Part shown: positions 1 through 64,000 of the stretch, one piece after another
Position numbering within the stretch: position 1 is the stretch's first letter
Layout of the letters: each line of letters starts with the position of its first letter
Source of the DNA: Symbiodinium natans
Taxonomy: Eukaryota; Sar; Dinophyceae; Suessiales; Symbiodiniaceae
Reading direction: 5' to 3'
Assembly: GCA_905221605.1 (NCBI GenBank)
Contig: CAJNDS010002095.1
Location: 614,531 to 678,530, forward strand
Length of the DNA: 64,000 nt
Made by a program: the position numbers and the translations under genes
Notes under the pieces: generated by a model
The model's database searches: none
Seen by the model: only the letters and a program-made list of their open reading frames with translations
Told to the model about the DNA's origin: nothing

Positions 1-36
1 AGAAAAGGGTCAAGGGTACCACTGGGCTACCAGGTA
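1..36. mobile_element. Right end of a foldback element, family E, cut by the window start
   Basis: The end GGTACCACTGGGCTACCAGG matches the right end of the family E copy at 8631-8832 (GGTAGCCACTGGGCTACCAAGG), with the same AGAAAAGGGTCAAGG-like approach sequence seen at 10741. The left half lies outside the window. Confidence 0.55.
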
Positions 37-781
37 TAAGGGAAAAGGCGATTTGTTTGAGGATTCCTCTAAGAGGAATCGTCGAGTCTAGTACATAGGG
101 TTTAGGGGTTAGGGATAGGTGGGGCCCTTAGGAAAAATGTCGCGGATTGTTCCCCAGTAAGCGTTGGCCGAAAACTAACAAAAGCCTCCGATACAATAAA
201 GCCCGTTAAGGTTTCCCTAAGGCCACAAAGCATGCAAAAAACTTGTGCACTTTTTAAAAGCGGTTTTAGCCTATATGGTCTTGTTTGCATACTTTGGGGG
301 TTTTGCTACTGACAGGGTTCACAGAGACGCAACCCTGAGCCCTAAAAGAAACCCTAAACCCGCAACCCTAAACCCGAAACCGTAAACCCAAAAAATCTCC
401 CACCCCCAGATGCCAGGAGCAGGATCGGACCACAAGTTGTGTTGGCGCCCTACAGTGGGGCTCCTCCAGCGTCAGGAATTCGGCACCTGCTTGCTGATTC
501 TTGGTTTAAAGTTTAGGGTTTAGGGTTTGGAGCTAGGAAAGGTGGCCACTCTCGTGAGAAGCTCGAGGTTTGGGTTATGTTGATGTTTACAACTCACTTC
601 AGGGCTTGCTGGGATTCAGGGCGTAAGGTGGAGAGTTGAGGGTTTAGGTCGTCGTATAAACCTTGAACTGTACCAAAGCCGGCAAGATCGCATCGAGATC
701 TGAGGGCACACTCCCAACATCCAGCCGGAGTCATAGAAATGCCGCGATTGAACCCTTCGGTTCTCTCTCCTCCTAAACCCT

Positions 782-825
782 ATACCCTATACCCTAAACC
801 CTAAACCCTAAACCCTAAACCCTAC
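782..825. repeat. Telomere-like tract, C-strand (CCCTAAA)
   Basis: About five CCCTAAA copies follow two CCCTATA variants. It lies left of the exon-like island at 932-1021. Confidence 0.85.
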
Positions 826-931
826 ATAAAGGAAGGCTTCTCCCCAAAGTTATAAACCTCTAGGTAGACTTTGTCTCATGCCCAAACCCTGCCGTGGTTT
901 AATAGACTTATGAACCCTCTATCAAAAAAAC

Positions 932-1021
932 CCTAAGCCCGAGCTGCGGCGCCTTGCCCGAGGAGACCGGAGCACTGCGCCGGCAGCGGAGCTGTTGCCA
1001 GGCGTTGCCTAGGGATGCGAG
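932..1021 (-). CDS. Exon-like island, hypothetical protein fragment
   Basis: The minus strand reads 30 codons without a stop between an AAAG acceptor and a GTTTTT donor, in phase at both ends. The start reads LASLGNAWQQLRC. TTTAGGG lies just upstream on the minus-strand reading path and CCCTAAA downstream. No family recognised. The plus strand is also partly open, so strand is inferred from the splice signals. Confidence 0.35.
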
Positions 1022-1078
1022 CTTTAGGGTTTAGGGTTGAGGGAAATCCTAACCTCGAAACCTCGAAACCCTGAAACA

Positions 1079-1164
1079 CTAAACCCTAAACCCTAAACCC
1101 TAAACCCTAAGCCCTAAGCCCGAAGCCCTAAGCCCTAAACCCTAAACCCTAAACCCTAAACCCT
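1079..1164. repeat. Telomere-like tract, C-strand with CCCTAAG variants
   Basis: About twelve heptamers, the central ones altered to CCCTAAG and CCCGAAG, flanked by perfect CCCTAAA. Confidence 0.85.
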
Positions 1165-2402
1165 GAGTCGGGGTCTGTAATCTAGGATCGCATGGGTACC
1201 TGGATCTGGATGAGGGCTGAAGGGGTCTCAGAGTCGAAATCAAAGAGGGGTTTAGGGTGTTAGAGTTTTAGGGGTTTAGGGTTCAGGGTTTTTTGGGCTT
1301 AGGGGGTTTTAGGGTTTAGGATTTAGGAGTTTAAGGGTTCAGGAGTTTAAGGGTTTTAGGATTGAGGGTTCTGACAGGCTTTATCTGCACCTAGCATGTC
1401 TCTAGACTGTACATCCTGGAACCTTAACCTTGTAATGCCCTAAGCCTAAACCGTGGGCAATAAACCACCTAAGGCCTAGACCACTCAATCATCCTCTGAA
1501 CCCCAAACCAACCATCTACCGGGATTTAGGGTTTAGGGTTTAGGGGGGCCCTTTGACCAAGGCTGCTGCAAGTTCTCCGGGCGAACGGCCAGGACTTTGC
1601 TGTGCACCCCACCTCCCAGGCGGTACCGAAAACACCAGCTACGATTGAGAGGGCTTGAAGTTCAGGGTGGTTCGGGTTTGGAGCTTTGGATTTTGGGTTT
1701 AGGGCTTAGGTTGAGGGAGGGCGGTTTAGGGTTTAGGGCTTGGGGCCTTTAGGGCTTAGCGTGGTTTGGGGCTTAGCGCGGCTTCGGGTTTGTAGGTATA
1801 GGGTGTATAGACAGGTTTTAAATGGTGTTTTGCACGGGGTGGTAGGGCTGACTGAGATTCTAGACATCCGAGCTCATGTGGATAAATTGAGGCTAGGGGT
1901 GGCTTTGAGGGTACCTTGTTGGGACTACTGGGGGGTTTTGGGCTTAGGGTCTAGGGTATATACACGGGTACTTTGGGGAATCAGTGAACGCGCTCGCATG
2001 GCGTGCTGCAGAACCACGTTCTACACAGACCCAGGGTGCCTTTCCCTACTTTGGAGTAGACCCTGGAACACAAGCAGATAATTTTCGGTATAAGTAGTTT
2101 TTATAGGAAAACAGAACCAACCAAAATATTCAAAAATAGTCCATCGTGCTCCAAACTGGTGCCTTTATGCAACGGAATCCACTATACGACTACGACAAAG
2201 GTTAGATCAACCAGCCCTGAAGCCAATTGCCGAAACACACATGGCTTGGAGTGTTGAGGTTTAGGCTCAGCTGTAGCAAGAAAACGGCGGAGGACTGTGT
2301 TGCGAAGTTGATGTACATACTTCAATTCCATTTAGGGCACTCTTAGACCCAAGACCCCAGACCCCAAACCCCAAACCCCTCACGGGTGTCCTACGGGGTC
2401 AA
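1165..2402. other. Degenerate TTTAGGG-derived DNA, no clear gene
   Basis: Mostly diverged TTTAGGG-like strings (1240-1370, 1525-1545, 1670-1790) with short unique pieces. The GC-rich piece at about 1560-1650 is open on both strands (plus reading LLQVLRANGQDF), but I cannot assign it a strand or splice sites. Confidence 0.5.
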
Positions 2403-2580
2403 CTAGTAAGCAGCAGAGAGTATCAGTACACCATTCCCAGTTGGTGCTGAGTCTGCGGGGTCGCCTGCTGCAGGACTGCCCGCTGAGTCGGCATGCTCCA
2501 GCACCAGCTCGATCTCAATCCGGCCGTCGGGCCTGGACGTGACACATTCCAAGCTAAGCTTCAATCTGCGGCGCGGGGCC
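2403..2580 (-). CDS. Probable terminal exon, hypothetical protein
   Basis: The minus strand has an acceptor CAATGTAG and then 58 codons ending in TAG. The composition is protein-like: a basic start (PRRRLKLSLEC), an alternating hydrophobic stretch (GRIEIELVLEH), then an Ala/Pro/Asp-rich linker and a C-terminus ending VLILSAAY. It could be the last exon of a minus-strand gene. Family not recognised. Confidence 0.45.
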
Positions 2581-2612
2581 CTACATTGAGGCTTGAGTTC
2601 TCCCAAAAACAC

Positions 2613-2957
2613 TAAATCCCAAAGCCCAAGCCTTTCACTCTAAGGTGCTCACAAGCCTGAGCAACAACACACTCTCAAAGTCTATGCTTAGCTCGAACTG
2701 AAAAAACGATTTCCAGCCAAGTGTCGCCGCGGCTCTATGCAGCATACCGCTTTGCACAGTTCACTGTGTAACGCGTTTGGGTTCATGGGATCAGCATGCC
2801 AACGTCGAATGTGATGGAAAGGGTTTAGGATCTTTGTATACCTACAAATCCAAAGCTCAAAGTGCTTAGCTGCAGCTATATCCTTATATCGGCATATATA
2901 TATATATATGTGCGTAGAGAAGCATGCAAGAAAACCGAAAAATCTATGACTTGAAAG

Positions 2958-2989
<32 letters not shown>

Positions 2990-3690
2990 GTCTAAATGTG
3001 TTTTTATGCACATGTGTAGTATATAGCTATATAGGCACCTAAATGCAGAACTATACATACATATATGCACGCATATGTATATATACATGTGTACACACAT
3101 AAACAGATAAGTAGAGATAGAGGTCTATGGATGTTCGGTGGGCTGACAGTGACAAAACGAGATTCTTCTGAACTCCATGAACCAGCTGTTGCAGATCATG
3201 AAGAGGAGAACAATTAGTTCAGCTAACATGAAACGTTGCTACATAGATCCAAAACTATACAGGGCTTACAACTGTGTCATGTACACATTGAACTTGGAGC
3301 AAAGCGCGAATAGATGAATATTGTCGCCATCTATCGGGGTATTATTTGCGGCAATATCTTCGTCTATTGAATTTTCGATTAAAAAAGGGAAGTCCATGGA
3401 ACAATCGAACTCCATAAAATTCATTCCAAATATTTGCTGAGTCCGATATCAATAACACTTTTTTAGACTCCATATGTTCATACAAATAGTAATTGTCGTC
3501 CGTCTGGGTCGTTTAATTAATCAAAAGTATTAGTCCTTCTTTCCAAGCTACGATTATTAGTGAGAAGAGAAGACAGAAACCTTGCCCCCTCATGTGTCAA
3601 GAAAAATCTTCTCATAACGAATGAAAACAATAAATTCATAACGAATAAACAATGTATATATATATATATGATTAGGAGTCTCAGGAGTCT
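2613..3690. other. AT-rich intergenic or intronic DNA with TA/TATG microsatellites
   Basis: Short (TA)n and (CA)n runs occur at about 2894-2910, 2959-2990, 3057-3085 and 3655-3669. The rest is unique and stop-rich on all frames. No gene supported. Confidence 0.5.
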
Positions 3691-3701
3691 TCTGCTCCAG
3701 A

Positions 3702-3959
3702 ATGTCTCAAATGAGAACCAAGAAGATTTATAAAGAGAAGAACCCTTCCGAGGGGAGATCCGAGAGTGGATGGATGTCAAATCAAACAACAAAACACAAA
3801 GGAAGAGGGTCTCCGCACACCAACAAGGAAAACCCCCGCCGCAGGAAAATGGCAGCCGTCACCCCGAGTTGGGCCAAGATATGGAGACCAATGGGAGAGA
3901 AGGCACGACAAAGAAGCCAGCAGCGACTTTCCGAAATCGACCTGGCAATAGAGAAATGA
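3702..3959 (+). CDS. Small hypothetical ORF, doubtful
   Basis: An ATG-initiated frame of 85 residues, very basic and rich in Lys, Arg, Gln and Ser (starts MSQMRTKKIYKEKN). The minus strand over the same bases has a good acceptor (TCTCTATTGCCAG, exon start near 3942) followed by an open segment VDFGKSLLASLSCLLSHW. The two readings exclude each other; neither is recognised. Confidence 0.2.
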   Translation: MSQMRTKKIYKEKNPSEGRSESGWMSNQTTKHKGRGSPHTNKENPRRRKMAAVTPSWAKIWRPMGEKARQRSQQRLSEIDLAIEK

Positions 3960-4155
3960 ATAGAAAACATTTATATATATATATGACATTTTTATTCACT
4001 CCCAATACCTAATCTCATATCTAATTTGTATCATCTGAAGAAGAGAGTCCGGACATACGAACCACGGTCGTGCAGATGAGGAAGTGTGGCCGGCACGCCA
4101 AGGAGCTTGCAGCGCGAAAGTCGTCAGGCTTCGTCACCCCCTAGGCCTCCTAAAC

Positions 4156-4280
4156 CGCACACAAAAGGCAAGCGAAACGCTCAGGGCGAAGGTCGTCGAT
4201 AAACTGCATCATGACATCGCAGAAGACGCGGATTATGAGGGTAGAGTGACGCCAGGCCCAAACACCAAGCCAGTTTTTAA
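4156..4280 (-). CDS. Exon-like segment of the 4-5.4 kb minus-strand gene
   Basis: The minus strand is open through WLGVWAWRHSTLIIRVF and MMQFIDDLRPERFACLL, then meets GTTTAGG, which can act as a donor in phase 0 (or as V-stop). The dense hydrophobic/charged pattern looks like folded protein. It lies downstream of the GNAT-like exon. The 5' edge is uncertain. Confidence 0.45.
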
Positions 4281-4428
4281 GCGACGTTTAAGCTTTCGTC
4301 TTAATATTTTTTTACTCAATCCAACTGGCCCTTGTATATATATATATATATATTCACCTTGCTTGGAGAATAAAACATCAAAGCTGCAAGATTCGACGGG
4401 ATAACCTTCATGGTTAACTGTCGTGCGC

Positions 4429-4448
4429 TTGGGGGGGGGGGGGGGGGG
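4429..4448 (+). repeat. Homopolymer G tract
   Basis: About 19 consecutive G, leading into a G-rich, purine-biased stretch to about 4600. Reading frames across it are compositional. Confidence 0.9.
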
Positions 4449-4614
4449 TGTTGGGAGAGCGGGGGTGTCGGGCAGGCAGGGGCGGGGTCGGCGTTGTGGG
4501 CAGGAGTGTGGGAAGTAGGTGGGAGGCAAGCAGGCAGCGTGGGGTCGCGTTGGGGAAAAATGTGGGGAGGGCAGCTGCTGGTGGTGTGGGTGGAGGGAAG
4601 GGCGGTGGAGCCAC

Positions 4615-4770
4615 TGGCGAAGTTGGCAGGCGCGTGGGCGGCTTGGGCACATGCAGCTCCCACTGGCCGCGGCCATTGTCCGTGAAGCCCCGCTTCTGCC
4701 AAAAGTCTTTGGCTCGGGTGACTGGCACCAACGAAATGGTGCCAGACCCTCCACCCCACGCCAGCTGGGC
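4615..4770 (-). CDS. Exon with GNAT acetyltransferase-like C-terminal motif
   Basis: On the minus strand the acceptor is a polypyrimidine run ending in CAATGACAG. It is followed by 52 codons in phase 0 to a GTGGCT donor. The core reads ISLVPVTRAKDFWQKRGF, which fits the A..FW.K.GF signature near the C-terminus of GNAT-fold N-acetyltransferases (A..FY.k.GF), followed by a strand-like WELHVP. The acetyl-CoA loop is not in this exon. Family assignment is by motif recall only. Neighbouring exons on the same strand are 4899-5180 upstream and 4156-4280 downstream. Confidence 0.55.
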
Positions 4771-4898
4771 CTGTCATTGGCAAAAAGAGGATGGAATCAC
4801 ATGACCGCCGATGCATGCTGAAAAGCGGCAACTCTTAAATATGAGAGTTGCTCAATTGCAAGCCGGCCGTGCTTGCATCAAGAAATTCTCGCACAATC

Positions 4899-5180
4899 CT
4901 AGGCTCCCAGGCCTCGTGGTGGCTCCTTCGTCGACTTTTGTGACTTGAATGCCCTTGTGGCGCTCTTGGGCTTGGTGTGCTTCATGGGCTCATCTTGGAA
5001 GCGGTCTAGGAGTCTACGCTGGTACACTTTTCACTTCAAGCGCAAAAGGCAGTACAAGTCAGCCAGTGAAACTGCCCTCCGCCGGGGCAGGCGAACGGCC
5101 ACCCTGCTGAGGCCATCATCAGAGCCGCCCCAGTGCGTTAGGCAGCTGGTAGGCCCACATGAAACAGTTCGGCCGCGGAC
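4899..5180 (-). CDS. Exon-like open segment with one in-frame TGA
   Basis: The minus strand starts after a strong acceptor (GCCTTTCCTTCTCAG) and runs 49 codons (ending SLADLYCLLRLK) to TGA at 5031-5033. It continues in the same frame for 43 codons (starts KVYQRRLLDRFQDEPMKH, Lys/Ser/Pro-rich end) to TAG. Both halves are protein-like. The TGA may be a real stop, a mutation, or a junction I have mis-placed. No family recognised. Confidence 0.5.
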
Positions 5181-5298
5181 CTGAGAAGGAAAGGCATGAA
5201 GTTCTGCGTCTACGTCATGTCCTGTTCGAGATGTAGTGCCAGAGGGCCTTCGACTTTCTCAGTGTATTGGCATTGTCCTGCTTGTCTTTTCCTGTCAC

Positions 5299-5385
5299 CT
5301 CGATTTCTCCCGGACGGCCTTGGCGGCCTGGAAATTGGACTCAGTCTGAAGAGAGGCCAGCAAGCGCTCCAACTCGATGATCCCG
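5299..5385 (-). CDS. Coiled-coil exon
   Basis: Minus strand: acceptor ATTTGCAG, 87 bp open segment, donor GTGACA. It reads GIIELERLLASLQTESNF then QAAKAVREKS, a clear heptad pattern. It is one of the most convincing exons in the window and is the 5' neighbour of 4899-5180. Confidence 0.55.
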
Positions 5386-5389
5386 CTGC

Positions 5390-5590
5390 AAATGCAATAA
5401 TTTACAACTTATCGCATCTGTTGCGGTCTTTCCTGACCTCGCACATGGGACGCTTTGCGTTTGTAAAATGCAAGGTTTTCTGTTTCATGTGCGTCCAAAA
5501 CCTCAAAAATGCAAGTTTGTTTTCGCTACGGATTTCAGCCGTCTTACAAAAATGCTTACAACCTAAACCCTAAACCCTAAACCCTAAACC
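5390..5590. other. Unique DNA ending in a CCCTAAA tract
   Basis: No supported gene. A plus-strand frame from the ATG at 5196 runs across this stretch, but it is antisense to the better supported exon at 5299-5385. A four-copy CCCTAAA tract lies at 5562-5592. Confidence 0.4.
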
Positions 5591-5599
5591 CGAATCGAC

Positions 5600-6735
5600 C
5601 TTGGACTGGACAAAACCCAGAAAACCCTGAAACAATCAAAATTGCTTGCATTAAGGGTTAATTCGCATTTTTGTCAGCTATACAACGTCAATGCTCAAAA
5701 TCCTTCAAAGCTAATAGTCGGCCCTGGGGCCTAAAGCCCTGGTTTCCGGAGAAACCAACAAACAATTTAAAATGGACCCAATCCAGAAAACCCCTTTGAA
5801 GATAGATTCCAAAAGTTATTTTGCTTTAAGGGTTCTAAGCGATTTTTCCTCGATGTTAAAATGCTTAAAAGCCTTATACCAAAAACAATCGGTCTTGGGG
5901 GTTTCCGGAGAACAAACGATTTAAGATGGAAAAATCCTTGGAATTCTTGTGGAAAGAAAAGAAAGAATCGAAATACCATTTTTCTTGAGGAATGTAAGCA
6001 TTTTAACCGGTTTGAGAATGCTCACAAACCTCACAAAAATACTGGGCCGAAATTGCTTCAAGGACTTTAAGCAATTTAAATTCGACGAAAAGGTTGAAAT
6101 CCTAAAACAAGTCATTTCGATTATTCTTGAGGATGTTCATGATGTTTTTTTGTTTTCAAATCGTTGCCCAAATTTCGGAAAGCTGAAGCCATTGAGATTT
6201 CTTGAACTCGATTAACAGTCTTCATCGACTTCAAAAAGCTCAAAAACCTTTTCAAAACATGAAAGAAAATAACTCGGGGCCTGAAGCCTCAGTTTCCGAC
6301 AAACCGTTCGAAATGGATAAAAAACCCTTAAGTTCCTCAACAAAACAAGGCGAACCATGTTGTCTAAAGGAGATTAAGCATCTTGGGCGATTTTGCGATG
6401 CTTAAAATCCTGAGCAAACATCCAGAGCCGAATTTTGTTTAAGGGTTTCAAGCATGATAAAATCGTGGATTCATCAATTGTAAATGGTGTCCCAAATTTC
6501 GGAAAGCCGGAGCCATTGAGATTTTGATCTTAAAAAGTCCAAGGTCGCTTTTCCATTTCAACCTGAATCTTGTTGTACTCGTTCTTTTGAAATGATGAAA
6601 ATCCTGGGAAAAAAGGGCTTGGGGCCTAAGCCGACCACAGCGCCAAAAAGACCTTTGAGGTCCTACGTACCTACCCCTACCACTACCACTACCCTTCGCC
6701 ACACCCACGTTGGAGATTTGTATCACTTACAAACG
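5600..6735. repeat. AT-rich block of diverged internal repeats
   Basis: Related phrases recur: TTTCCGGAGAAACCAACAAA (5749), TTTCCGGAGAACAAACGATT (5900), TTTCCGACAAACCGTTCGAA (6293), and CCCAAATTTCGGAAAGC at 6168 and 6490. Spacing is irregular (about 150-400 bp), so this is an old, broken repeat family. Base composition differs from the GC-rich islands around it, and no coding signal stands out. Confidence 0.6.
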
Positions 6736-6989
6736 GTTTTTGAAAACAACATTGGAAAACATTAACGCTGAATAACAACACATAATTTAGCTAATCTGAA
6801 GACTTCAAAGGTTTAGGGTTTAGGGTTTAATTAGGGTTAGGTTTTAGGGTCCAGAGCAAGCACCCGATCTCACGAGTTCATGGCACATTGTCCTAAGCCC
6901 GGGCTCTAAGCCCAAACCATGAGAGCCTGCATCGGACCTTCACTACAAGGAGGGGCCACGTGCAAAAATTGGTGTCTAGGGTTTAGGGT

Positions 6990-7100
6990 TCAGGATTTGG
7001 GGCTAGGGTTTGGGGTCCTGTTTGAGCAGTAGAAACGACAGCATCGTGAAGTGAGGGCCTGGGGGCTTCCGTGTGCGCAGGGGCTGCAAGCTCTTCAATT
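6990..7100 (-). CDS. Possible exon, doubtful
   Basis: Minus strand open in two frames (VIEELAAPAHTEAPRPSLH or PLRTRKPPGPHFTMLSF) next to an acceptor-like GAGCTTGCAG. Frame and edges cannot be fixed. The rest of any longer frame here is translated telomere repeat. Confidence 0.2.
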
Positions 7101-7260
7101 ACCCTAAAAACCCTCAAACCCGAAACCCTTCCCCAAACCCGAAATCCTAAACCCCAAACCCGAAACCACAAATCCCAAGCCCCAAACCTCAAATCCTAAA
7201 CCCTAAACCCCAAACCCTAAACCCTAAATCCTAAACCGCCATCTAGCCCTTGCATTTAGG

Positions 7261-7380
7261 GGATAGGATTCGGGGGACCCTTTGGGGACACATTATAGAC
7301 CCTCTCCATAGAATTCCTGTTTAAGAGAGCCAGAAGAGGGTGGAGAAGAGTTCCCTTGTAAGGGTCCCCCTCATCCTACC
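7261..7380. mobile_element. Foldback element, family D, full-length copy
   Basis: Left end GGATAGGATTCGGGGGACCC and right end GGGTCCCCCTCATCCTACC are inverted repeats. The interior shares TTTAAGAGAGCCAGAAGAGG with the copy at 9970. It is non-coding and about 120 bp. Confidence 0.75.
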
Positions 7381-7382
7381 TT

Positions 7383-7535
7383 AAGCCCTAAACCCTAAAC
7401 CCCAAACCCCAAACCCTAAACCCTAAACCCTAAACCCCAAACCCCAAACCCTAAACCCTAAACCCTAAACCCTAAACCCCAAACCCTAAACCCCAAATCC
7501 TAAACCCTAAACCCCAAATCCTAAACGCTAAACTC
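7383..7535. repeat. Telomere-like tract, C-strand, CCCTAAA/CCCCAAA mixture
   Basis: About twenty heptamers, with CCCTAAA and CCCCAAA alternating in blocks. Confidence 0.9.
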
Positions 7536-7558
7536 TCCCTCTGAGCCTTGCGCTAAAC

Positions 7559-7591
7559 TTCGTAGAGATCCCCGGCCGGAGACGTCGGACC
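7559..7591 (-). CDS. Small exon, probable continuation of an SH3-like domain
   Basis: Minus strand CCAAG acceptor, 11 codons in phase 0 (GPTSPAGDLYE), then a GTTTAG donor. The G.LYE. ending resembles the G.YEV strand that follows NG..GTV in SH3-like repeats, matching the exon upstream at 7870. Confidence 0.35.
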
Positions 7592-7619
7592 CTTGGGGCC
7601 TAAGGCCCCTAAAACCCCT

Positions 7620-7869
7620 AAGACCCCTAAACCCCCGACCCTAAACCCTAGCCCTAAACCCTAAACCCCAAATCCTAAACCCTAAACCCTAAACCCCAAA
7701 CCCTAAACCCTAAACCCTAAACCCCAAACCCCAAACCCTAAACCCTAAACCCTAAACCCCAAACCCCTAAACCCCAAACCCAAACCCTAAACCCTAAACC
7801 CTAAACCCCAAACCCCAAACCCTAAACCCTAAACCCTAAACCCTAAACCCTAAACCCTAAACCCTAAAC
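7620..7869. repeat. Telomere-like tract, C-strand
   Basis: About 35 heptamers, CCCTAAA with CCCCAAA blocks, ending in eight perfect copies against the exon-like island at 7870. Confidence 0.95.
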
Positions 7870-7952
7870 CCTCGGAATCCCGGCCGAAGATTTCGGACGG
7901 TGCCGTTCTCGCCGTTGTACTGCGCAGCCGAAGCCAAGCCTTGCACGCAAAC
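7870..7952 (-). CDS. Exon with SH3-like motif
   Basis: Minus strand CTCTGAG acceptor, 83 bp open, donor GTTTAGGG formed by the telomere tract itself. It reads VCVQGLASAAQYNGENGTV, the GL..A..YNG..GTV pattern of SH3/KOW-like repeats common in alveolate and plant proteins. Joined in phase 0 to a GC donor in the exon at 8267 it would read GDLV-VCVQGL. Family by motif recall. Confidence 0.5.
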
Positions 7953-7962
7953 CTCAGAGGGG

Positions 7963-8071
7963 TTTAGGGTTTAGGGTTTAGGGTTTAGGGTTTAGGGTTT
8001 AGGGTTTAGGGTTTAGGGTTTAGGGTTTAGGGTTTAGGTTTTAGGGTTTAGGGTTTAGGGTTTAGGGTTTA
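7963..8071. repeat. Telomere-like tract, G-strand, ending in a head-to-head flip
   Basis: About fourteen TTTAGGG copies, then an abrupt change at about 8071 to CCCTAAA without spacer (TTTAGCCCTAAACC). Confidence 0.95.
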
Positions 8072-8180
8072 GCCCTAAACCCCTAAACCCTGATTCCCTG
8101 ATCCCTAAATCGTAAACCCTAAGTCCCCAAAACGGCAAGCCCGAAACCCGAAACCCTAAAGCCCTAAACCCAAATCCTAC

Positions 8181-8266
8181 CCCCCCAAACCCCCATCCCT
8201 AAACCCTAAACCCTGAACCCCAAACCTAAAACCTAAACCCCAATCCCTAAACCCTAAACCCAAAAC
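8181..8266. repeat. Telomere-like tract, C-strand, degenerate
   Basis: CCCTAAA with CCTAAAA, CCCCAAA and CCCAAAA variants, lying against the exon-like island at 8267. Confidence 0.85.
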
Positions 8267-8356
8267 CGGGCCACGAGATCGCCCACGGAGAGCTCGACAG
8301 CCTCGGGGGCCGCATCTTCCAGGCGCCGCGCGCGCGGCCGGAAGCTGCCGCCTGGC
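8267..8356 (-). CDS. Exon-like island upstream of the SH3-like exon
   Basis: Minus strand CCCCAAG acceptor, 90 bp open, donor GTTTTGGG (or a GC donor after GATCTCGTG). It reads RRLEDAAPEAVELSVGDLV, where the VGDLV end is the usual lead-in to an SH3-like strand. Confidence 0.5.
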
Positions 8357-8360
8357 CTTG

Positions 8361-8480
8361 GGGTTTGGGGTTTGGGGTTTAGGGTTTAGGGTTTAGGGTT
8401 TAGGGTTTAGGGTTTGGGGTTTAGGGTTTAGGGGTTTGGGGCTTAGGGTTTAGGGCTTACGGCTTACGGCTTGGGCTTAG
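8361..8480. repeat. Telomere-like tract, G-strand
   Basis: TTTGGGG then TTTAGGG, decaying into CTTAGGG and CTTACGG. Confidence 0.9.
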
Positions 8481-8630
8481 AGTTCAGACGTTCTGTAAAA
8501 CTTTACATGGAAACTTTTTAGGATTAAGAGTTGTTAAGGGTTTGGGGTCATTTGTCTCAAAGATGACGCCCAAGGCTGTTTCATGGTTGAGGGATTAGGG
8601 TTTCGGACTTTCATTAGGTTACAATAATTC

Positions 8631-8832
8631 CTGGTAGCTCGGTAACCATATTAAAATCAGGGTACCCTTGTTGGGGGTTGGTTACTTCAGATGGGAAACC
8701 TTGAACCAAGAAGAAAAGGGAAAAGCTAAACCCGAAACCCTAAACCCTAAACCCTAAACCCTAAACCCTAAACCCTAAACCCTAAACCCTAAACCGAAGA
8801 AAAGGGAAAAGGGTAGCCACTGGGCTACCAAG
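8631..8832. mobile_element. Foldback element, family E, split by a telomere insertion
   Basis: Left end CTGGTAGCTCGGTAACC and right end GGTAGCCACTGGGCTACCAAGG are imperfect inverted repeats. The interior TTGGGGGTTGGTTACTT is shared with the copy at 10669. The element is interrupted at 8726-8795 by a 70 bp CCCTAAA tract flanked by the 16 bp duplication GAAGAAAAGGGAAAAG (8710-8725 and 8796-8811). Confidence 0.8.
8726..8795. repeat. Telomere tract inserted with 16 bp target duplication
   Basis: Exactly 70 bp, ten heptamers (one CCCGAAA), inside foldback element E. Removing it and one copy of the 16 bp duplication restores a continuous element. Confidence 0.85.
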
Positions 8833-8876
8833 GTTTAGGTTTCAGGGGGGCTCCCAACAGGGGCACCAGAACTTAC

Positions 8877-8902
8877 TGCAGGAAGCTGCCCATGGCTTCG
8901 GC
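8877..8902 (-). CDS. Micro-exon candidate
   Basis: Minus strand TTCTGAG acceptor, 26 bp (AEAMGSFL), then a consensus donor GTAAGT. Too short for more than low confidence, but the donor is the best in the region. Confidence 0.3.
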
Positions 8903-8925
8903 CTCAGAATTTAGGAGAAAAAAAC

Positions 8926-9062
8926 CTAAACCCTAAACCCTAAACCCTAAACCCTAAACCCTAAACCCTAAACCCTAAACCCTAAACCCTAAACCCGAAA
9001 CCCTAAACCCGAAACCCTAAACCCTAAACCCTAAACCCTAAACCCTAAACCCGAAACCCGAA
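8926..9062. repeat. Telomere-like tract, C-strand
   Basis: About nineteen heptamers with CCCGAAA variants grouped at the right side. Confidence 0.95.
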
Positions 9063-9064
9063 AC

Positions 9065-9107
9065 GCTCAGCAACGGAGGGTCTCGGCCATAGGGCATCGG
9101 CTCATAG
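9065..9107 (-). CDS. Small exon candidate
   Basis: Minus strand TCTGAAG acceptor, 43 bp open (YEPMPYGRDPPLLS), donor GTTTCGGG contributed by the telomere-like tract. Other frames in the island are also open. Confidence 0.25.
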
Positions 9108-18893: not shown

Positions 18894-19674
18894 CTTAGGG
18901 TTTTCGGGTTAGGGTTTAGGGTTTAGGGTTTAGGTCCCAAAAACGGAATTTGGGGTCTGTCATCTATGGAATCTATGGGGCAATCGGAGTACAGCTTTGT
19001 GATGTCTCCGGTTCGGTTTTAAAAACCTCGCCCCCTACCCTAGAAGCCTTTATGAGCCATGAAAAAAAGTGTTGTTCACTTCTTCGATCCTGTGTATCAG
19101 GAACTGCAGCACTGCACGGGTACTATCACTACACCACTGTGACATCCTTGTCGCACCTTTAGACCGATTTCCTTAGTAAACCAGCCGTGAATTTCCCTAG
19201 TTACAGAAATGGGGGACTTGAAACACAAAGGCGAAGACGACACAGAAGGATGCAGCGAGAAACATTTAATTTCGGCCTCTGCGATTTTCCAAGATTGGCA
19301 AAGCATTGCACAGAGTCTGTCATGTAAGGCTCCGAGTCTACCCGACTCTAGACCCAAGTACACACGATAGCCAGCCAACACCCTAAGCCTGCGCCCGAAA
19401 ACCCTTATGAATTGTGACCCAAAACCCCGAACCCAAAAACCTTAACCTGAACAAAACCCTAAACCCTAAAACCCTACACCCCTAAACCCGCCTCCGCTTC
19501 CGATGCAAGCTGGACAGCCTCACGATGTCGGCCTCGTATGTGGGCCACCTGAACGCGATGCCTACATCGATGAGCGACACGTGCAGAGGTTCAAGTCTAC
19601 GTTCTTAGAGATACTCCCACAAACCCCAAAGTCCCCTCTATGTATGTATATCTACGTGCAAATAAGTGTATGTA

Positions 19675-19750
19675 TGTGTATATATATATATATCTGTATA
19701 TATATATATATGTCTGTATGCATGTACGTAATATATATATATATATACCT
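19675..19750. repeat. TA/TATG microsatellite
   Basis: Four (TA)n runs separated by TGTG/CTG words. The isoleucine/tyrosine-rich frames over it are artefacts. Confidence 0.9.
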
Positions 19751-20219
19751 GGAAGGATAGGCTAGGGAGCGAAGGTTGCAAAATGTGCGTGCGTGCATGC
19801 GGCCTCAGCGCAAATATCCACACCGAAACCCTATATCCCAAACACAAGTTCATGCCCGAACCATCACAGACCCAGATTTCCACAAAGTCATTTTCGAGGG
19901 TCTTAACCCCAAAGTGGGACTGGACGCAAGTAAGATGCTAAATCCCTAAACCCTAAACGGTCAGCACCAAAGGCAGCTTGCTCAGACTGCTCTGCGACTT
20001 CCGATGTCGAGGAGTTTCGGCACTCGACCCCTAAACCCCATGCCTGAAAAAAAACAAACCCTACAGACATTCTTCAGCATAATGCACTCAAGTCCTTGAA
20101 CCCCGCACCCTAAACCCTAGACCCTGAACCCTGAACCCTAAGTATTACTCGTTGGTGGGTTGCCTCATGAAGGCTTGAGACGGGCACCTTACACATGACA
20201 CCCTAATCCCCAAACCCTA

Positions 20220-20420
20220 CACCCCTAAACCCCTAAAACTCAAAACCCCTCAACCCTAACCCCTTAAACCCCTAAACCCTTAACATAAACCCCTAAATCC
20301 CCAAACCCTAAAACCCTTAACCCTAAACCCTAAAACCCTACACCCTACACCCTAAACCCTAAACCCTAAACCCCTAAACCCTAGCCCTAAACCCTAAACT
20401 CTAAACCCTAAACCCTAAAC
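20220..20420. repeat. Telomere-like tract, C-strand, degenerate to perfect
   Basis: CCCCTAAA and CCCTAAAA variants on the left become near-perfect CCCTAAA toward the exon at 20421. Confidence 0.9.
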
Positions 20421-20481
20421 CCTGCTGGGCGGAGACCTCCGTGGCCACTGCCGCGAGTGATGCACGGCCCTCTTCGGCTCC
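20421..20481 (-). CDS. Exon embedded between telomere tracts
   Basis: Minus strand CCTAAACCTCAG acceptor, 61 bp open (GAEEGRASLAAVATEVSAQQ), donor GTTTAGGGTTTAGGG. Both splice sites are formed by or abut the repeat. Clear helix composition. Confidence 0.5.
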
Positions 20482-20485
20482 CTGA

Positions 20486-20572
20486 GGTTTAGGGTTTAGG
20501 GTTTAGGGTTTAGGGTTTAGGGTTTAGGGTTTAGGGTTTAGGGTTTAGGACTTGGGGTTTAGGGTTACTAAG
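20486..20572. repeat. Telomere-like tract, G-strand
   Basis: About eleven TTTAGGG copies with late CTTGGGG variation. Confidence 0.95.
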
Positions 20573-21177
20573 CTATGTAGGACCTACCCCGCCTGAGGGT
20601 ACCTTTGAGGGTACTTGTAGCTCTACTATGCACCGCCTGACTAAGTCGCCCGTTCCACCAAATAGGATGCAGTGGTAGGGTTTAACGGTTTGGGCAGTGG
20701 GGCTTCGGGGCTTGAGGCTTGGGGTCTTGTTGGGGCCTTGGATATTTGTAGGATGTAGAGTTTGGGGCTCGGGTCTTGATTAATAAAGGCATGCCCTTAA
20801 TTATCTCGTTAAGGTGAAGGCCGTGCACAAAAGGACCATGCCAGGCAGTACGGCTTTTGGGGAATGTGCCTTTTACACGCTAAATCCAGAACCTACATTC
20901 GGTAGAAGGCACTTGAGGATCTGGCGTTGTTCTGCAGCACGCATGACCTATGAACCCAACGACGAGAAGGCATAATTGGGGATTTACGATCTTAGAGGTA
21001 CCTTATTGGGGTCCTTCTTATTATTTTCGGGGTCCCCTAATTCCCTAAACCCCCAATTGAGCTTCATAGGGTCTAGGGCACAGGGTGCGCCGGGAAAAAT
21101 TACAGTAGCGGCTCGCGTGAGTCGTTTGCTTCCACACTCTTTGCGGCTTTTCCTGCATCCTAAACCCCAGCTAGCCT

Positions 21178-21268
21178 ACCTGGCACCCTCTTTACCTACA
21201 GTTTTATGGATTATACCTAGTACTTAAGGGTAGCTACTACTAAACTGTAGGTAAATAGAGTCGCAGGT
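21178..21268. mobile_element. Foldback element, family C
   Basis: Ends ACCTGGCACCCTCTTTACC and GTAAATAGAGTCGCAGGT; inner arms ACCTACAGTTTTATGG and TAAACTGTAGGT. It is about 91 bp and non-coding. Confidence 0.75.
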
Positions 21269-21444
21269 CAACGCCCAAACCCAAACCCCCGAACTCCTCA
21301 ACCCTAAAACACCCAAAACCCTAACAACCTAAGACCCCAACCACAAAAAAACAACCAAACCAGTGAAACCCTGCAAGCTAAACGGACCTCTAAATTCAAA
21401 ACGCCACCAAACGCCAAAACCTTCAAACCCTAAACCCTATAAAC

Positions 21445-21533
21445 CCAATGAAAGGCTGATTCCAGGCCTGGCGCAGCGAGCTGGCGAGCGCGTCCACGTG
21501 CTCAAGCCACCCTGGTTGGACCAAGTCAGCAGC
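21445..21533 (-). CDS. Exon-like island, helical
   Basis: Minus strand CTAAGCCAG acceptor, 89 bp open in phase 0 (AADLVQPGWLEHVDALASSL, RQAWNQPFIG), donor GTTTATAGGG. Convincing amphipathic pattern; family not recognised. Confidence 0.5.
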
Positions 21534-21586
21534 CTGGCTTAGGCGCTTTAGGGGCCTTTAGGGGCCTAGCTGTACGACATTGTAAA

Positions 21587-21668
21587 CTACCCTTTGCTTA
21601 AGAATCTTAAGAACCCTACCAAAAAATGATCTTCCTTGTAAAGGAAATATAGGGATTTTGATCTTCCT

Positions 21669-21709
<41 letters not shown>

Positions 21710-21733
21710 CTTAAGCAAACAGTAGTAAACAGC
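21587..21733. mobile_element. Foldback element with a long G homopolymer
   Basis: GTAAACTACCCTTTGCTTAAGA-like left end and TCTTAAGCAAACAGTAGTAAAC-like right end are imperfect inverted repeats. Between them lies a T run and then about 30 consecutive G (about 21679-21708). The length of the run may be inaccurate in the assembly. Confidence 0.6.
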
Positions 21734-22105
21734 CCAAGGCTTCTTCTGATGAAGTTTAAGACTGTAAAACGTAGGTTGCAATCTAGGCCCTCCGTGTAAA
21801 TACTGTACCCGATAGTAAAAGCCCCAAATCCAGAAGCCCAATGAGTCCTAAATGCTAAGCCCTAAGCAAACCCTAAGCCATAAACCCTGAACCCTAAAAC
21901 CCCAACCCTAAACCCGAAACCCTCTTCCCTAAACCCTAAATCCTAAACCCTAAATCCTGAACCCCGGAGACCCGAAATCCGCCACACGAGAGGCCGAGTA
22001 GACCCCAAACCCCGCAGCAAGTTAACTCGAACCGGAAATCCGAAACCAAAACCCTAAAAACCTACAACCCTAAAATCCTAAAACCCCCAACCCTCAACCC
22101 TAGAC

Positions 22106-22179
22106 CCAGCCTGCTGGAGGCCCGCCCGCAGCGTCTCGTGCGCTAGGGCCTCGGATCCGCACAGCGCAAACCCTTGTAC
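22106..22179 (-). CDS. Exon-like island, helical
   Basis: Minus strand CCGAAGTAG acceptor, 74 bp open (VQGFALCGSEALAHETLRAG, LQQAG), donor GTCTAGGG (alternatively GC after CAGCAG). Same composition as the exons at 20421, 21445 and 23462. Confidence 0.5.
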
Positions 22180-22586
22180 CTACTTCGGGCTTCTTCGGGA
22201 GTTTAGGGTGTAGGGTTTCGGGTTTAGGGTTTAGTTTAAGGCCTAAGTTTGGGGTTTAGGGAGATCAGGGAGACCCCTGAATTGCCAAAAAAAGCACGAT
22301 GATTGTCCGTGCCGAAAGTTTGAATCAATTGTCGCTCTGTCCATCCATGTATATGCAAATTCATGAACCGAAAAGCCCATCGTAAAACTCAGGTTCCTAA
22401 TCTCGAACCCTGAACCCCAAACCCTGATTCCTAGACCCTAAACCCTAAACCCTAAACCCTGATTCCTAAACCGAAAACCCTAAACCCTAACCCCTAAACC
22501 CTTCATGGAACCAAGGTTCGATGTCATCCAGGGCAAACAGAACCGCTTGCATGTAGCGGTCGACCACGCCTCGGGATCTCAGACTT

Positions 22587-22747
22587 CGTACTTGGAGGTT
22601 CATGGGACTTAATAACCACTTATAACTGGGCTTATAACCCTACTTATAATGGGGAGAACCCCTATAAGGCCCTTTAGGGTACTATAAGTGGGGTATAAGT
22701 ACAGTTATAATTCGTTAGTAAGTACGTACCATGAACCTCCAAGTACG
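22587..22747. mobile_element. Foldback element, family B
   Basis: Perfect 19 bp terminal inverted repeat CGTACTTGGAGGTTCATGG / CCATGAACCTCCAAGTACG. The interior is rich in ACTTATAA/TTATAAGT words. 161 bp. Confidence 0.9.
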
Positions 22748-23354
22748 GACAGGGGCTTCGAGGTTTAGGGTATAGGGTTTAGAGCTTAGGGTTTCGGGTT
22801 GGAGGCTTACTTAAAACCCCAAAGTATGCAAAAAAAAACAATTGTTGTTCTTTGTATGGGCTTTGGGCTATGTTGTTACATGCTTCGGGGCCCAGGATAG
22901 GGTTTGCGAGTTGGAGCTAGGGTGTAGCTTCATCAGATGTAGGACGTTACAGGCGTAGATGGTGTTTAAACCCTAAACCCTAAACCCCAAACCCTAAACA
23001 TTAAACCCTAAGGCCCAAAGCCAGAACGCTAAACGCGGCGATCGCAAGGACTTTATAGGGTTTTTAGGGTTTTCAGGGTTTATAGGGTTTATAGGGTTTA
23101 GGTTTGGGATTGAGGTTTAGGGGTTTAGGTTGCTTCATGCTAGGGTTGAAGTTCAGGGCTTGGGGGTGCTTCATGTCACAAGGAGCCTGCTTCTTTCCCA
23201 CGCTCGCGCCCCCTAAGCCTCAAACCCAAAACCCTTCAGCTGTGCAACCTTTTGAACCCTAAACCCTAAACCGGTGCTGGTTGTCACGAGTCACTAGAGA
23301 CCATCGAAGGCGACGCCAGCAAGCAGCAAGATGAAAACAAAGTTGGAGCCAGAT

Positions 23355-23461
23355 AACCCTAAACCCTAAACCCTAAACCCAAAACCCAAACCCAAAACCC
23401 AAAACCCAAAACCCAAAACCCAAAACCCTAAACCCTAAACCCTAAACCCTAAACCCTAAAC
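23355..23461. repeat. Telomere-like tract with CCCAAAA block
   Basis: CCCTAAA copies flank about seven CCCAAAA units. Confidence 0.9.
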
Positions 23462-23510
23462 CCTGGCCTGCCAGGGCCTCCTGGTGCACCAGCAGCTTTC
23501 GGCAATGCGC
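23462..23510 (-). CDS. Exon with strong polypyrimidine acceptor
   Basis: Minus strand acceptor TATGCCTCTCCTGCAG, 49 bp open (AHCRKLLVHQEALAGQ), donor GTTTAGGG from the tract itself. Confidence 0.5.
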
Positions 23511-23969
23511 CTGCAGGAGAGGCATAGGGCAACTTCGGGAGTTTAGGGTTTAGGGTTTAGGGCTAGGGTTTAGGGTTCAGGCCCGGGGTTTATAGGGCTA
23601 GGGTTTAGGGTTTATTGTTTAGGGTCTAGGGTCTAAGGTCCAGGGTCTGGGGTTTAGGGGTTTTAGGTCTTTAGGGTTTAGGTTTTTGGGGTTTTAGGGA
23701 TTAGGGAGGGTGTAGGGGTTTGGGGTCTAGGGCTTGGGAGTGTGGGGCTTTCGGGGTTTGCTGGTGAGGTTTTGGGGTTTTGGGGTTTGTGGGTCTACAG
23801 GTGCAAGGTTAAGGGTTTAAGCTTTTGGCTTAAGGGCTAAGGGTTTGGGGTGGGGGGGGGGGGAATAAAGCGTTTTGGGTTCAGGATGCAAAATCCAAAC
23901 GAACAAGTGCAGATCATACAACTTTATGACGACCGCCGCAATCCCGACCGCTGCAATGGAAGTCAAAAC

Positions 23970-24085
23970 CTTGGGATGTTCCCCCTTACTAACCAGTCCT
24001 TGATAAGGATTATACTATAGGGTGGTACACCATCATCCTTCTCAAGGACTCTTAGTGCAAGGGGGAACATCCCAATCAAAACCTA
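23970..24085. mobile_element. Foldback element, single copy family
   Basis: Ends TTGGGATGTTCCCCCTTACT and GCAAGGGGGAACATCCCAA are inverted repeats, with inner TCCTTGATAAGGAT and CATCCTTCTCAAGGA. About 115 bp. Confidence 0.75.
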
Positions 24086-24225
24086 CACTCTGCACCCAAA
24101 ACCCACTGAACAACTGGCCTCCTGTGGCGAGCAGTTGTAGAAGGCCTTTGCGCCTGCCTGTGCACTGAGCTGGCTTACGGTTTTGGGGGGCTAGCGGGCT
24201 TAGGGGGTTCAGGGTTTAGGGTTGC

Positions 24226-24252
24226 CCGACCCCCCCCCCCCCCCCCCCCCCC
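24226..24252 (+). repeat. Homopolymer C tract
   Basis: About 25 consecutive C next to a CCCTAAA tract. Confidence 0.9.
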
Positions 24253-24258
24253 TCAACC

Positions 24259-24351
24259 ACCCTAAACCCTAAACCCTAAACCCTAAACCCTAAACCCTAA
24301 ACCCTAAACCCTAAACCCTAAACCCTAAACCCTAAACCCTAAACCCTAAAC
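24259..24351. repeat. Telomere-like tract, C-strand
   Basis: About thirteen perfect CCCTAAA copies. Confidence 0.95.
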
Positions 24352-24424
24352 CCGACCGCAAACTGCCTGGCGGCTGTCGCCGCTTCCGCCCGACAGCTTC
24401 AAGGCGTCACCGGAGCCGGAAGAC
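24352..24424 (-). CDS. Exon-like island, Ser/Gly-rich
   Basis: Minus strand CCGGCAG acceptor, 73 bp open (SSGSGDALKLSGGSGDSRQA), donor GTTTAGGG. Low-complexity linker composition. Confidence 0.4.
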
Positions 24425-24640
24425 CTGCCGGGGCTTTAGGGTTTAGGGTTTAGGGTTGAGGGTTGAGGGTTTAGGGCTTAGGGTTGAGGGTTTAGGGTTT
24501 AGGGCTCAGGGTTTAGGGATCTATTCATTCATTTACTTGCTTACTCGCTTTCCTTAGCCACACACTGCATGTTTACTGAACTTATTCGCTGGTTGAACGT
24601 GGTCTTGGCATGTATGCCATCCCTCCCCCCAATTAAATTA

Positions 24641-24750
24641 CCCTGAGGGTCCATGTACCTAAATATTGAATACTTAGGCCTTAAAGTACTTCCTATATAG
24701 GGACTTTGGGGCCCAAGTATATAAGAATGAGGTACATGGACCCTTAGGGC
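24641..24750. mobile_element. Foldback element, family A
   Basis: CCCTGAGGGTCCATGTACCT and AGGTACATGGACCCTTAGGG are the ends. Nearly identical to the copy at 36855 through the left half (AAATATTGAATACTTAGGCC), suggesting recent copies. Confidence 0.9.
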
Positions 24751-25062
24751 TACAAATGTCAGACACTTCCTAGTCCCATTGAATCAATCAAGGTGGGAGA
24801 AGGGGGGGGGGGGGGTGGAGGTGGGGTAGAAAAGCGGGTGAACAATATGCATGTGTACATATATATATATATATATGTATACAGATACTGGGTATGGGGT
24901 CTAGGGTTTAGGGTTTTCACAGGAGTTTAGGGCTTGGGTTTTGGGTTAGCGATGAGTAAAGCTATGAAGGCCCGAGTTCAGCTTTTCAACAGTGCAACAT
25001 GCTCGGATAAGAAGCCCTTTGTCCTACGTACACCCTAAACCCTAAACCCTAAACCCCGAAAC

Positions 25063-25152
25063 CCTAAATCCCCCAAGCCAAATGCAAGTCCCCTCTCGCC
25101 TGGCTCGTGAGAGCCTGCCCTTCACTTCGGTCACCAGGTTCACACCCTTCTC
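25063..25152 (-). CDS. Exon-like island, basic helix
   Basis: Minus strand CCCCGTAG acceptor, exactly 30 codons in phase 0 (EKGVNLVTEVKGRLSRARRE, GTCIWLGGFR), donor GTTTCGGGG. CCCTAAA left, TTTAGGG right. Confidence 0.5.
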
Positions 25153-25156
25153 CTAC

Positions 25157-25260
25157 GGGGTTTAGGGTTTAGGGTTTAGGGTTTAGGGTTTAGGGTTTAG
25201 GGTTTAGGGTTTAGGGTTTAGGGTTTGGAGTTTAGGGTTTACGGCTTAGGGGGCTTAGGA
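25157..25260. repeat. Telomere-like tract, G-strand
   Basis: About ten perfect TTTAGGG copies, then variants. Confidence 0.95.
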
Positions 25261-25368
25261 GGATTTAGGGTTTCGGGCTTAGGGTGAGAAGGGGGTTTAG
25301 GGTTCAGGGCGTGCAATCTAGGGGGTTCAGGGGGCTTAGGCAGGGATGCCTTGAACCCAAAGAAACCC

Positions 25369-25634
25369 TAATCCATTCCCCCTAATATTAATACCCTCCT
25401 AATATAAAAATCCCCCCGGCCCCAAATACCGATCCCGGGTCTGTCCCTATTAAAACCTCTACAGAGTTAGGGTGGGATTAGGGGGGGTGGCTTGGCTGCT
25501 GAGCCAGCATGCTACAATAAGGACGGGCTGGTTTCTCGGACAAACGATAAGAACCCCCCCTAATACTAAAAACCCTTCGGGGGTTTTTATACAAGGGGGG
25601 GGGGGGCCTTTTATATTAGGGGGAACGGATTAAA
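25369..25634. mobile_element. Foldback element, about 265 bp
   Basis: Ends TAATCCATTCCCCCTAATAT and ATATTAGGGGGAACGGATTA are inverted repeats. Nested inner palindromes (ACCCTTCGGGGGTTTTTAT, CCTCCTAATATAAAAATCC) and a G run lie within. Confidence 0.75.
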
Positions 25635-25709
25635 CCCTAAACCCTAAACCCTAAAACCCTAAAACCCTAAAACCCTAAAACCCTAAACCCTAAACCCTAA
25701 ACCCTAAAC
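25631..25709. repeat. Telomere-like tract with CCCTAAAA octamers
   Basis: Four octamers lie between perfect CCCTAAA copies. Confidence 0.9.
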
Positions 25710-25792
25710 CCGAATGCCTGTCTGGATGCGGCCTTACGTAGCGTTTACGCAGGTTTAAGGTGCGAGCTTCTGCGTTTCGGATGCAAGGAGCC
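25710..25792 (-). CDS. Exon-like island, basic
   Basis: Minus strand GTCCCCAG acceptor, 83 bp open (APCIRNAEARTLNLRKRYVR, PHPDRHSG), donor GTTTAGGG. Confidence 0.45.
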
Positions 25793-25941
25793 CTGGGGAC
25801 CAAAAACCCTAAACCCCAAGCCCTAAACCCTAAACCCTAAACCCTAAACCCTAAACCCTAAACCCCAAGCCCTAAACCCCAAACCCTAAACCCCAAGCCC
25901 TAAACCCCAAACCCTAAACCCCAAGCCCTAAAACCCCAAAC

Positions 25942-25958
25942 CTCTTGGAGGTTCATGG
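25942..25958. mobile_element. Half of a family B foldback element
   Basis: CTTGGAGGTTCATGGG matches the left end of family B; no right end follows. Confidence 0.5.
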
Positions 25959-26316
25959 GTGGGTTTTACTGGGTTGGTACACTAAAGAATGGATTCTGAA
26001 CCCTCTTCCGATAAATGCTTCCAATCTTTTTGTATGTTAAACTATATGCTAAACTGCCCATGCACTGTCGGTAGCATATCAGGTTACGGAGTCGTAGTTG
26101 TTGCAGACTTGGGGGTTTAGGGTTTGGGGTTTAGGGCTTTAACCCTAAACCCTACAAAGGCTAAGATTTCTAAGCCTGTGGCTCCAGATTCAGATTTGTA
26201 GGGCTTCGGTTCTAGGATGAACGGCTTAGGGTTCCCCGAAGGGCTTCGTATTCGGTGGAGGTCCTTGTATTCCAACCGAATCTTGCCTGAACCTTTCTTA
26301 GGTTTTAGACAGGTTC

Positions 26317-26407
26317 ACCTGGGACTCTCTTTACCTACAGTTCAGTAGCAACTACCCTGAAATAGTAGGTATAACCCATCAAACTGTAGGTAAAGAGGGT
26401 CCCAGGC
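26317..26407. mobile_element. Foldback element, family C
   Basis: ACCTGGGACTCTCTTTACCT and AGGTAAAGAGGGTCCCAGGC ends with ACAGTTCAGTAGCAACTACC / AAACTGTAGG inner arms. Confidence 0.85.
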
Positions 26408-26843
26408 AGGGTTTGCCGTCGCAGCTCCCCCTAGCCGCCACTCCTTCATGTACTGCATGGCGCGTGTCTTCGGCAAGGGATCGCGGCAGAGTCCCGGCGT
26501 TCGAGTCAAGTCCTATGGTGCTCCTCACAAACAACGGGCCCTGAAATGACAAATCTTCCAACGACCCTTATTCTGTTATTCTGAACCCCGCAACATATGC
26601 GGAAGGGTCTCAAGCAATTAGAAGGCTTCTGACGTGTACTGGCGCAATGCATGATGGCCCACCGCTGCTGTCGATCGGCCGTGTTGTAAGCTGAATGCGG
26701 CTGTCCATCAAATTTTCTGTGGCTGTTTTCACCTTTCTCATCCACCTAACGATGCGCCAATACGCCGTGAGTTTACATGCTTGCATAGCAGCTGAACAGC
26801 TGAACGGCTGAGGCAGGAACGCAGCGCCTGCAAAGGAAGGCAT
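26379..26843 (-). pseudogene. Coding-like stretch with in-frame stops, unassigned
   Basis: Two open pieces in the same minus frame (26843 down to 26610, reading KLTAYWRIVRWMRKVKTATE; and 26561 down to 26379, reading EDLSFQGPLFVRSTIGLDSN) are separated by TGA and TAA in about 50 bp. It could be exons with a short unplaced intron, or a decayed gene. Its downstream end overlaps the family C element. Another minus frame is open at 26506-26745. Confidence 0.3.
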
Positions 26844-26861
26844 ACCTATGACCCCTACGGC

Positions 26862-26900
26862 AAGGACCCATGTACCTATTTAGTATATACTTGGGCCTCC
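26862..26900. mobile_element. Half of a family A foldback element
   Basis: GGACCCATGTACCTATTTAG then TATACTTGGGCCTC matches one half of family A only. Confidence 0.55.
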
Positions 26901-27023
26901 AGCAAAATTCCATAAACAAACCGAACCACGGCTGTTTCTACGGTAAAATACAGATTTTCTTAGAAGGACATTCATATCCGCCCCCTAGGATTCCCCGTGC
27001 CAGGTAGACCCTAAACAGCCCAG

Positions 27024-27162
27024 AACCCTAAACCCTAAACCCTAAACCCTAAACCCTAAACCCTAAACCCTAAACCCTAAACCCTAAACCCTAAACCCTA
27101 AACCCTAAACCCTAAACCCTAAACCCTAAACCCTAAACCCTAAACCCTAAACCCTAAACCTA
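27024..27162. repeat. Telomere-like tract, C-strand, longest near-perfect run
   Basis: About nineteen perfect CCCTAAA copies in a row. Confidence 0.97.
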
Positions 27163-27240
27163 CCATGCAGGCCGAACCTAAAAATTAAAGCGCGCTTCTT
27201 TGCAGACCTTGAGGGCCTCTTCGGTCTTCCAGGGTGGGCT
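27163..27240. CDS. GC-rich island between telomere tracts, strand unclear
   Basis: Minus reads PPWKTEEALKVCKEARFNF; plus has a pyrimidine-rich acceptor (CGCTTCTTTGCAG). CCCTAAA left and TTTAGGG right as for other islands. Confidence 0.25.
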
Positions 27241-27425
27241 AGGGTGGGTTTAGGGTTTAGGGTAGGGTTTAGGGTTTTTAGGGTTTAGGGTTTAGGGTTT
27301 TAGGGTTTAGGGTTAGGGTTAGGGTTTAGGGTTTAGGTTTAGGGTTTAGGGTTTAGGGTTTGGGGTTGGGGGGGTTGGGTTTAGGGTTTAGGGGTTTAGG
27401 GTTAGGGTTTAGGTTTTAGGGCCCT
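27241..27425. repeat. Telomere-like tract, G-strand, with TTAGGG and TTTTAGGG slips
   Basis: Mixed TTTAGGG, TTAGGG and TTTTAGGG units. Confidence 0.9.
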
Positions 27426-27782
27426 ACAATCCCTTAAAAGGCCCCTTATAGGGTCATTCTGAGGATTCTTAAGGCCTAATGGCCCATCCTGGCTTAGAGG
27501 CCGGGATGGCAGGTCTGCAGTTGCTTGATTTTTCGGTGCGGTTTTAAAGGTCTAGGGTTTAGGGTCGAATTTTCTCAGGGTTTTGCAGGTTTGGGGTATA
27601 AGGCTTGGGAGGCAAACCTAACCCCTAATCCCTAAACCTTAAACCCTAAACCTACCCTAAACCGGGAGTCTATAGGGCTCAGGCGGCCTAAGTTGCCCGA
27701 GTGAAAGCCGGACATTCCGTTTTACAGCTCGGAGCGCCTCCAAAGACGTCAAAATGCCAACTTTAGTGGTTCAGGGCCTTGG

Positions 27783-27885
27783 GTTTAGGTTGGGTTTAGG
27801 GTTTAGGGTTAGGGTTAGGGTTTAGGGTTTTAGGGTTAGGTTAGGGTTTAGGGGGGTTAGGGTTAGGGTTTAGGGTTTAGGGTTC
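27783..27885. repeat. Telomere-like tract, G-strand, degenerate
   Basis: Mixed TTTAGGG and TTAGGG units. Confidence 0.85.
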
Positions 27886-27899
27886 TAGACTTCAGGGTA

Positions 27900-29200
27900 T
27901 AGGGTACTAGGGTTTGGGGCTGAGGACAAGTCGCGGCCAGCCGAGCACCACCGTCCTGCGCTGGGCATCGGCACGGTCATCCTGTACATATCAAGGCGGT
28001 TCCCTAAACCGGGTTTGGCCTACTCAACCCTATACCCTCAAACCCAACCCTAAACCTAAACTAACCCTAACCGAAACACCGCGCTTGTTTCACTAGGTTC
28101 CAGGAAACCTAGGAGGAAATAACGGCTACAACCCTAACGCCCTAAAGCCTATCTTTTCTGGTTTAATTGGGATGAGGTACGACGGGGCGGGGAGAGCAAT
28201 CTCTAAACCCTAACCCCCCAAACCACAAACAAATATGATTACCTCCCTTAAATTGATACCAAGACCCCCTCCTCCCACCACCCCCTTCCCCTCCTCTCCA
28301 CCCCCCCCCCAAAAAAAAATGAAAAACAAAAAAAAAAAACTGAAACATGCAAATTTCGTCCAGCTGGAACTTGTTTTTGAGGGGGTGGGGGGGAGGGGTC
28401 CCGAATCTAAAACAGCTCTATAACCGGGGGTGGTTGGGGAAAGTGTTTAACAATGCAGAACGGGGATGGGGGGAGGCAGGGTTGCCAATAGGGGGATGAA
28501 GATTTCAGATGTCATTCTAAACAAGGCGACTTCAAGTTGGGTGTCCAAACCCTAAACCCTAAAACCCCTCGATCATTCTGGGATCGCAAACCTTGCTCTG
28601 TTGGAAGCTTTTGACGAGCTTTTCATGAGGTAGCTTGTTGGCAGTTTACCAAGGAGCCCAATACCTTTTGAACCCTAAGCCCTCGTTTGAACCAAGGACT
28701 ATATTCCTTTATGAAAGGGGATTGGGGCGCAAGCATACCTGGGACCGTTTTAAGAGGGGGAAGTACCAACTATTGCAGCCCCATCTTCGTTGTTGATGGA
28801 GAACAGTTACTCTAGGCACTAGCTTCGCCAGTCGACAACATTTCCCCAGAAGCCTAGGGCAAAACAGAAGGAGGGTTTAGGGTTCAGGGTTTAGGGAGTG
28901 TGTTTAAAGGGATCTGTAAGGGAGCATCACCATAAGCAGAAGGAATATGGATACTGCTGGGCATTATGGTTCATGCATAGGGTCTGGTTTCGAAAACCCG
29001 GCAGGAAGTGTTTGAAGTGTTTCGGGTTGTAGAACTCTCAGTCCGAAGCCCTCAACCCTTCCAACCCGAAACCCCCAAGCCCCAATTAAGTGCCTGCATG
29101 ACATCATGCAAAAACTCAGAAAAACCATAAGCCACTAAAACCCTAAACCCCTCACCCCACCCCCTAAACCCTCAAACACCCTAAGCCTAAACCCTAAACC
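27900..29200. other. Unique and low-complexity DNA, no supported gene
   Basis: Contains C- and A-rich low-complexity DNA at 28255-28345 and scattered heptamers. Short frames here are compositional. Confidence 0.4.
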
Positions 29201-29661
29201 CTAACCCTAAGCCCAGCGTGCAGGCTGAAGGCCCCTGGTGGGCGGGCATAAGTCGCTCCGGCCTTTCCTGCGGGCATTTAGGGTTTAGGGTTTGAGGCTT
29301 TATTTAGGGTTTAGTTGGGTTAGGGTTTCTTTAGGGTTTAGGGTTTAGGTTCGGGTAAGGTTTAAGCTCTTTAGGGTTTAGGTTTAGGTTTAGGGCTAGG
29401 GTTTAGGGTTTCGGGTTTAAGGTTTTTAGGGTTTAGGGCGGGGCCTGTTACGTACCATGCAATTTCCGAATGCCAAGCACTTCAAAATGTAGTCTTATAG
29501 TTGCTGATTTCATAAGCCACCAAAAAGTGTACGTACAGTTTCAATTCTACAGGGGATTCTAGTATCCCAACAAGTGTAAAGTGTGCTGCCTCAGCTACTA
29601 AGTAGCCAAGGAGGCTAACCCTAAACCCTAAACCCTAAACCCGAAACTCGAGTCCCTAAAC

Positions 29662-29729
29662 CGGTGTCCTGGCGGGTGCCCCTCTCCAGGACTTCAAACG
29701 GCCGAGGTCCACCTGGGGAGCCCCTTCTC
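29662..29729 (-). CDS. Exon-like island
   Basis: Minus strand GGTCCTAG acceptor, 68 bp open (EGAPQVDLGRLKSWRGAP), donor GTTTAGGG. CCCTAAA left, TTTAGGG right. Confidence 0.4.
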
Positions 29730-29971
29730 CTAGGACCCCTTTATACACGGTGTAAGGTTTAGGGGTTTCAAGAATTTAGGGTTTAGGGTTTAGGGTTTAG
29801 GGGCCTTGAGAGATGGGGCTGCAGGCATTTCTGTGTCTTGTCTATCATCTTGCGCTTGTCCACTGTGACTTTACTTCGCGAAAACTATCATGCCACTTGT
29901 GCGCAAGATGTTGGCATGTCTCTCCACATGAACCCAAGAAGGGTTGATGGTCCACATACCATGATAGGAGT

Positions 29972-30070
29972 TAACTGGGACTCTATGCACCTACAGTTTA
30001 GTAGTAACTACCCTTAATTAGTAGGTATGACCGTATAACCCATAAGACTGTAGGTAAAGGGTCCCAGGTA
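29972..30070. mobile_element. Foldback element, family C, TA-flanked
   Basis: TAACTGGGACTCTATGCACC and AGGTAAAGGGTCCCAGGTA with ACAGTTTAGTAGTAACTACC / AAGACTGT arms. Confidence 0.85.
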
Positions 30071-30755
30071 TAGGTAGTATAGGATATCTGACCCCAGTTT
30101 AAGGTTCATCTCCCTAAACCCTAAACCCTAAACCCTAAGGGGTTTAGGGGTTTTCCGGAGAAACCTTTGGTGAGTTATGTGCATAGGGCTCGAGCCCAAA
30201 CCTTGAGCCCTCATCCTCACCTCCTTGATCCCGAAACAAATCGGGCTTACAGCTTAGGGTTTACTTGTTTTTAGGGTTCAGGCTTTAGGGTTTTATCTCC
30301 CGGGGGGGGGGGGGGGTCGGGGGGCCATGTAGGCTTTCGAGCTGGATTAGGATGGTGACATTGTGCCGCTTCGCCTGGGTGGGGTTGCGGCTTAGTAGGC
30401 TTTGAGGTGTAGGCTTTACGGTGTTAGGGCTTAGGGTCCAGGATTTTAGGGTGCACGTTTGGGGGAGGAATCTTGACAAGACTTGAGCTGGCAGAGGCTA
30501 GGTATGACTAGGATCCCCCTTAAACCCTGTAAGTCTCAAACCCTGCATTCCCTTTCTGTGTTGAAGCATCTTGTTGGGTGGGTTGGCCTGTGCGGATATT
30601 GGAGCTGACCCCAAACCCCTGAATCCTGAACCCTAAACCTAAGCCCATACGCCCTGGCCCCTACGCCCTCCAGCAACTTCATCCCTTTTAGGGTTTGGGG
30701 TTTCGGGGTTAGGGTGTTAGATGGTTTTCGGGCTTAGGGAACCGCAACCCCACAC

Positions 30756-30847
30756 GCAAGGCCTTTGGAAATGAGCTAGAGCTAGTATTGGTGTTGAGGC
30801 GATCGCCACATCGAGGTCTTCGACGTTGTGGCTTGGGGCTTCGCGGG
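30756..30847 (-). CDS. Exon-like island
   Basis: Minus strand CCCAACAG acceptor, 92 bp open (REAPSHNVEDLDVAIASTPI, LALAHFQRPC), donor GTGTGGGG. Protein-like composition; its flanking telomere orientation is not the usual one. Confidence 0.45.
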
Positions 30848-30854
30848 CTGTTGG

Positions 30855-30932
30855 GACCGTAAGCCCTAAACCCTAAACCCTAAACCCTAAACCCTAAACC
30901 CTAAACCCTAAACCCTAAGCCCTAAGCCCTAA
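30855..30932. repeat. Telomere-like tract, C-strand
   Basis: About ten CCCTAAA copies, ending in CCCTAAG variants. Confidence 0.9.
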
Positions 30933-31251
30933 TGCGCAATCTGCTGGGGTTGGGGCTTAGGGTCGAGGGCGGGTGGGGAAAGCTTGGCATGGCGATCGCC
31001 TTGAACGAGTGAGACACTTTTCCTGGCAGAGCTTCACTCAACCCTAATAGGGTTTAGGGTTTAGGGTTTAGGGCAACCCCCCCCCCAGGCCACCCAAACC
31101 TTGTCTATACAAGCACCCGATGAGATTTGGAAGTTACTTTGGGGGGCATTGAGTCTCGGCAAAGCCTTAGCTCCGAATCCCACAACTACTCCTTGCTTAA
31201 TTAAGATCCCCCCAACAAAAGTTGACGAGAACAATCCCCATGTTTCCCTTT

Positions 31252-31350
31252 CCCTAAGGTCCATGTACCTCATTCTTATATACCTGGGCCCTAAAGTCCT
31301 TGTCTAGGAGGTACTTTAAGGCCCAAGTATATCATAATTAGGTACATGGA
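31252..31350. mobile_element. Foldback element, family A
   Basis: CCCTAAGGTCCATGTACCT and AGGTACATGGACCCTTAGGG ends; interior diverged from the other copies. Confidence 0.85.
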
Positions 31351-31596
31351 CCCTTAGGGCTTACAAGGAAGATCATCTCTATTTCTGGGGGGGGGGGTGC
31401 CAGGAGGAGCCCTTGGGCCCCATCATCAACCCTACAAAGGGCCGTTTTAAAGGGGGGTTATGGTGTAGAAGTAGCGCATCCGGGGTGTCCGAAAAGCAGA
31501 TAGTAGACAACCAAACCCTAAACCCTAAACCCTAAACCCGAAACCCTAAACCCTAAACCCTAAACCCCCCAGTCCTATGTTCTGGAGCGCTCACAC

Positions 31597-31664
31597 CTCT
31601 CTGGCTGGCTCCCGGCGGGATCCTGCGCGCCCTCCTGAGGGTGTGCCAAGGGCACAGACGCAGC
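31597..31664 (-). CDS. Exon with strong splice sites
   Basis: Minus strand acceptor TGCTCTGCTCTGCCACAG, 68 bp open (AASVPLAHPQEGAQDPAGSQ), donor GTGTGAGC. CCCTAAA tracts lie on both sides. Confidence 0.5.
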
Positions 31665-32230
31665 CTGTGGCAGAGCAGAGCAGGAACAGGGACAACACCC
31701 TATCCCTAAACCCTAAACCCTAAACCCTAAACCCTAAACCCCTAACCCTCAACCCTAAACCCTAAAATAAACCCTAAACCCTAGACCCTAAACCCCTAAA
31801 CCCTAAACCCTAAACCCGACACCCCCCATCAGCTAGTTTCTTCGATCCAGGCCTTGGGGCCTTAGGACCCTCAAGTCTACACGAAGAAGCCGCATTTACA
31901 ACGCTTCATCTCCAATCTCCGAAGTCCAGAAGTCCCGAGGCTCAAACCCTGGCCCACGCCAGGGTGGAAGGGTCGGGGTTGCAGCGTTATAGCGTTATAG
32001 CGTTATAGCGCTTTGGGGTTTAGGGTTTAGGGTTTAGGGTTTAGGGGCGATTTAGGGTTAGAGCTACAGCGTCTATAGGGCGGTAGGGCAGGTTTCGGGT
32101 AATCTAGGGGTCGGAAGAATTGCCGTAGTCCCTTACGGTTCCCTTCAAATTATACTCTATTCGCCCTCAAAACCCTGTTCAAAGTATGAAGGCCCCCTGA
32201 ACCCTAAACCCTAAACCCTAAACCCTAAAC

Positions 32231-32329
32231 CCTATATTCCGCGAGGGCCTCCTGGGCGGACGCCCGGGGCTTGGCCAAAGGCCAGGACGCTTCTCCGCCG
32301 CCCGACGGGCCATCTGGAGCTGCGCCGAC
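32231..32329 (-). CDS. Exon-like island, phase 0 at both ends
   Basis: Minus strand AAACCTAG acceptor, exactly 33 codons (VGAAPDGPSGGGEASWPLAK, PRASAQEALAEYR), donor GTTTAGGG. Telomere tracts in the usual orientation. Confidence 0.45.
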
Positions 32330-32333
32330 CTAG

Positions 32334-32385
32334 GTTTAGGGTTTAGGGTTTAGGGTTTAGGGTTTAGGGTTTAGGGTTTAGGGTT
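32334..32385. repeat. Telomere-like tract, G-strand
   Basis: Seven TTTAGGG copies. Confidence 0.95.
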
Positions 32386-32994
32386 CCCCTGCTACCGCCC
32401 CTCTATACTACATCTTTCCTAGGTTATGGGGTTCTTAAGCGGGGGTTTAGGGTTTAGGGTTGAGGGTTTAGGGTTTAGGGTTTAGGGTTCCCCTACTACC
32501 CGCCTGAACCCTAAACCCTAAACCCCAAACCCTAAACCCTGAACCCTTAACCTGTAGGAGAAACCCATGGGCTTTGGGGCTCTTGCTTACGGTTTTTGGA
32601 CTTCGGGTTGACAGTACGAGCCTCGGCTGGAAGGTTTCTAAGCCTTGAAGCCCTATTCACCCCGGGTTTAGGGTTAGGGTTTAGGGTTTCGGGTTTAGGG
32701 TTTGGGGTTTAGGGCAAAGCACTCGAATAGATGAGGCGCTCTTAAACGCCGCAAGCGTTCGAGGTGATCTGCCATTTACATTCTGGCACATGCTTGGACT
32801 TGGAAAACCCTTAACCCTAACCCCTAAACCCTAAGCCCTAAACCCAGAAACCCTAAACCCTAAACCCTAAACGCAAGTCGAGCTCCTATCTGTAGTTCGG
32901 CTCGAATAAGTAATTCCGGCTCAGGGTGATTCCACAACCCGACTGTCTGGCTCAACCCTCAGGAGGGCTTGAGGTTTGGCGTTTAGGTTTAGGG

Positions 32995-33077
32995 AGGGTT
33001 TAATCAGAAAGGGCTTAGGGCTTAGGGTTTAGGGTTTAGGGTTTAGGGTTTAGGGTTTAGGGTTTAAGCAGAAAGGG
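32995..33077. repeat. TTTAGGG tract between 19 bp direct repeats
   Basis: AGGGTTTAATCAGAAAGGG (32995-33013) and AGGGTTTAAGCAGAAAGGG (33059-33077) differ by one base and enclose about six TTTAGGG/CTTAGGG units. Confidence 0.8.
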
Positions 33078-33386
33078 TTTGGACTTCACAGAACAATCGG
33101 GGCAGGCTTCGGGGTGATATTCTCGTGCGCGAAAGATGGTGACGCTGGCCGGTCCCAGACACGCGCGCGAGGCTGTACCCCTAAAGCCTAAACCCTAAAC
33201 CCTAACCCCTAAACCCTAAACCTACGAAACATAACCCTATAAGCCCCGAACCCTAAAACTCTAAATCTAATCCCGGTAAGCCCTGTAAGCACTATAATTA
33301 GCCCTTTTAGACCTGCAAACCCTGTAAACCTGCTGTAAACCCATGTCATCTAAACCCTCTCCAAACCCTAAACCCTGTTAAACAAG

Positions 33387-33390
<4 letters not shown>

Positions 33391-33452
<62 letters not shown>
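33391..33452 (+). repeat. (TG)n microsatellite
   Basis: About 30 TG dinucleotides. Confidence 0.97.
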
Positions 33453-33457
<5 letters not shown>

Positions 33458-33559
33458 CTGTCTGTGTGTCTTTGGGGTGAAGGGGAAGGGGGGGCGGGGT
33501 CCTAAATTCAGGACTAATAAACATTAACCCTAAAGAAAAGGGGGTCCTAGCCAGGTCTC

Positions 33560-33787
33560 ATGGACGCATCTTGCGTGCGACGTGGCCTGTCCAGACTCTG
33601 TGGCGACGATACCGAAACAACCTTCTATGAGAGGTATGGAAAGAACAGAATCCGGCAAACCAGACTGCTACACCCTGACCCCGAAAACCCTGAAGAAAAC
33701 ACCTTCACCCTAAGCCCTAAAACGATTCGCAAGTGCTCTGCGTCCCAGTGTCTTTACTGCTGGCGCTGCTCGAATCACCTTCGCTGA
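33560..33787 (+). CDS. Small ATG-initiated ORF, doubtful
   Basis: 75 codons from ATG (MDASCVRRGLSRLCGDDTET) to TGA, Arg/Cys-rich. The minus strand over its right half reads EGDSSSASSKDTGTQSTCES and fits the strand of neighbouring exons, so this may be an antisense shadow. Confidence 0.2.
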   Translation: MDASCVRRGLSRLCGDDTETTFYERYGKNRIRQTRLLHPDPENPEENTFTLSPKTIRKCSASQCLYCWRCSNHLR

Positions 33788-33967
33788 GGGCTTCGAGTTT
33801 AGGGTTTGCTAGGGTCAGATGCCCATGCCACGATTTCTGGTATTCGGGCTTAGAGTTTGGGTCTGGGTTGGGGAGACATGGGTTTACAGTAGGCTCACCT
33901 ATTCAACCCTAAACCCTGCACCTTATACCCCAGCTGTAGGGTCCGCAATGCATTGCACACCAAGAAC

Positions 33968-34013
33968 TGCCTGCTGCTTTTTCAAAAGCTGGCCCAGCTC
34001 CCTCTCAGCCTCC
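33968..34013 (-). CDS. Coiled-coil exon
   Basis: Minus strand CACATTGAG acceptor, 46 bp open (EAERELGQLLKKQQA), donor GTTCTTGG. Confidence 0.45.
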
Positions 34014-34186
34014 CTCAATGTGCAACACACTCAAACCTCCCCACCTACCCCACCCACGAAAACAGGGGAGTCTGGTGGATGCAGGGCTATCTTGGATCTC
34101 TCCCATGTCCAGGAGACCCCTCTAAACCCTAAACCCTAAACCCAAAAAACCCGAAACCCGAAACCCGAAACCGACACCTAAACCCT

Positions 34187-34238
34187 AAACCCTAAACCCT
34201 AAACCCTAAACCCTAAACCCTAAACCCTAAACCCTAAA
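34187..34238. repeat. Telomere-like tract, C-strand
   Basis: About eight CCCTAAA copies preceded by CCCGAAA units at 34150. Confidence 0.9.
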
Positions 34239-34369
34239 GTGGGGCTCAAGCGTCTCTTCACTGGTTGAGACACACTGGCAGCTGCCATTTCCTGCGAGCT
34301 CTAGAATCCAAAGGAACGGGGAGATATTCTTTAGGATTATGAGTTATATATGGTGTTTCCAAAATATAT

Positions 34370-34545
34370 CATGATTTCCCCTACTACCCTCCTCAAAAAT
34401 ACTCCCCCGCTGGGTTCCCCCCCTGAAATAACCTTAATTAGGCTATAATTTCCCTGAACAGCCTGAATTATGGGGGGAACCTAGGGGGGGGGGGGGTACA
34501 GTACAAAGGGGGGGGGGGGGGGAGTAGTATGGGAACCTATGAGAA
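34370..34545. mobile_element. Foldback element with G and C runs
   Basis: TTTCCCCTACTACCCTCC and GGGGGGAGTAGTATGGGAA are inverted; inner CTGGGTTCCCCCC / GGGGGGAACCTAG also pair. Related left halves occur at 18015 and 32388. Confidence 0.65.
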
Positions 34546-34868
34546 CAGAGGACGCCTGATGCACTCCACGAAACCCTAAACCCTATGTGAAGAGAGACTG
34601 CCTCAGCTAGAATCTTTTGCAGACTTCCTCATTAAACTTAGGGCTTAGGGCTTAGGGCTTAGGGTTTAGGGTTTAAGGTTCCTCAGCCCTAAGCCCTAAG
34701 CCCTAAACCTTAAACCCTAAACCCTCAACCGTTTCAGGCTTTGTAAGTGGAAATGGGGTCAAGCTTCAGTTGTGGCTGAGGGCTGTGGGCTGCTGGGTCT
34801 GGCGATGGAGCAGTTGTGGTTAAGCGCTTTGAGGGTTTAGGTTTTAGAGGGTTTAGGGCTCAAGGGTC

Positions 34869-34937
34869 TACCGGGTCCATCTTTACCTACAGCTTTATGG
34901 GTTATACCACCTAATTCGCTAAGTAGAGTCCCAGGTA
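34869..34937. mobile_element. Foldback element, family C, internally deleted
   Basis: TACCGGGTCCATCTTTACCT and AAGTAGAGTCCCAGGTA ends; one inner arm missing. Confidence 0.7.
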
Positions 34938-34942
34938 TAGCA

Positions 34943-34988
34943 ACCCTTTCTCTTTCTCTTTCTCTTTCTCTCTCTCTCTCTCTCTCTT
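34943..34988 (+). repeat. (CTTTCT)n/(CT)n microsatellite
   Basis: Pure pyrimidine tract of CTTTCT units then CT dinucleotides. Confidence 0.95.
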
Positions 34989-35097
34989 TGGTTGGGGTCA
35001 AGGTATGCATGAATAGGTTTATCAACAGGGTTTGAGGTTTAGTTCAGGATACTGCCCTGAACCCTAAACCCTCAACCCGAAAGCCAAAACGATAAAC

Positions 35098-35192
35098 CTT
35101 CTGGGGTATTCTTTCTTGGCTCCTCGGGAGTGTTCCCCCGAAGCCACTTGGGCAGCTTGTGGTCCTTGGCTTTCATGGCGATGGGAGATTCG
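35098..35192 (-). CDS. Exon-like segment, Lys/Pro-rich
   Basis: Minus strand CCCCAAAG acceptor, 95 bp open (ESPIAMKAKDHKLPKWLRGN, TPEEPRKNTPE), donor GTTTATCG. Confidence 0.45.
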
Positions 35193-35376
35193 CTTTGGGG
35201 TTTAAGGTTTAGGGTTGAGGGTGTAGGGCTAGTCCCGCTCCTAGTCGGAGAGAAGTGAGGAGGATAAGCGACTCTTGTGTGCTGGGTTACCCCAGTAACC
35301 TCAGGAGAACATGGGCGTCCTTGATCGTAGTCAATCGGACTAAGCCCGAGAAGGGGAATGAGGCCTAGTTTATAGG

Positions 35377-35434
35377 GGATAGGATTCGGGGGATCCTTGG
35401 GGAAGGGCTCCCTTTTAAGGGTCCCCCCTACCTA
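35377..35434. mobile_element. Foldback element, family D, internally deleted
   Basis: GGATAGGATTCGGGGGATCC and AAGGGTCCCCCCTACC ends with most of the core lost. Confidence 0.65.
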
Positions 35435-35506
35435 GGAGTTTAAGACTCCTCCAAGGTTCGGCAGATGACTGCCGATCTGAAAAACTGCCACCGAAAGCCG
35501 TTCACC
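35432..35506 (-). CDS. Possible terminal exon
   Basis: Minus strand acceptor TTTGCCTTTTTTTAG, then 24 codons (GERLSVAVFQIGSHLPNLGG, VLNS) and TAG inside the family D element. The acceptor is strong. Confidence 0.4.
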   Translation of the reverse strand, partial: GERLSVAVFQIGSHLPNLGGVLNS

Positions 35507-35691
35507 CTAAAAAAAGGCAAAGGTCACGCGCTTCTCACCTGTGAAGCCTTGTTCCCTCCAAAAGCCAACAAAAAAGTAGCGCTCAATCACTGAAACTTGA
35601 TCCCTACCCTAACCCTGCATACGCTTAACGCCTTAACCTAAACACTCGGCCCTGAATCCTAACCACCACCACCACCCCCCCCCCCCCCCCG

Positions 35692-35790
35692 CAAAGACAG
35701 CACTCTTGCACGCGAGGCTTCCGTCACAACCTTCGTAACTGGCGGCTCGATCTTTTCTGGTCTTCGCCGGCGTTGACGCTGCTTCTCCTT
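35692..35790 (-). CDS. Exon-like segment, Arg-rich
   Basis: The minus strand is open through WKEKQRQRRRRPEKIEPPVT and KVVTEASRARVLSLR, next to a C homopolymer (plus 35676-35690). Edges approximate. A plus ATG frame at 35805-36011 lies just outside and is not supported further. Confidence 0.4.
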
Positions 35791-36250
35791 CCAGATTTCA
35801 ACCCATGATAATGGCCCAGACTATCATCCCGCAACACATGGTATACAGGCTACTGTATGTATGGAATCGCATCAGGGTTCTCTTGGAAATTTGGACTGGA
35901 AGGCTTGAACACCACAAAGGCCTTATGTGCGCTGGTCGTCTTTTTCTTGCTAAGAGGTACCGAATGCTGTTCAGTGTTACAGGCGAACGATGGAAACATC
36001 ACATTTTGTGATCAAGGAGCCTTAGCTGAGAAGACTTTCTTTGCGCAGGGGGGGTTGGGAGGAGCTAACCCTAAACCCTAAGCCCTGAACCCTGAACCCT
36101 AAACCCTAAACCCTAAACCCTAAACCCTAAACACTAAACCCTAAACCCTAAACTGAACCTTGCGATTTGGGTAGTATGGAGGTCTGGCCTGGGTGCGAAT
36201 CTTATACCCCAGAACCCAACCTCTCACCTGACAAATCCGTCAGAATCATC

Positions 36251-36368
36251 ACTAGACCCGGGAGTAACCCAGGAATAAAAAGGGCACCCTTTTTTGATTT
36301 TAAGGGGATTATAACGGAACCACAAGCCTAAAAAAAGGAGAAAAAAAGTGCCTACTCCCGGTCCTAGA
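36251..36368. mobile_element. Foldback element, family K
   Basis: CTAGACCCGGGAGTA and TACTCCCGGTCCTAG ends, with AAAAAGGGCACCC / AGTGCCTAC inside. Related pieces (TTTAAAGGGG core; CCTACTCTGGGTCCTAG end) occur at 37112-37215 and 40108-40195. Confidence 0.6.
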
Positions 36369-36427
36369 TCAGCTTGACCATCCGAACACAAAAACCTGAA
36401 CCACAAAACCAAACACCGCTTGAAATA

Positions 36428-36840
36428 TTCTCCAAAAACCCCAAACCCTAAAACCCTAAAACCCTAAAACCCTAAAACCCTAAAACCCTAAAACCCTAAA
36501 ACCTTAAAACCCTAAAACCCTAAAACCCTAAAACCCTAAAACCCTAAAACCCTAAAACCCTAAAACCCTAAATTCCTAAAACCCCAAAACCCTAAAACCC
36601 TAAAACCCCAAAACCCTAAAACCCTAAAACCCTGAAACCCTAAATCCTTAAAACCCCAAAACCCCTAAAACCCTAAAACCCCAAAACCCTAAAACCCTGA
36701 AACCCTAAAACCCTAAAACCCTAAAACAATAAAACCCTAACACCCTAACACCCTAACACCCTAAAACCCTAAAACCCTAAAACCCTAAAACCCTAAAACC
36801 CTAAAACCCTAAAACCCTAAAACCCTAAACACTAAGCCCT
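36428..36840. repeat. CCCTAAAA octamer tract (TTTTAGGG type)
   Basis: About fifty tandem CCCTAAAA units with few variants (CCCCAAAA, CCCTAACA). It is the only long tract of the octamer and differs from the heptamer that dominates the window. Confidence 0.95.
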
Positions 36841-36854
36841 AAATCCTACACCTG

Positions 36855-36964
36855 CCCTAAGGGTCCATGTACCTAAATATTGAATACTTAGGCCTTAAAG
36901 TACTTCCTATATAGGGGCTTTGGGGCCCAAGTATATAATAATGAGGTACATGCACCCTGAGGGC
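36855..36964. mobile_element. Foldback element, family A
   Basis: CCCTAAGGGTCCATGTACCT and AGGTACATGCACCCTGAGGG ends; left half nearly identical to 24641. It abuts the donor of the exon at 36969. Confidence 0.9.
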
Positions 36965-36968
36965 TGAC

Positions 36969-37060
36969 TTTCAAGGCCTCCAAGGAGGATGCGGCTTTTT
37001 GCAGCCATGTGGGGGTCACCTGCTCCACCCGTGAGCCCGAAGCCCTCAGCATTCGGTACC
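36969..37060 (-). CDS. Exon-like island next to a foldback element
   Basis: Minus strand CTCAAAG acceptor, 92 bp open (YRMLRASGSRVEQVTPTWLQ, KAASSLEALK), donor GTCAGC, four bases from the family A element. The plus strand is also open (FKASKEDAAFCSHVGVTC). Confidence 0.4.
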
Positions 37061-37451
37061 CTTTGAGGGGGTTTAGGGTTTAGGGTTTAGGGTTTAGGGT
37101 TTAGGAAGAGAAACCTGGGAAAAGAAAGGGGGGGGGGGGGCCCTTTTTGGTTTTAAAGGGGCGTCCGAGGGAATCAAAAGCTCAAGCAAAGGGCAGCAGG
37201 AGCCTACGCTGGGTCCTAGGCAGTTCCTTCTGTCGAGCCCGAGCCCTTGCAACTCTCAAACTCAACCCTGTTGGCAGCCGAAAATCCGAAACGATAAGCC
37301 TCAAGAACCGCTACAAACCCAAAAAGCACCCAACCAAAACCGCAAAACACCTTAACAAAAACCTATAAGCCCTTTCAAGTAAACTCTAAGCGCCCAAAAC
37401 CCCAGAACCCGAACCTCACCAGACGACCTGGCTACGAGTCCCAAGAGAGGT

Positions 37452-37528
37452 TGTCGCGTTTGGAGGGTTTAGGGTTTAGGGTTTATCGGGTTTAGGGTTT
37501 AGGGTTTAGGGCTGTCGCGTTTAGAGGG
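37452..37528. repeat. TTTAGGG tract between 16 bp direct repeats
   Basis: TGTCGCGTTTGGAGGG (37452-37467) and TGTCGCGTTTAGAGGG (37513-37528) differ at one base and enclose about six TTTAGGG-type units. Confidence 0.85.
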
Positions 37529-37590
37529 GCTAAGTAAGATGAAGTGCCTCGATACCCTATAAGCCCTACGCCCTGCACACTATACACCGG

Positions 37591-37744
37591 CACTTGGAGG
37601 TTCATGGAATTATTAACCAAATAGAAGTACTTGTAGCTGTACTTATAACTGTACTTATAACCATATTAGGGCACTTAAGGGGCTTGTAAGGCGGGTTATA
37701 CGCACAGTAATACTTGGTGAATAGGTACCATGAACCTCCAAATG
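37591..37744. mobile_element. Foldback element, family B
   Basis: CACTTGGAGGTTCATGG and CCATGAACCTCCAAATG ends; interior TTATAA/ACTTATAA words as at 22587. Confidence 0.85.
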
Positions 37745-37772
37745 GGATAAGCCAAAAAGGGCGCCCTCCTTA

Positions 37773-37853
37773 TAACCCTAAACCCTAAACCCTAAACCCT
37801 AAACCCTAAACCCTAAACCCTAAACCCTAAACCCTAAACCCTAAACCCTAAAC
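37773..37853. repeat. Telomere-like tract, C-strand
   Basis: About eleven CCCTAAA copies. Confidence 0.95.
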
Positions 37854-37861
37854 CAAATAAT

Positions 37862-37975
37862 CTCAATATTCAAGCAGGAGCCTGCCGGGATGGGGCTGCG
37901 CTTGGAACCGACAGGCGCGGGGACTGCCGCGGGGAAGACAGGCGCGGAGAATCGGTGACCTGGAGGCTCATAGAA
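37862..37975. other. GC-rich island, open on both strands
   Basis: Plus reads QAGACRDGAALGTDRRGDC to TAA; minus reads SLQVTDSPRLSSPRQSPRL to TGA. Strand and edges undecided. Confidence 0.3.
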
Positions 37976-38209
37976 GCTTAAACCCGAAACCCCAAACCCG
38001 AAACCCTTAACCCTAAACCCTAAACCCTAAACCCCAAACCCTAAACCCTGAACCCTAAACCCTAAATGCGAAACCCTATGAAAGCTTGAGCCCCAGCACC
38101 TGTACAGGGCTCACAACATCCCAGAAGTCAGAACTGCTATGTTCCCCCAAACTCCCCTTGCCCCCCCCAAAGAGGCACCCCCGGACACACTTTAAACCTA
38201 GCGTATTGT

Positions 38210-38392
38210 AGGAGTCGGAAGAATTGCAAACAACATCCCCTTATGGTCCCTTTATAATTATACTGCTATAACGACCCCCCCGCCCCCAGGGTTCAGGGAT
38301 AGAATATAGGGGCCTGAATCATTGGAATAGGGTTCTGGGGGTTATTATGGTAGAATTACAAGGGAATACGATTAGAAATTATTCCGACCCCC
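38210..38392. mobile_element. Foldback element, GGAGTCGGAAGAATT family
   Basis: GGAGTCGGAAGAATTGC and AATTATTCCGACCCCC ends with inner TTATAATTATACTG / TATGGTAGAATTACAA. A partial relative lies at 32108-32165. Confidence 0.7.
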
Positions 38393-38935
38393 ATATGACT
38401 TTGAGTTCAGGTATCCCATTCTTCTTGGCGCTCCCTGATCCTAAACCCTCAACCCGGAAATACAGAAGGGCTGCACGCTGATGCGGGTACTCTGCCTCAA
38501 AACCGGAAATTTGGGAGTAGAGTGTAGGGCCAAGGGCCCCCATTGTACAGGTTTAGGCCATGGAAAGAGGCAAGAGGTTAGGTTGTGCTTTGGTATGATG
38601 TGCGGTCAAGGGAGGGGCTGCCTCAGAAACCCTAAACCCAAAACCCAAAACCCCAAAAACCCAAAACCCCTAAACCCCTACACCCCTAATCCCCCAAACC
38701 CCTAAACCCCCAAACCCCTTCCTCGGAGGGAGCAGGTGAAGGGCAGGGCTTTGGCTCTTAAACTGAAAAACAAAGTGCTTTGTCGTTGGTGGTGTTGGGT
38801 GCCCCCCCCCCTGGTTCTTGGTAGGGAGTGAGGGAATGGGGGGCCCTATGTGTATACATAAATATGTATAGATAAACATACCCTTAAAGGGATTACATAG
38901 GGTACCTCCTTCCTTCATTCCCTTCGAAGAGCTAC

Positions 38936-39031
38936 CTAAGCACCGGCTTCGTAGCGGCACTCTGTCCACGCCTTCTGCGAGAGCTCAGAGGTTCGGTCGT
39001 CTCGCAGGGGCGCCGTCCTGGTGCCGTCGTA
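38936..39031 (-). CDS. Exon-like segment, doubtful
   Basis: The minus strand is open through YDGTRTAPLRDDRTSELSQK and AWTECRYEAGA to TAG. A TTTAGGG tract (39036-39100) lies immediately upstream on this strand. Confidence 0.3.
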   Translation of the reverse strand, partial: YDGTRTAPLRDDRTSELSQKAWTECRYEAGA

Positions 39032-39039
39032 TGGTTGTA

Positions 39040-39101
39040 GGGTTTTTTAGGGTTTAGGGTTTAGGGTTTAGGGTTTAGGGTTTAGGGTTTAGGGTTTAGG
39101 G
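39040..39101. repeat. Telomere-like tract, G-strand
   Basis: About eight TTTAGGG copies. Confidence 0.95.
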
Positions 39102-40020
39102 CTTGAGAAATTAAATACTAACAGGATTAGGGTTCTAATTATGGTGCCCCTTGCTGGTAACGTTTAGATCCTGTGGAACCGGACCACGGCGCCCTTGACC
39201 CCCATGGAGATGCACATGCTAGGATTCAGGGTAGGCGTTAAGGTGGATAGGGTTTAGGGTTTAGGGCTTAGGGCTTAGGATTTAGGATTTAGGGTTTATA
39301 AGTTAGGTGGGCTTAGGGTGGCAGGGCTACAGGGTTTCGGGCTTCGACTTTAGGGATCACAGGGTTACAGGGTGAGAGATTGGGCTTCGTGTGCAGGGTC
39401 TTCGGTTGAGGGCTTGTCCAGGGCTTATCGGTTGAGTGACTCGACCCCCGCCCCACAAGGCCACAAGCACTGACGATGTCCAGCCCTGAATGACCTGAGG
39501 TGTGGGATGGGCCTCCAGATCAGCTGCCGGAAGGCAGATGTAAACCTAACCCTAAACCCTAAACCCTGGACCCTAAACCCAAAACCCTAAACCCTAGACC
39601 CCAAATGCAGCCAGGGCTCAGCTGTCGGACGTAGGTGAGAAGGAGAGTGAGCACTTCGGCTACCTATGGCTGCGGGCCTAAACCCGAAACCCTAAACCCT
39701 AAACCCCAAACCCCAAACCCTAAACCCCAAACCCCAAACCCTAAACCCTAAACCCCAAACCCCAAACCCTAGACCCTGAACTCAAAGGGGGCCCGGAAAC
39801 CCCCTAAGTGTATCTTCCAGGCTGCCCAGTAGCCTATGTATGAACTTTGCTTGTTTCAACGGGGATCTATCATGGATGCATCCGAAACCCTCAACCCTGA
39901 AGAAAAGAAAAGAGAGAACGGGTACTACACTTCCCAACAGAAGGTGAATAGTTTAGGGTTCAGGGTTTGGGGTTCCCAAACCCCTAATCCCTAGAGGCTT
40001 AGATTTTGGGGTTACGTTCC

Positions 40021-40680
40021 ACCTGAACTCTAGTTTCCTACAGTCTTATGGGTTATACCTAATCTGCCGGTACGCAGTATCTAGACCAAAGAGAACCTAG
40101 GAATAGAAAGGGTGCATTTGTGGGTTTAAAGGGGCCTATAGGGGAACTTAAACCCTAAACACAGGAAAAATAAGGGCCTACTCTGGGTCCTAGTATATGT
40201 ATAGTGTTTCGTGTTTAGGGTTTACCTGGGGCCCTTATAACCTACAGTTTTATGGGTTATACCTACTAATTAAGGGGTAGTTCCTACTAAAGTGTAGGTA
40301 AATAGAGTCCCAGGTAAGGTTTTGACTTTACATGTAGGGTCTGCAGGGGCCACGGAAGCGCAAGAACCGTAGACCTGAACGTGTGCTGGGTTAGGGTTTA
40401 CCTAGTAGTAACTACCCTTAGTTATTGGGTATAACCCAAAAAAGCTGTAGGTAAAGAGAGTCCCAGTCCCAGGTATGGTTGTTTGGTATAGGGTTTAGAG
40501 TTTAGGGTTCAGGGCTCAGGGTCTGGGGTTTGGGATTTTGGCTTAGAGTTGGCTACAGCCCCCAAACCCCGCAACCCAAACCCTTACAAACCACTACCCT
40601 CCTTGCCTGGGACTCTAGTCTATTTACCTACACCTTAGTAACTGCCCTTAGTTAGTAGCTATAACTGTAGGTCCCAAGTA
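40021..40680. mobile_element. Cluster of four family C foldback elements
   Basis: Copies at about 40021-40101 (degraded), 40223-40316 (best; TACCTGGGGC and AGTCCCAGGTA), 40399-40475 (left end lost) and 40606-40680 (shortened). All share CCTACA.T and GGGTTATACC or GTAGGTAAA words. Confidence 0.8.
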
Positions 40681-40699
40681 GGCAAAAAAAACACAGAAA

Positions 40700-41286
40700 C
40701 CTTTTAAATTTATGATAAGGCCTTTAAGCCAGAGCCCCCAGACCCTTGGGCTACCAAACCCCAAGCCCTAAAACCCTGCGAGGCGGGTCCCGCAGGTCCA
40801 ATGAAGAGCCCTCAGTCCCATGCCCATCCTACAACCCTTGACCATGAGCCCTATAGACCCGAAACTCTTAAAACCTTACGCCCTACCCAAACACCCAAAG
40901 TGTGTAAAATCACGGTCCTTGCGCGGGTTGGGCGGTTTGGGGCTCAAAGCATCCTAAACCCTAAACCCTGAACCCTGAACCCTAAACCCTAATCATTTAC
41001 CGTGCAAAATGGGCACGCCCAAACGAGGGGCCGGCATATCGAAAACTCTTAGGGTTTTGGGTTTTGGGTTTAGAAGCCCACTCAGGGTTTAGGGGTTTAG
41101 GGTTTAGGGCTTCAACCTTGCTAGGATTCAGGGCTTCGGGTTTTAAGACCCACCCAAGCAAGGGCTACCCTTGTGGGTTTCCCGACACGTGCCCGACACC
41201 CGAAACTTAACCCGTGCATAACCTTAAAGCCTAAACTACTGTTTGCTAAGACCCCCCCCCCCCGAAAAAAACCAAAAAAAAAACAT
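40700..41286. other. Degenerate telomere-like DNA up to the satellite border
   Basis: Scattered heptamers, then a C run and A-rich stretch (41251-41283) directly before the first satellite unit. No gene. Confidence 0.5.
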
Positions 41287-41853
41287 ACTGTCTCGGACAA
41301 GATAATTGACTGACTTGTTGGCAAGAGTTGTTGCTTGGAATGGCTTTTGGGAAGATTGTCGGAGAATGGCCTTTGGGAAGAATGTCGGAGATGTACTTTT
41401 TGCAGCTTCAAGCCTAAGCTCTCCTCTTTCTCGGGTGTGGCCAAGCACCAAAGAGCAGAAATGTCGCGTTTTTCAAGTTTCAAATTCGTTTCTGTAGTTT
41501 CAAATTAGTTTCAAAATAGTTTCAAAATCCAGTTGCAAAATCGCTGTTAAGGGGAAACTGCATTTTCCTACGTGCGACTCAAAAAATGAAGGAATCTCAG
41601 AGATTCCTGGTTTTCAAAAAGCGCGGACAGAAATTGCAGTTCCCCCTTAACAGCGATTTTGCAACTGGATTTTGAAACTAATTTGAAACTGACTGGAAAC
41701 TAATTTGAAACTATGGAAACAATTTGAAACTTGAAAAATACCACATTCCGGACTTTCTGCCCCATCCTGGCCCCTCACATACGGCCCTCAGTTGACTTTG
41801 GTCAGCCGTGACTAGAGACCAGAGTTTCCGAAAACTTGCAAGTCTCCAGACTC
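41287..41853 (-). repeat. First satellite unit, inverted
   Basis: The unit reads in reverse complement relative to every later one (starts CTGTCTCGGACAAGATAATT, ends AAGTCTCCAGAC) and faces unit 2 across the module at 41854-42190. Confidence 0.95.
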
Positions 41854-42190
41854 TGTGGATGGACAAAATCTTGCATGACCCCCTGCGTTACACGTGTGCG
41901 ACGGTTGGTAACCGAGCTCCCCGCACCCGTCGAATTTCAATGTTGCGTGCGCATACTGTGGATGGACAAAATCTTGCATGACCCCCTGCGTTACACGTGT
42001 GCGACGGTTGGTAACCGAGCTCCCCGCACCCGTCGAATTTCAATGTTGCGTGCGCATATGGGTGATGCAGGATTTCGGTCATTCACACACATGCACTTTC
42101 GAAGCATTGCAAGGACGGCAATGTTAAGGTTCAGGGTTTGGAAGGGATGAGCTGCATGATAAAAATGATGCAGGATTTCGTCCATCAACA
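41854..42190 (+). mobile_element. TIR module, full copy preceded by a partial copy
   Basis: A partial copy (41854-41955, cut after GCGTGCGCATA) is followed directly by a full 234 bp copy (41957-42190). Full-copy ends are TGTGGATGGACAAAATCTTG and CAGGATTTCGTCCATCAACA. Confidence 0.9.
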
Positions 42191-43316
42191 GAGTCTGGAG
42201 ACTTGCAAGTTTTCGGAAACTCTGGTCTCTAGTCACGGCTGACCAAAGTCAACTGAGGGCCGTATGTGAGGGGCCAGGATGGGGCAGAAAGTCCGGAATG
42301 TGGTATTTTTCAAGTTTCAAATTGTTTCCATAGTTTCAAATTAGTTGCCAGTCAGTTTCAAACTAGTTTCAAAATCCAGTTGCAAAATCGCTGTTAAGGG
42401 GGAACTGCAATTTCTGTCCGCGCTTTTTGAAAACCAGGAATCTCTGAGATTCCTTCATTTTTTGAATCGCACGTAGGAAGATCCAGTTTCCCCTTAACAG
42501 CGATTTTGCAACTGGATTTTGAAACTATTTTGAAACTAATTTGAAACTACAGAAACGAATTTGAAACTTGAAAAACGCGACATTTCTGCTCTTTGGTGCT
42601 TGGCCACACCCGAGAAAGAGGAGCTTGAAGCTGCAAAAAGTACATCTCCGACATTCTTCCCAAAGGCCATTCTCCGACAATCTTCCCAAAAGCCATTCCA
42701 GCAACAACTCTTGCCAACAAGTCAGTCAATTATCTTGTCCGAGACTGTGGATTATCTTGTCCGAGACTGTCTGGAGACTTGCAAGTTTTCGGAAACTCTG
42801 GTCTCTAGACACGGCTGACCAAAGTCAACTGAGGGCCGTATGTGAGGGGCCAGGATGGGGCAGAAAGTCCGGAATGTGGTATTTTTCAAGTTTCAAATTG
42901 TTTCCATAGTTTCAAATTAGTTTCCAGTCAGTTTCAAAGTAGTTTCAAAATCGCTGTTAAGGGGGAACTGCAATTTCTGTCCGCGCTTTTTGAAAACCAG
43001 GAATCTCTGAGATTCCTTCATTTTTTGAATCGCACGTAGGAAAATGCAGTTTCCCCTTAACAGCGATTTTGCAACTGGATTTTGAAACTATTTTGAAACT
43101 AATTTGAAACTACAGAAACGAATATGAAACTTGAAAAACGCGACATTTCTGCTCTTTGGTGCTTGGCCACACCCGAGAAAGAGGCGAGCTTAGGCTTGAA
43201 GCTGCAAAAAGTACATCTCCGACATTCTTCCCAAAGGCCATTCTCCGACAATCTTCCCAAAAGCCATTCCAGCAACAACTCTTGCCAACAAGTCAGTCAA
43301 TTATCTTGTCCGAGAC

Positions 43317-43550
43317 TGTGGATGGACAAAATCTTGCATGACCCCCTGCGTTACACGTGTGCGACGGTTGGTAATCGAGCTCCCCGCACCCGTCGAATTT
43401 CAATGTTGCGTGCGCATATGGGTGATGCAGGATTTCGGTCATTCACACACATGCACTTTCGAAGCGTTGCAAGGACAGCAATGTTAAGATTCAGGGTTTG
43501 GAAGGGATGACCTGCGTGATAAAAGTGATGCAGGATTTCGTCCATCAACA
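43317..43550 (+). mobile_element. TIR module, 234 bp, plus orientation
   Basis: Ends TGTGGATGGAC and GTCCATCAACA, inserted between GAGAC and GTCTGGAGAC of the satellite unit. Further plus copies: 44675-44925 (degraded), 46077-46310 and 47479-47712. Confidence 0.9.
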
Positions 43551-44225
43551 GTCTGGAGACTGGCAAGTTTTCGGAAAAACTGGTCTCTAGTCACGGCTGA
43601 CCAAAGTCAACGGAGGGCCGTATGTGAGGGGCCAGGATGGGGCAGAAAGTCCGGAATGTGGTATTTTCAAGTTTCAAATTGTTTCCATAGTTTCAAATTA
43701 GTTTCCAATCAGTTTCAAATTAGTTTCAAAATCCAGTTGCAAAATCGCTGTTAAGGGGGAACTGCAATTTCTGTCCGCGCTTTTTGAAAACGAGGAACCT
43801 CTGAGATTCCTTCATTTTTCTGAATCGCGCGTAGAAAAATGCAGTTTCCCCTTAACAGCGATTTTGCAACTGGATTTTGAAACTATTTTGAAACTAATTT
43901 GAAACTACAGAAACGAATTCGAAACTTGAAAAACGCGACATTTCTGCTCTTTGGTGCTTGGCCACACCCGAGAAAGAGGAGAGCTTAGGCTTGAAGCTGC
44001 AAAAAGTACATCTCCGACATTCTTCCCAAAGGCCATTCTCCGACAATCTTCCCAAAAGCCATTCCAGCAGCAACTCTTGCCAACGAGTCAGTCAATTATC
44101 TTGTCCGAGACTGTCTGGAGACTTGCAAGTTTTCGGAAACTCTGGTCTCTAGTCACGGCTGACCAAAGTCAACTGAGGGCCGTATGTGAGGGGCCAGGAT
44201 GGGGCAGAAAGTCCGGAATGTGGTA

Positions 44226-44495
44226 TTTTTCAAGTTTCAAATTGTTTCCATAGTTTCAAATTAGTTTCCAGTCAGTTTCAAATTAGTTTCAAAATCCAGT
44301 TGCAAAATCGCTGTTAAGGGGGAACTGCAATTTCTGTCCGCGCTTTTTGAAAACCAGGAATCTCTGAGATTCCTTCATTTTTTGAATCGCACGTAGGAAA
44401 ATCCAGTTTCCCCTTAACAGCGATTTTGCAACTGGATTTTGAAACTATTTTGAAACTAATTTGAAACTACAGAAACGAATTTGAAACTTGAAAAA
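44226..44495. repeat. Long palindrome inside a satellite unit (example)
   Basis: Arms of about 100 bp (44226-44329 and 44402-44495) pair through CAAGTTTCAAAT/ATTTGAAACTTG, TCCAGTTGCAAAATCGCTGT and TTAAGGGGGAACTG. The loop holds a second perfect hairpin AGGAATCTCTGAGATTCCT (44356-44374). Every unit has this structure. Confidence 0.9.
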
Positions 44496-44944
44496 CGCGA
44501 CATTTCTGCTCTTTGGTGCTTGGCCACACCCGAGAAAGAGGAGAGCTTAGGCTTGAAGCTGCAAAAAGTACATCTCCGACATTCTTCCCAAAGGCCATTC
44601 TCCGACAATCTTCCCAAAAGCCATTCCAAGCAACAACTCTTGCCAACAAGTCAGTCAATTATCTTGTCCGAGACTGTGGATGGACAAAATCTTGCATGAC
44701 CCCCTGCGTTACACGTGTGCGACGGTTGGTAACCGAGCTCCCCGCACCCGTCGAATTTCAATGTTGCGTGCGCCATTATGGGTGATGCAGGGATTTTCGC
44801 ACTCCTTCGGTCATCACCACAAATGCACTTTCGCAAGCCTTGCAAGGAAACGGCAATGTAAGATTCAGGGTTGGACTAGGGAGTGAGCTGCCTGATAAGA
44901 GAGGATGCAAGTTTGTCCATCAACACGTATGGAAGACTTGTGCA

Positions 44945-44946
<2 letters not shown>

Positions 44947-44975
<29 letters not shown>
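44947..44975 (+). repeat. Poly-T insertion in a satellite unit
   Basis: About 29 T replace the normal GCAAGTTTTCGG junction, directly after a degraded module (44675-44925). It reads like an assembly or consensus fault, or a slippage expansion. Confidence 0.8.
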
Positions 44976-47900
44976 CGGAAACTCTGGTCTTTAGTCACGG
45001 CTGACCAAAGTCAACTGAGGGTCGTATGTGAGGGGCCAGGATGGGGCAGAAAGTCCGGAATGTGGTATTTTTCAAGTTTCAAATTGTTTCCATAGTTTCA
45101 AATTAGTTTCCAGTCAGTTTCAAATTAGTTTCAAAATCCAGTTGCAAAATCGCTGTTAAGGGGGAACTGCAATTTCTGTCCACGCTTTTTGAAAACCAGG
45201 AATCTCTGAGATTCCTTCATTTTTTGAATCGCACGTAGGAAAATGCAGTTTCCCCTTAACAGCGATTTTGCAACTGGATTTTGAAACTATTTTGAAACTA
45301 ATTTGAAATTACAGAAACGAATTTGAAACTTGAAAAACGCGACATTTCTGCTCTTTGGTGCTTGGCCACACCAGAGAAAGAGGAGAGCTTAGGCTTGAAG
45401 CTGCAAAAAGTACATCTCCGACATTCTTCCCAAAGGCCATTCTCCGACAATCTTCCCAAAAGCCATTCCAGCAACAACTCCTGCCAACAAGTCAGTCAAT
45501 TATCTTGTCCGAGACTGTCTGGAGACTTGCAAGTTTTCGGAAACTCTGGTCTCTAGTCACGGCTGACCAAAGTCAACTGAGGGCCGTATGTGAGGGGCCA
45601 GGATGGGGCAGAAAGTCCGGAATGTGGTATTTTTCAAGTTTCAAATTGTTTCCATAGTTTCAAATTAGTTTCCAGTCAGTTTCAAATTAGTTTCAAAATC
45701 CAGTTGCAAAATCGCTGTTAAGGGGGAACTGCAATTTCTGTCCGCGCTTTTTGAAAACCAGGAATCTCTGAGATTCCTTCATTTTTTGAATCGCACGTAG
45801 GAAAATGCAGTTTCCCCTTAACAGCGATTTTGCAACTGGATTTTGAAACTATTTTGAAACTAATTTGAAACTACAGAAACGAATTTGAAACTTGAAAAAC
45901 GCGACATTTCTGCTCTTTGGTGCTTGGCCACACCCGAGAAAGAGGAGAGCTTAGGCTTGAAGCTGCAAAAAGTACATCTCCGACATTCTTCCCAAAGGCC
46001 ATTCTCCGACAATCTTCCCAAAAGCCATTCCAGCAACAACTCTTGCCAACAAGTCAGTCAATTATCTGTCCGAGACTGTGGATGGACAAAATCTTGCATG
46101 ACCCCCTGCGTTACACGTGTGCGACGGTTGGTAATCGAGCTCCCCGCACCCGTCGAATTTCAATGTTGCGTGAGAATATGGGTGATGCAGGGTTCCGGTC
46201 ATTCACACACAAGCACTTTCGAAGCATTGCAAGGACGGCAATGTTAAGATTCAGGGTTTGGAAGGGATGAGCTGCATGATAAAAATGATGCAGGATTTCG
46301 TCCATCAACAGTCTGGAGACTTGCAAGTTTTCGGAAACTCTGGTCACTAGTCACGGCTGACCAAAGTCAACTGAGGGCCGCATGTGAGGGGCCAGGATGG
46401 GGCAGAAAGTCCGGAATGTGGTATTTTTCAAGTTTCAAATTGTTTCCATAGTTTCAAATTAGTTTCCAGTCAGTTTCAAATTAGTTTCAAAATCCAGTTG
46501 CAAAATCGCTGTTAAGGGGGAACTGCAAATTTCTGTCCGCGCTTTTTGAAAACCAGGAATCTCTGAGATTCCTTCATTTTTTGAGTCGCACGTAGGAAAA
46601 TGCAGTTTCCCCTTAACAGCGATTTTGCAACTGGATTTTGAAACTATTTTGAAACTAATTTGAAACTACAGAAACGAATTTGAAACTTGAAAAACGCGAC
46701 ATTTCTGCTCTTTGGTGCTTGGCCACACCCGAGAAAGAGGAGAGCTTAGGCTTGAAGCTGCAAAAAGTACATCTCCGACATTCTTCCCAAAGGCCATTCT
46801 CCGACAATCTTCCCAAAAGCCATTCCAGCAACAACTCTTGCCAACAAGTCAGTCAATTATCTTGTCCGAGACTGTGGATTATCTTGTCCGAGACTGTCTG
46901 GAGACTTGCAAGTTTTCGGAAACTCTGGTCTCTAGACACGGCTGACCAAAGTCAACTGAGGGCCGTATGTGAGGGGCCAGGATGGGGCAGAAAGTCCGGA
47001 GTGTGGTATTTTTCAAGTTTCAAATTGTTTCCATAGTTTCAAATTAGTTTCCAGTCAGTTTCAAATTAGTTTCAAAATCCAGTTGCAAAATCGCTGTTAA
47101 GGGGGAACTGCAATTTCTGTCCGCGCTTTTTGAAAACCAGGAATCTCTGAGATTCCTTCATTTTTTGAGTCGCACGTAGGAAAATGCAGTTTCCCCTTAA
47201 CAGCGATTTTGCAACTGGATTTTGAAACTATTTTGAAACTAATTTGAAACTACAGAAACGAATTTGAAACTTGAAAAACGCGACATTTCTGCTCTTTGGT
47301 GCTTGGCCACACCCGAGAAAGAGGAGAGCTTAGGCTTGAAGCTGCAAAAAGTACATCTCCGACATTCTTCCCAAAGGCCATTCTCCGACAATCTTCCCAA
47401 AAGCCATTCCAGCAACAACTCTTGCCAACAAGTCAGTCAATTATCTTGTCCGAGACTGTGGATTATCTTGTCCGAGACTGTGGATGGACAAAATCTTGCA
47501 TGACCCCCTGCGTTACACGTGTGCGACGGTTGGTAATCGAGCTCCCCGCACCCGTCGAATTTCAATGTTGCGTGCGCATATGGGTGATGCAGGATTTCGG
47601 TCATTCACACACATGCACTTTCGAAGCATTGCAAGGACGGCAATGTTAAGATTCAGGGTTTGGAAGGGATGAGCTGCATGATAAGAATGATGCAGGATTT
47701 CGTCCATCAACAGTCTGGAGACTTGCAAGTTTTTTCGGAAACTCTGGTCTCTAGACACGGCTGACCAAAGTCAACTGAGGGCCGTATGTGAGGGGCCAGG
47801 ATGGGGCAGAAAGTCCGGAATGTGGTATTTTTCAAGTTTCAAATTGTTTCCATAGTTTCAAATTAGTTTCCAGTCAGTTTCAAATTAGTTTCAAAATCCA

Positions 47901-48444
47901 GTTGCAAAATCGCTGTTAAGGGGGAACTGCAATTTCTGTCCGCGCTTTTTGAAAACCAGGAATCTCTGAGATTCCTTCATTTTTTGAGTCGCGCGTAGGA
48001 AAATGCAGTTTCCCCTTAACAGCGATTTTGCAACTGGATTTTGAAACTATTTTGAAACTAATTTGAAACTACAGAAACGAATTTGAAACTTGAAAAACGC
48101 GACATTTCTGCTCTTTGGTGCTTGGCCACACCCGAGAAAGAGGAGAGCTTAGGCTTGAAGCTGCAAAAAGTACATCTCCGACATTCTTCCCAAAGGCCAT
48201 TCTCCGACAATCTTCCCAAAAGCCATTCCAGCAACAACTCTTGCCAACAAGTCATCTTGTCCGAGACTGTCTGGAGACTTGCAAGTTTTCGGAAACTCTG
48301 GTCTCTATCACGGCTGACCAAAGTCAACTGAGGGCCGTATGTGAGGGGCCAGGATGGGGCAGAAAGTCCGTATTTTTCAAGTTTCAAATTGTTTCCATAG
48401 TTTCAAATTAGTTTCCAGTCAGTTTCAAATTAGTTTCAAAATCC

Positions 48445-48545
48445 AGTTGTCGCTGTTAAGGGGGAACTGCAATTTCTGTCCGCGGGAAATCTTGTCCGAG
48501 ACTGTCTGGAGACTTGCAAGTTTTCGGACACTCTGGTCTCTAGGC
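48445..48545. repeat. Recombined satellite junction
   Basis: In the unit starting at 48083 the sequence jumps from GTCCGCGG to AAATCTTGTCCGAGACTGTC at about 48485, so part of the palindrome is missing and a second CTGGAGACTTGCAAG follows. Confidence 0.8.
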
Positions 48546-50193
48546 TGACCAAAGTCAACTGAGGGCCGTATGTGAGGGGCCAGGATGGGGCAGAAAGTCC
48601 GGAATGTGGTATTTTTCAAGTTTCAAATTGTTTCCATAGTTTCAAATTAGTTTCCAGTCAGTTTCAAATTAGTTTCAAAATCCAGTTGCAAAATCGCTGT
48701 TAAGGGGGAACTGCAATTTCTGTCCGCGCTTTTTGAAAACCAGGAATCTCTGAGATTCCTTCATTTTTTGAATCGCGCGTAGGAAAATCCAGTTTCCCCT
48801 TAACAGCGATTTTGCGACTGGATTTTGAAACTATTTTGAAACTAATTTGAAACTACAGAAACGAATTTGAAACTTGAAAAACGCGACATTTCTGCTCTTT
48901 GGTGCTTGGCCACACCCGAGAAAGAGGAGCTTGAAGCTGCAAAAAGTACATCTCCGACATTCTTCCCAAAGGCCATTCTCCGACAATCTTCCCAAAAGCC
49001 ATTCCAGCAACAACTCTTGCCAACAAGTCAGTCAATTATCTAGTCCGAGACAGTCTGGAGACTTGCAAGTTTTCGGAAACTCTGGTCTCTAGTCACGGCT
49101 GACCAAAGTCAACTGAGGGCCGTATGTGAGGCGCCAGGATGGGGCAGAAAGTCCGGAATGTGGTATTTTTCAAGTTTCAAATTGTTTCCATAGTTTCAAA
49201 TTAGTTTCCAGTCAGTTTCAAATTAGTTTCAAAATCCAGTTGCAAAATCGCTGTTAAGGGGGAACTGCAATTTCTGTCCGCGCTTTTTGAAAACCAGGAA
49301 TCTCTGAGATTCCTTCATTTTTTGAATCGCACGTAGGAAAATGCAGTTTCCCCTTAACAGCGATTTTGCAACTGGATTTTGAAACTATTTTGAAACTAAT
49401 TGGAAACTACAGAAACGAATTTGAAACTTGAAAAACGCGACATTTCTGCTCTTTGGTGCTTGGCCACACCTGAGAAAGAGGAGAGCTTAGGCTTGAAGCT
49501 GCAAAAAGTACATCTCCGACATTCTTCCCAAAGGCCATTCTCCGACAATCTTCCCAAAAGCCATTCCAGCAACAACTCTTGCCAACAAGTCAGTCAATTA
49601 TCTTGTCCGAGACTGTCTGGAGACTTGCAAGTTTTCGGAAACTCTGGTCTCTAGTCAAATCTGTCTCTAGACACGGCTACCAAAGTCCAACTGGAGGCCG
49701 CCGTATGTGAGGGGCAGGTGGGGCTGAAAGTCCGGAATGTGGTATTTTTCAAGTTTCAAATTGTTTCCATAGTTTCAAATTAGTTTCCAAGTCAGTTTCA
49801 AATTAGTTTCAAAATCCAGTTGCAAAATCGCTGTTAAGGGGGAACTGCAATTTCTGTCCACGCTTTTTGAAAACCAGGAATCTCTGAGATTCCTTCATTT
49901 TTTGAATCGCACGTAGGAAAATGCAGTTTCCCCTTAACAGCGATTTTGCAACTGGATTTTGAAACTATTTTGAAACTAATTTGAAATTACAGAAACGAAT
50001 TTGAAACTTGAAAAACGCGACATTTCTGCTCTTTGGTGCTTGGCCACACCAGAGAAAGAGGAGAGCTTAGGCTTGAAGCTGCAAAAAGTACATCTCCGAC
50101 ATTCTTCCCAAAGGCCATTCTCCGACAATCTTCCCAAAAGCCATTCCAGCAACAACTCCTGCCAACAAGTCAGTCAATTATCTTGTCCGAGAT

Positions 50194-50427
50194 TGTTGAT
50201 GGACGAAATCCTGCATCATTTTTATCATGCAGCTCATCCCTTCCAGACCCTGAATCTTAACATTGCCGTCCTTGCAATGCTTCGAAAGTGCATGTGTGTG
50301 AATGACCGAAATCCTGCATCACCCATACGCGCACGCAACATTGAAATTCGACGGGCGCGGGGAGCTCGATTACCAACCGTCGCACACGTATAACGCAGGG
50401 GGTCATGCAAGATTTTGTCCATCCACA
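50194..50427 (-). mobile_element. TIR module, 234 bp, inverted orientation
   Basis: Reads TGTTGATGGACGAAATCCTG to TTGTCCATCCACA, the exact reverse of the copies before 48 kb, at the same satellite site. Further inverted copies: 51551-51781 (degraded), 52896-53129, 54245-54478 and 55582-55815. Confidence 0.95.
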
Positions 50428-51559
50428 GTCTGGAGACTTGCAAGTTTTCGGAAACTCTGGTCTTTAGTCACGGCTGACCAAAGTCAACTGAGGGTCGTAT
50501 GTGAGGGGCCAGGATGGGGCAGAAAGTCCGGAATGTGGTATTTTTCAAGTTTCAAATTGTTTCCATAGTTTCAAATTAGTTTCCAGTCAGTTTCAAATTA
50601 GTTTCAAAATCCAGTTGCAAAATCGCTGTTAAGGGGGAACTGCAATTTCTGTCCGCGCTTTTTGAAAACCAGGAATCTCTGAGATTCCTTCATTTTTTGA
50701 ATCGCACGTAGGAAAATGCAGTTTCCCCTTAACAGCGATTTTGCAACTGGATTTTGAAACTATTTTGAAACTAATTTGAAACTACAGAAACGAATTTGAA
50801 ACTTGAAAAACGCGACATTTCTGCTCTTTGGTGCTTGGCCACACCAGAGAAAGAGGAGAGCTTAGGCTTGAAGCTGCAAAAAGTACATCTCCGACATTCT
50901 TCCCAAAGGTCATTCTCCGACAATCTTCCCAAAAGCCATTCCAGCAACAACTCCTGCCAACAAGTCAGTCAATTATCTTGTCCGAGACTGTCTGGAGACT
51001 TGCAAGTTTTCGGAAACTCTGGTCTTTAGTCACGGCTGACCAAAGTCAACTGAGGGTCGTATGTGAGGGGCCAGGATGGGGCAGAAAGTCCGGAATGTGG
51101 TATTTTTCAAGTTTCAAATTGTTTCCATAGTTTCAAATTAGTTTCCAGTCAGTTTCAAATTAGTTTCAAAATCCAGTTGCAAAATCGCTGTTAAGGGGGA
51201 ACTACAATTTCTGTCCACGCTTTTTGAAAACCAGGAATCTCTGAGATTCCTTCATTTTTTGAATCGCACGTAGGAAAATGCAGTTTCCCCTTAACAGCGA
51301 TTTTGCAACTGGATTTTGAAACTATTTTGAAACTAATTTGAAATTACAGAAACGAATTTGAAACTTGAAAAACGCGACATTTCTGCTCTTTGGTGCTTGG
51401 CCACACCAGAGAAAGAGGAGAGCTTAGGCTTGAAGCTGCAAAAAGTACATCTCCGACATTCTTCCCAAAGGCCATTCTCCGACAATCTTCCCAAAAGCCA
51501 TTCCAGCAACAACTCTTGCCAACAAGTCAGTCAATTATCTTGTCCGAGACTGTGGATGG

Positions 51560-52040
51560 ACGAAATCCTGCATCATTTGTTCATGCCAGCTCAAATCCCT
51601 GTCCAGTACCCTGAATCGTAACATTGCCGTCCTGCAAATCTTCGAAAGTGCATGGTGTGATACCGAAACCTGCATCACCCCTACCGCTACCCACATTGAA
51701 ATTCGACGGTCGCGGGAGCCGCGATTACCACCGTCCGTACACGTGGAACGCAGTGGTCATGGCAGAGATTTTGTCCATCCCGTCTTGAGACTTGCAAGTT
51801 TTGAAACTCGGGGCTTTAGTCACCTGACCAAATCAACTGAGGGCCGTTGTCATGGGCCAGGATGTGGCAGAAAGTCCGGACTGTGGTATTTTTCAGTTCA
51901 AATGTTTCCATCGTTTCAAAGTAGTGCCAGTCAGTTCAATTAGTTTCACAATCCATTTTGCAAATCGCTGGTAAGGGGGAACTGCAAATTCTGTCCGGCG
52001 TCTGTTTTGAAAACCCGGATTCTCTGAGCTTCCTTCCTTT
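51560..52040. repeat. Degraded patch in the satellite
   Basis: Many single-base gains and losses within an otherwise near-identical array, with sharp return to consensus at about 52045. Confidence 0.8.
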
Positions 52041-55000
52041 TTTGAATCGCACGTAGGAAAATGCAGTTTCCCCTTAACAGCGATTTTGCAACTGGATTTT
52101 GAAACTATTTTGAAACTAATTTGAAACTACAGAAACGAATTTGAAACTTGAAAAACGCGACATTTCTGCTCTTTGGTGCTTGGCCACACCAGAGAAAGAG
52201 GAGAGCTTAGGCTTGAAGCTGCAAAAAGTACATCTCCGACATTCTTCCCAAAGGTCATTCTCCGACAATCTTCCCAAAAGCCATTCCAGCAACAACTCCT
52301 GCCAACAAGTCAGTCAATTATCTTGTCCGAGACTGTCTGGAGACTTGCAAGTTTTCGGAAACTCTGGTCTTTAGTCACGGCTGACCAAAGTCAACTGAGG
52401 GTCGTATGTGAGGGGCCAGGATGGGGCAGAAAGTCCGGAATGTGGTATTTTTCAAGTTTCAAATTGTTTCCATAGTTTCAAATTAGTTTCCAGTCAGTTT
52501 CAAATTAGTTTCAAAATCCAGTTGCAAAATCGCTGTTAAGGGGGAACTGCAATTTCTGTTCGCGCTTTTTGAAAACCAGGAATCTCTGAGATTCCTTCAT
52601 TTTTTGAATCGCACGTAGGAAAATGCAGTTTCCCCTTAACAGCGATTTTGCAACTGGATTTTGAAACTATTTTGAAACTAATTTGAAACTACAGAAACGA
52701 ATTTGAAACTTGAAAAACGCGACATTTCTGCTCTTTGGTGCTTGGCCACACCAGAGAAAGAGGAGAGCTTAGGCTTGAAGCTGCAAAAAGTACATCTCCG
52801 ACATTCTTCCCAAAGGCCATTCTCCGACAATCTTCCCAAAAGCCATTCCAGCAACAACTCCTGCCAACAAGTCAGTCAATTATCTTGTCCGAGACTGTTG
52901 ATGGACGAAATCCTGCATCATTTGTATCATGCAGCTCATCCCTTCCAGACCCTGAATCTTAACATTGCCGTCCTTGCAATGCTTCGAAAGTGCATGTGTG
53001 TGAATGACCGAAATCCTGCATCACCCATACGCGCACGCAACATTGAAATTCGACGGGCGCGGGGAGCTCGATTACCAACCGTCGCACACGTATAACGCAG
53101 GGGGTCATGCAAGATTTTGTCCATCCACAGTCTGGAGACTTGCAAGTTTTCGGAAACTCTGGTCTTTAGTCACGGCTGACCAAAGTCAACTGAGGGCCGT
53201 ATGTGAGGGGCCAGGATGGGGCAGAAAGTCCGGAATGTGGTATTTTTCAAGTTTCAAATTGTTTCCATAGTTTCAAATTAGTTTCCAGTCAGTTTCAAAT
53301 TAGTTTCAAAATCCAGTTGCAAAATCGCTGTTAAGGGGGAACTGCAATTTCTGTCCGCGCTTTTTGAAAACCAGGAATCTCTGAGATTCCTTCATTTTTT
53401 GAATCGCACGTAGGAAAATGCAGTTTCCCCTTAACAGCGATTTTGCAACTGGATTTTGAAACTATTTTGAAACTAATTTGAAACTACAGAAACGAATTTG
53501 AAACTTGAAAAACGCGACATTTCTGCTCTTTGGTGCTTGGCCACACCCGAGAAAGAGGAGAGCTTAGGCTTGAAGCTGCAAAAAGTACATCTCCGACATT
53601 CTTCCCAAAGGCCATTCTCCGACAATCTTCCCAAAAGCCATTCCAGCAACAACTCTTGCCAACAAGTCAGTCAATTATCTTGTCCGAGACAGTCTGGAGA
53701 CTTGCAAGTTTTCGGAAACTCTGGTCTCTAGTCACGGCTGACCAAAGTCAACTGAGGGCCGTATGTGAGGGGCCAGGATGGGGCAGAAAGTCCGGAATGT
53801 GGTATTTTTCAAGTTTCAAATTGTTTCCATAGTTTCAAATTAGTTTCCAGTCAGTTTCAAATTAGTTTCAAAATCCAGTTGCAAAATCGCTGTTAAGGGG
53901 GAACTGCAATTTCTGTCCGCGCTTTTTGAAAACCAGGAATCTCTGAGATTCCTTCATTTTTTGAATCGCACGTAGGAAAATCCAGTTTCCCCTTAACAGC
54001 GATTTTGCAACTGGATTTTGAAACTATTTTGAAACTAATTTGAAACTACAGAAACGAATTTGAAACTTGAAAAACGCGACATTTCTGCTCTTTGGTGCTT
54101 GGCCACACCCGAGAAAGAGGAGCTTGAAGCTGCAAAAAGTACATCTCCGACATTCTTCCCAAAGGCCATTCTCCGACAATCTTCCCAAAAGCCATTCCAG
54201 CAACAACTCCTGCCAACAAGTCAGTCAATTATCTTGTCCGAGACTGTTGATGGACGAAATCCTGCATCATTTGTATCATGCAGCTCATCCCTTCCAGACC
54301 CTGAATCTTAACATTGCCGTCCTTGCAATGCTTCGAAAGTGCATGTGTGGGAATGACCGAAATCCTGCATCACCCATACGCGCACGCAACATTGAAATTC
54401 GACGGGCGCGGGGAGCTCGATTACCAACCGTCGTACACGTGTAACGCAGGGGGTCATGCAAGATTTTGTCCATCCACAGTCTGGAGACTTGCAAGTTTTC
54501 GGAAACTCTGGTCTTTAGTCACGGCTGACCAAAGTCAACTGAGGGCCGTATGTGAGGGGCCAGGATGGGGCAGAAAGTCCGGAATGTGGTATTTTTCAAG
54601 TTTCAAATTGTTTCCATAGTTTCAAATTAGTTTCCTGTCAGTTTCAAATTAGTTTCAAAATCCAGTTGCAAAATCGCTGTTAAGGGGGAACTACAATTTC
54701 TGTCCGCGCTTTTTGAAAACGAGGAACCTCTGAGATTACATCTTTTTTTTTGAATGGCGCATAGAAAAATGCAGTTCCCCCTTAACAGCGATTTTGCAAC
54801 TGGATTTGGAAACTATTTTTGAAACTAATTTGAAACTACGGAAACGAATTTGAAACTTGAAAAACGCGGCATTTCTGCTCTTTGGCGCTTGGCCACACCC
54901 GAGCAAGAGGAGAGCTTTGGCTTGAATCTGCCAAAGGTACATTTCCGACATTCTTCCCAAAAGCCATTCCAGCAACAACTCTTGCCAACAAGTCAGTAAA

Positions 55001-58000
55001 TTATCTTGTCCGAGACAGTCTGGAGACTGGCAAGTTTTCGGAAACTCTGGTCTCTATAGTCACGGCTGACCACAGTCAACTGAGGGCCGTGTGTGAGGGG
55101 CCAGGATGGGGGCAGAAAGTCCGAAATCTGGTATTTTTCAAGTTTCAAATTGTTTCCATAGTTTCAAATTAGTTTCCAATCAGTTTCAAATTAGTTTCAA
55201 AATCCAGTTGCAAAATCGCTGTTAAGGGGGAATTGCAGTTTTTGTCCGAGCTTTTTGAAAACCAGGAACCTCTGAGATTCCTTCATTTTTTGAATTGCGC
55301 GTAGAAAAATGCAGTTTCCCCTTAACAGCGATTTTGCAACTGGATTTTGAAACTATTTTGAAACTAATTTGAAACTACAGAAACGAATTTGAAACTTGAA
55401 AAACGCGACATTTCTGCTCTTTGGTGCTTGGCCACACCAGAGAAAGAGGAGAGCTTAGGTTTGAAGCTGCAAAAAGTACATCTCCGACATTCTTCCCAAA
55501 GGCCATTCTCCGACAATCTTCCCAAAAGCCATTCCAGCAACAACTCCTGCCAACAAGTCAGTCAATTATCTTGTCCGAGATTGTTGATGGACGAAATCCT
55601 GCATCATTTTTATCATGCAGCTCATCCCTTCCAGACCCTGAATCTTAACATTGCCGTCCTTGCAATGCTTCGAAAGTGCATGTGTGTGAATGACCGAAAT
55701 CCTGCATCACCCATACGCGCACGCAACATTGAAATTCGACGGGCGCGGGGAGCTCGATTACCAACCGTCGTACACGTGTAACGCAGGGGGTCATGCAAGA
55801 TTTTGTCCATCCACAGTCTGGAGACTTGCAAGTTTTCGGAAACTCTGGTCTTTAGTCACGGCTGACCAAAGTCAACTGAGGGCCGTATGTGAGGGGCCAG
55901 GATGGGGCAGAAAGTCCGGAATGTGGTATTTTTCAAGTTTCAAATTGTTTCCATAGTTTCAAATTAGTTTCCAGTCAGTTTCAAATTAGTTTCAAAATCC
56001 AGTTGCAAAATCGCTGTTAAGGGGGAACTGCAATTTCTGTCCGCGCTTTTTGAAAACCAGGAATCTCTGAGATTCCTTCATTTTTTGAATCGCACGTAGG
56101 AAAATCCAGTTTCCCCTTAACAGCGATTTTGCAACTGGATTTTGAAACTATTTTGAAACTAATTTGAAACTACAGAAACGAATTTGAAACTTGAAAAACG
56201 CGACATTTCTGCTCTTTGGTGCTTGGCCACACCAGAGAAAGAGGAGAGCTTAGGCTTGAAGCTGCAAAAAGTACATCTCCGACATTCTTCCCAAAGGTCA
56301 TTCTCCGACAATCTTCCCAAAAGCCATTCCAGCAACAACTCCTGCCAACAAGTCAGTCAATTATCTTGTCCGAGACTGTCTGGAGACTTGCAAGTTTTCG
56401 GAAACTCTGGTCTTTAGTCACGGCTGACCAAAGTCAACTGAGGGTCGTATGTGAGGGGCCAGGATGGGGCAGAAAGTCCGGAATGTGGTATTTTTCAAGT
56501 TTCAAATTGTTTCCATAGTTTCAAATTAGTTTCCAGTCAGTTTCAAATTAGTTTCAAAATCCAGTTGCAAAATCGCTGTTAAGGGGGAACTGCAATTTCT
56601 GTCCACGCTTTTTGAAAACCAGGAATCTCTGAGATTCCTTCATTTTTTGAATCGCACGTAGGAAAATCCAGTTTCCCCTTAACAGCGATTTTGCAACTGG
56701 ATTTTGAAACTATTTTGAAACTAATTTGAAACTACGGAAACGAATTTGAAACTTGAAAAACGCGGCATGTCTGCTCTTTGGGGCTTGGCCACACCCGAGA
56801 AAGAGGAGAGCTTAGGCTTGAAGCTGCAAAAAGTACATCTCCGACATTCTTCCCAAAGGCCATTCTCCGACAATCTTCCCAAAAGCCATTCCAGCAACAA
56901 CTCTTGCCAACAAGTCAGTCAATTATCTAGTCCGAGACTGTCTGGAGACTTGCAAGTTTTCGGACACTCTGGTCTCTAGTCACAGCTGACCAAAGTCAAC
57001 TGAGGGCCGTATGTGAGGGGCCAGGATGGGGCAGAAAGTCCGGAATGTGGTATTTTTCAAGTTTCAAATTGTTTCCATAGTTTCAAATTAGTTTCCAGTC
57101 AGTTTCAAATTAGTTTCAAAATCCAGTTGCAAAATCGCTGTTAAGGGGGAACTGCAATTTCTGTCCGCGCTTTTTGAAAACCAGGAATCTCTGAGATTCC
57201 TTCATTTTTTGAATCGCGCGTAGGAAAATCCAGTTTCCCCTTAACAGCGATTTTGCGACTGGATTTTGAAACTATTTTGAAACTAATTTGAAACTACAGA
57301 AACGAATTTGAAACTTGAAAAACGCGACATTTCTGCTCTTTGGTGCTTGGCCACACCCGAGAAAGAGGAGCTTGAAGCTGCAAAAAGTACATCTCCGACA
57401 TTCTTCCCAAAGGCCATTCTCCGACAATCTTCCCAAAAGCCATTCCAGCAACAACTCTTGCCAACAAAGTACAGTCTGGAGACTTGCAAGTTTTCGGACT
57501 CTGGTCTCTAGTCACGGCTGACCAAAGTCAACTGAGGGCCGTATGTGAGGGGCCAGGATGGGGCAGAAAGTCCGGAATGTGGTATTTTTCAAGTTTCAAA
57601 TTGTTTCCATAGTTTCAAATTAGTTTCCAGTCAGTTTCAAATTAGTTTCAAAATCCAGTTGCAAAATCGCTGTTAAGGGGGAACTGCAATTTCTGTCCGC
57701 GCTTTTTGAAAACCAGGAATCTCTGAGATTCCTTCATTTTTTGAATCGCACGTAGGAAAATGCAGTTTCCCCTTAACAGCGATTTTGCAACTGGATTTTG
57801 AAACTATTTTGAAACTAATTTGAAACTACAGAAACGAATTTGAAACTTGAAAAACGCGACATTTCTGCTCTTTGGTGCTTGGCCACACCCGAGAAAGAGG
57901 AGAGCTTAGGCTTGAAGCTGCAAAAAGTACATCTCCGACATTCTTCCCAAAGGCCATTCTCCGACAATCTTCCCAAAAGCCATTCCAGCAACAACTCTTG

Positions 58001-59200
58001 CCAACAAGTCAGTCAATTATCTTGTCCGAGACTGTGGATTATCTTGTCCGAGACTGTCTGGAGACTTGCAAGTTTTCGGAAACTCTGGTCTCTAGACACG
58101 GCTGACCAAAGTCAACTGAGGGCCGTATGTGAGGGGCCAGGATGGGGCAGAAAGTCCGGAATGTGGTATTTTTCAAGTTTCAAATTGTTTCCATAGTTTC
58201 AAATTAGTTTCCAGTCAGTTTCAAATTAGTTTCAAAATCCAGTTGCAAAATCGCTGTTAAGGGGGAACTGCAATTTCTGTCCGCGCTTTTTGAAAACCAG
58301 GAATCTCTGAGATTCCTTCATTTTTTGAGTCGCACGTAGGAAAATGCAGTTTCCCCTTAACAGCGATTTTGCAACTGGATTTTGAAACTATTTTGAAACT
58401 AATTTGAAACTACAGAAACGAATTTGAAACATGAAAAACGCGACATTTCTGCTCTTTGGTGCTTGGCCACACCCGAGAAAGAGGAGAGCTTAGGCTTGAA
58501 GCTGCAAAAAGTACATCTCCGACATTCTTCCCAAAGGCCATTCTCCGACAATCTTCCCAAAAGCCATTCCAGCAACAACTCTTGCCAACAAGTCAGTCAA
58601 TTATCTTGTCCGAGACTGTGGATTATCTTGTCCGAGACTGTCTGGAGACTTGCAAGTTTTCGGAAACTCTGGTCTCTAGACACGGCTGACCAAAGTCAAC
58701 TGAGGGCCGTATGTGAGGGGCCAGGATGGGGCAGAAAGTCCGGAATGTGGTATTTTTCAAGTTTCAAATTGTTTCCATAGTTTCAAATTAGTTTCCAGTC
58801 AGTTTCAAATTAGTTTCAAAATCCAGTTGCAAAATCGCTGTTAAGGGGGAACTGCAATTTCTGTCCGCGCTTTTTGAAAACCAGGAATCTCTGAGATTCC
58901 TTCATTTTTTGAATCGCACGTAGGAAAATGCAGTTTCCCCTTAACAGCGATTTTGCAACTGGATTTTGAAACTATTTTGAAACTAATTTGAAACTACAGA
59001 AACGAATATGAAACTTGAAAAACGCGACATTTCTGCTCTTTGGTGCTTGGCCACACCCGAGAAAGAGGCGAGCTTAGGCTTGAAGCTGCAAAAAGTACAT
59101 CTCCGACATTCTTCCCAAAGGCCATTCTCCGACAATCTTCCCAAAAGCCATTCCAGCAACAACTCTTGCCAACAAGTCAGTCAATTATCTAGTCCGAGAC

Positions 59201-59380
59201 TGTGGATGGACAAAATCTTGCATGACCCCCTGCGTTACACGTGCGCGACGGTTGGTAATCGAGCTCCCCGCACCCGTCTCAATGTTGCGTGCGCATATGG
59301 GTGATGCAGGATTTCGGTCATTCACACACATGCACTTTCGAAGCATTGCAAGGACGGCAATGTTAAGATTCAGGGTTTGG
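59201..59380 (+). mobile_element. Truncated TIR module fused to satellite at GTTTGG
   Basis: The module stops at CAGGGTTTGG and continues as TGCTTGGCCACACC of the satellite; TTTGG is shared by both parents. It also lacks GAATTTCA-region bases (CCCGTCTCAATG). Identical 180 bp copies: 60560-60739, 61997-62176 and 62779-62958. Confidence 0.95.
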
Positions 59381-59819
59381 TGCTTGGCCACACCCGAGAA
59401 AGAGGAGCTTGAAGCTGCAAAAAGTACATCTCCGACATTCTTCCCAAAGGCCATTCTCCGACAATCTTCCCAAAAGCCATTCCAGCAACAACTCTTGCCA
59501 ACAAGTCAGTCAATTATCTAGTCCGAGACTGTCTGGAGACTTGCAAGTTTTCGGACACTCTGGTCTCTAGTCACAGCTGACCAAAGTCAACTGAGGGCCG
59601 TATGTGAGGGGCCAGGATGGGGCAGAAAGTCCGGAATGTGGTATTTTTCAAGTTTCAAATTGTTTCCATAGTTTCAAATTAGTTTCCAGTCAGTTTCAAA
59701 TTAGTTTCAAAATCCAGTTGCAAAATCGCTGTTAAGGGGGAACTGCAATTTCTGTCCGCGCTTTTTGAAAACCAGGAATCTCTGAGATTCCTTCATTTTT
59801 TGAATCGCGCGTAGGAAAA

Positions 59820-60125
59820 TCCAGTTCCCTTAACAGCGATTTTGCAACTGGATTTTGAAAACTATTTTGCAACTAATTTGAAACTACAGAAACGAATTTT
59901 GACACTGAAAAACGCGACATTTTGCTCTTTGGGCTGCCCACCGTAGAAAGAGGAGCTTGCTTGCCGCTGCACAAAAGACATCCCGACATTCTTCCAAAGC
60001 CATTCTCCGACAATTCTGTCCCAAACGCCAGTCCCAGCACCCCCTCTGCCCACAGTCAGTCAAATTTTTTGTCCGCGACAGTCTGGAGCCTTGCAAGTTG
60101 GTCGTTCGGAAACTTCTGGTCTCCA
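59820..60125. repeat. Second degraded patch and deletion in the satellite
   Basis: Error-like indels from 59825 to about 60120, ending in a jump from GGTCTC to CAAATTGTTTCC that removes about 110 bp. The same deletion junction recurs at about 62363 in a clean unit. Confidence 0.8.
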
Positions 60126-63100
60126 AATTGTTTCCATAGTTTCAAATTAGTTTCCAGTCAGTTTCAAATTAGTTTCAAAATCCAGCTGCAAAATCGCTGT
60201 TAAGGGGGAACTGCAATTTCTGTCCGCGCTTTTTGAAAACCAGGAATCTCTGAGATTCCTTCATTTTTTGAATCGCACGTAGGAAAATGCAGTTTCCCCT
60301 TAACAGCGATTTTGCAACTGGATTTTGAAACTATTTTGAAACTAATTTGAAACTACAGAAACGAATATGAAACTTGAAAAACGCGACATTTCTGCTCTTT
60401 GGTGCTTGGCCACACCCGAGAAAGAGGCGAGCTTAGGCTTGAAGCTGCAAAAAGTACATCTCCGACATTCTTCCCAAAGGCCATTCTCCGACAATCTTCC
60501 CAAAAGCCATTCCAGCAACAACTCTTGCCAACAAGTCAGTCAATTATCTAGTCCGAGACTGTGGATGGACAAAATCTTGCATGACCCCCTGCGTTACACG
60601 TGCGCGACGGTTGGTAATCGAGCTCCCCGCACCCGTCTCAATGTTGCGTGCGCATATGGGTGATGCAGGATTTCGGTCATTCACACACATGCACTTTCGA
60701 AGCATTGCAAGGACGGCAATGTTAAGATTCAGGGTTTGGTGCTTGGCCACACCCGAGAAAGAGGAGCTTGAAGCTGCAAAAAGTACATCTCCGACATTCT
60801 TCCCAAAGGCCATTCTCCGACAATCTTCCCAAAAGCCATTCCAGCAACAACTCTTGCCAACAAGTCAGTCAATTATCTTGTCCGAGACTGTCTGGAGACT
60901 TGCAAGTTTTCGGAAACTCTGGTCTCTAGTCACGGCTGACCAAAGTCAACTGAGGGCCGTATGTGAGGGGCCAGGATGGGGCAGAAAGTCCGGAATGTGG
61001 TATTTTTCAAGTTTCAAATTGTTTCCATAGTTTCAAATTAGTTTCCAGTCAGTTTCAAATTAGTTTCAAAATCCAGTTGCAAAATCGCTGTTAAGGGGGA
61101 ACTGCAATTTCTGTCCGCGCTTTTTGAAAACCAGGAATCTCTGAGATTCCTTCATTTTTTGAATCGCGCGTAGGAAAATCCAGTTTCCCCTTAACAGCGA
61201 TTTTGCAACTGGATTTTGAAACTATTTTGAAACTAATTTGAAACTACAGAAACGAATTTGAAACTTGAAAAACGCGACATTTCTGCTCTTTGGTGCTTGG
61301 CCACACCCGAGAAAGAGGAGCTTGAAGCTGCAAAAAGTACATCTCCGACATTCTTCCCAAAGGCCATTCTCCGACAATCTTCCCAAAAGCCATTCCAGCA
61401 ACAACTCTTGCCAACAAGTCAGTCAATTATCTTGTCCGAGACAGTCTGGAGACTTGCAAGTTTTCGGAAACTCTGGTCTCTAGTCACGGCTGACCAAAGT
61501 CAACTGAGGGCCGTATGTGAGGGGCCAGGATGGGGCAGAAAGTCCGGAATGTGGTATTTTTCAAGTTTCAAATTGTTTCCATAGTTTCAAATTAGTTTCC
61601 AGTCAGTTTCAAATTAGTTTCAAAATCCAGTTGCAAAATCGCTGTTAAGGGGGAACTGCAATTTCTGTCCGCGCTTTTTGAAAACCAGGAATCTCTGAGA
61701 TTCCTTCATTTTTTGAATCGCACGTAGGAAAATCCAGTTTCCCCTTAACAGCGATTTTGCAACTGGATTTTGAAACTATTTTGAAACTAATTTGAAACTA
61801 CAGAAACGAATTTGAAACTTGAAAAACGCGACATTTCTGCTCTTTGGTGCTTGGCCACACCCGAGAAAGAGGAGCTTGAAGCTGCAAAAAGTACATCTCC
61901 GACATTCTTCCCAAAGGCCATTCTCCGACAATCTTCCCAAAAGCCATTCCAGCAACAACTCTTGCCAACAAGTCAGTCAATTATCTAGTCCGAGACTGTG
62001 GATGGACAAAATCTTGCATGACCCCCTGCGTTACACGTGCGCGACGGTTGGTAATCGAGCTCCCCGCACCCGTCTCAATGTTGCGTGCGCATATGGGTGA
62101 TGCAGGATTTCGGTCATTCACACACATGCACTTTCGAAGCATTGCAAGGACGGCAATGTTAAGATTCAGGGTTTGGTGCTTGGCCACACCCGAGAAAGAG
62201 GAGCTTGAAGCTGCAAAAAGTACATCTCCGACATTCTTCCCAAAGGCCATTCTCCGACAATCTTCCCAAAAGCCATTCCAGCAACAACTCTTGCCAACAA
62301 GTCAGTCAATTATCTTGTCCGAGACAGTCTGGAGACTTGCAAGTTTTCGGAAACTCTGGTCTCCAAATTGTTTCCATAGTTTCAAATTAGTTTCCAGTCA
62401 GTTTCAAATTAGTTTCAAAATCGCTGTTAAGGGGGAACTGCAATTTCTGTCCGCGCTTTTTGAAAACCAGGAATCTCTGAGATTCCTTCATTTTTTGAAT
62501 CGCACGTAGGAAAATCCAGTTACCCCTTAACAGCGATTTTGCAACTGGATTTTGAAACTATTTTGAAACTAATTTGAAACTACAGAAACGAATTTGAAAC
62601 TTGAAAAACGCGACATTTCTGCTCTTTGGTGCTTGGCCACACCCGAGAAAGAGGAGCTTGAAGCTGCAAAAAGTACATCTCCGACATTCTTCCCAAAGGC
62701 CATTCTCCGACAATCTTCCCAAAAGCCATTCCAGCAACAACTCTTGCCAACAAGTCAGTCAATTATCTAGTCCGAGACTGTGGATGGACAAAATCTTGCA
62801 TGACCCCCTGCGTTACACGTGCGCGACGGTTGGTAATCGAGCTCCCCGCACCCGTCTCAATGTTGCGTGCGCATATGGGTGATGCAGGATTTCGGTCATT
62901 CACACACATGCACTTTCGAAGCATTGCAAGGACGGCAATGTTAAGATTCAGGGTTTGGTGCTTGGCCACACCCGAGAAAGAGGAGCTTGAAGCTGCAAAA
63001 AGTACATCTCCGACATTCTTCCCAAAGGCCATTCTCCGACAATCTTCCCAAAAGCCATTCCAGCAACAACTCTTGCCAACAAGTCAGTCAATTATCTTGT

Positions 63101-64000
63101 CCGAGACTGTCTGGAGACTTGCAAGTTTTCGGAAACTTTGGTCTCTAGTCACGGCTGACCAAAGTCAACTGAGGGCCGTATGTGAGGGGCCAGGATGGGG
63201 CAGAAAGTCCGGAATGTGGTATTTTTCAAGTTTCAAATTGTTTCCATAGTTTCAAATTAGTTTCCAGTCAGTTTCAAATTAGTTTCAAAATCCAGTTGCA
63301 AAATCGCTGTTAAGGGGGAACTGCAATTTCTGTCCGCGCTTTTTGAAAACCAGGCATCTCTGAGATTCCTTCATTTTTTGAATCGCACGTAGGAAAATGC
63401 AGTTTCCCCTTAACAGCGATTTTGCAACTGGATTTTGAAACTATTTTGAAACTAATTTGAAACTACAGAAACGAATTTGACACTTGAAAAACGCGACATT
63501 TCTGCTCTTTGGTGCTTGGCCACACCCGAGAAAGAGGAGAGCTTAGGCTTGAAGCTGCAAAAAGTACATCTCCGACATTCTTCCCAAAGGTCATTCTCCG
63601 ACAATCTTCCCAAAAGCCATTCCAGCAACAACTCCTGCCAACAAGTCAGTCAATTATCTTGTCCGAGACTGTCTGGAGACTTGCAAGTTTTCGGAAACTC
63701 TGGTCTTTAGTCACGGCTGACCAAAGTCAACTGAGGGTCGTATGTGAGGGGCCAGGATGGGGCAGAAAGTCCGGAATGTGGTATTTTTCAAGTTTCAAAT
63801 TGTTTCCATAGTTTCAAATTAGTTTCCAGTCAGTTTCAAATTAGTTTCAAAATCCAGTTGCAAAATCGCTGTTAAGGGGGAACTACAATTTCTGTCCACG
63901 CTTTTTGAAAACCAGGAATCTCTGAGATTCCTTCATTTTTTGAATCGCACGTAGGAAAATGCAGTTTCCCCTTAACAGCGATTTGAAACTAATTTGAAAC

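Follow-up and report, generated by a model that had tools for sequence, protein, structure and literature searches.

Introduction

PMC7789003 defines introner elements as having an 8-20 nt inverted repeat close to each end of the intron and a 3-5 nt direct repeat spanning its boundaries; in PMC10666404, a limit of 30 nt from both ends was applied to the inverted repeats. GC and GA donors are common in dinoflagellates (PMC10666404, Table 2), whose telomere motif is TTTAGGG (PMC11453091, PMC11508785). The introns described here lie in a 64,000-nt stretch of Symbiodinium natans DNA (the window). They resemble introner elements (PMC7789003; PMC10666404) in their inverted repeats towards the intron ends, non-canonical donors and putative boundary direct repeats, but differ in that the telomere arrays are long and subterminal and do not match within an intron, with no repeated family seen in the window. 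Like interstitial telomeric sequences, they contain internal arrays of the host heptamer, as judged from the dinoflagellate motif; such repeats stand at internal sites in 141 tracts of the window and make up 23% of 190 kb pooled from eight other contigs. Unlike interstitial telomeric sequences, the arrays are oriented relative to exons and account for roughly one fifth of the DNA sampled.

Head-to-head telomere fusion scars, for example at human 2q13, have the polarity TTTAGGG...CCCTAAA. The same polarity is found here and intron 19 is nearly pure; however, these arrays are inside introns, many per gene, and mostly have other DNA between the arms, a G-array joined directly to a C-array being clear in intron 19 but not in most introns. 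Intronic G-run splicing enhancers and polypyrimidine tracts are G-rich just downstream of the donor and C-rich upstream of the acceptor, respectively. The present arrays place G-rich and C-rich sequence likewise, but are telomere repeats whose activity is putative.

In the literature searched, largely titles and abstract openings, we noticed no report of oriented telomere arrays at intron ends. A link between telomere repeats and the structure of introns emerges here from homology in one gene and from spacing in other contigs. Should splice sites be marked or made by the arrays, the species would provide a direct test of intron origin and of the recognition of weak GC/GA donors. Gene models of this kind would be damaged by gene finders that mask 'simple telomeric repeats' or require a GT donor.

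Results

A predicted gene of 24 short exons

A chain of candidate minus-strand exons, used in a homologue search, matched P0001 (E 2.6e-85) and Durusdinium P0002 (E 1.6e-39). Spliced alignment to both, together with tblastn blocks, gives a dinoflagellate gene with a mean exon length of 51 nt (Table 1), and the coding strand of this predicted gene is the minus strand. The gene, its exons and the array orientation are established by homology, not by RNA of Symbiodinium natans. An intron 21 placed at 2462-1613 broke the frame and was dropped; it was reset to 2479-1613, with the 60-nt counts given below unaffected.

Many of the islands that a first-pass annotation of the sequence had read as short minus-strand exons are borne out by these alignments. 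Three of the four acceptor-side edges that it named (20481, 25152 and 14506) are exact and the fourth is unsupported, while its donor-side edges are displaced by 6-37 nt: 7870 (aligned 7885), 20421 (20437), 23462 (23468), 24352 (24367), 14417 (14439) and 25063 (25100). Exons were also thought to be often exactly in phase, but 7 of the 24 have lengths divisible by three, as by chance. The island at 32231-32329, likewise proposed as an exon, is outside the confirmed gene. It falls within 26.5-41.3 kb, where a homologue search covering 27-41 kb gave no match and the minus-strand coding signal is weaker (40 vs a shuffle maximum of 19; in the gene, 170 vs 34 with a codon model trained on the gene itself).

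Pfam returned no family above cut-off for four stop-to-stop frames or for the single frame searched out of six in 7-37 kb, a PDB search with one frame from 15.3-18.2 kb produced two matches (both E 0.26), and neither Rfam at gathering cut-offs nor a tRNA scan gave a hit. The P0001 structure model, mainly helices, has a mean pLDDT of 49.6 and is therefore unfit for comparison with other folds.

Table 1. Predicted gene, exons, two array-rich introns and telomere arrays near intron ends (window coordinates). In the sense direction, donor-side arrays read TTTAGGG and acceptor-side arrays CCCTAAA.
Feature	Position	Strand	Basis or remark
Gene, 24 exons	462..26458	-	Spliced alignment P0001/P0002 and tblastn blocks; 5' end 26458; C-terminal end probably past 462
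Exon 1	26444..26458	-	P0001 alignment only; MQYMK; 5' limit is ATG
Exon 2	25100..25152	-	Spliced alignment
Exon 3	24367..24424	-	Spliced alignment
Exon 4	24119..24157	-	Spliced alignment
Exon 5	23468..23510	-	Spliced alignment
Exon 6	22520..22569	-	Spliced alignment
Exon 7	22111..22149	-	P0002 reading; end 22115 by P0001 reading
Exon 8	21468..21533	-	Spliced alignment; start 21537 by P0001 reading
Exon 9	20437..20481	-	Spliced alignment
Exon 10	19492..19548	-	Spliced alignment
Exon 11	18804..18835	-	Spliced alignment
Exon 12	15094..15136	-	Spliced alignment
Exon 13	14439..14506	-	Spliced alignment
Exon 14	13766..13815	-	Spliced alignment
Exon 15	13180..13273	-	Spliced alignment; flanking arrays in reversed order (counter-example)
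Exon 16	12552..12597	-	Spliced alignment
Exon 17	10919..10957	-	Spliced alignment
Exon 18	9420..9469	-	Spliced alignment; variable region, 3' end +/- 7 nt
Exon 19	8275..8356	-	Spliced alignment; 5' end +/- 5 nt
Exon 20	7885..7952	-	Spliced alignment
Exon 21	2480..2532	-	P0002 reading; 3' end uncertain
Exon 22	1570..1612	-	Spliced alignment
Exon 23	953..1008	-	Spliced alignment
Exon 24	462..486	-	Spliced alignment; short, less certain
Intron 3	24158..24366	-	Shortest, 209 nt; G-array, poly-G, C-array; called arrays cover 59%
Intron 19	7953..8274	-	322 nt, 95% telomere-like; TTTAGGG array joined head-to-head to CCCTAAA array
Donor-side array, intron 2	25029..25071	-	
Donor-side array, intron 3	24259..24353	-	
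Donor-side array, intron 5	23355..23464	-	
Donor-side array, intron 6	22406..22502	-	
Donor-side array, intron 7	22030..22107	-	
Donor-side array, intron 8	21414..21439	-	
Donor-side array, intron 9	20200..20423	-	
Donor-side array, intron 10	19417..19489	-	
Donor-side array, intron 11	18745..18771	-	
Donor-side array, intron 12	14995..15056	-	
Donor-side array, intron 13	14358..14414	-	
Donor-side array, intron 14	13687..13753	-	
Donor-side array, intron 17	10803..10885	-	
Donor-side array, intron 19	8074..8267	-	
Donor-side array, intron 20	7607..7872	-	
Acceptor-side array, intron 1	25158..25309	-	
Acceptor-side array, intron 2	24432..24518	-	
Acceptor-side array, intron 3	24196..24223	-	
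Acceptor-side array, intron 4	23541..23885	-	
Acceptor-side array, intron 6	22201..22261	-	
Acceptor-side array, intron 8	20486..20566	-	
Acceptor-side array, intron 10	18884..18934	-	
Acceptor-side array, intron 11	15151..15276	-	
Acceptor-side array, intron 12	14530..14755	-	
Acceptor-side array, intron 13	13825..13859	-	
Acceptor-side array, intron 15	12607..12640	-	
Acceptor-side array, intron 17	9513..9545	-	
Acceptor-side array, intron 18	8358..8487	-	
Acceptor-side array, intron 19	7960..8072	-	
Acceptor-side array, intron 21	1671..1762	-	
Acceptor-side array, intron 22	1023..1043	-	
Acceptor-side array, intron 23	503..528	-	

Orientation of the arrays at intron ends

The main tract counts, made with a hidden Markov model, place the 141 telomere-like tracts in 1-41.3 kb (plus strand: 73 CCCTAAA-type, 68 TTTAGGG-type), with none in five mononucleotide shuffles of this interval or in the satellite half of the window. 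If, at each end of the 23 introns, the array lying closest within 60 nt is counted, the donor side has sense TTTAGGG in 15, CCCTAAA in 2 and none in 6, and the acceptor side CCCTAAA in 17, TTTAGGG in 2 and none in 4 (Fisher 4.7e-6). The opposite orientation at the two intron ends suspected at first pass, G-strand near the donor and C-strand near the acceptor, is thus upheld. The resulting 32 right and 4 wrong orientations were reached by 0 of 2000 circular shifts (means 4.7 and 4.6).

According to these alignments, the tiny exons lie between arrays pointing away from them, so that an intron usually has a G-rich array shortly after its start and a C-rich array shortly before its end. Within the gene, gaps of 45-200 nt hold a homology-supported exon in 13 of 20 cases when the order is C-array, island, G-array, and in 3 of the 29 others (Fisher 1.1e-4). 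This order had been put at about two thirds of the islands, a figure that shrinks to 20 of 49 such gaps in the gene and to 34 of 74 in the whole window, the latter from an earlier faulty caller that missed tracts downstream of very long ones. Since the arrangement is its own reverse complement, the arrays give no clue to the coding strand. Exon 15 is spliced by homology although both neighbouring arrays are in the wrong order, and the orientation is therefore not obligatory.

Both arms are correctly oriented in 10 of the 23 introns, where about 11 are expected from 15/23 and 17/23, and arms are no more alike within one intron (similarity 0.613) than between introns (0.622, p=0.66). The two intron ends therefore appear to be independent.

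Splice sites and intron folding

The 23 introns have 15 GC, 5 GA and 3 GT donors, the only choices allowed in the alignment, and AG acceptors throughout, AG being the sole choice allowed; G as first exon base, which was not imposed, occurs in 22. They are of the dinoflagellate spliceosomal type, with a GT/GC/GA donor, an AG acceptor and G as first exon base. The proposal that GTTTAGGG supplies a GT donor conflicts with the 20 of 23 donors that are GC or GA and with the effect of donor constraints on the spliced alignment of P0001 residues 1-400. The score was 1521 with GT/GC/GA donors allowed anywhere, 1487 with donors in or within 4 nt of sense-G arrays forbidden, 1067 with GT donors only, and 749, about half, with donors confined to sense-G arrays or within 4 nt of them. 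The predicted donors adjoin telomere arrays and are not inside them. The AG-free stretch before the acceptor has a median of 11 nt over all 23 introns, 21 nt with a C-array (n=17) vs 6.5 nt without (n=6; p=0.08).

Folding of the introns on themselves, also suggested at first pass, is possible in so far as the two ends of introns shorter than 700 nt pair more than with the 3' half reversed in 12 of 13 cases, but this pairing is not specific. Among eight units of intron, exon and intron, the dominant pairing term fell inside an intron in four (nearly tied in one of them), spanned the exon in two and was of longer range in two. End-to-end folding is possible in these models, with exon-spanning and longer pairings in competition.

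Other contigs

The outside sample of 190 kb consists of 20 stretches from eight other contigs. Here, gaps in the order C-island-G peak at 70-110 nt, and among gaps of 50-130 nt this order outnumbers G-island-C by 100 to 49 (p=3.6e-5). Predicted exons with arrays on both sides are C..G in 22 cases, G..G in 11, C..C in 4 and G..C in 3 (shuffle values 4.7, 1.8, 1.7 and 1.4), shuffled islands likewise favouring C..G over G..C; the upstream side alone is weak (31 C, 24 G). L150 contains a further gene, predicted to encode a protein kinase in several exons (PF00069, E 4.8e-12), which has a C-array within 60 nt before and a G-array within 60 nt after 5 of its 14 predicted exons, the other 9 being without the pattern. 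When the genome was searched for the kinase family, most matches were long open frames.

Discussion

As to the function and origin of the arrays, we infer, tentatively and as a plausible rather than a probable reading, that the oriented interstitial telomere arrays carried by the spliceosomal introns of this very intron-dense dinoflagellate gene are retained as an aid to splice-site definition. The G-strand (TTTAGGG) stands a few nucleotides inside the donor and the C-strand (CCCTAAA) a few nucleotides before the AG/G acceptor; each would be retained independently at its own intron end. GGG runs just downstream of GC/GA donors could serve as intronic enhancers. The C-strand, without AG, GT, GC or GA, could keep the C-rich sequence ahead of the acceptor clear of misleading splice signals; reversed orientation would put an acceptor-like TTTAG/G ahead of the true one. 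Arrays may thus have been retained because weak splice sites are better defined in that orientation, and additional definition would help a gene in which GC and GA donors predominate.

The polarity of the arrays is exactly that of a telomere-telomere fusion, and introns could be scars of their own birth: gene breaks capped by telomerase with TTTAGGG outward would be re-joined as exon-TTTAGGG...CCCTAAA-exon and the insert spliced out. The near-pure composition of intron 19 and the structure of intron 3 fit this, as do directly adjacent arrays in the window and the 20 stretches, which run G to C 14 times and C to G 3 times at gaps of up to 3 nt (p=0.013; 0.04, 0.05 and 0.02 at limits of 1, 5 and 10). 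This adjacency was dropped as proof of fusion because short exons alone could yield it, if exons cannot fall below a few dozen bases. We consider such an origin unlikely: one event per intron predicts paired arms, whereas both arms occur together as often as for independent ends, and most introns are less than half array.

Neutral accumulation, in which arrays spread throughout non-coding DNA and selection removes only those that break splicing, would account for their 23% share of the outside sample and for the small bias among arrays more than 60 nt from both intron ends (24 G, 20 C). However, removing arrays can reduce their number near splice sites but never raise it, and an array is found within 60 nt of 36 of the 46 intron ends, about four times the 9.3 of circular shifts, which makes this account improbable.

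It seems quite doubtful that introns were born or rebuilt by telomerase at capped and re-joined breaks, which would leave many exons bordered in the manner of minute linear chromosomes, the outward arrays then joining splice-site recognition genome-wide. Equally doubtful is an introner-like DNA transposon with foldback-like terminal inverted repeats of telomere sequence, creating an intron on insertion. In its favour, introners with inverted repeats abound in dinoflagellates (PMC7789003, PMC10666404, PMC9860276), direct repeats spanning the junction have a mean of 3.39 nt, against 2.95 in mismatched pairs (p=0.034), and inverted repeats of at least 8 nt lie near both ends in 8 of 23 introns at 60 nt and 14 at 100 nt. 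Against it, only 1 intron has them at 30 nt, mismatched ends match at the same rate or a higher one (16%, 45% and 60% of 506 pairs at 30, 60 and 100 nt), arms within an intron do not match, and self-comparison of the window masked with the first tract caller gave no shared intron interiors, only short dispersed repeats (longest about 170 bp, several palindromic).

Exact heptamer scans also found 5 stretches in viral contigs and at least 119 in prokaryotic contigs; at least two clusters of each orientation occur in 2 among the 124 matches listed.

Gene structure and homologous proteins

The window (C1783:614531-678530) is drawn from a source genome of 759 Mb in 2543 contigs. Telomere-like TTTAGGG/CCCTAAA tracts crowd its bases 1-41.3 kb, and none is found within the tandem satellite that occupies the remainder (see table). 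The satellite is present in 31-33 copies, the number varying with the reference copy chosen, and many copies are 98-100% identical. Copies of the MITE-like repeat are 79-95% identical.

Repeated sequences in the window
Feature	Positions	Description
Tandem satellite	41300-64000	spacing 468-891 bp, mostly ~560 and 795
MITE-like repeat	24641-24751, 31252-31359, 36855-36965, 12419-12529	~110 bp, partly palindromic, both orientations
Second short dispersed repeat family	21175-21268, 26317-26410, 29971-30068, 40225-40317	~90 bp

Minus-strand translation of the islands between arrays yields plausible peptides. A 681-aa chain of these peptides, used as query, matched P0001 (431 aa) with E 2.6e-85 and P0002 (422 aa, named Durusdinium trenchii) with E 1.6e-39, and a profile built from both recovered four further relatives, giving six homologues in total. 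One homologue, P0006, carries a symbB.v1.2 name, which we take to be Breviolum minutum. P0001 derives from a 1426-base contig, probably a spliced transcript. A Pfam scan of P0001 and P0002 gave no family above the cut-off.

The proposal of the first-pass annotation that the islands are minus-strand exons is borne out for many of them by two alignments. With tblastn, P0001 matches the minus strand in a series of blocks that run in order from 25152 to about 921, with identities of 43-100% (above 70% in most). Spliced alignment with GT, GC and GA donors on an equal footing resolves 24 accepted exons from 26458 to 462, of 15-94 nt (mean 51, total 1214), separated by introns of 209-5352 nt. Left out as uncertain were a 10-nt exon called for by P0001 (1915-1924) and the last exons, 174-156 and 305-275, which differ between P0001 and P0002. 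The mean exon length listed for six dinoflagellates in Table 2 of PMC10666404, the parasite Amoebophrya (578.7) excluded, is 98.7-239.9 bp. The spliced window protein aligns with its homologues without gaps around the junctions, except at junctions 1, 2, 18 and 21, which fall in variable stretches; P0005 lacks residues at junction 15, and P0006 covers the later junctions only. Within the segment that exon 15 encodes, P0006 also carries additional residues, which suggest an intron there, without counterpart in the source species, or a wrong model.

Between 26460 and 41300 there are further exon-sized islands with a C-array on the left and a G-array on the right (C-island-G); the coding signal of this region exceeds that of shuffles on both strands, and no homologue was found for it.

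Array orientation and splice sites

Arrays tend to lie in opposite orientation at the two ends of the 23 introns. Read along the coding strand, the array closest to the donor, out to 60 nt, is of G type in 15 introns and of C type in two, six having none; over the same distance from the acceptor it is C in 17, G in two and absent in four (Fisher p 4.7e-6; 3.5e-4, 6.9e-5, 6.8e-6 and 1.7e-6 at 20, 30, 40 and 100 nt). When the tract map was rotated 2000 times across 1-26.5 kb, the rotations averaged 4.7 right and 4.6 wrong arrays, and right-minus-wrong reached at most 11 against the 28 observed. Exon 13180-13273 is a counter-example, both neighbouring arrays being in the wrong order. Arrays more than 60 nt from either intron end number 24 G and 20 C.

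The G-strand had also been thought to supply the GT donor, a notion that the spliced scores against P0001 residues 1-400 contradict: the best score is 1521, falling to 1067 with GT-only donors and to 749 with donors restricted to a sense-G array or its 4-nt vicinity, and remaining at 1487 when those same positions are forbidden. GT is used in only three introns, GC in 15 and GA in five, and G is the first exon base at 22 of the 23 junctions; both observations agree with the dinoflagellate figures in Table 2 of PMC10666404. Splice donors are thus placed by alignment outside the arrays. The sense-G array starts a median of 13 nt after the donor (2-37; 15 introns with an array within 60 nt), and the sense-C array ends a median of 14 nt before the acceptor (1-58; 17 introns).

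The C-strand heptamer contains none of AG, GT, GC and GA and the G-strand heptamers include the acceptor-like TTTAG|G, so that selection could sort array orientation at splice sites. From the acceptor back to the nearest preceding AG, however, the median distance is only 11 nt (21 nt with a C-array against 6.5 nt without, p=0.08). Because arrays are enriched near splice sites relative to rotated tract maps, and not merely sorted by orientation, an enhancer-like role is preferred, with modest confidence, in which each splice site would retain its own array. Placement of both arrays by one insertion per intron is disfavoured, since the two arms are independent both in presence (together in 10 of 23 introns, 11 expected) and in sequence, and intron ends are unlike the termini of a single repeated element in an inverted-repeat test and a masked-window self-comparison. 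Intron 19, made up almost purely of head-to-head arrays, speaks for the rival, less probable origin by telomere fusion.

Self-folding of introns had been suggested, and RNA folding agrees with this in part: in 12 of 13 introns shorter than 700 nt the ends pair more than with the 3' half reversed, but among eight intron-exon-intron units the largest pairing term is intra-intron in four (one nearly tied with the exon-spanning term), exon-spanning in two and longer-range in two.

Arrays in other contigs

Arrays occur in 19 of 20 stretches (190,102 readable bases, pooled share 23%) from eight other contigs, picked by match to a telomere-bearing query and so biased towards array-rich contigs. C-island-G gap lengths peak at 70-110 nt and gaps of the reverse order (G-island-C) show no such peak; at 50-130 nt they number 100 and 49, respectively (p=3.6e-5). 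Coding score is higher in C-island-G than in G-island-C gaps (p=0.015), but not clearly higher than in C-C (p=0.09) or G-G (p=0.56) gaps. In total 138 exons are predicted, compared with 36 on average for 10 shuffles. Those with arrays on both sides are C..G in 22 cases, G..G in 11, C..C in four and G..C in three, against 4.7 (maximum 8), 1.8, 1.7 and 1.4 in shuffles. Most of the bias comes from the downstream side, with 44 G and 12 C; by itself the upstream side (31 C, 24 G) is weak.

One predicted gene in the stretch L150 matches protein kinase (PF00069, E 4.8e-12). Among the 14 exons predicted for it, five are preceded by C and followed by G, both at a distance of up to 60 nt; the other nine, including 8103-8153 in the best kinase stretch, lack the pattern. 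The three other predicted proteins of the four scanned gave no match above the cut-off. By eye, minus-strand predictions resemble a Copia-type retrotransposon polyprotein in L140 (G000:C1856:150001-160000) and an Asp/Glu-racemase-type protein in L139 (G000:C1856:60001-70000). Protein kinases of the source genome, among the matches listed, for the most part occupy long open frames, some of these in tandem (C1019), in a search run without introns that favours such genes; intron-poor genes therefore coexist with intron-dense ones. At least two contigs of the prokaryote collection (L109, L030) each hold two or more heptamer clusters per orientation and are perhaps eukaryote contamination.
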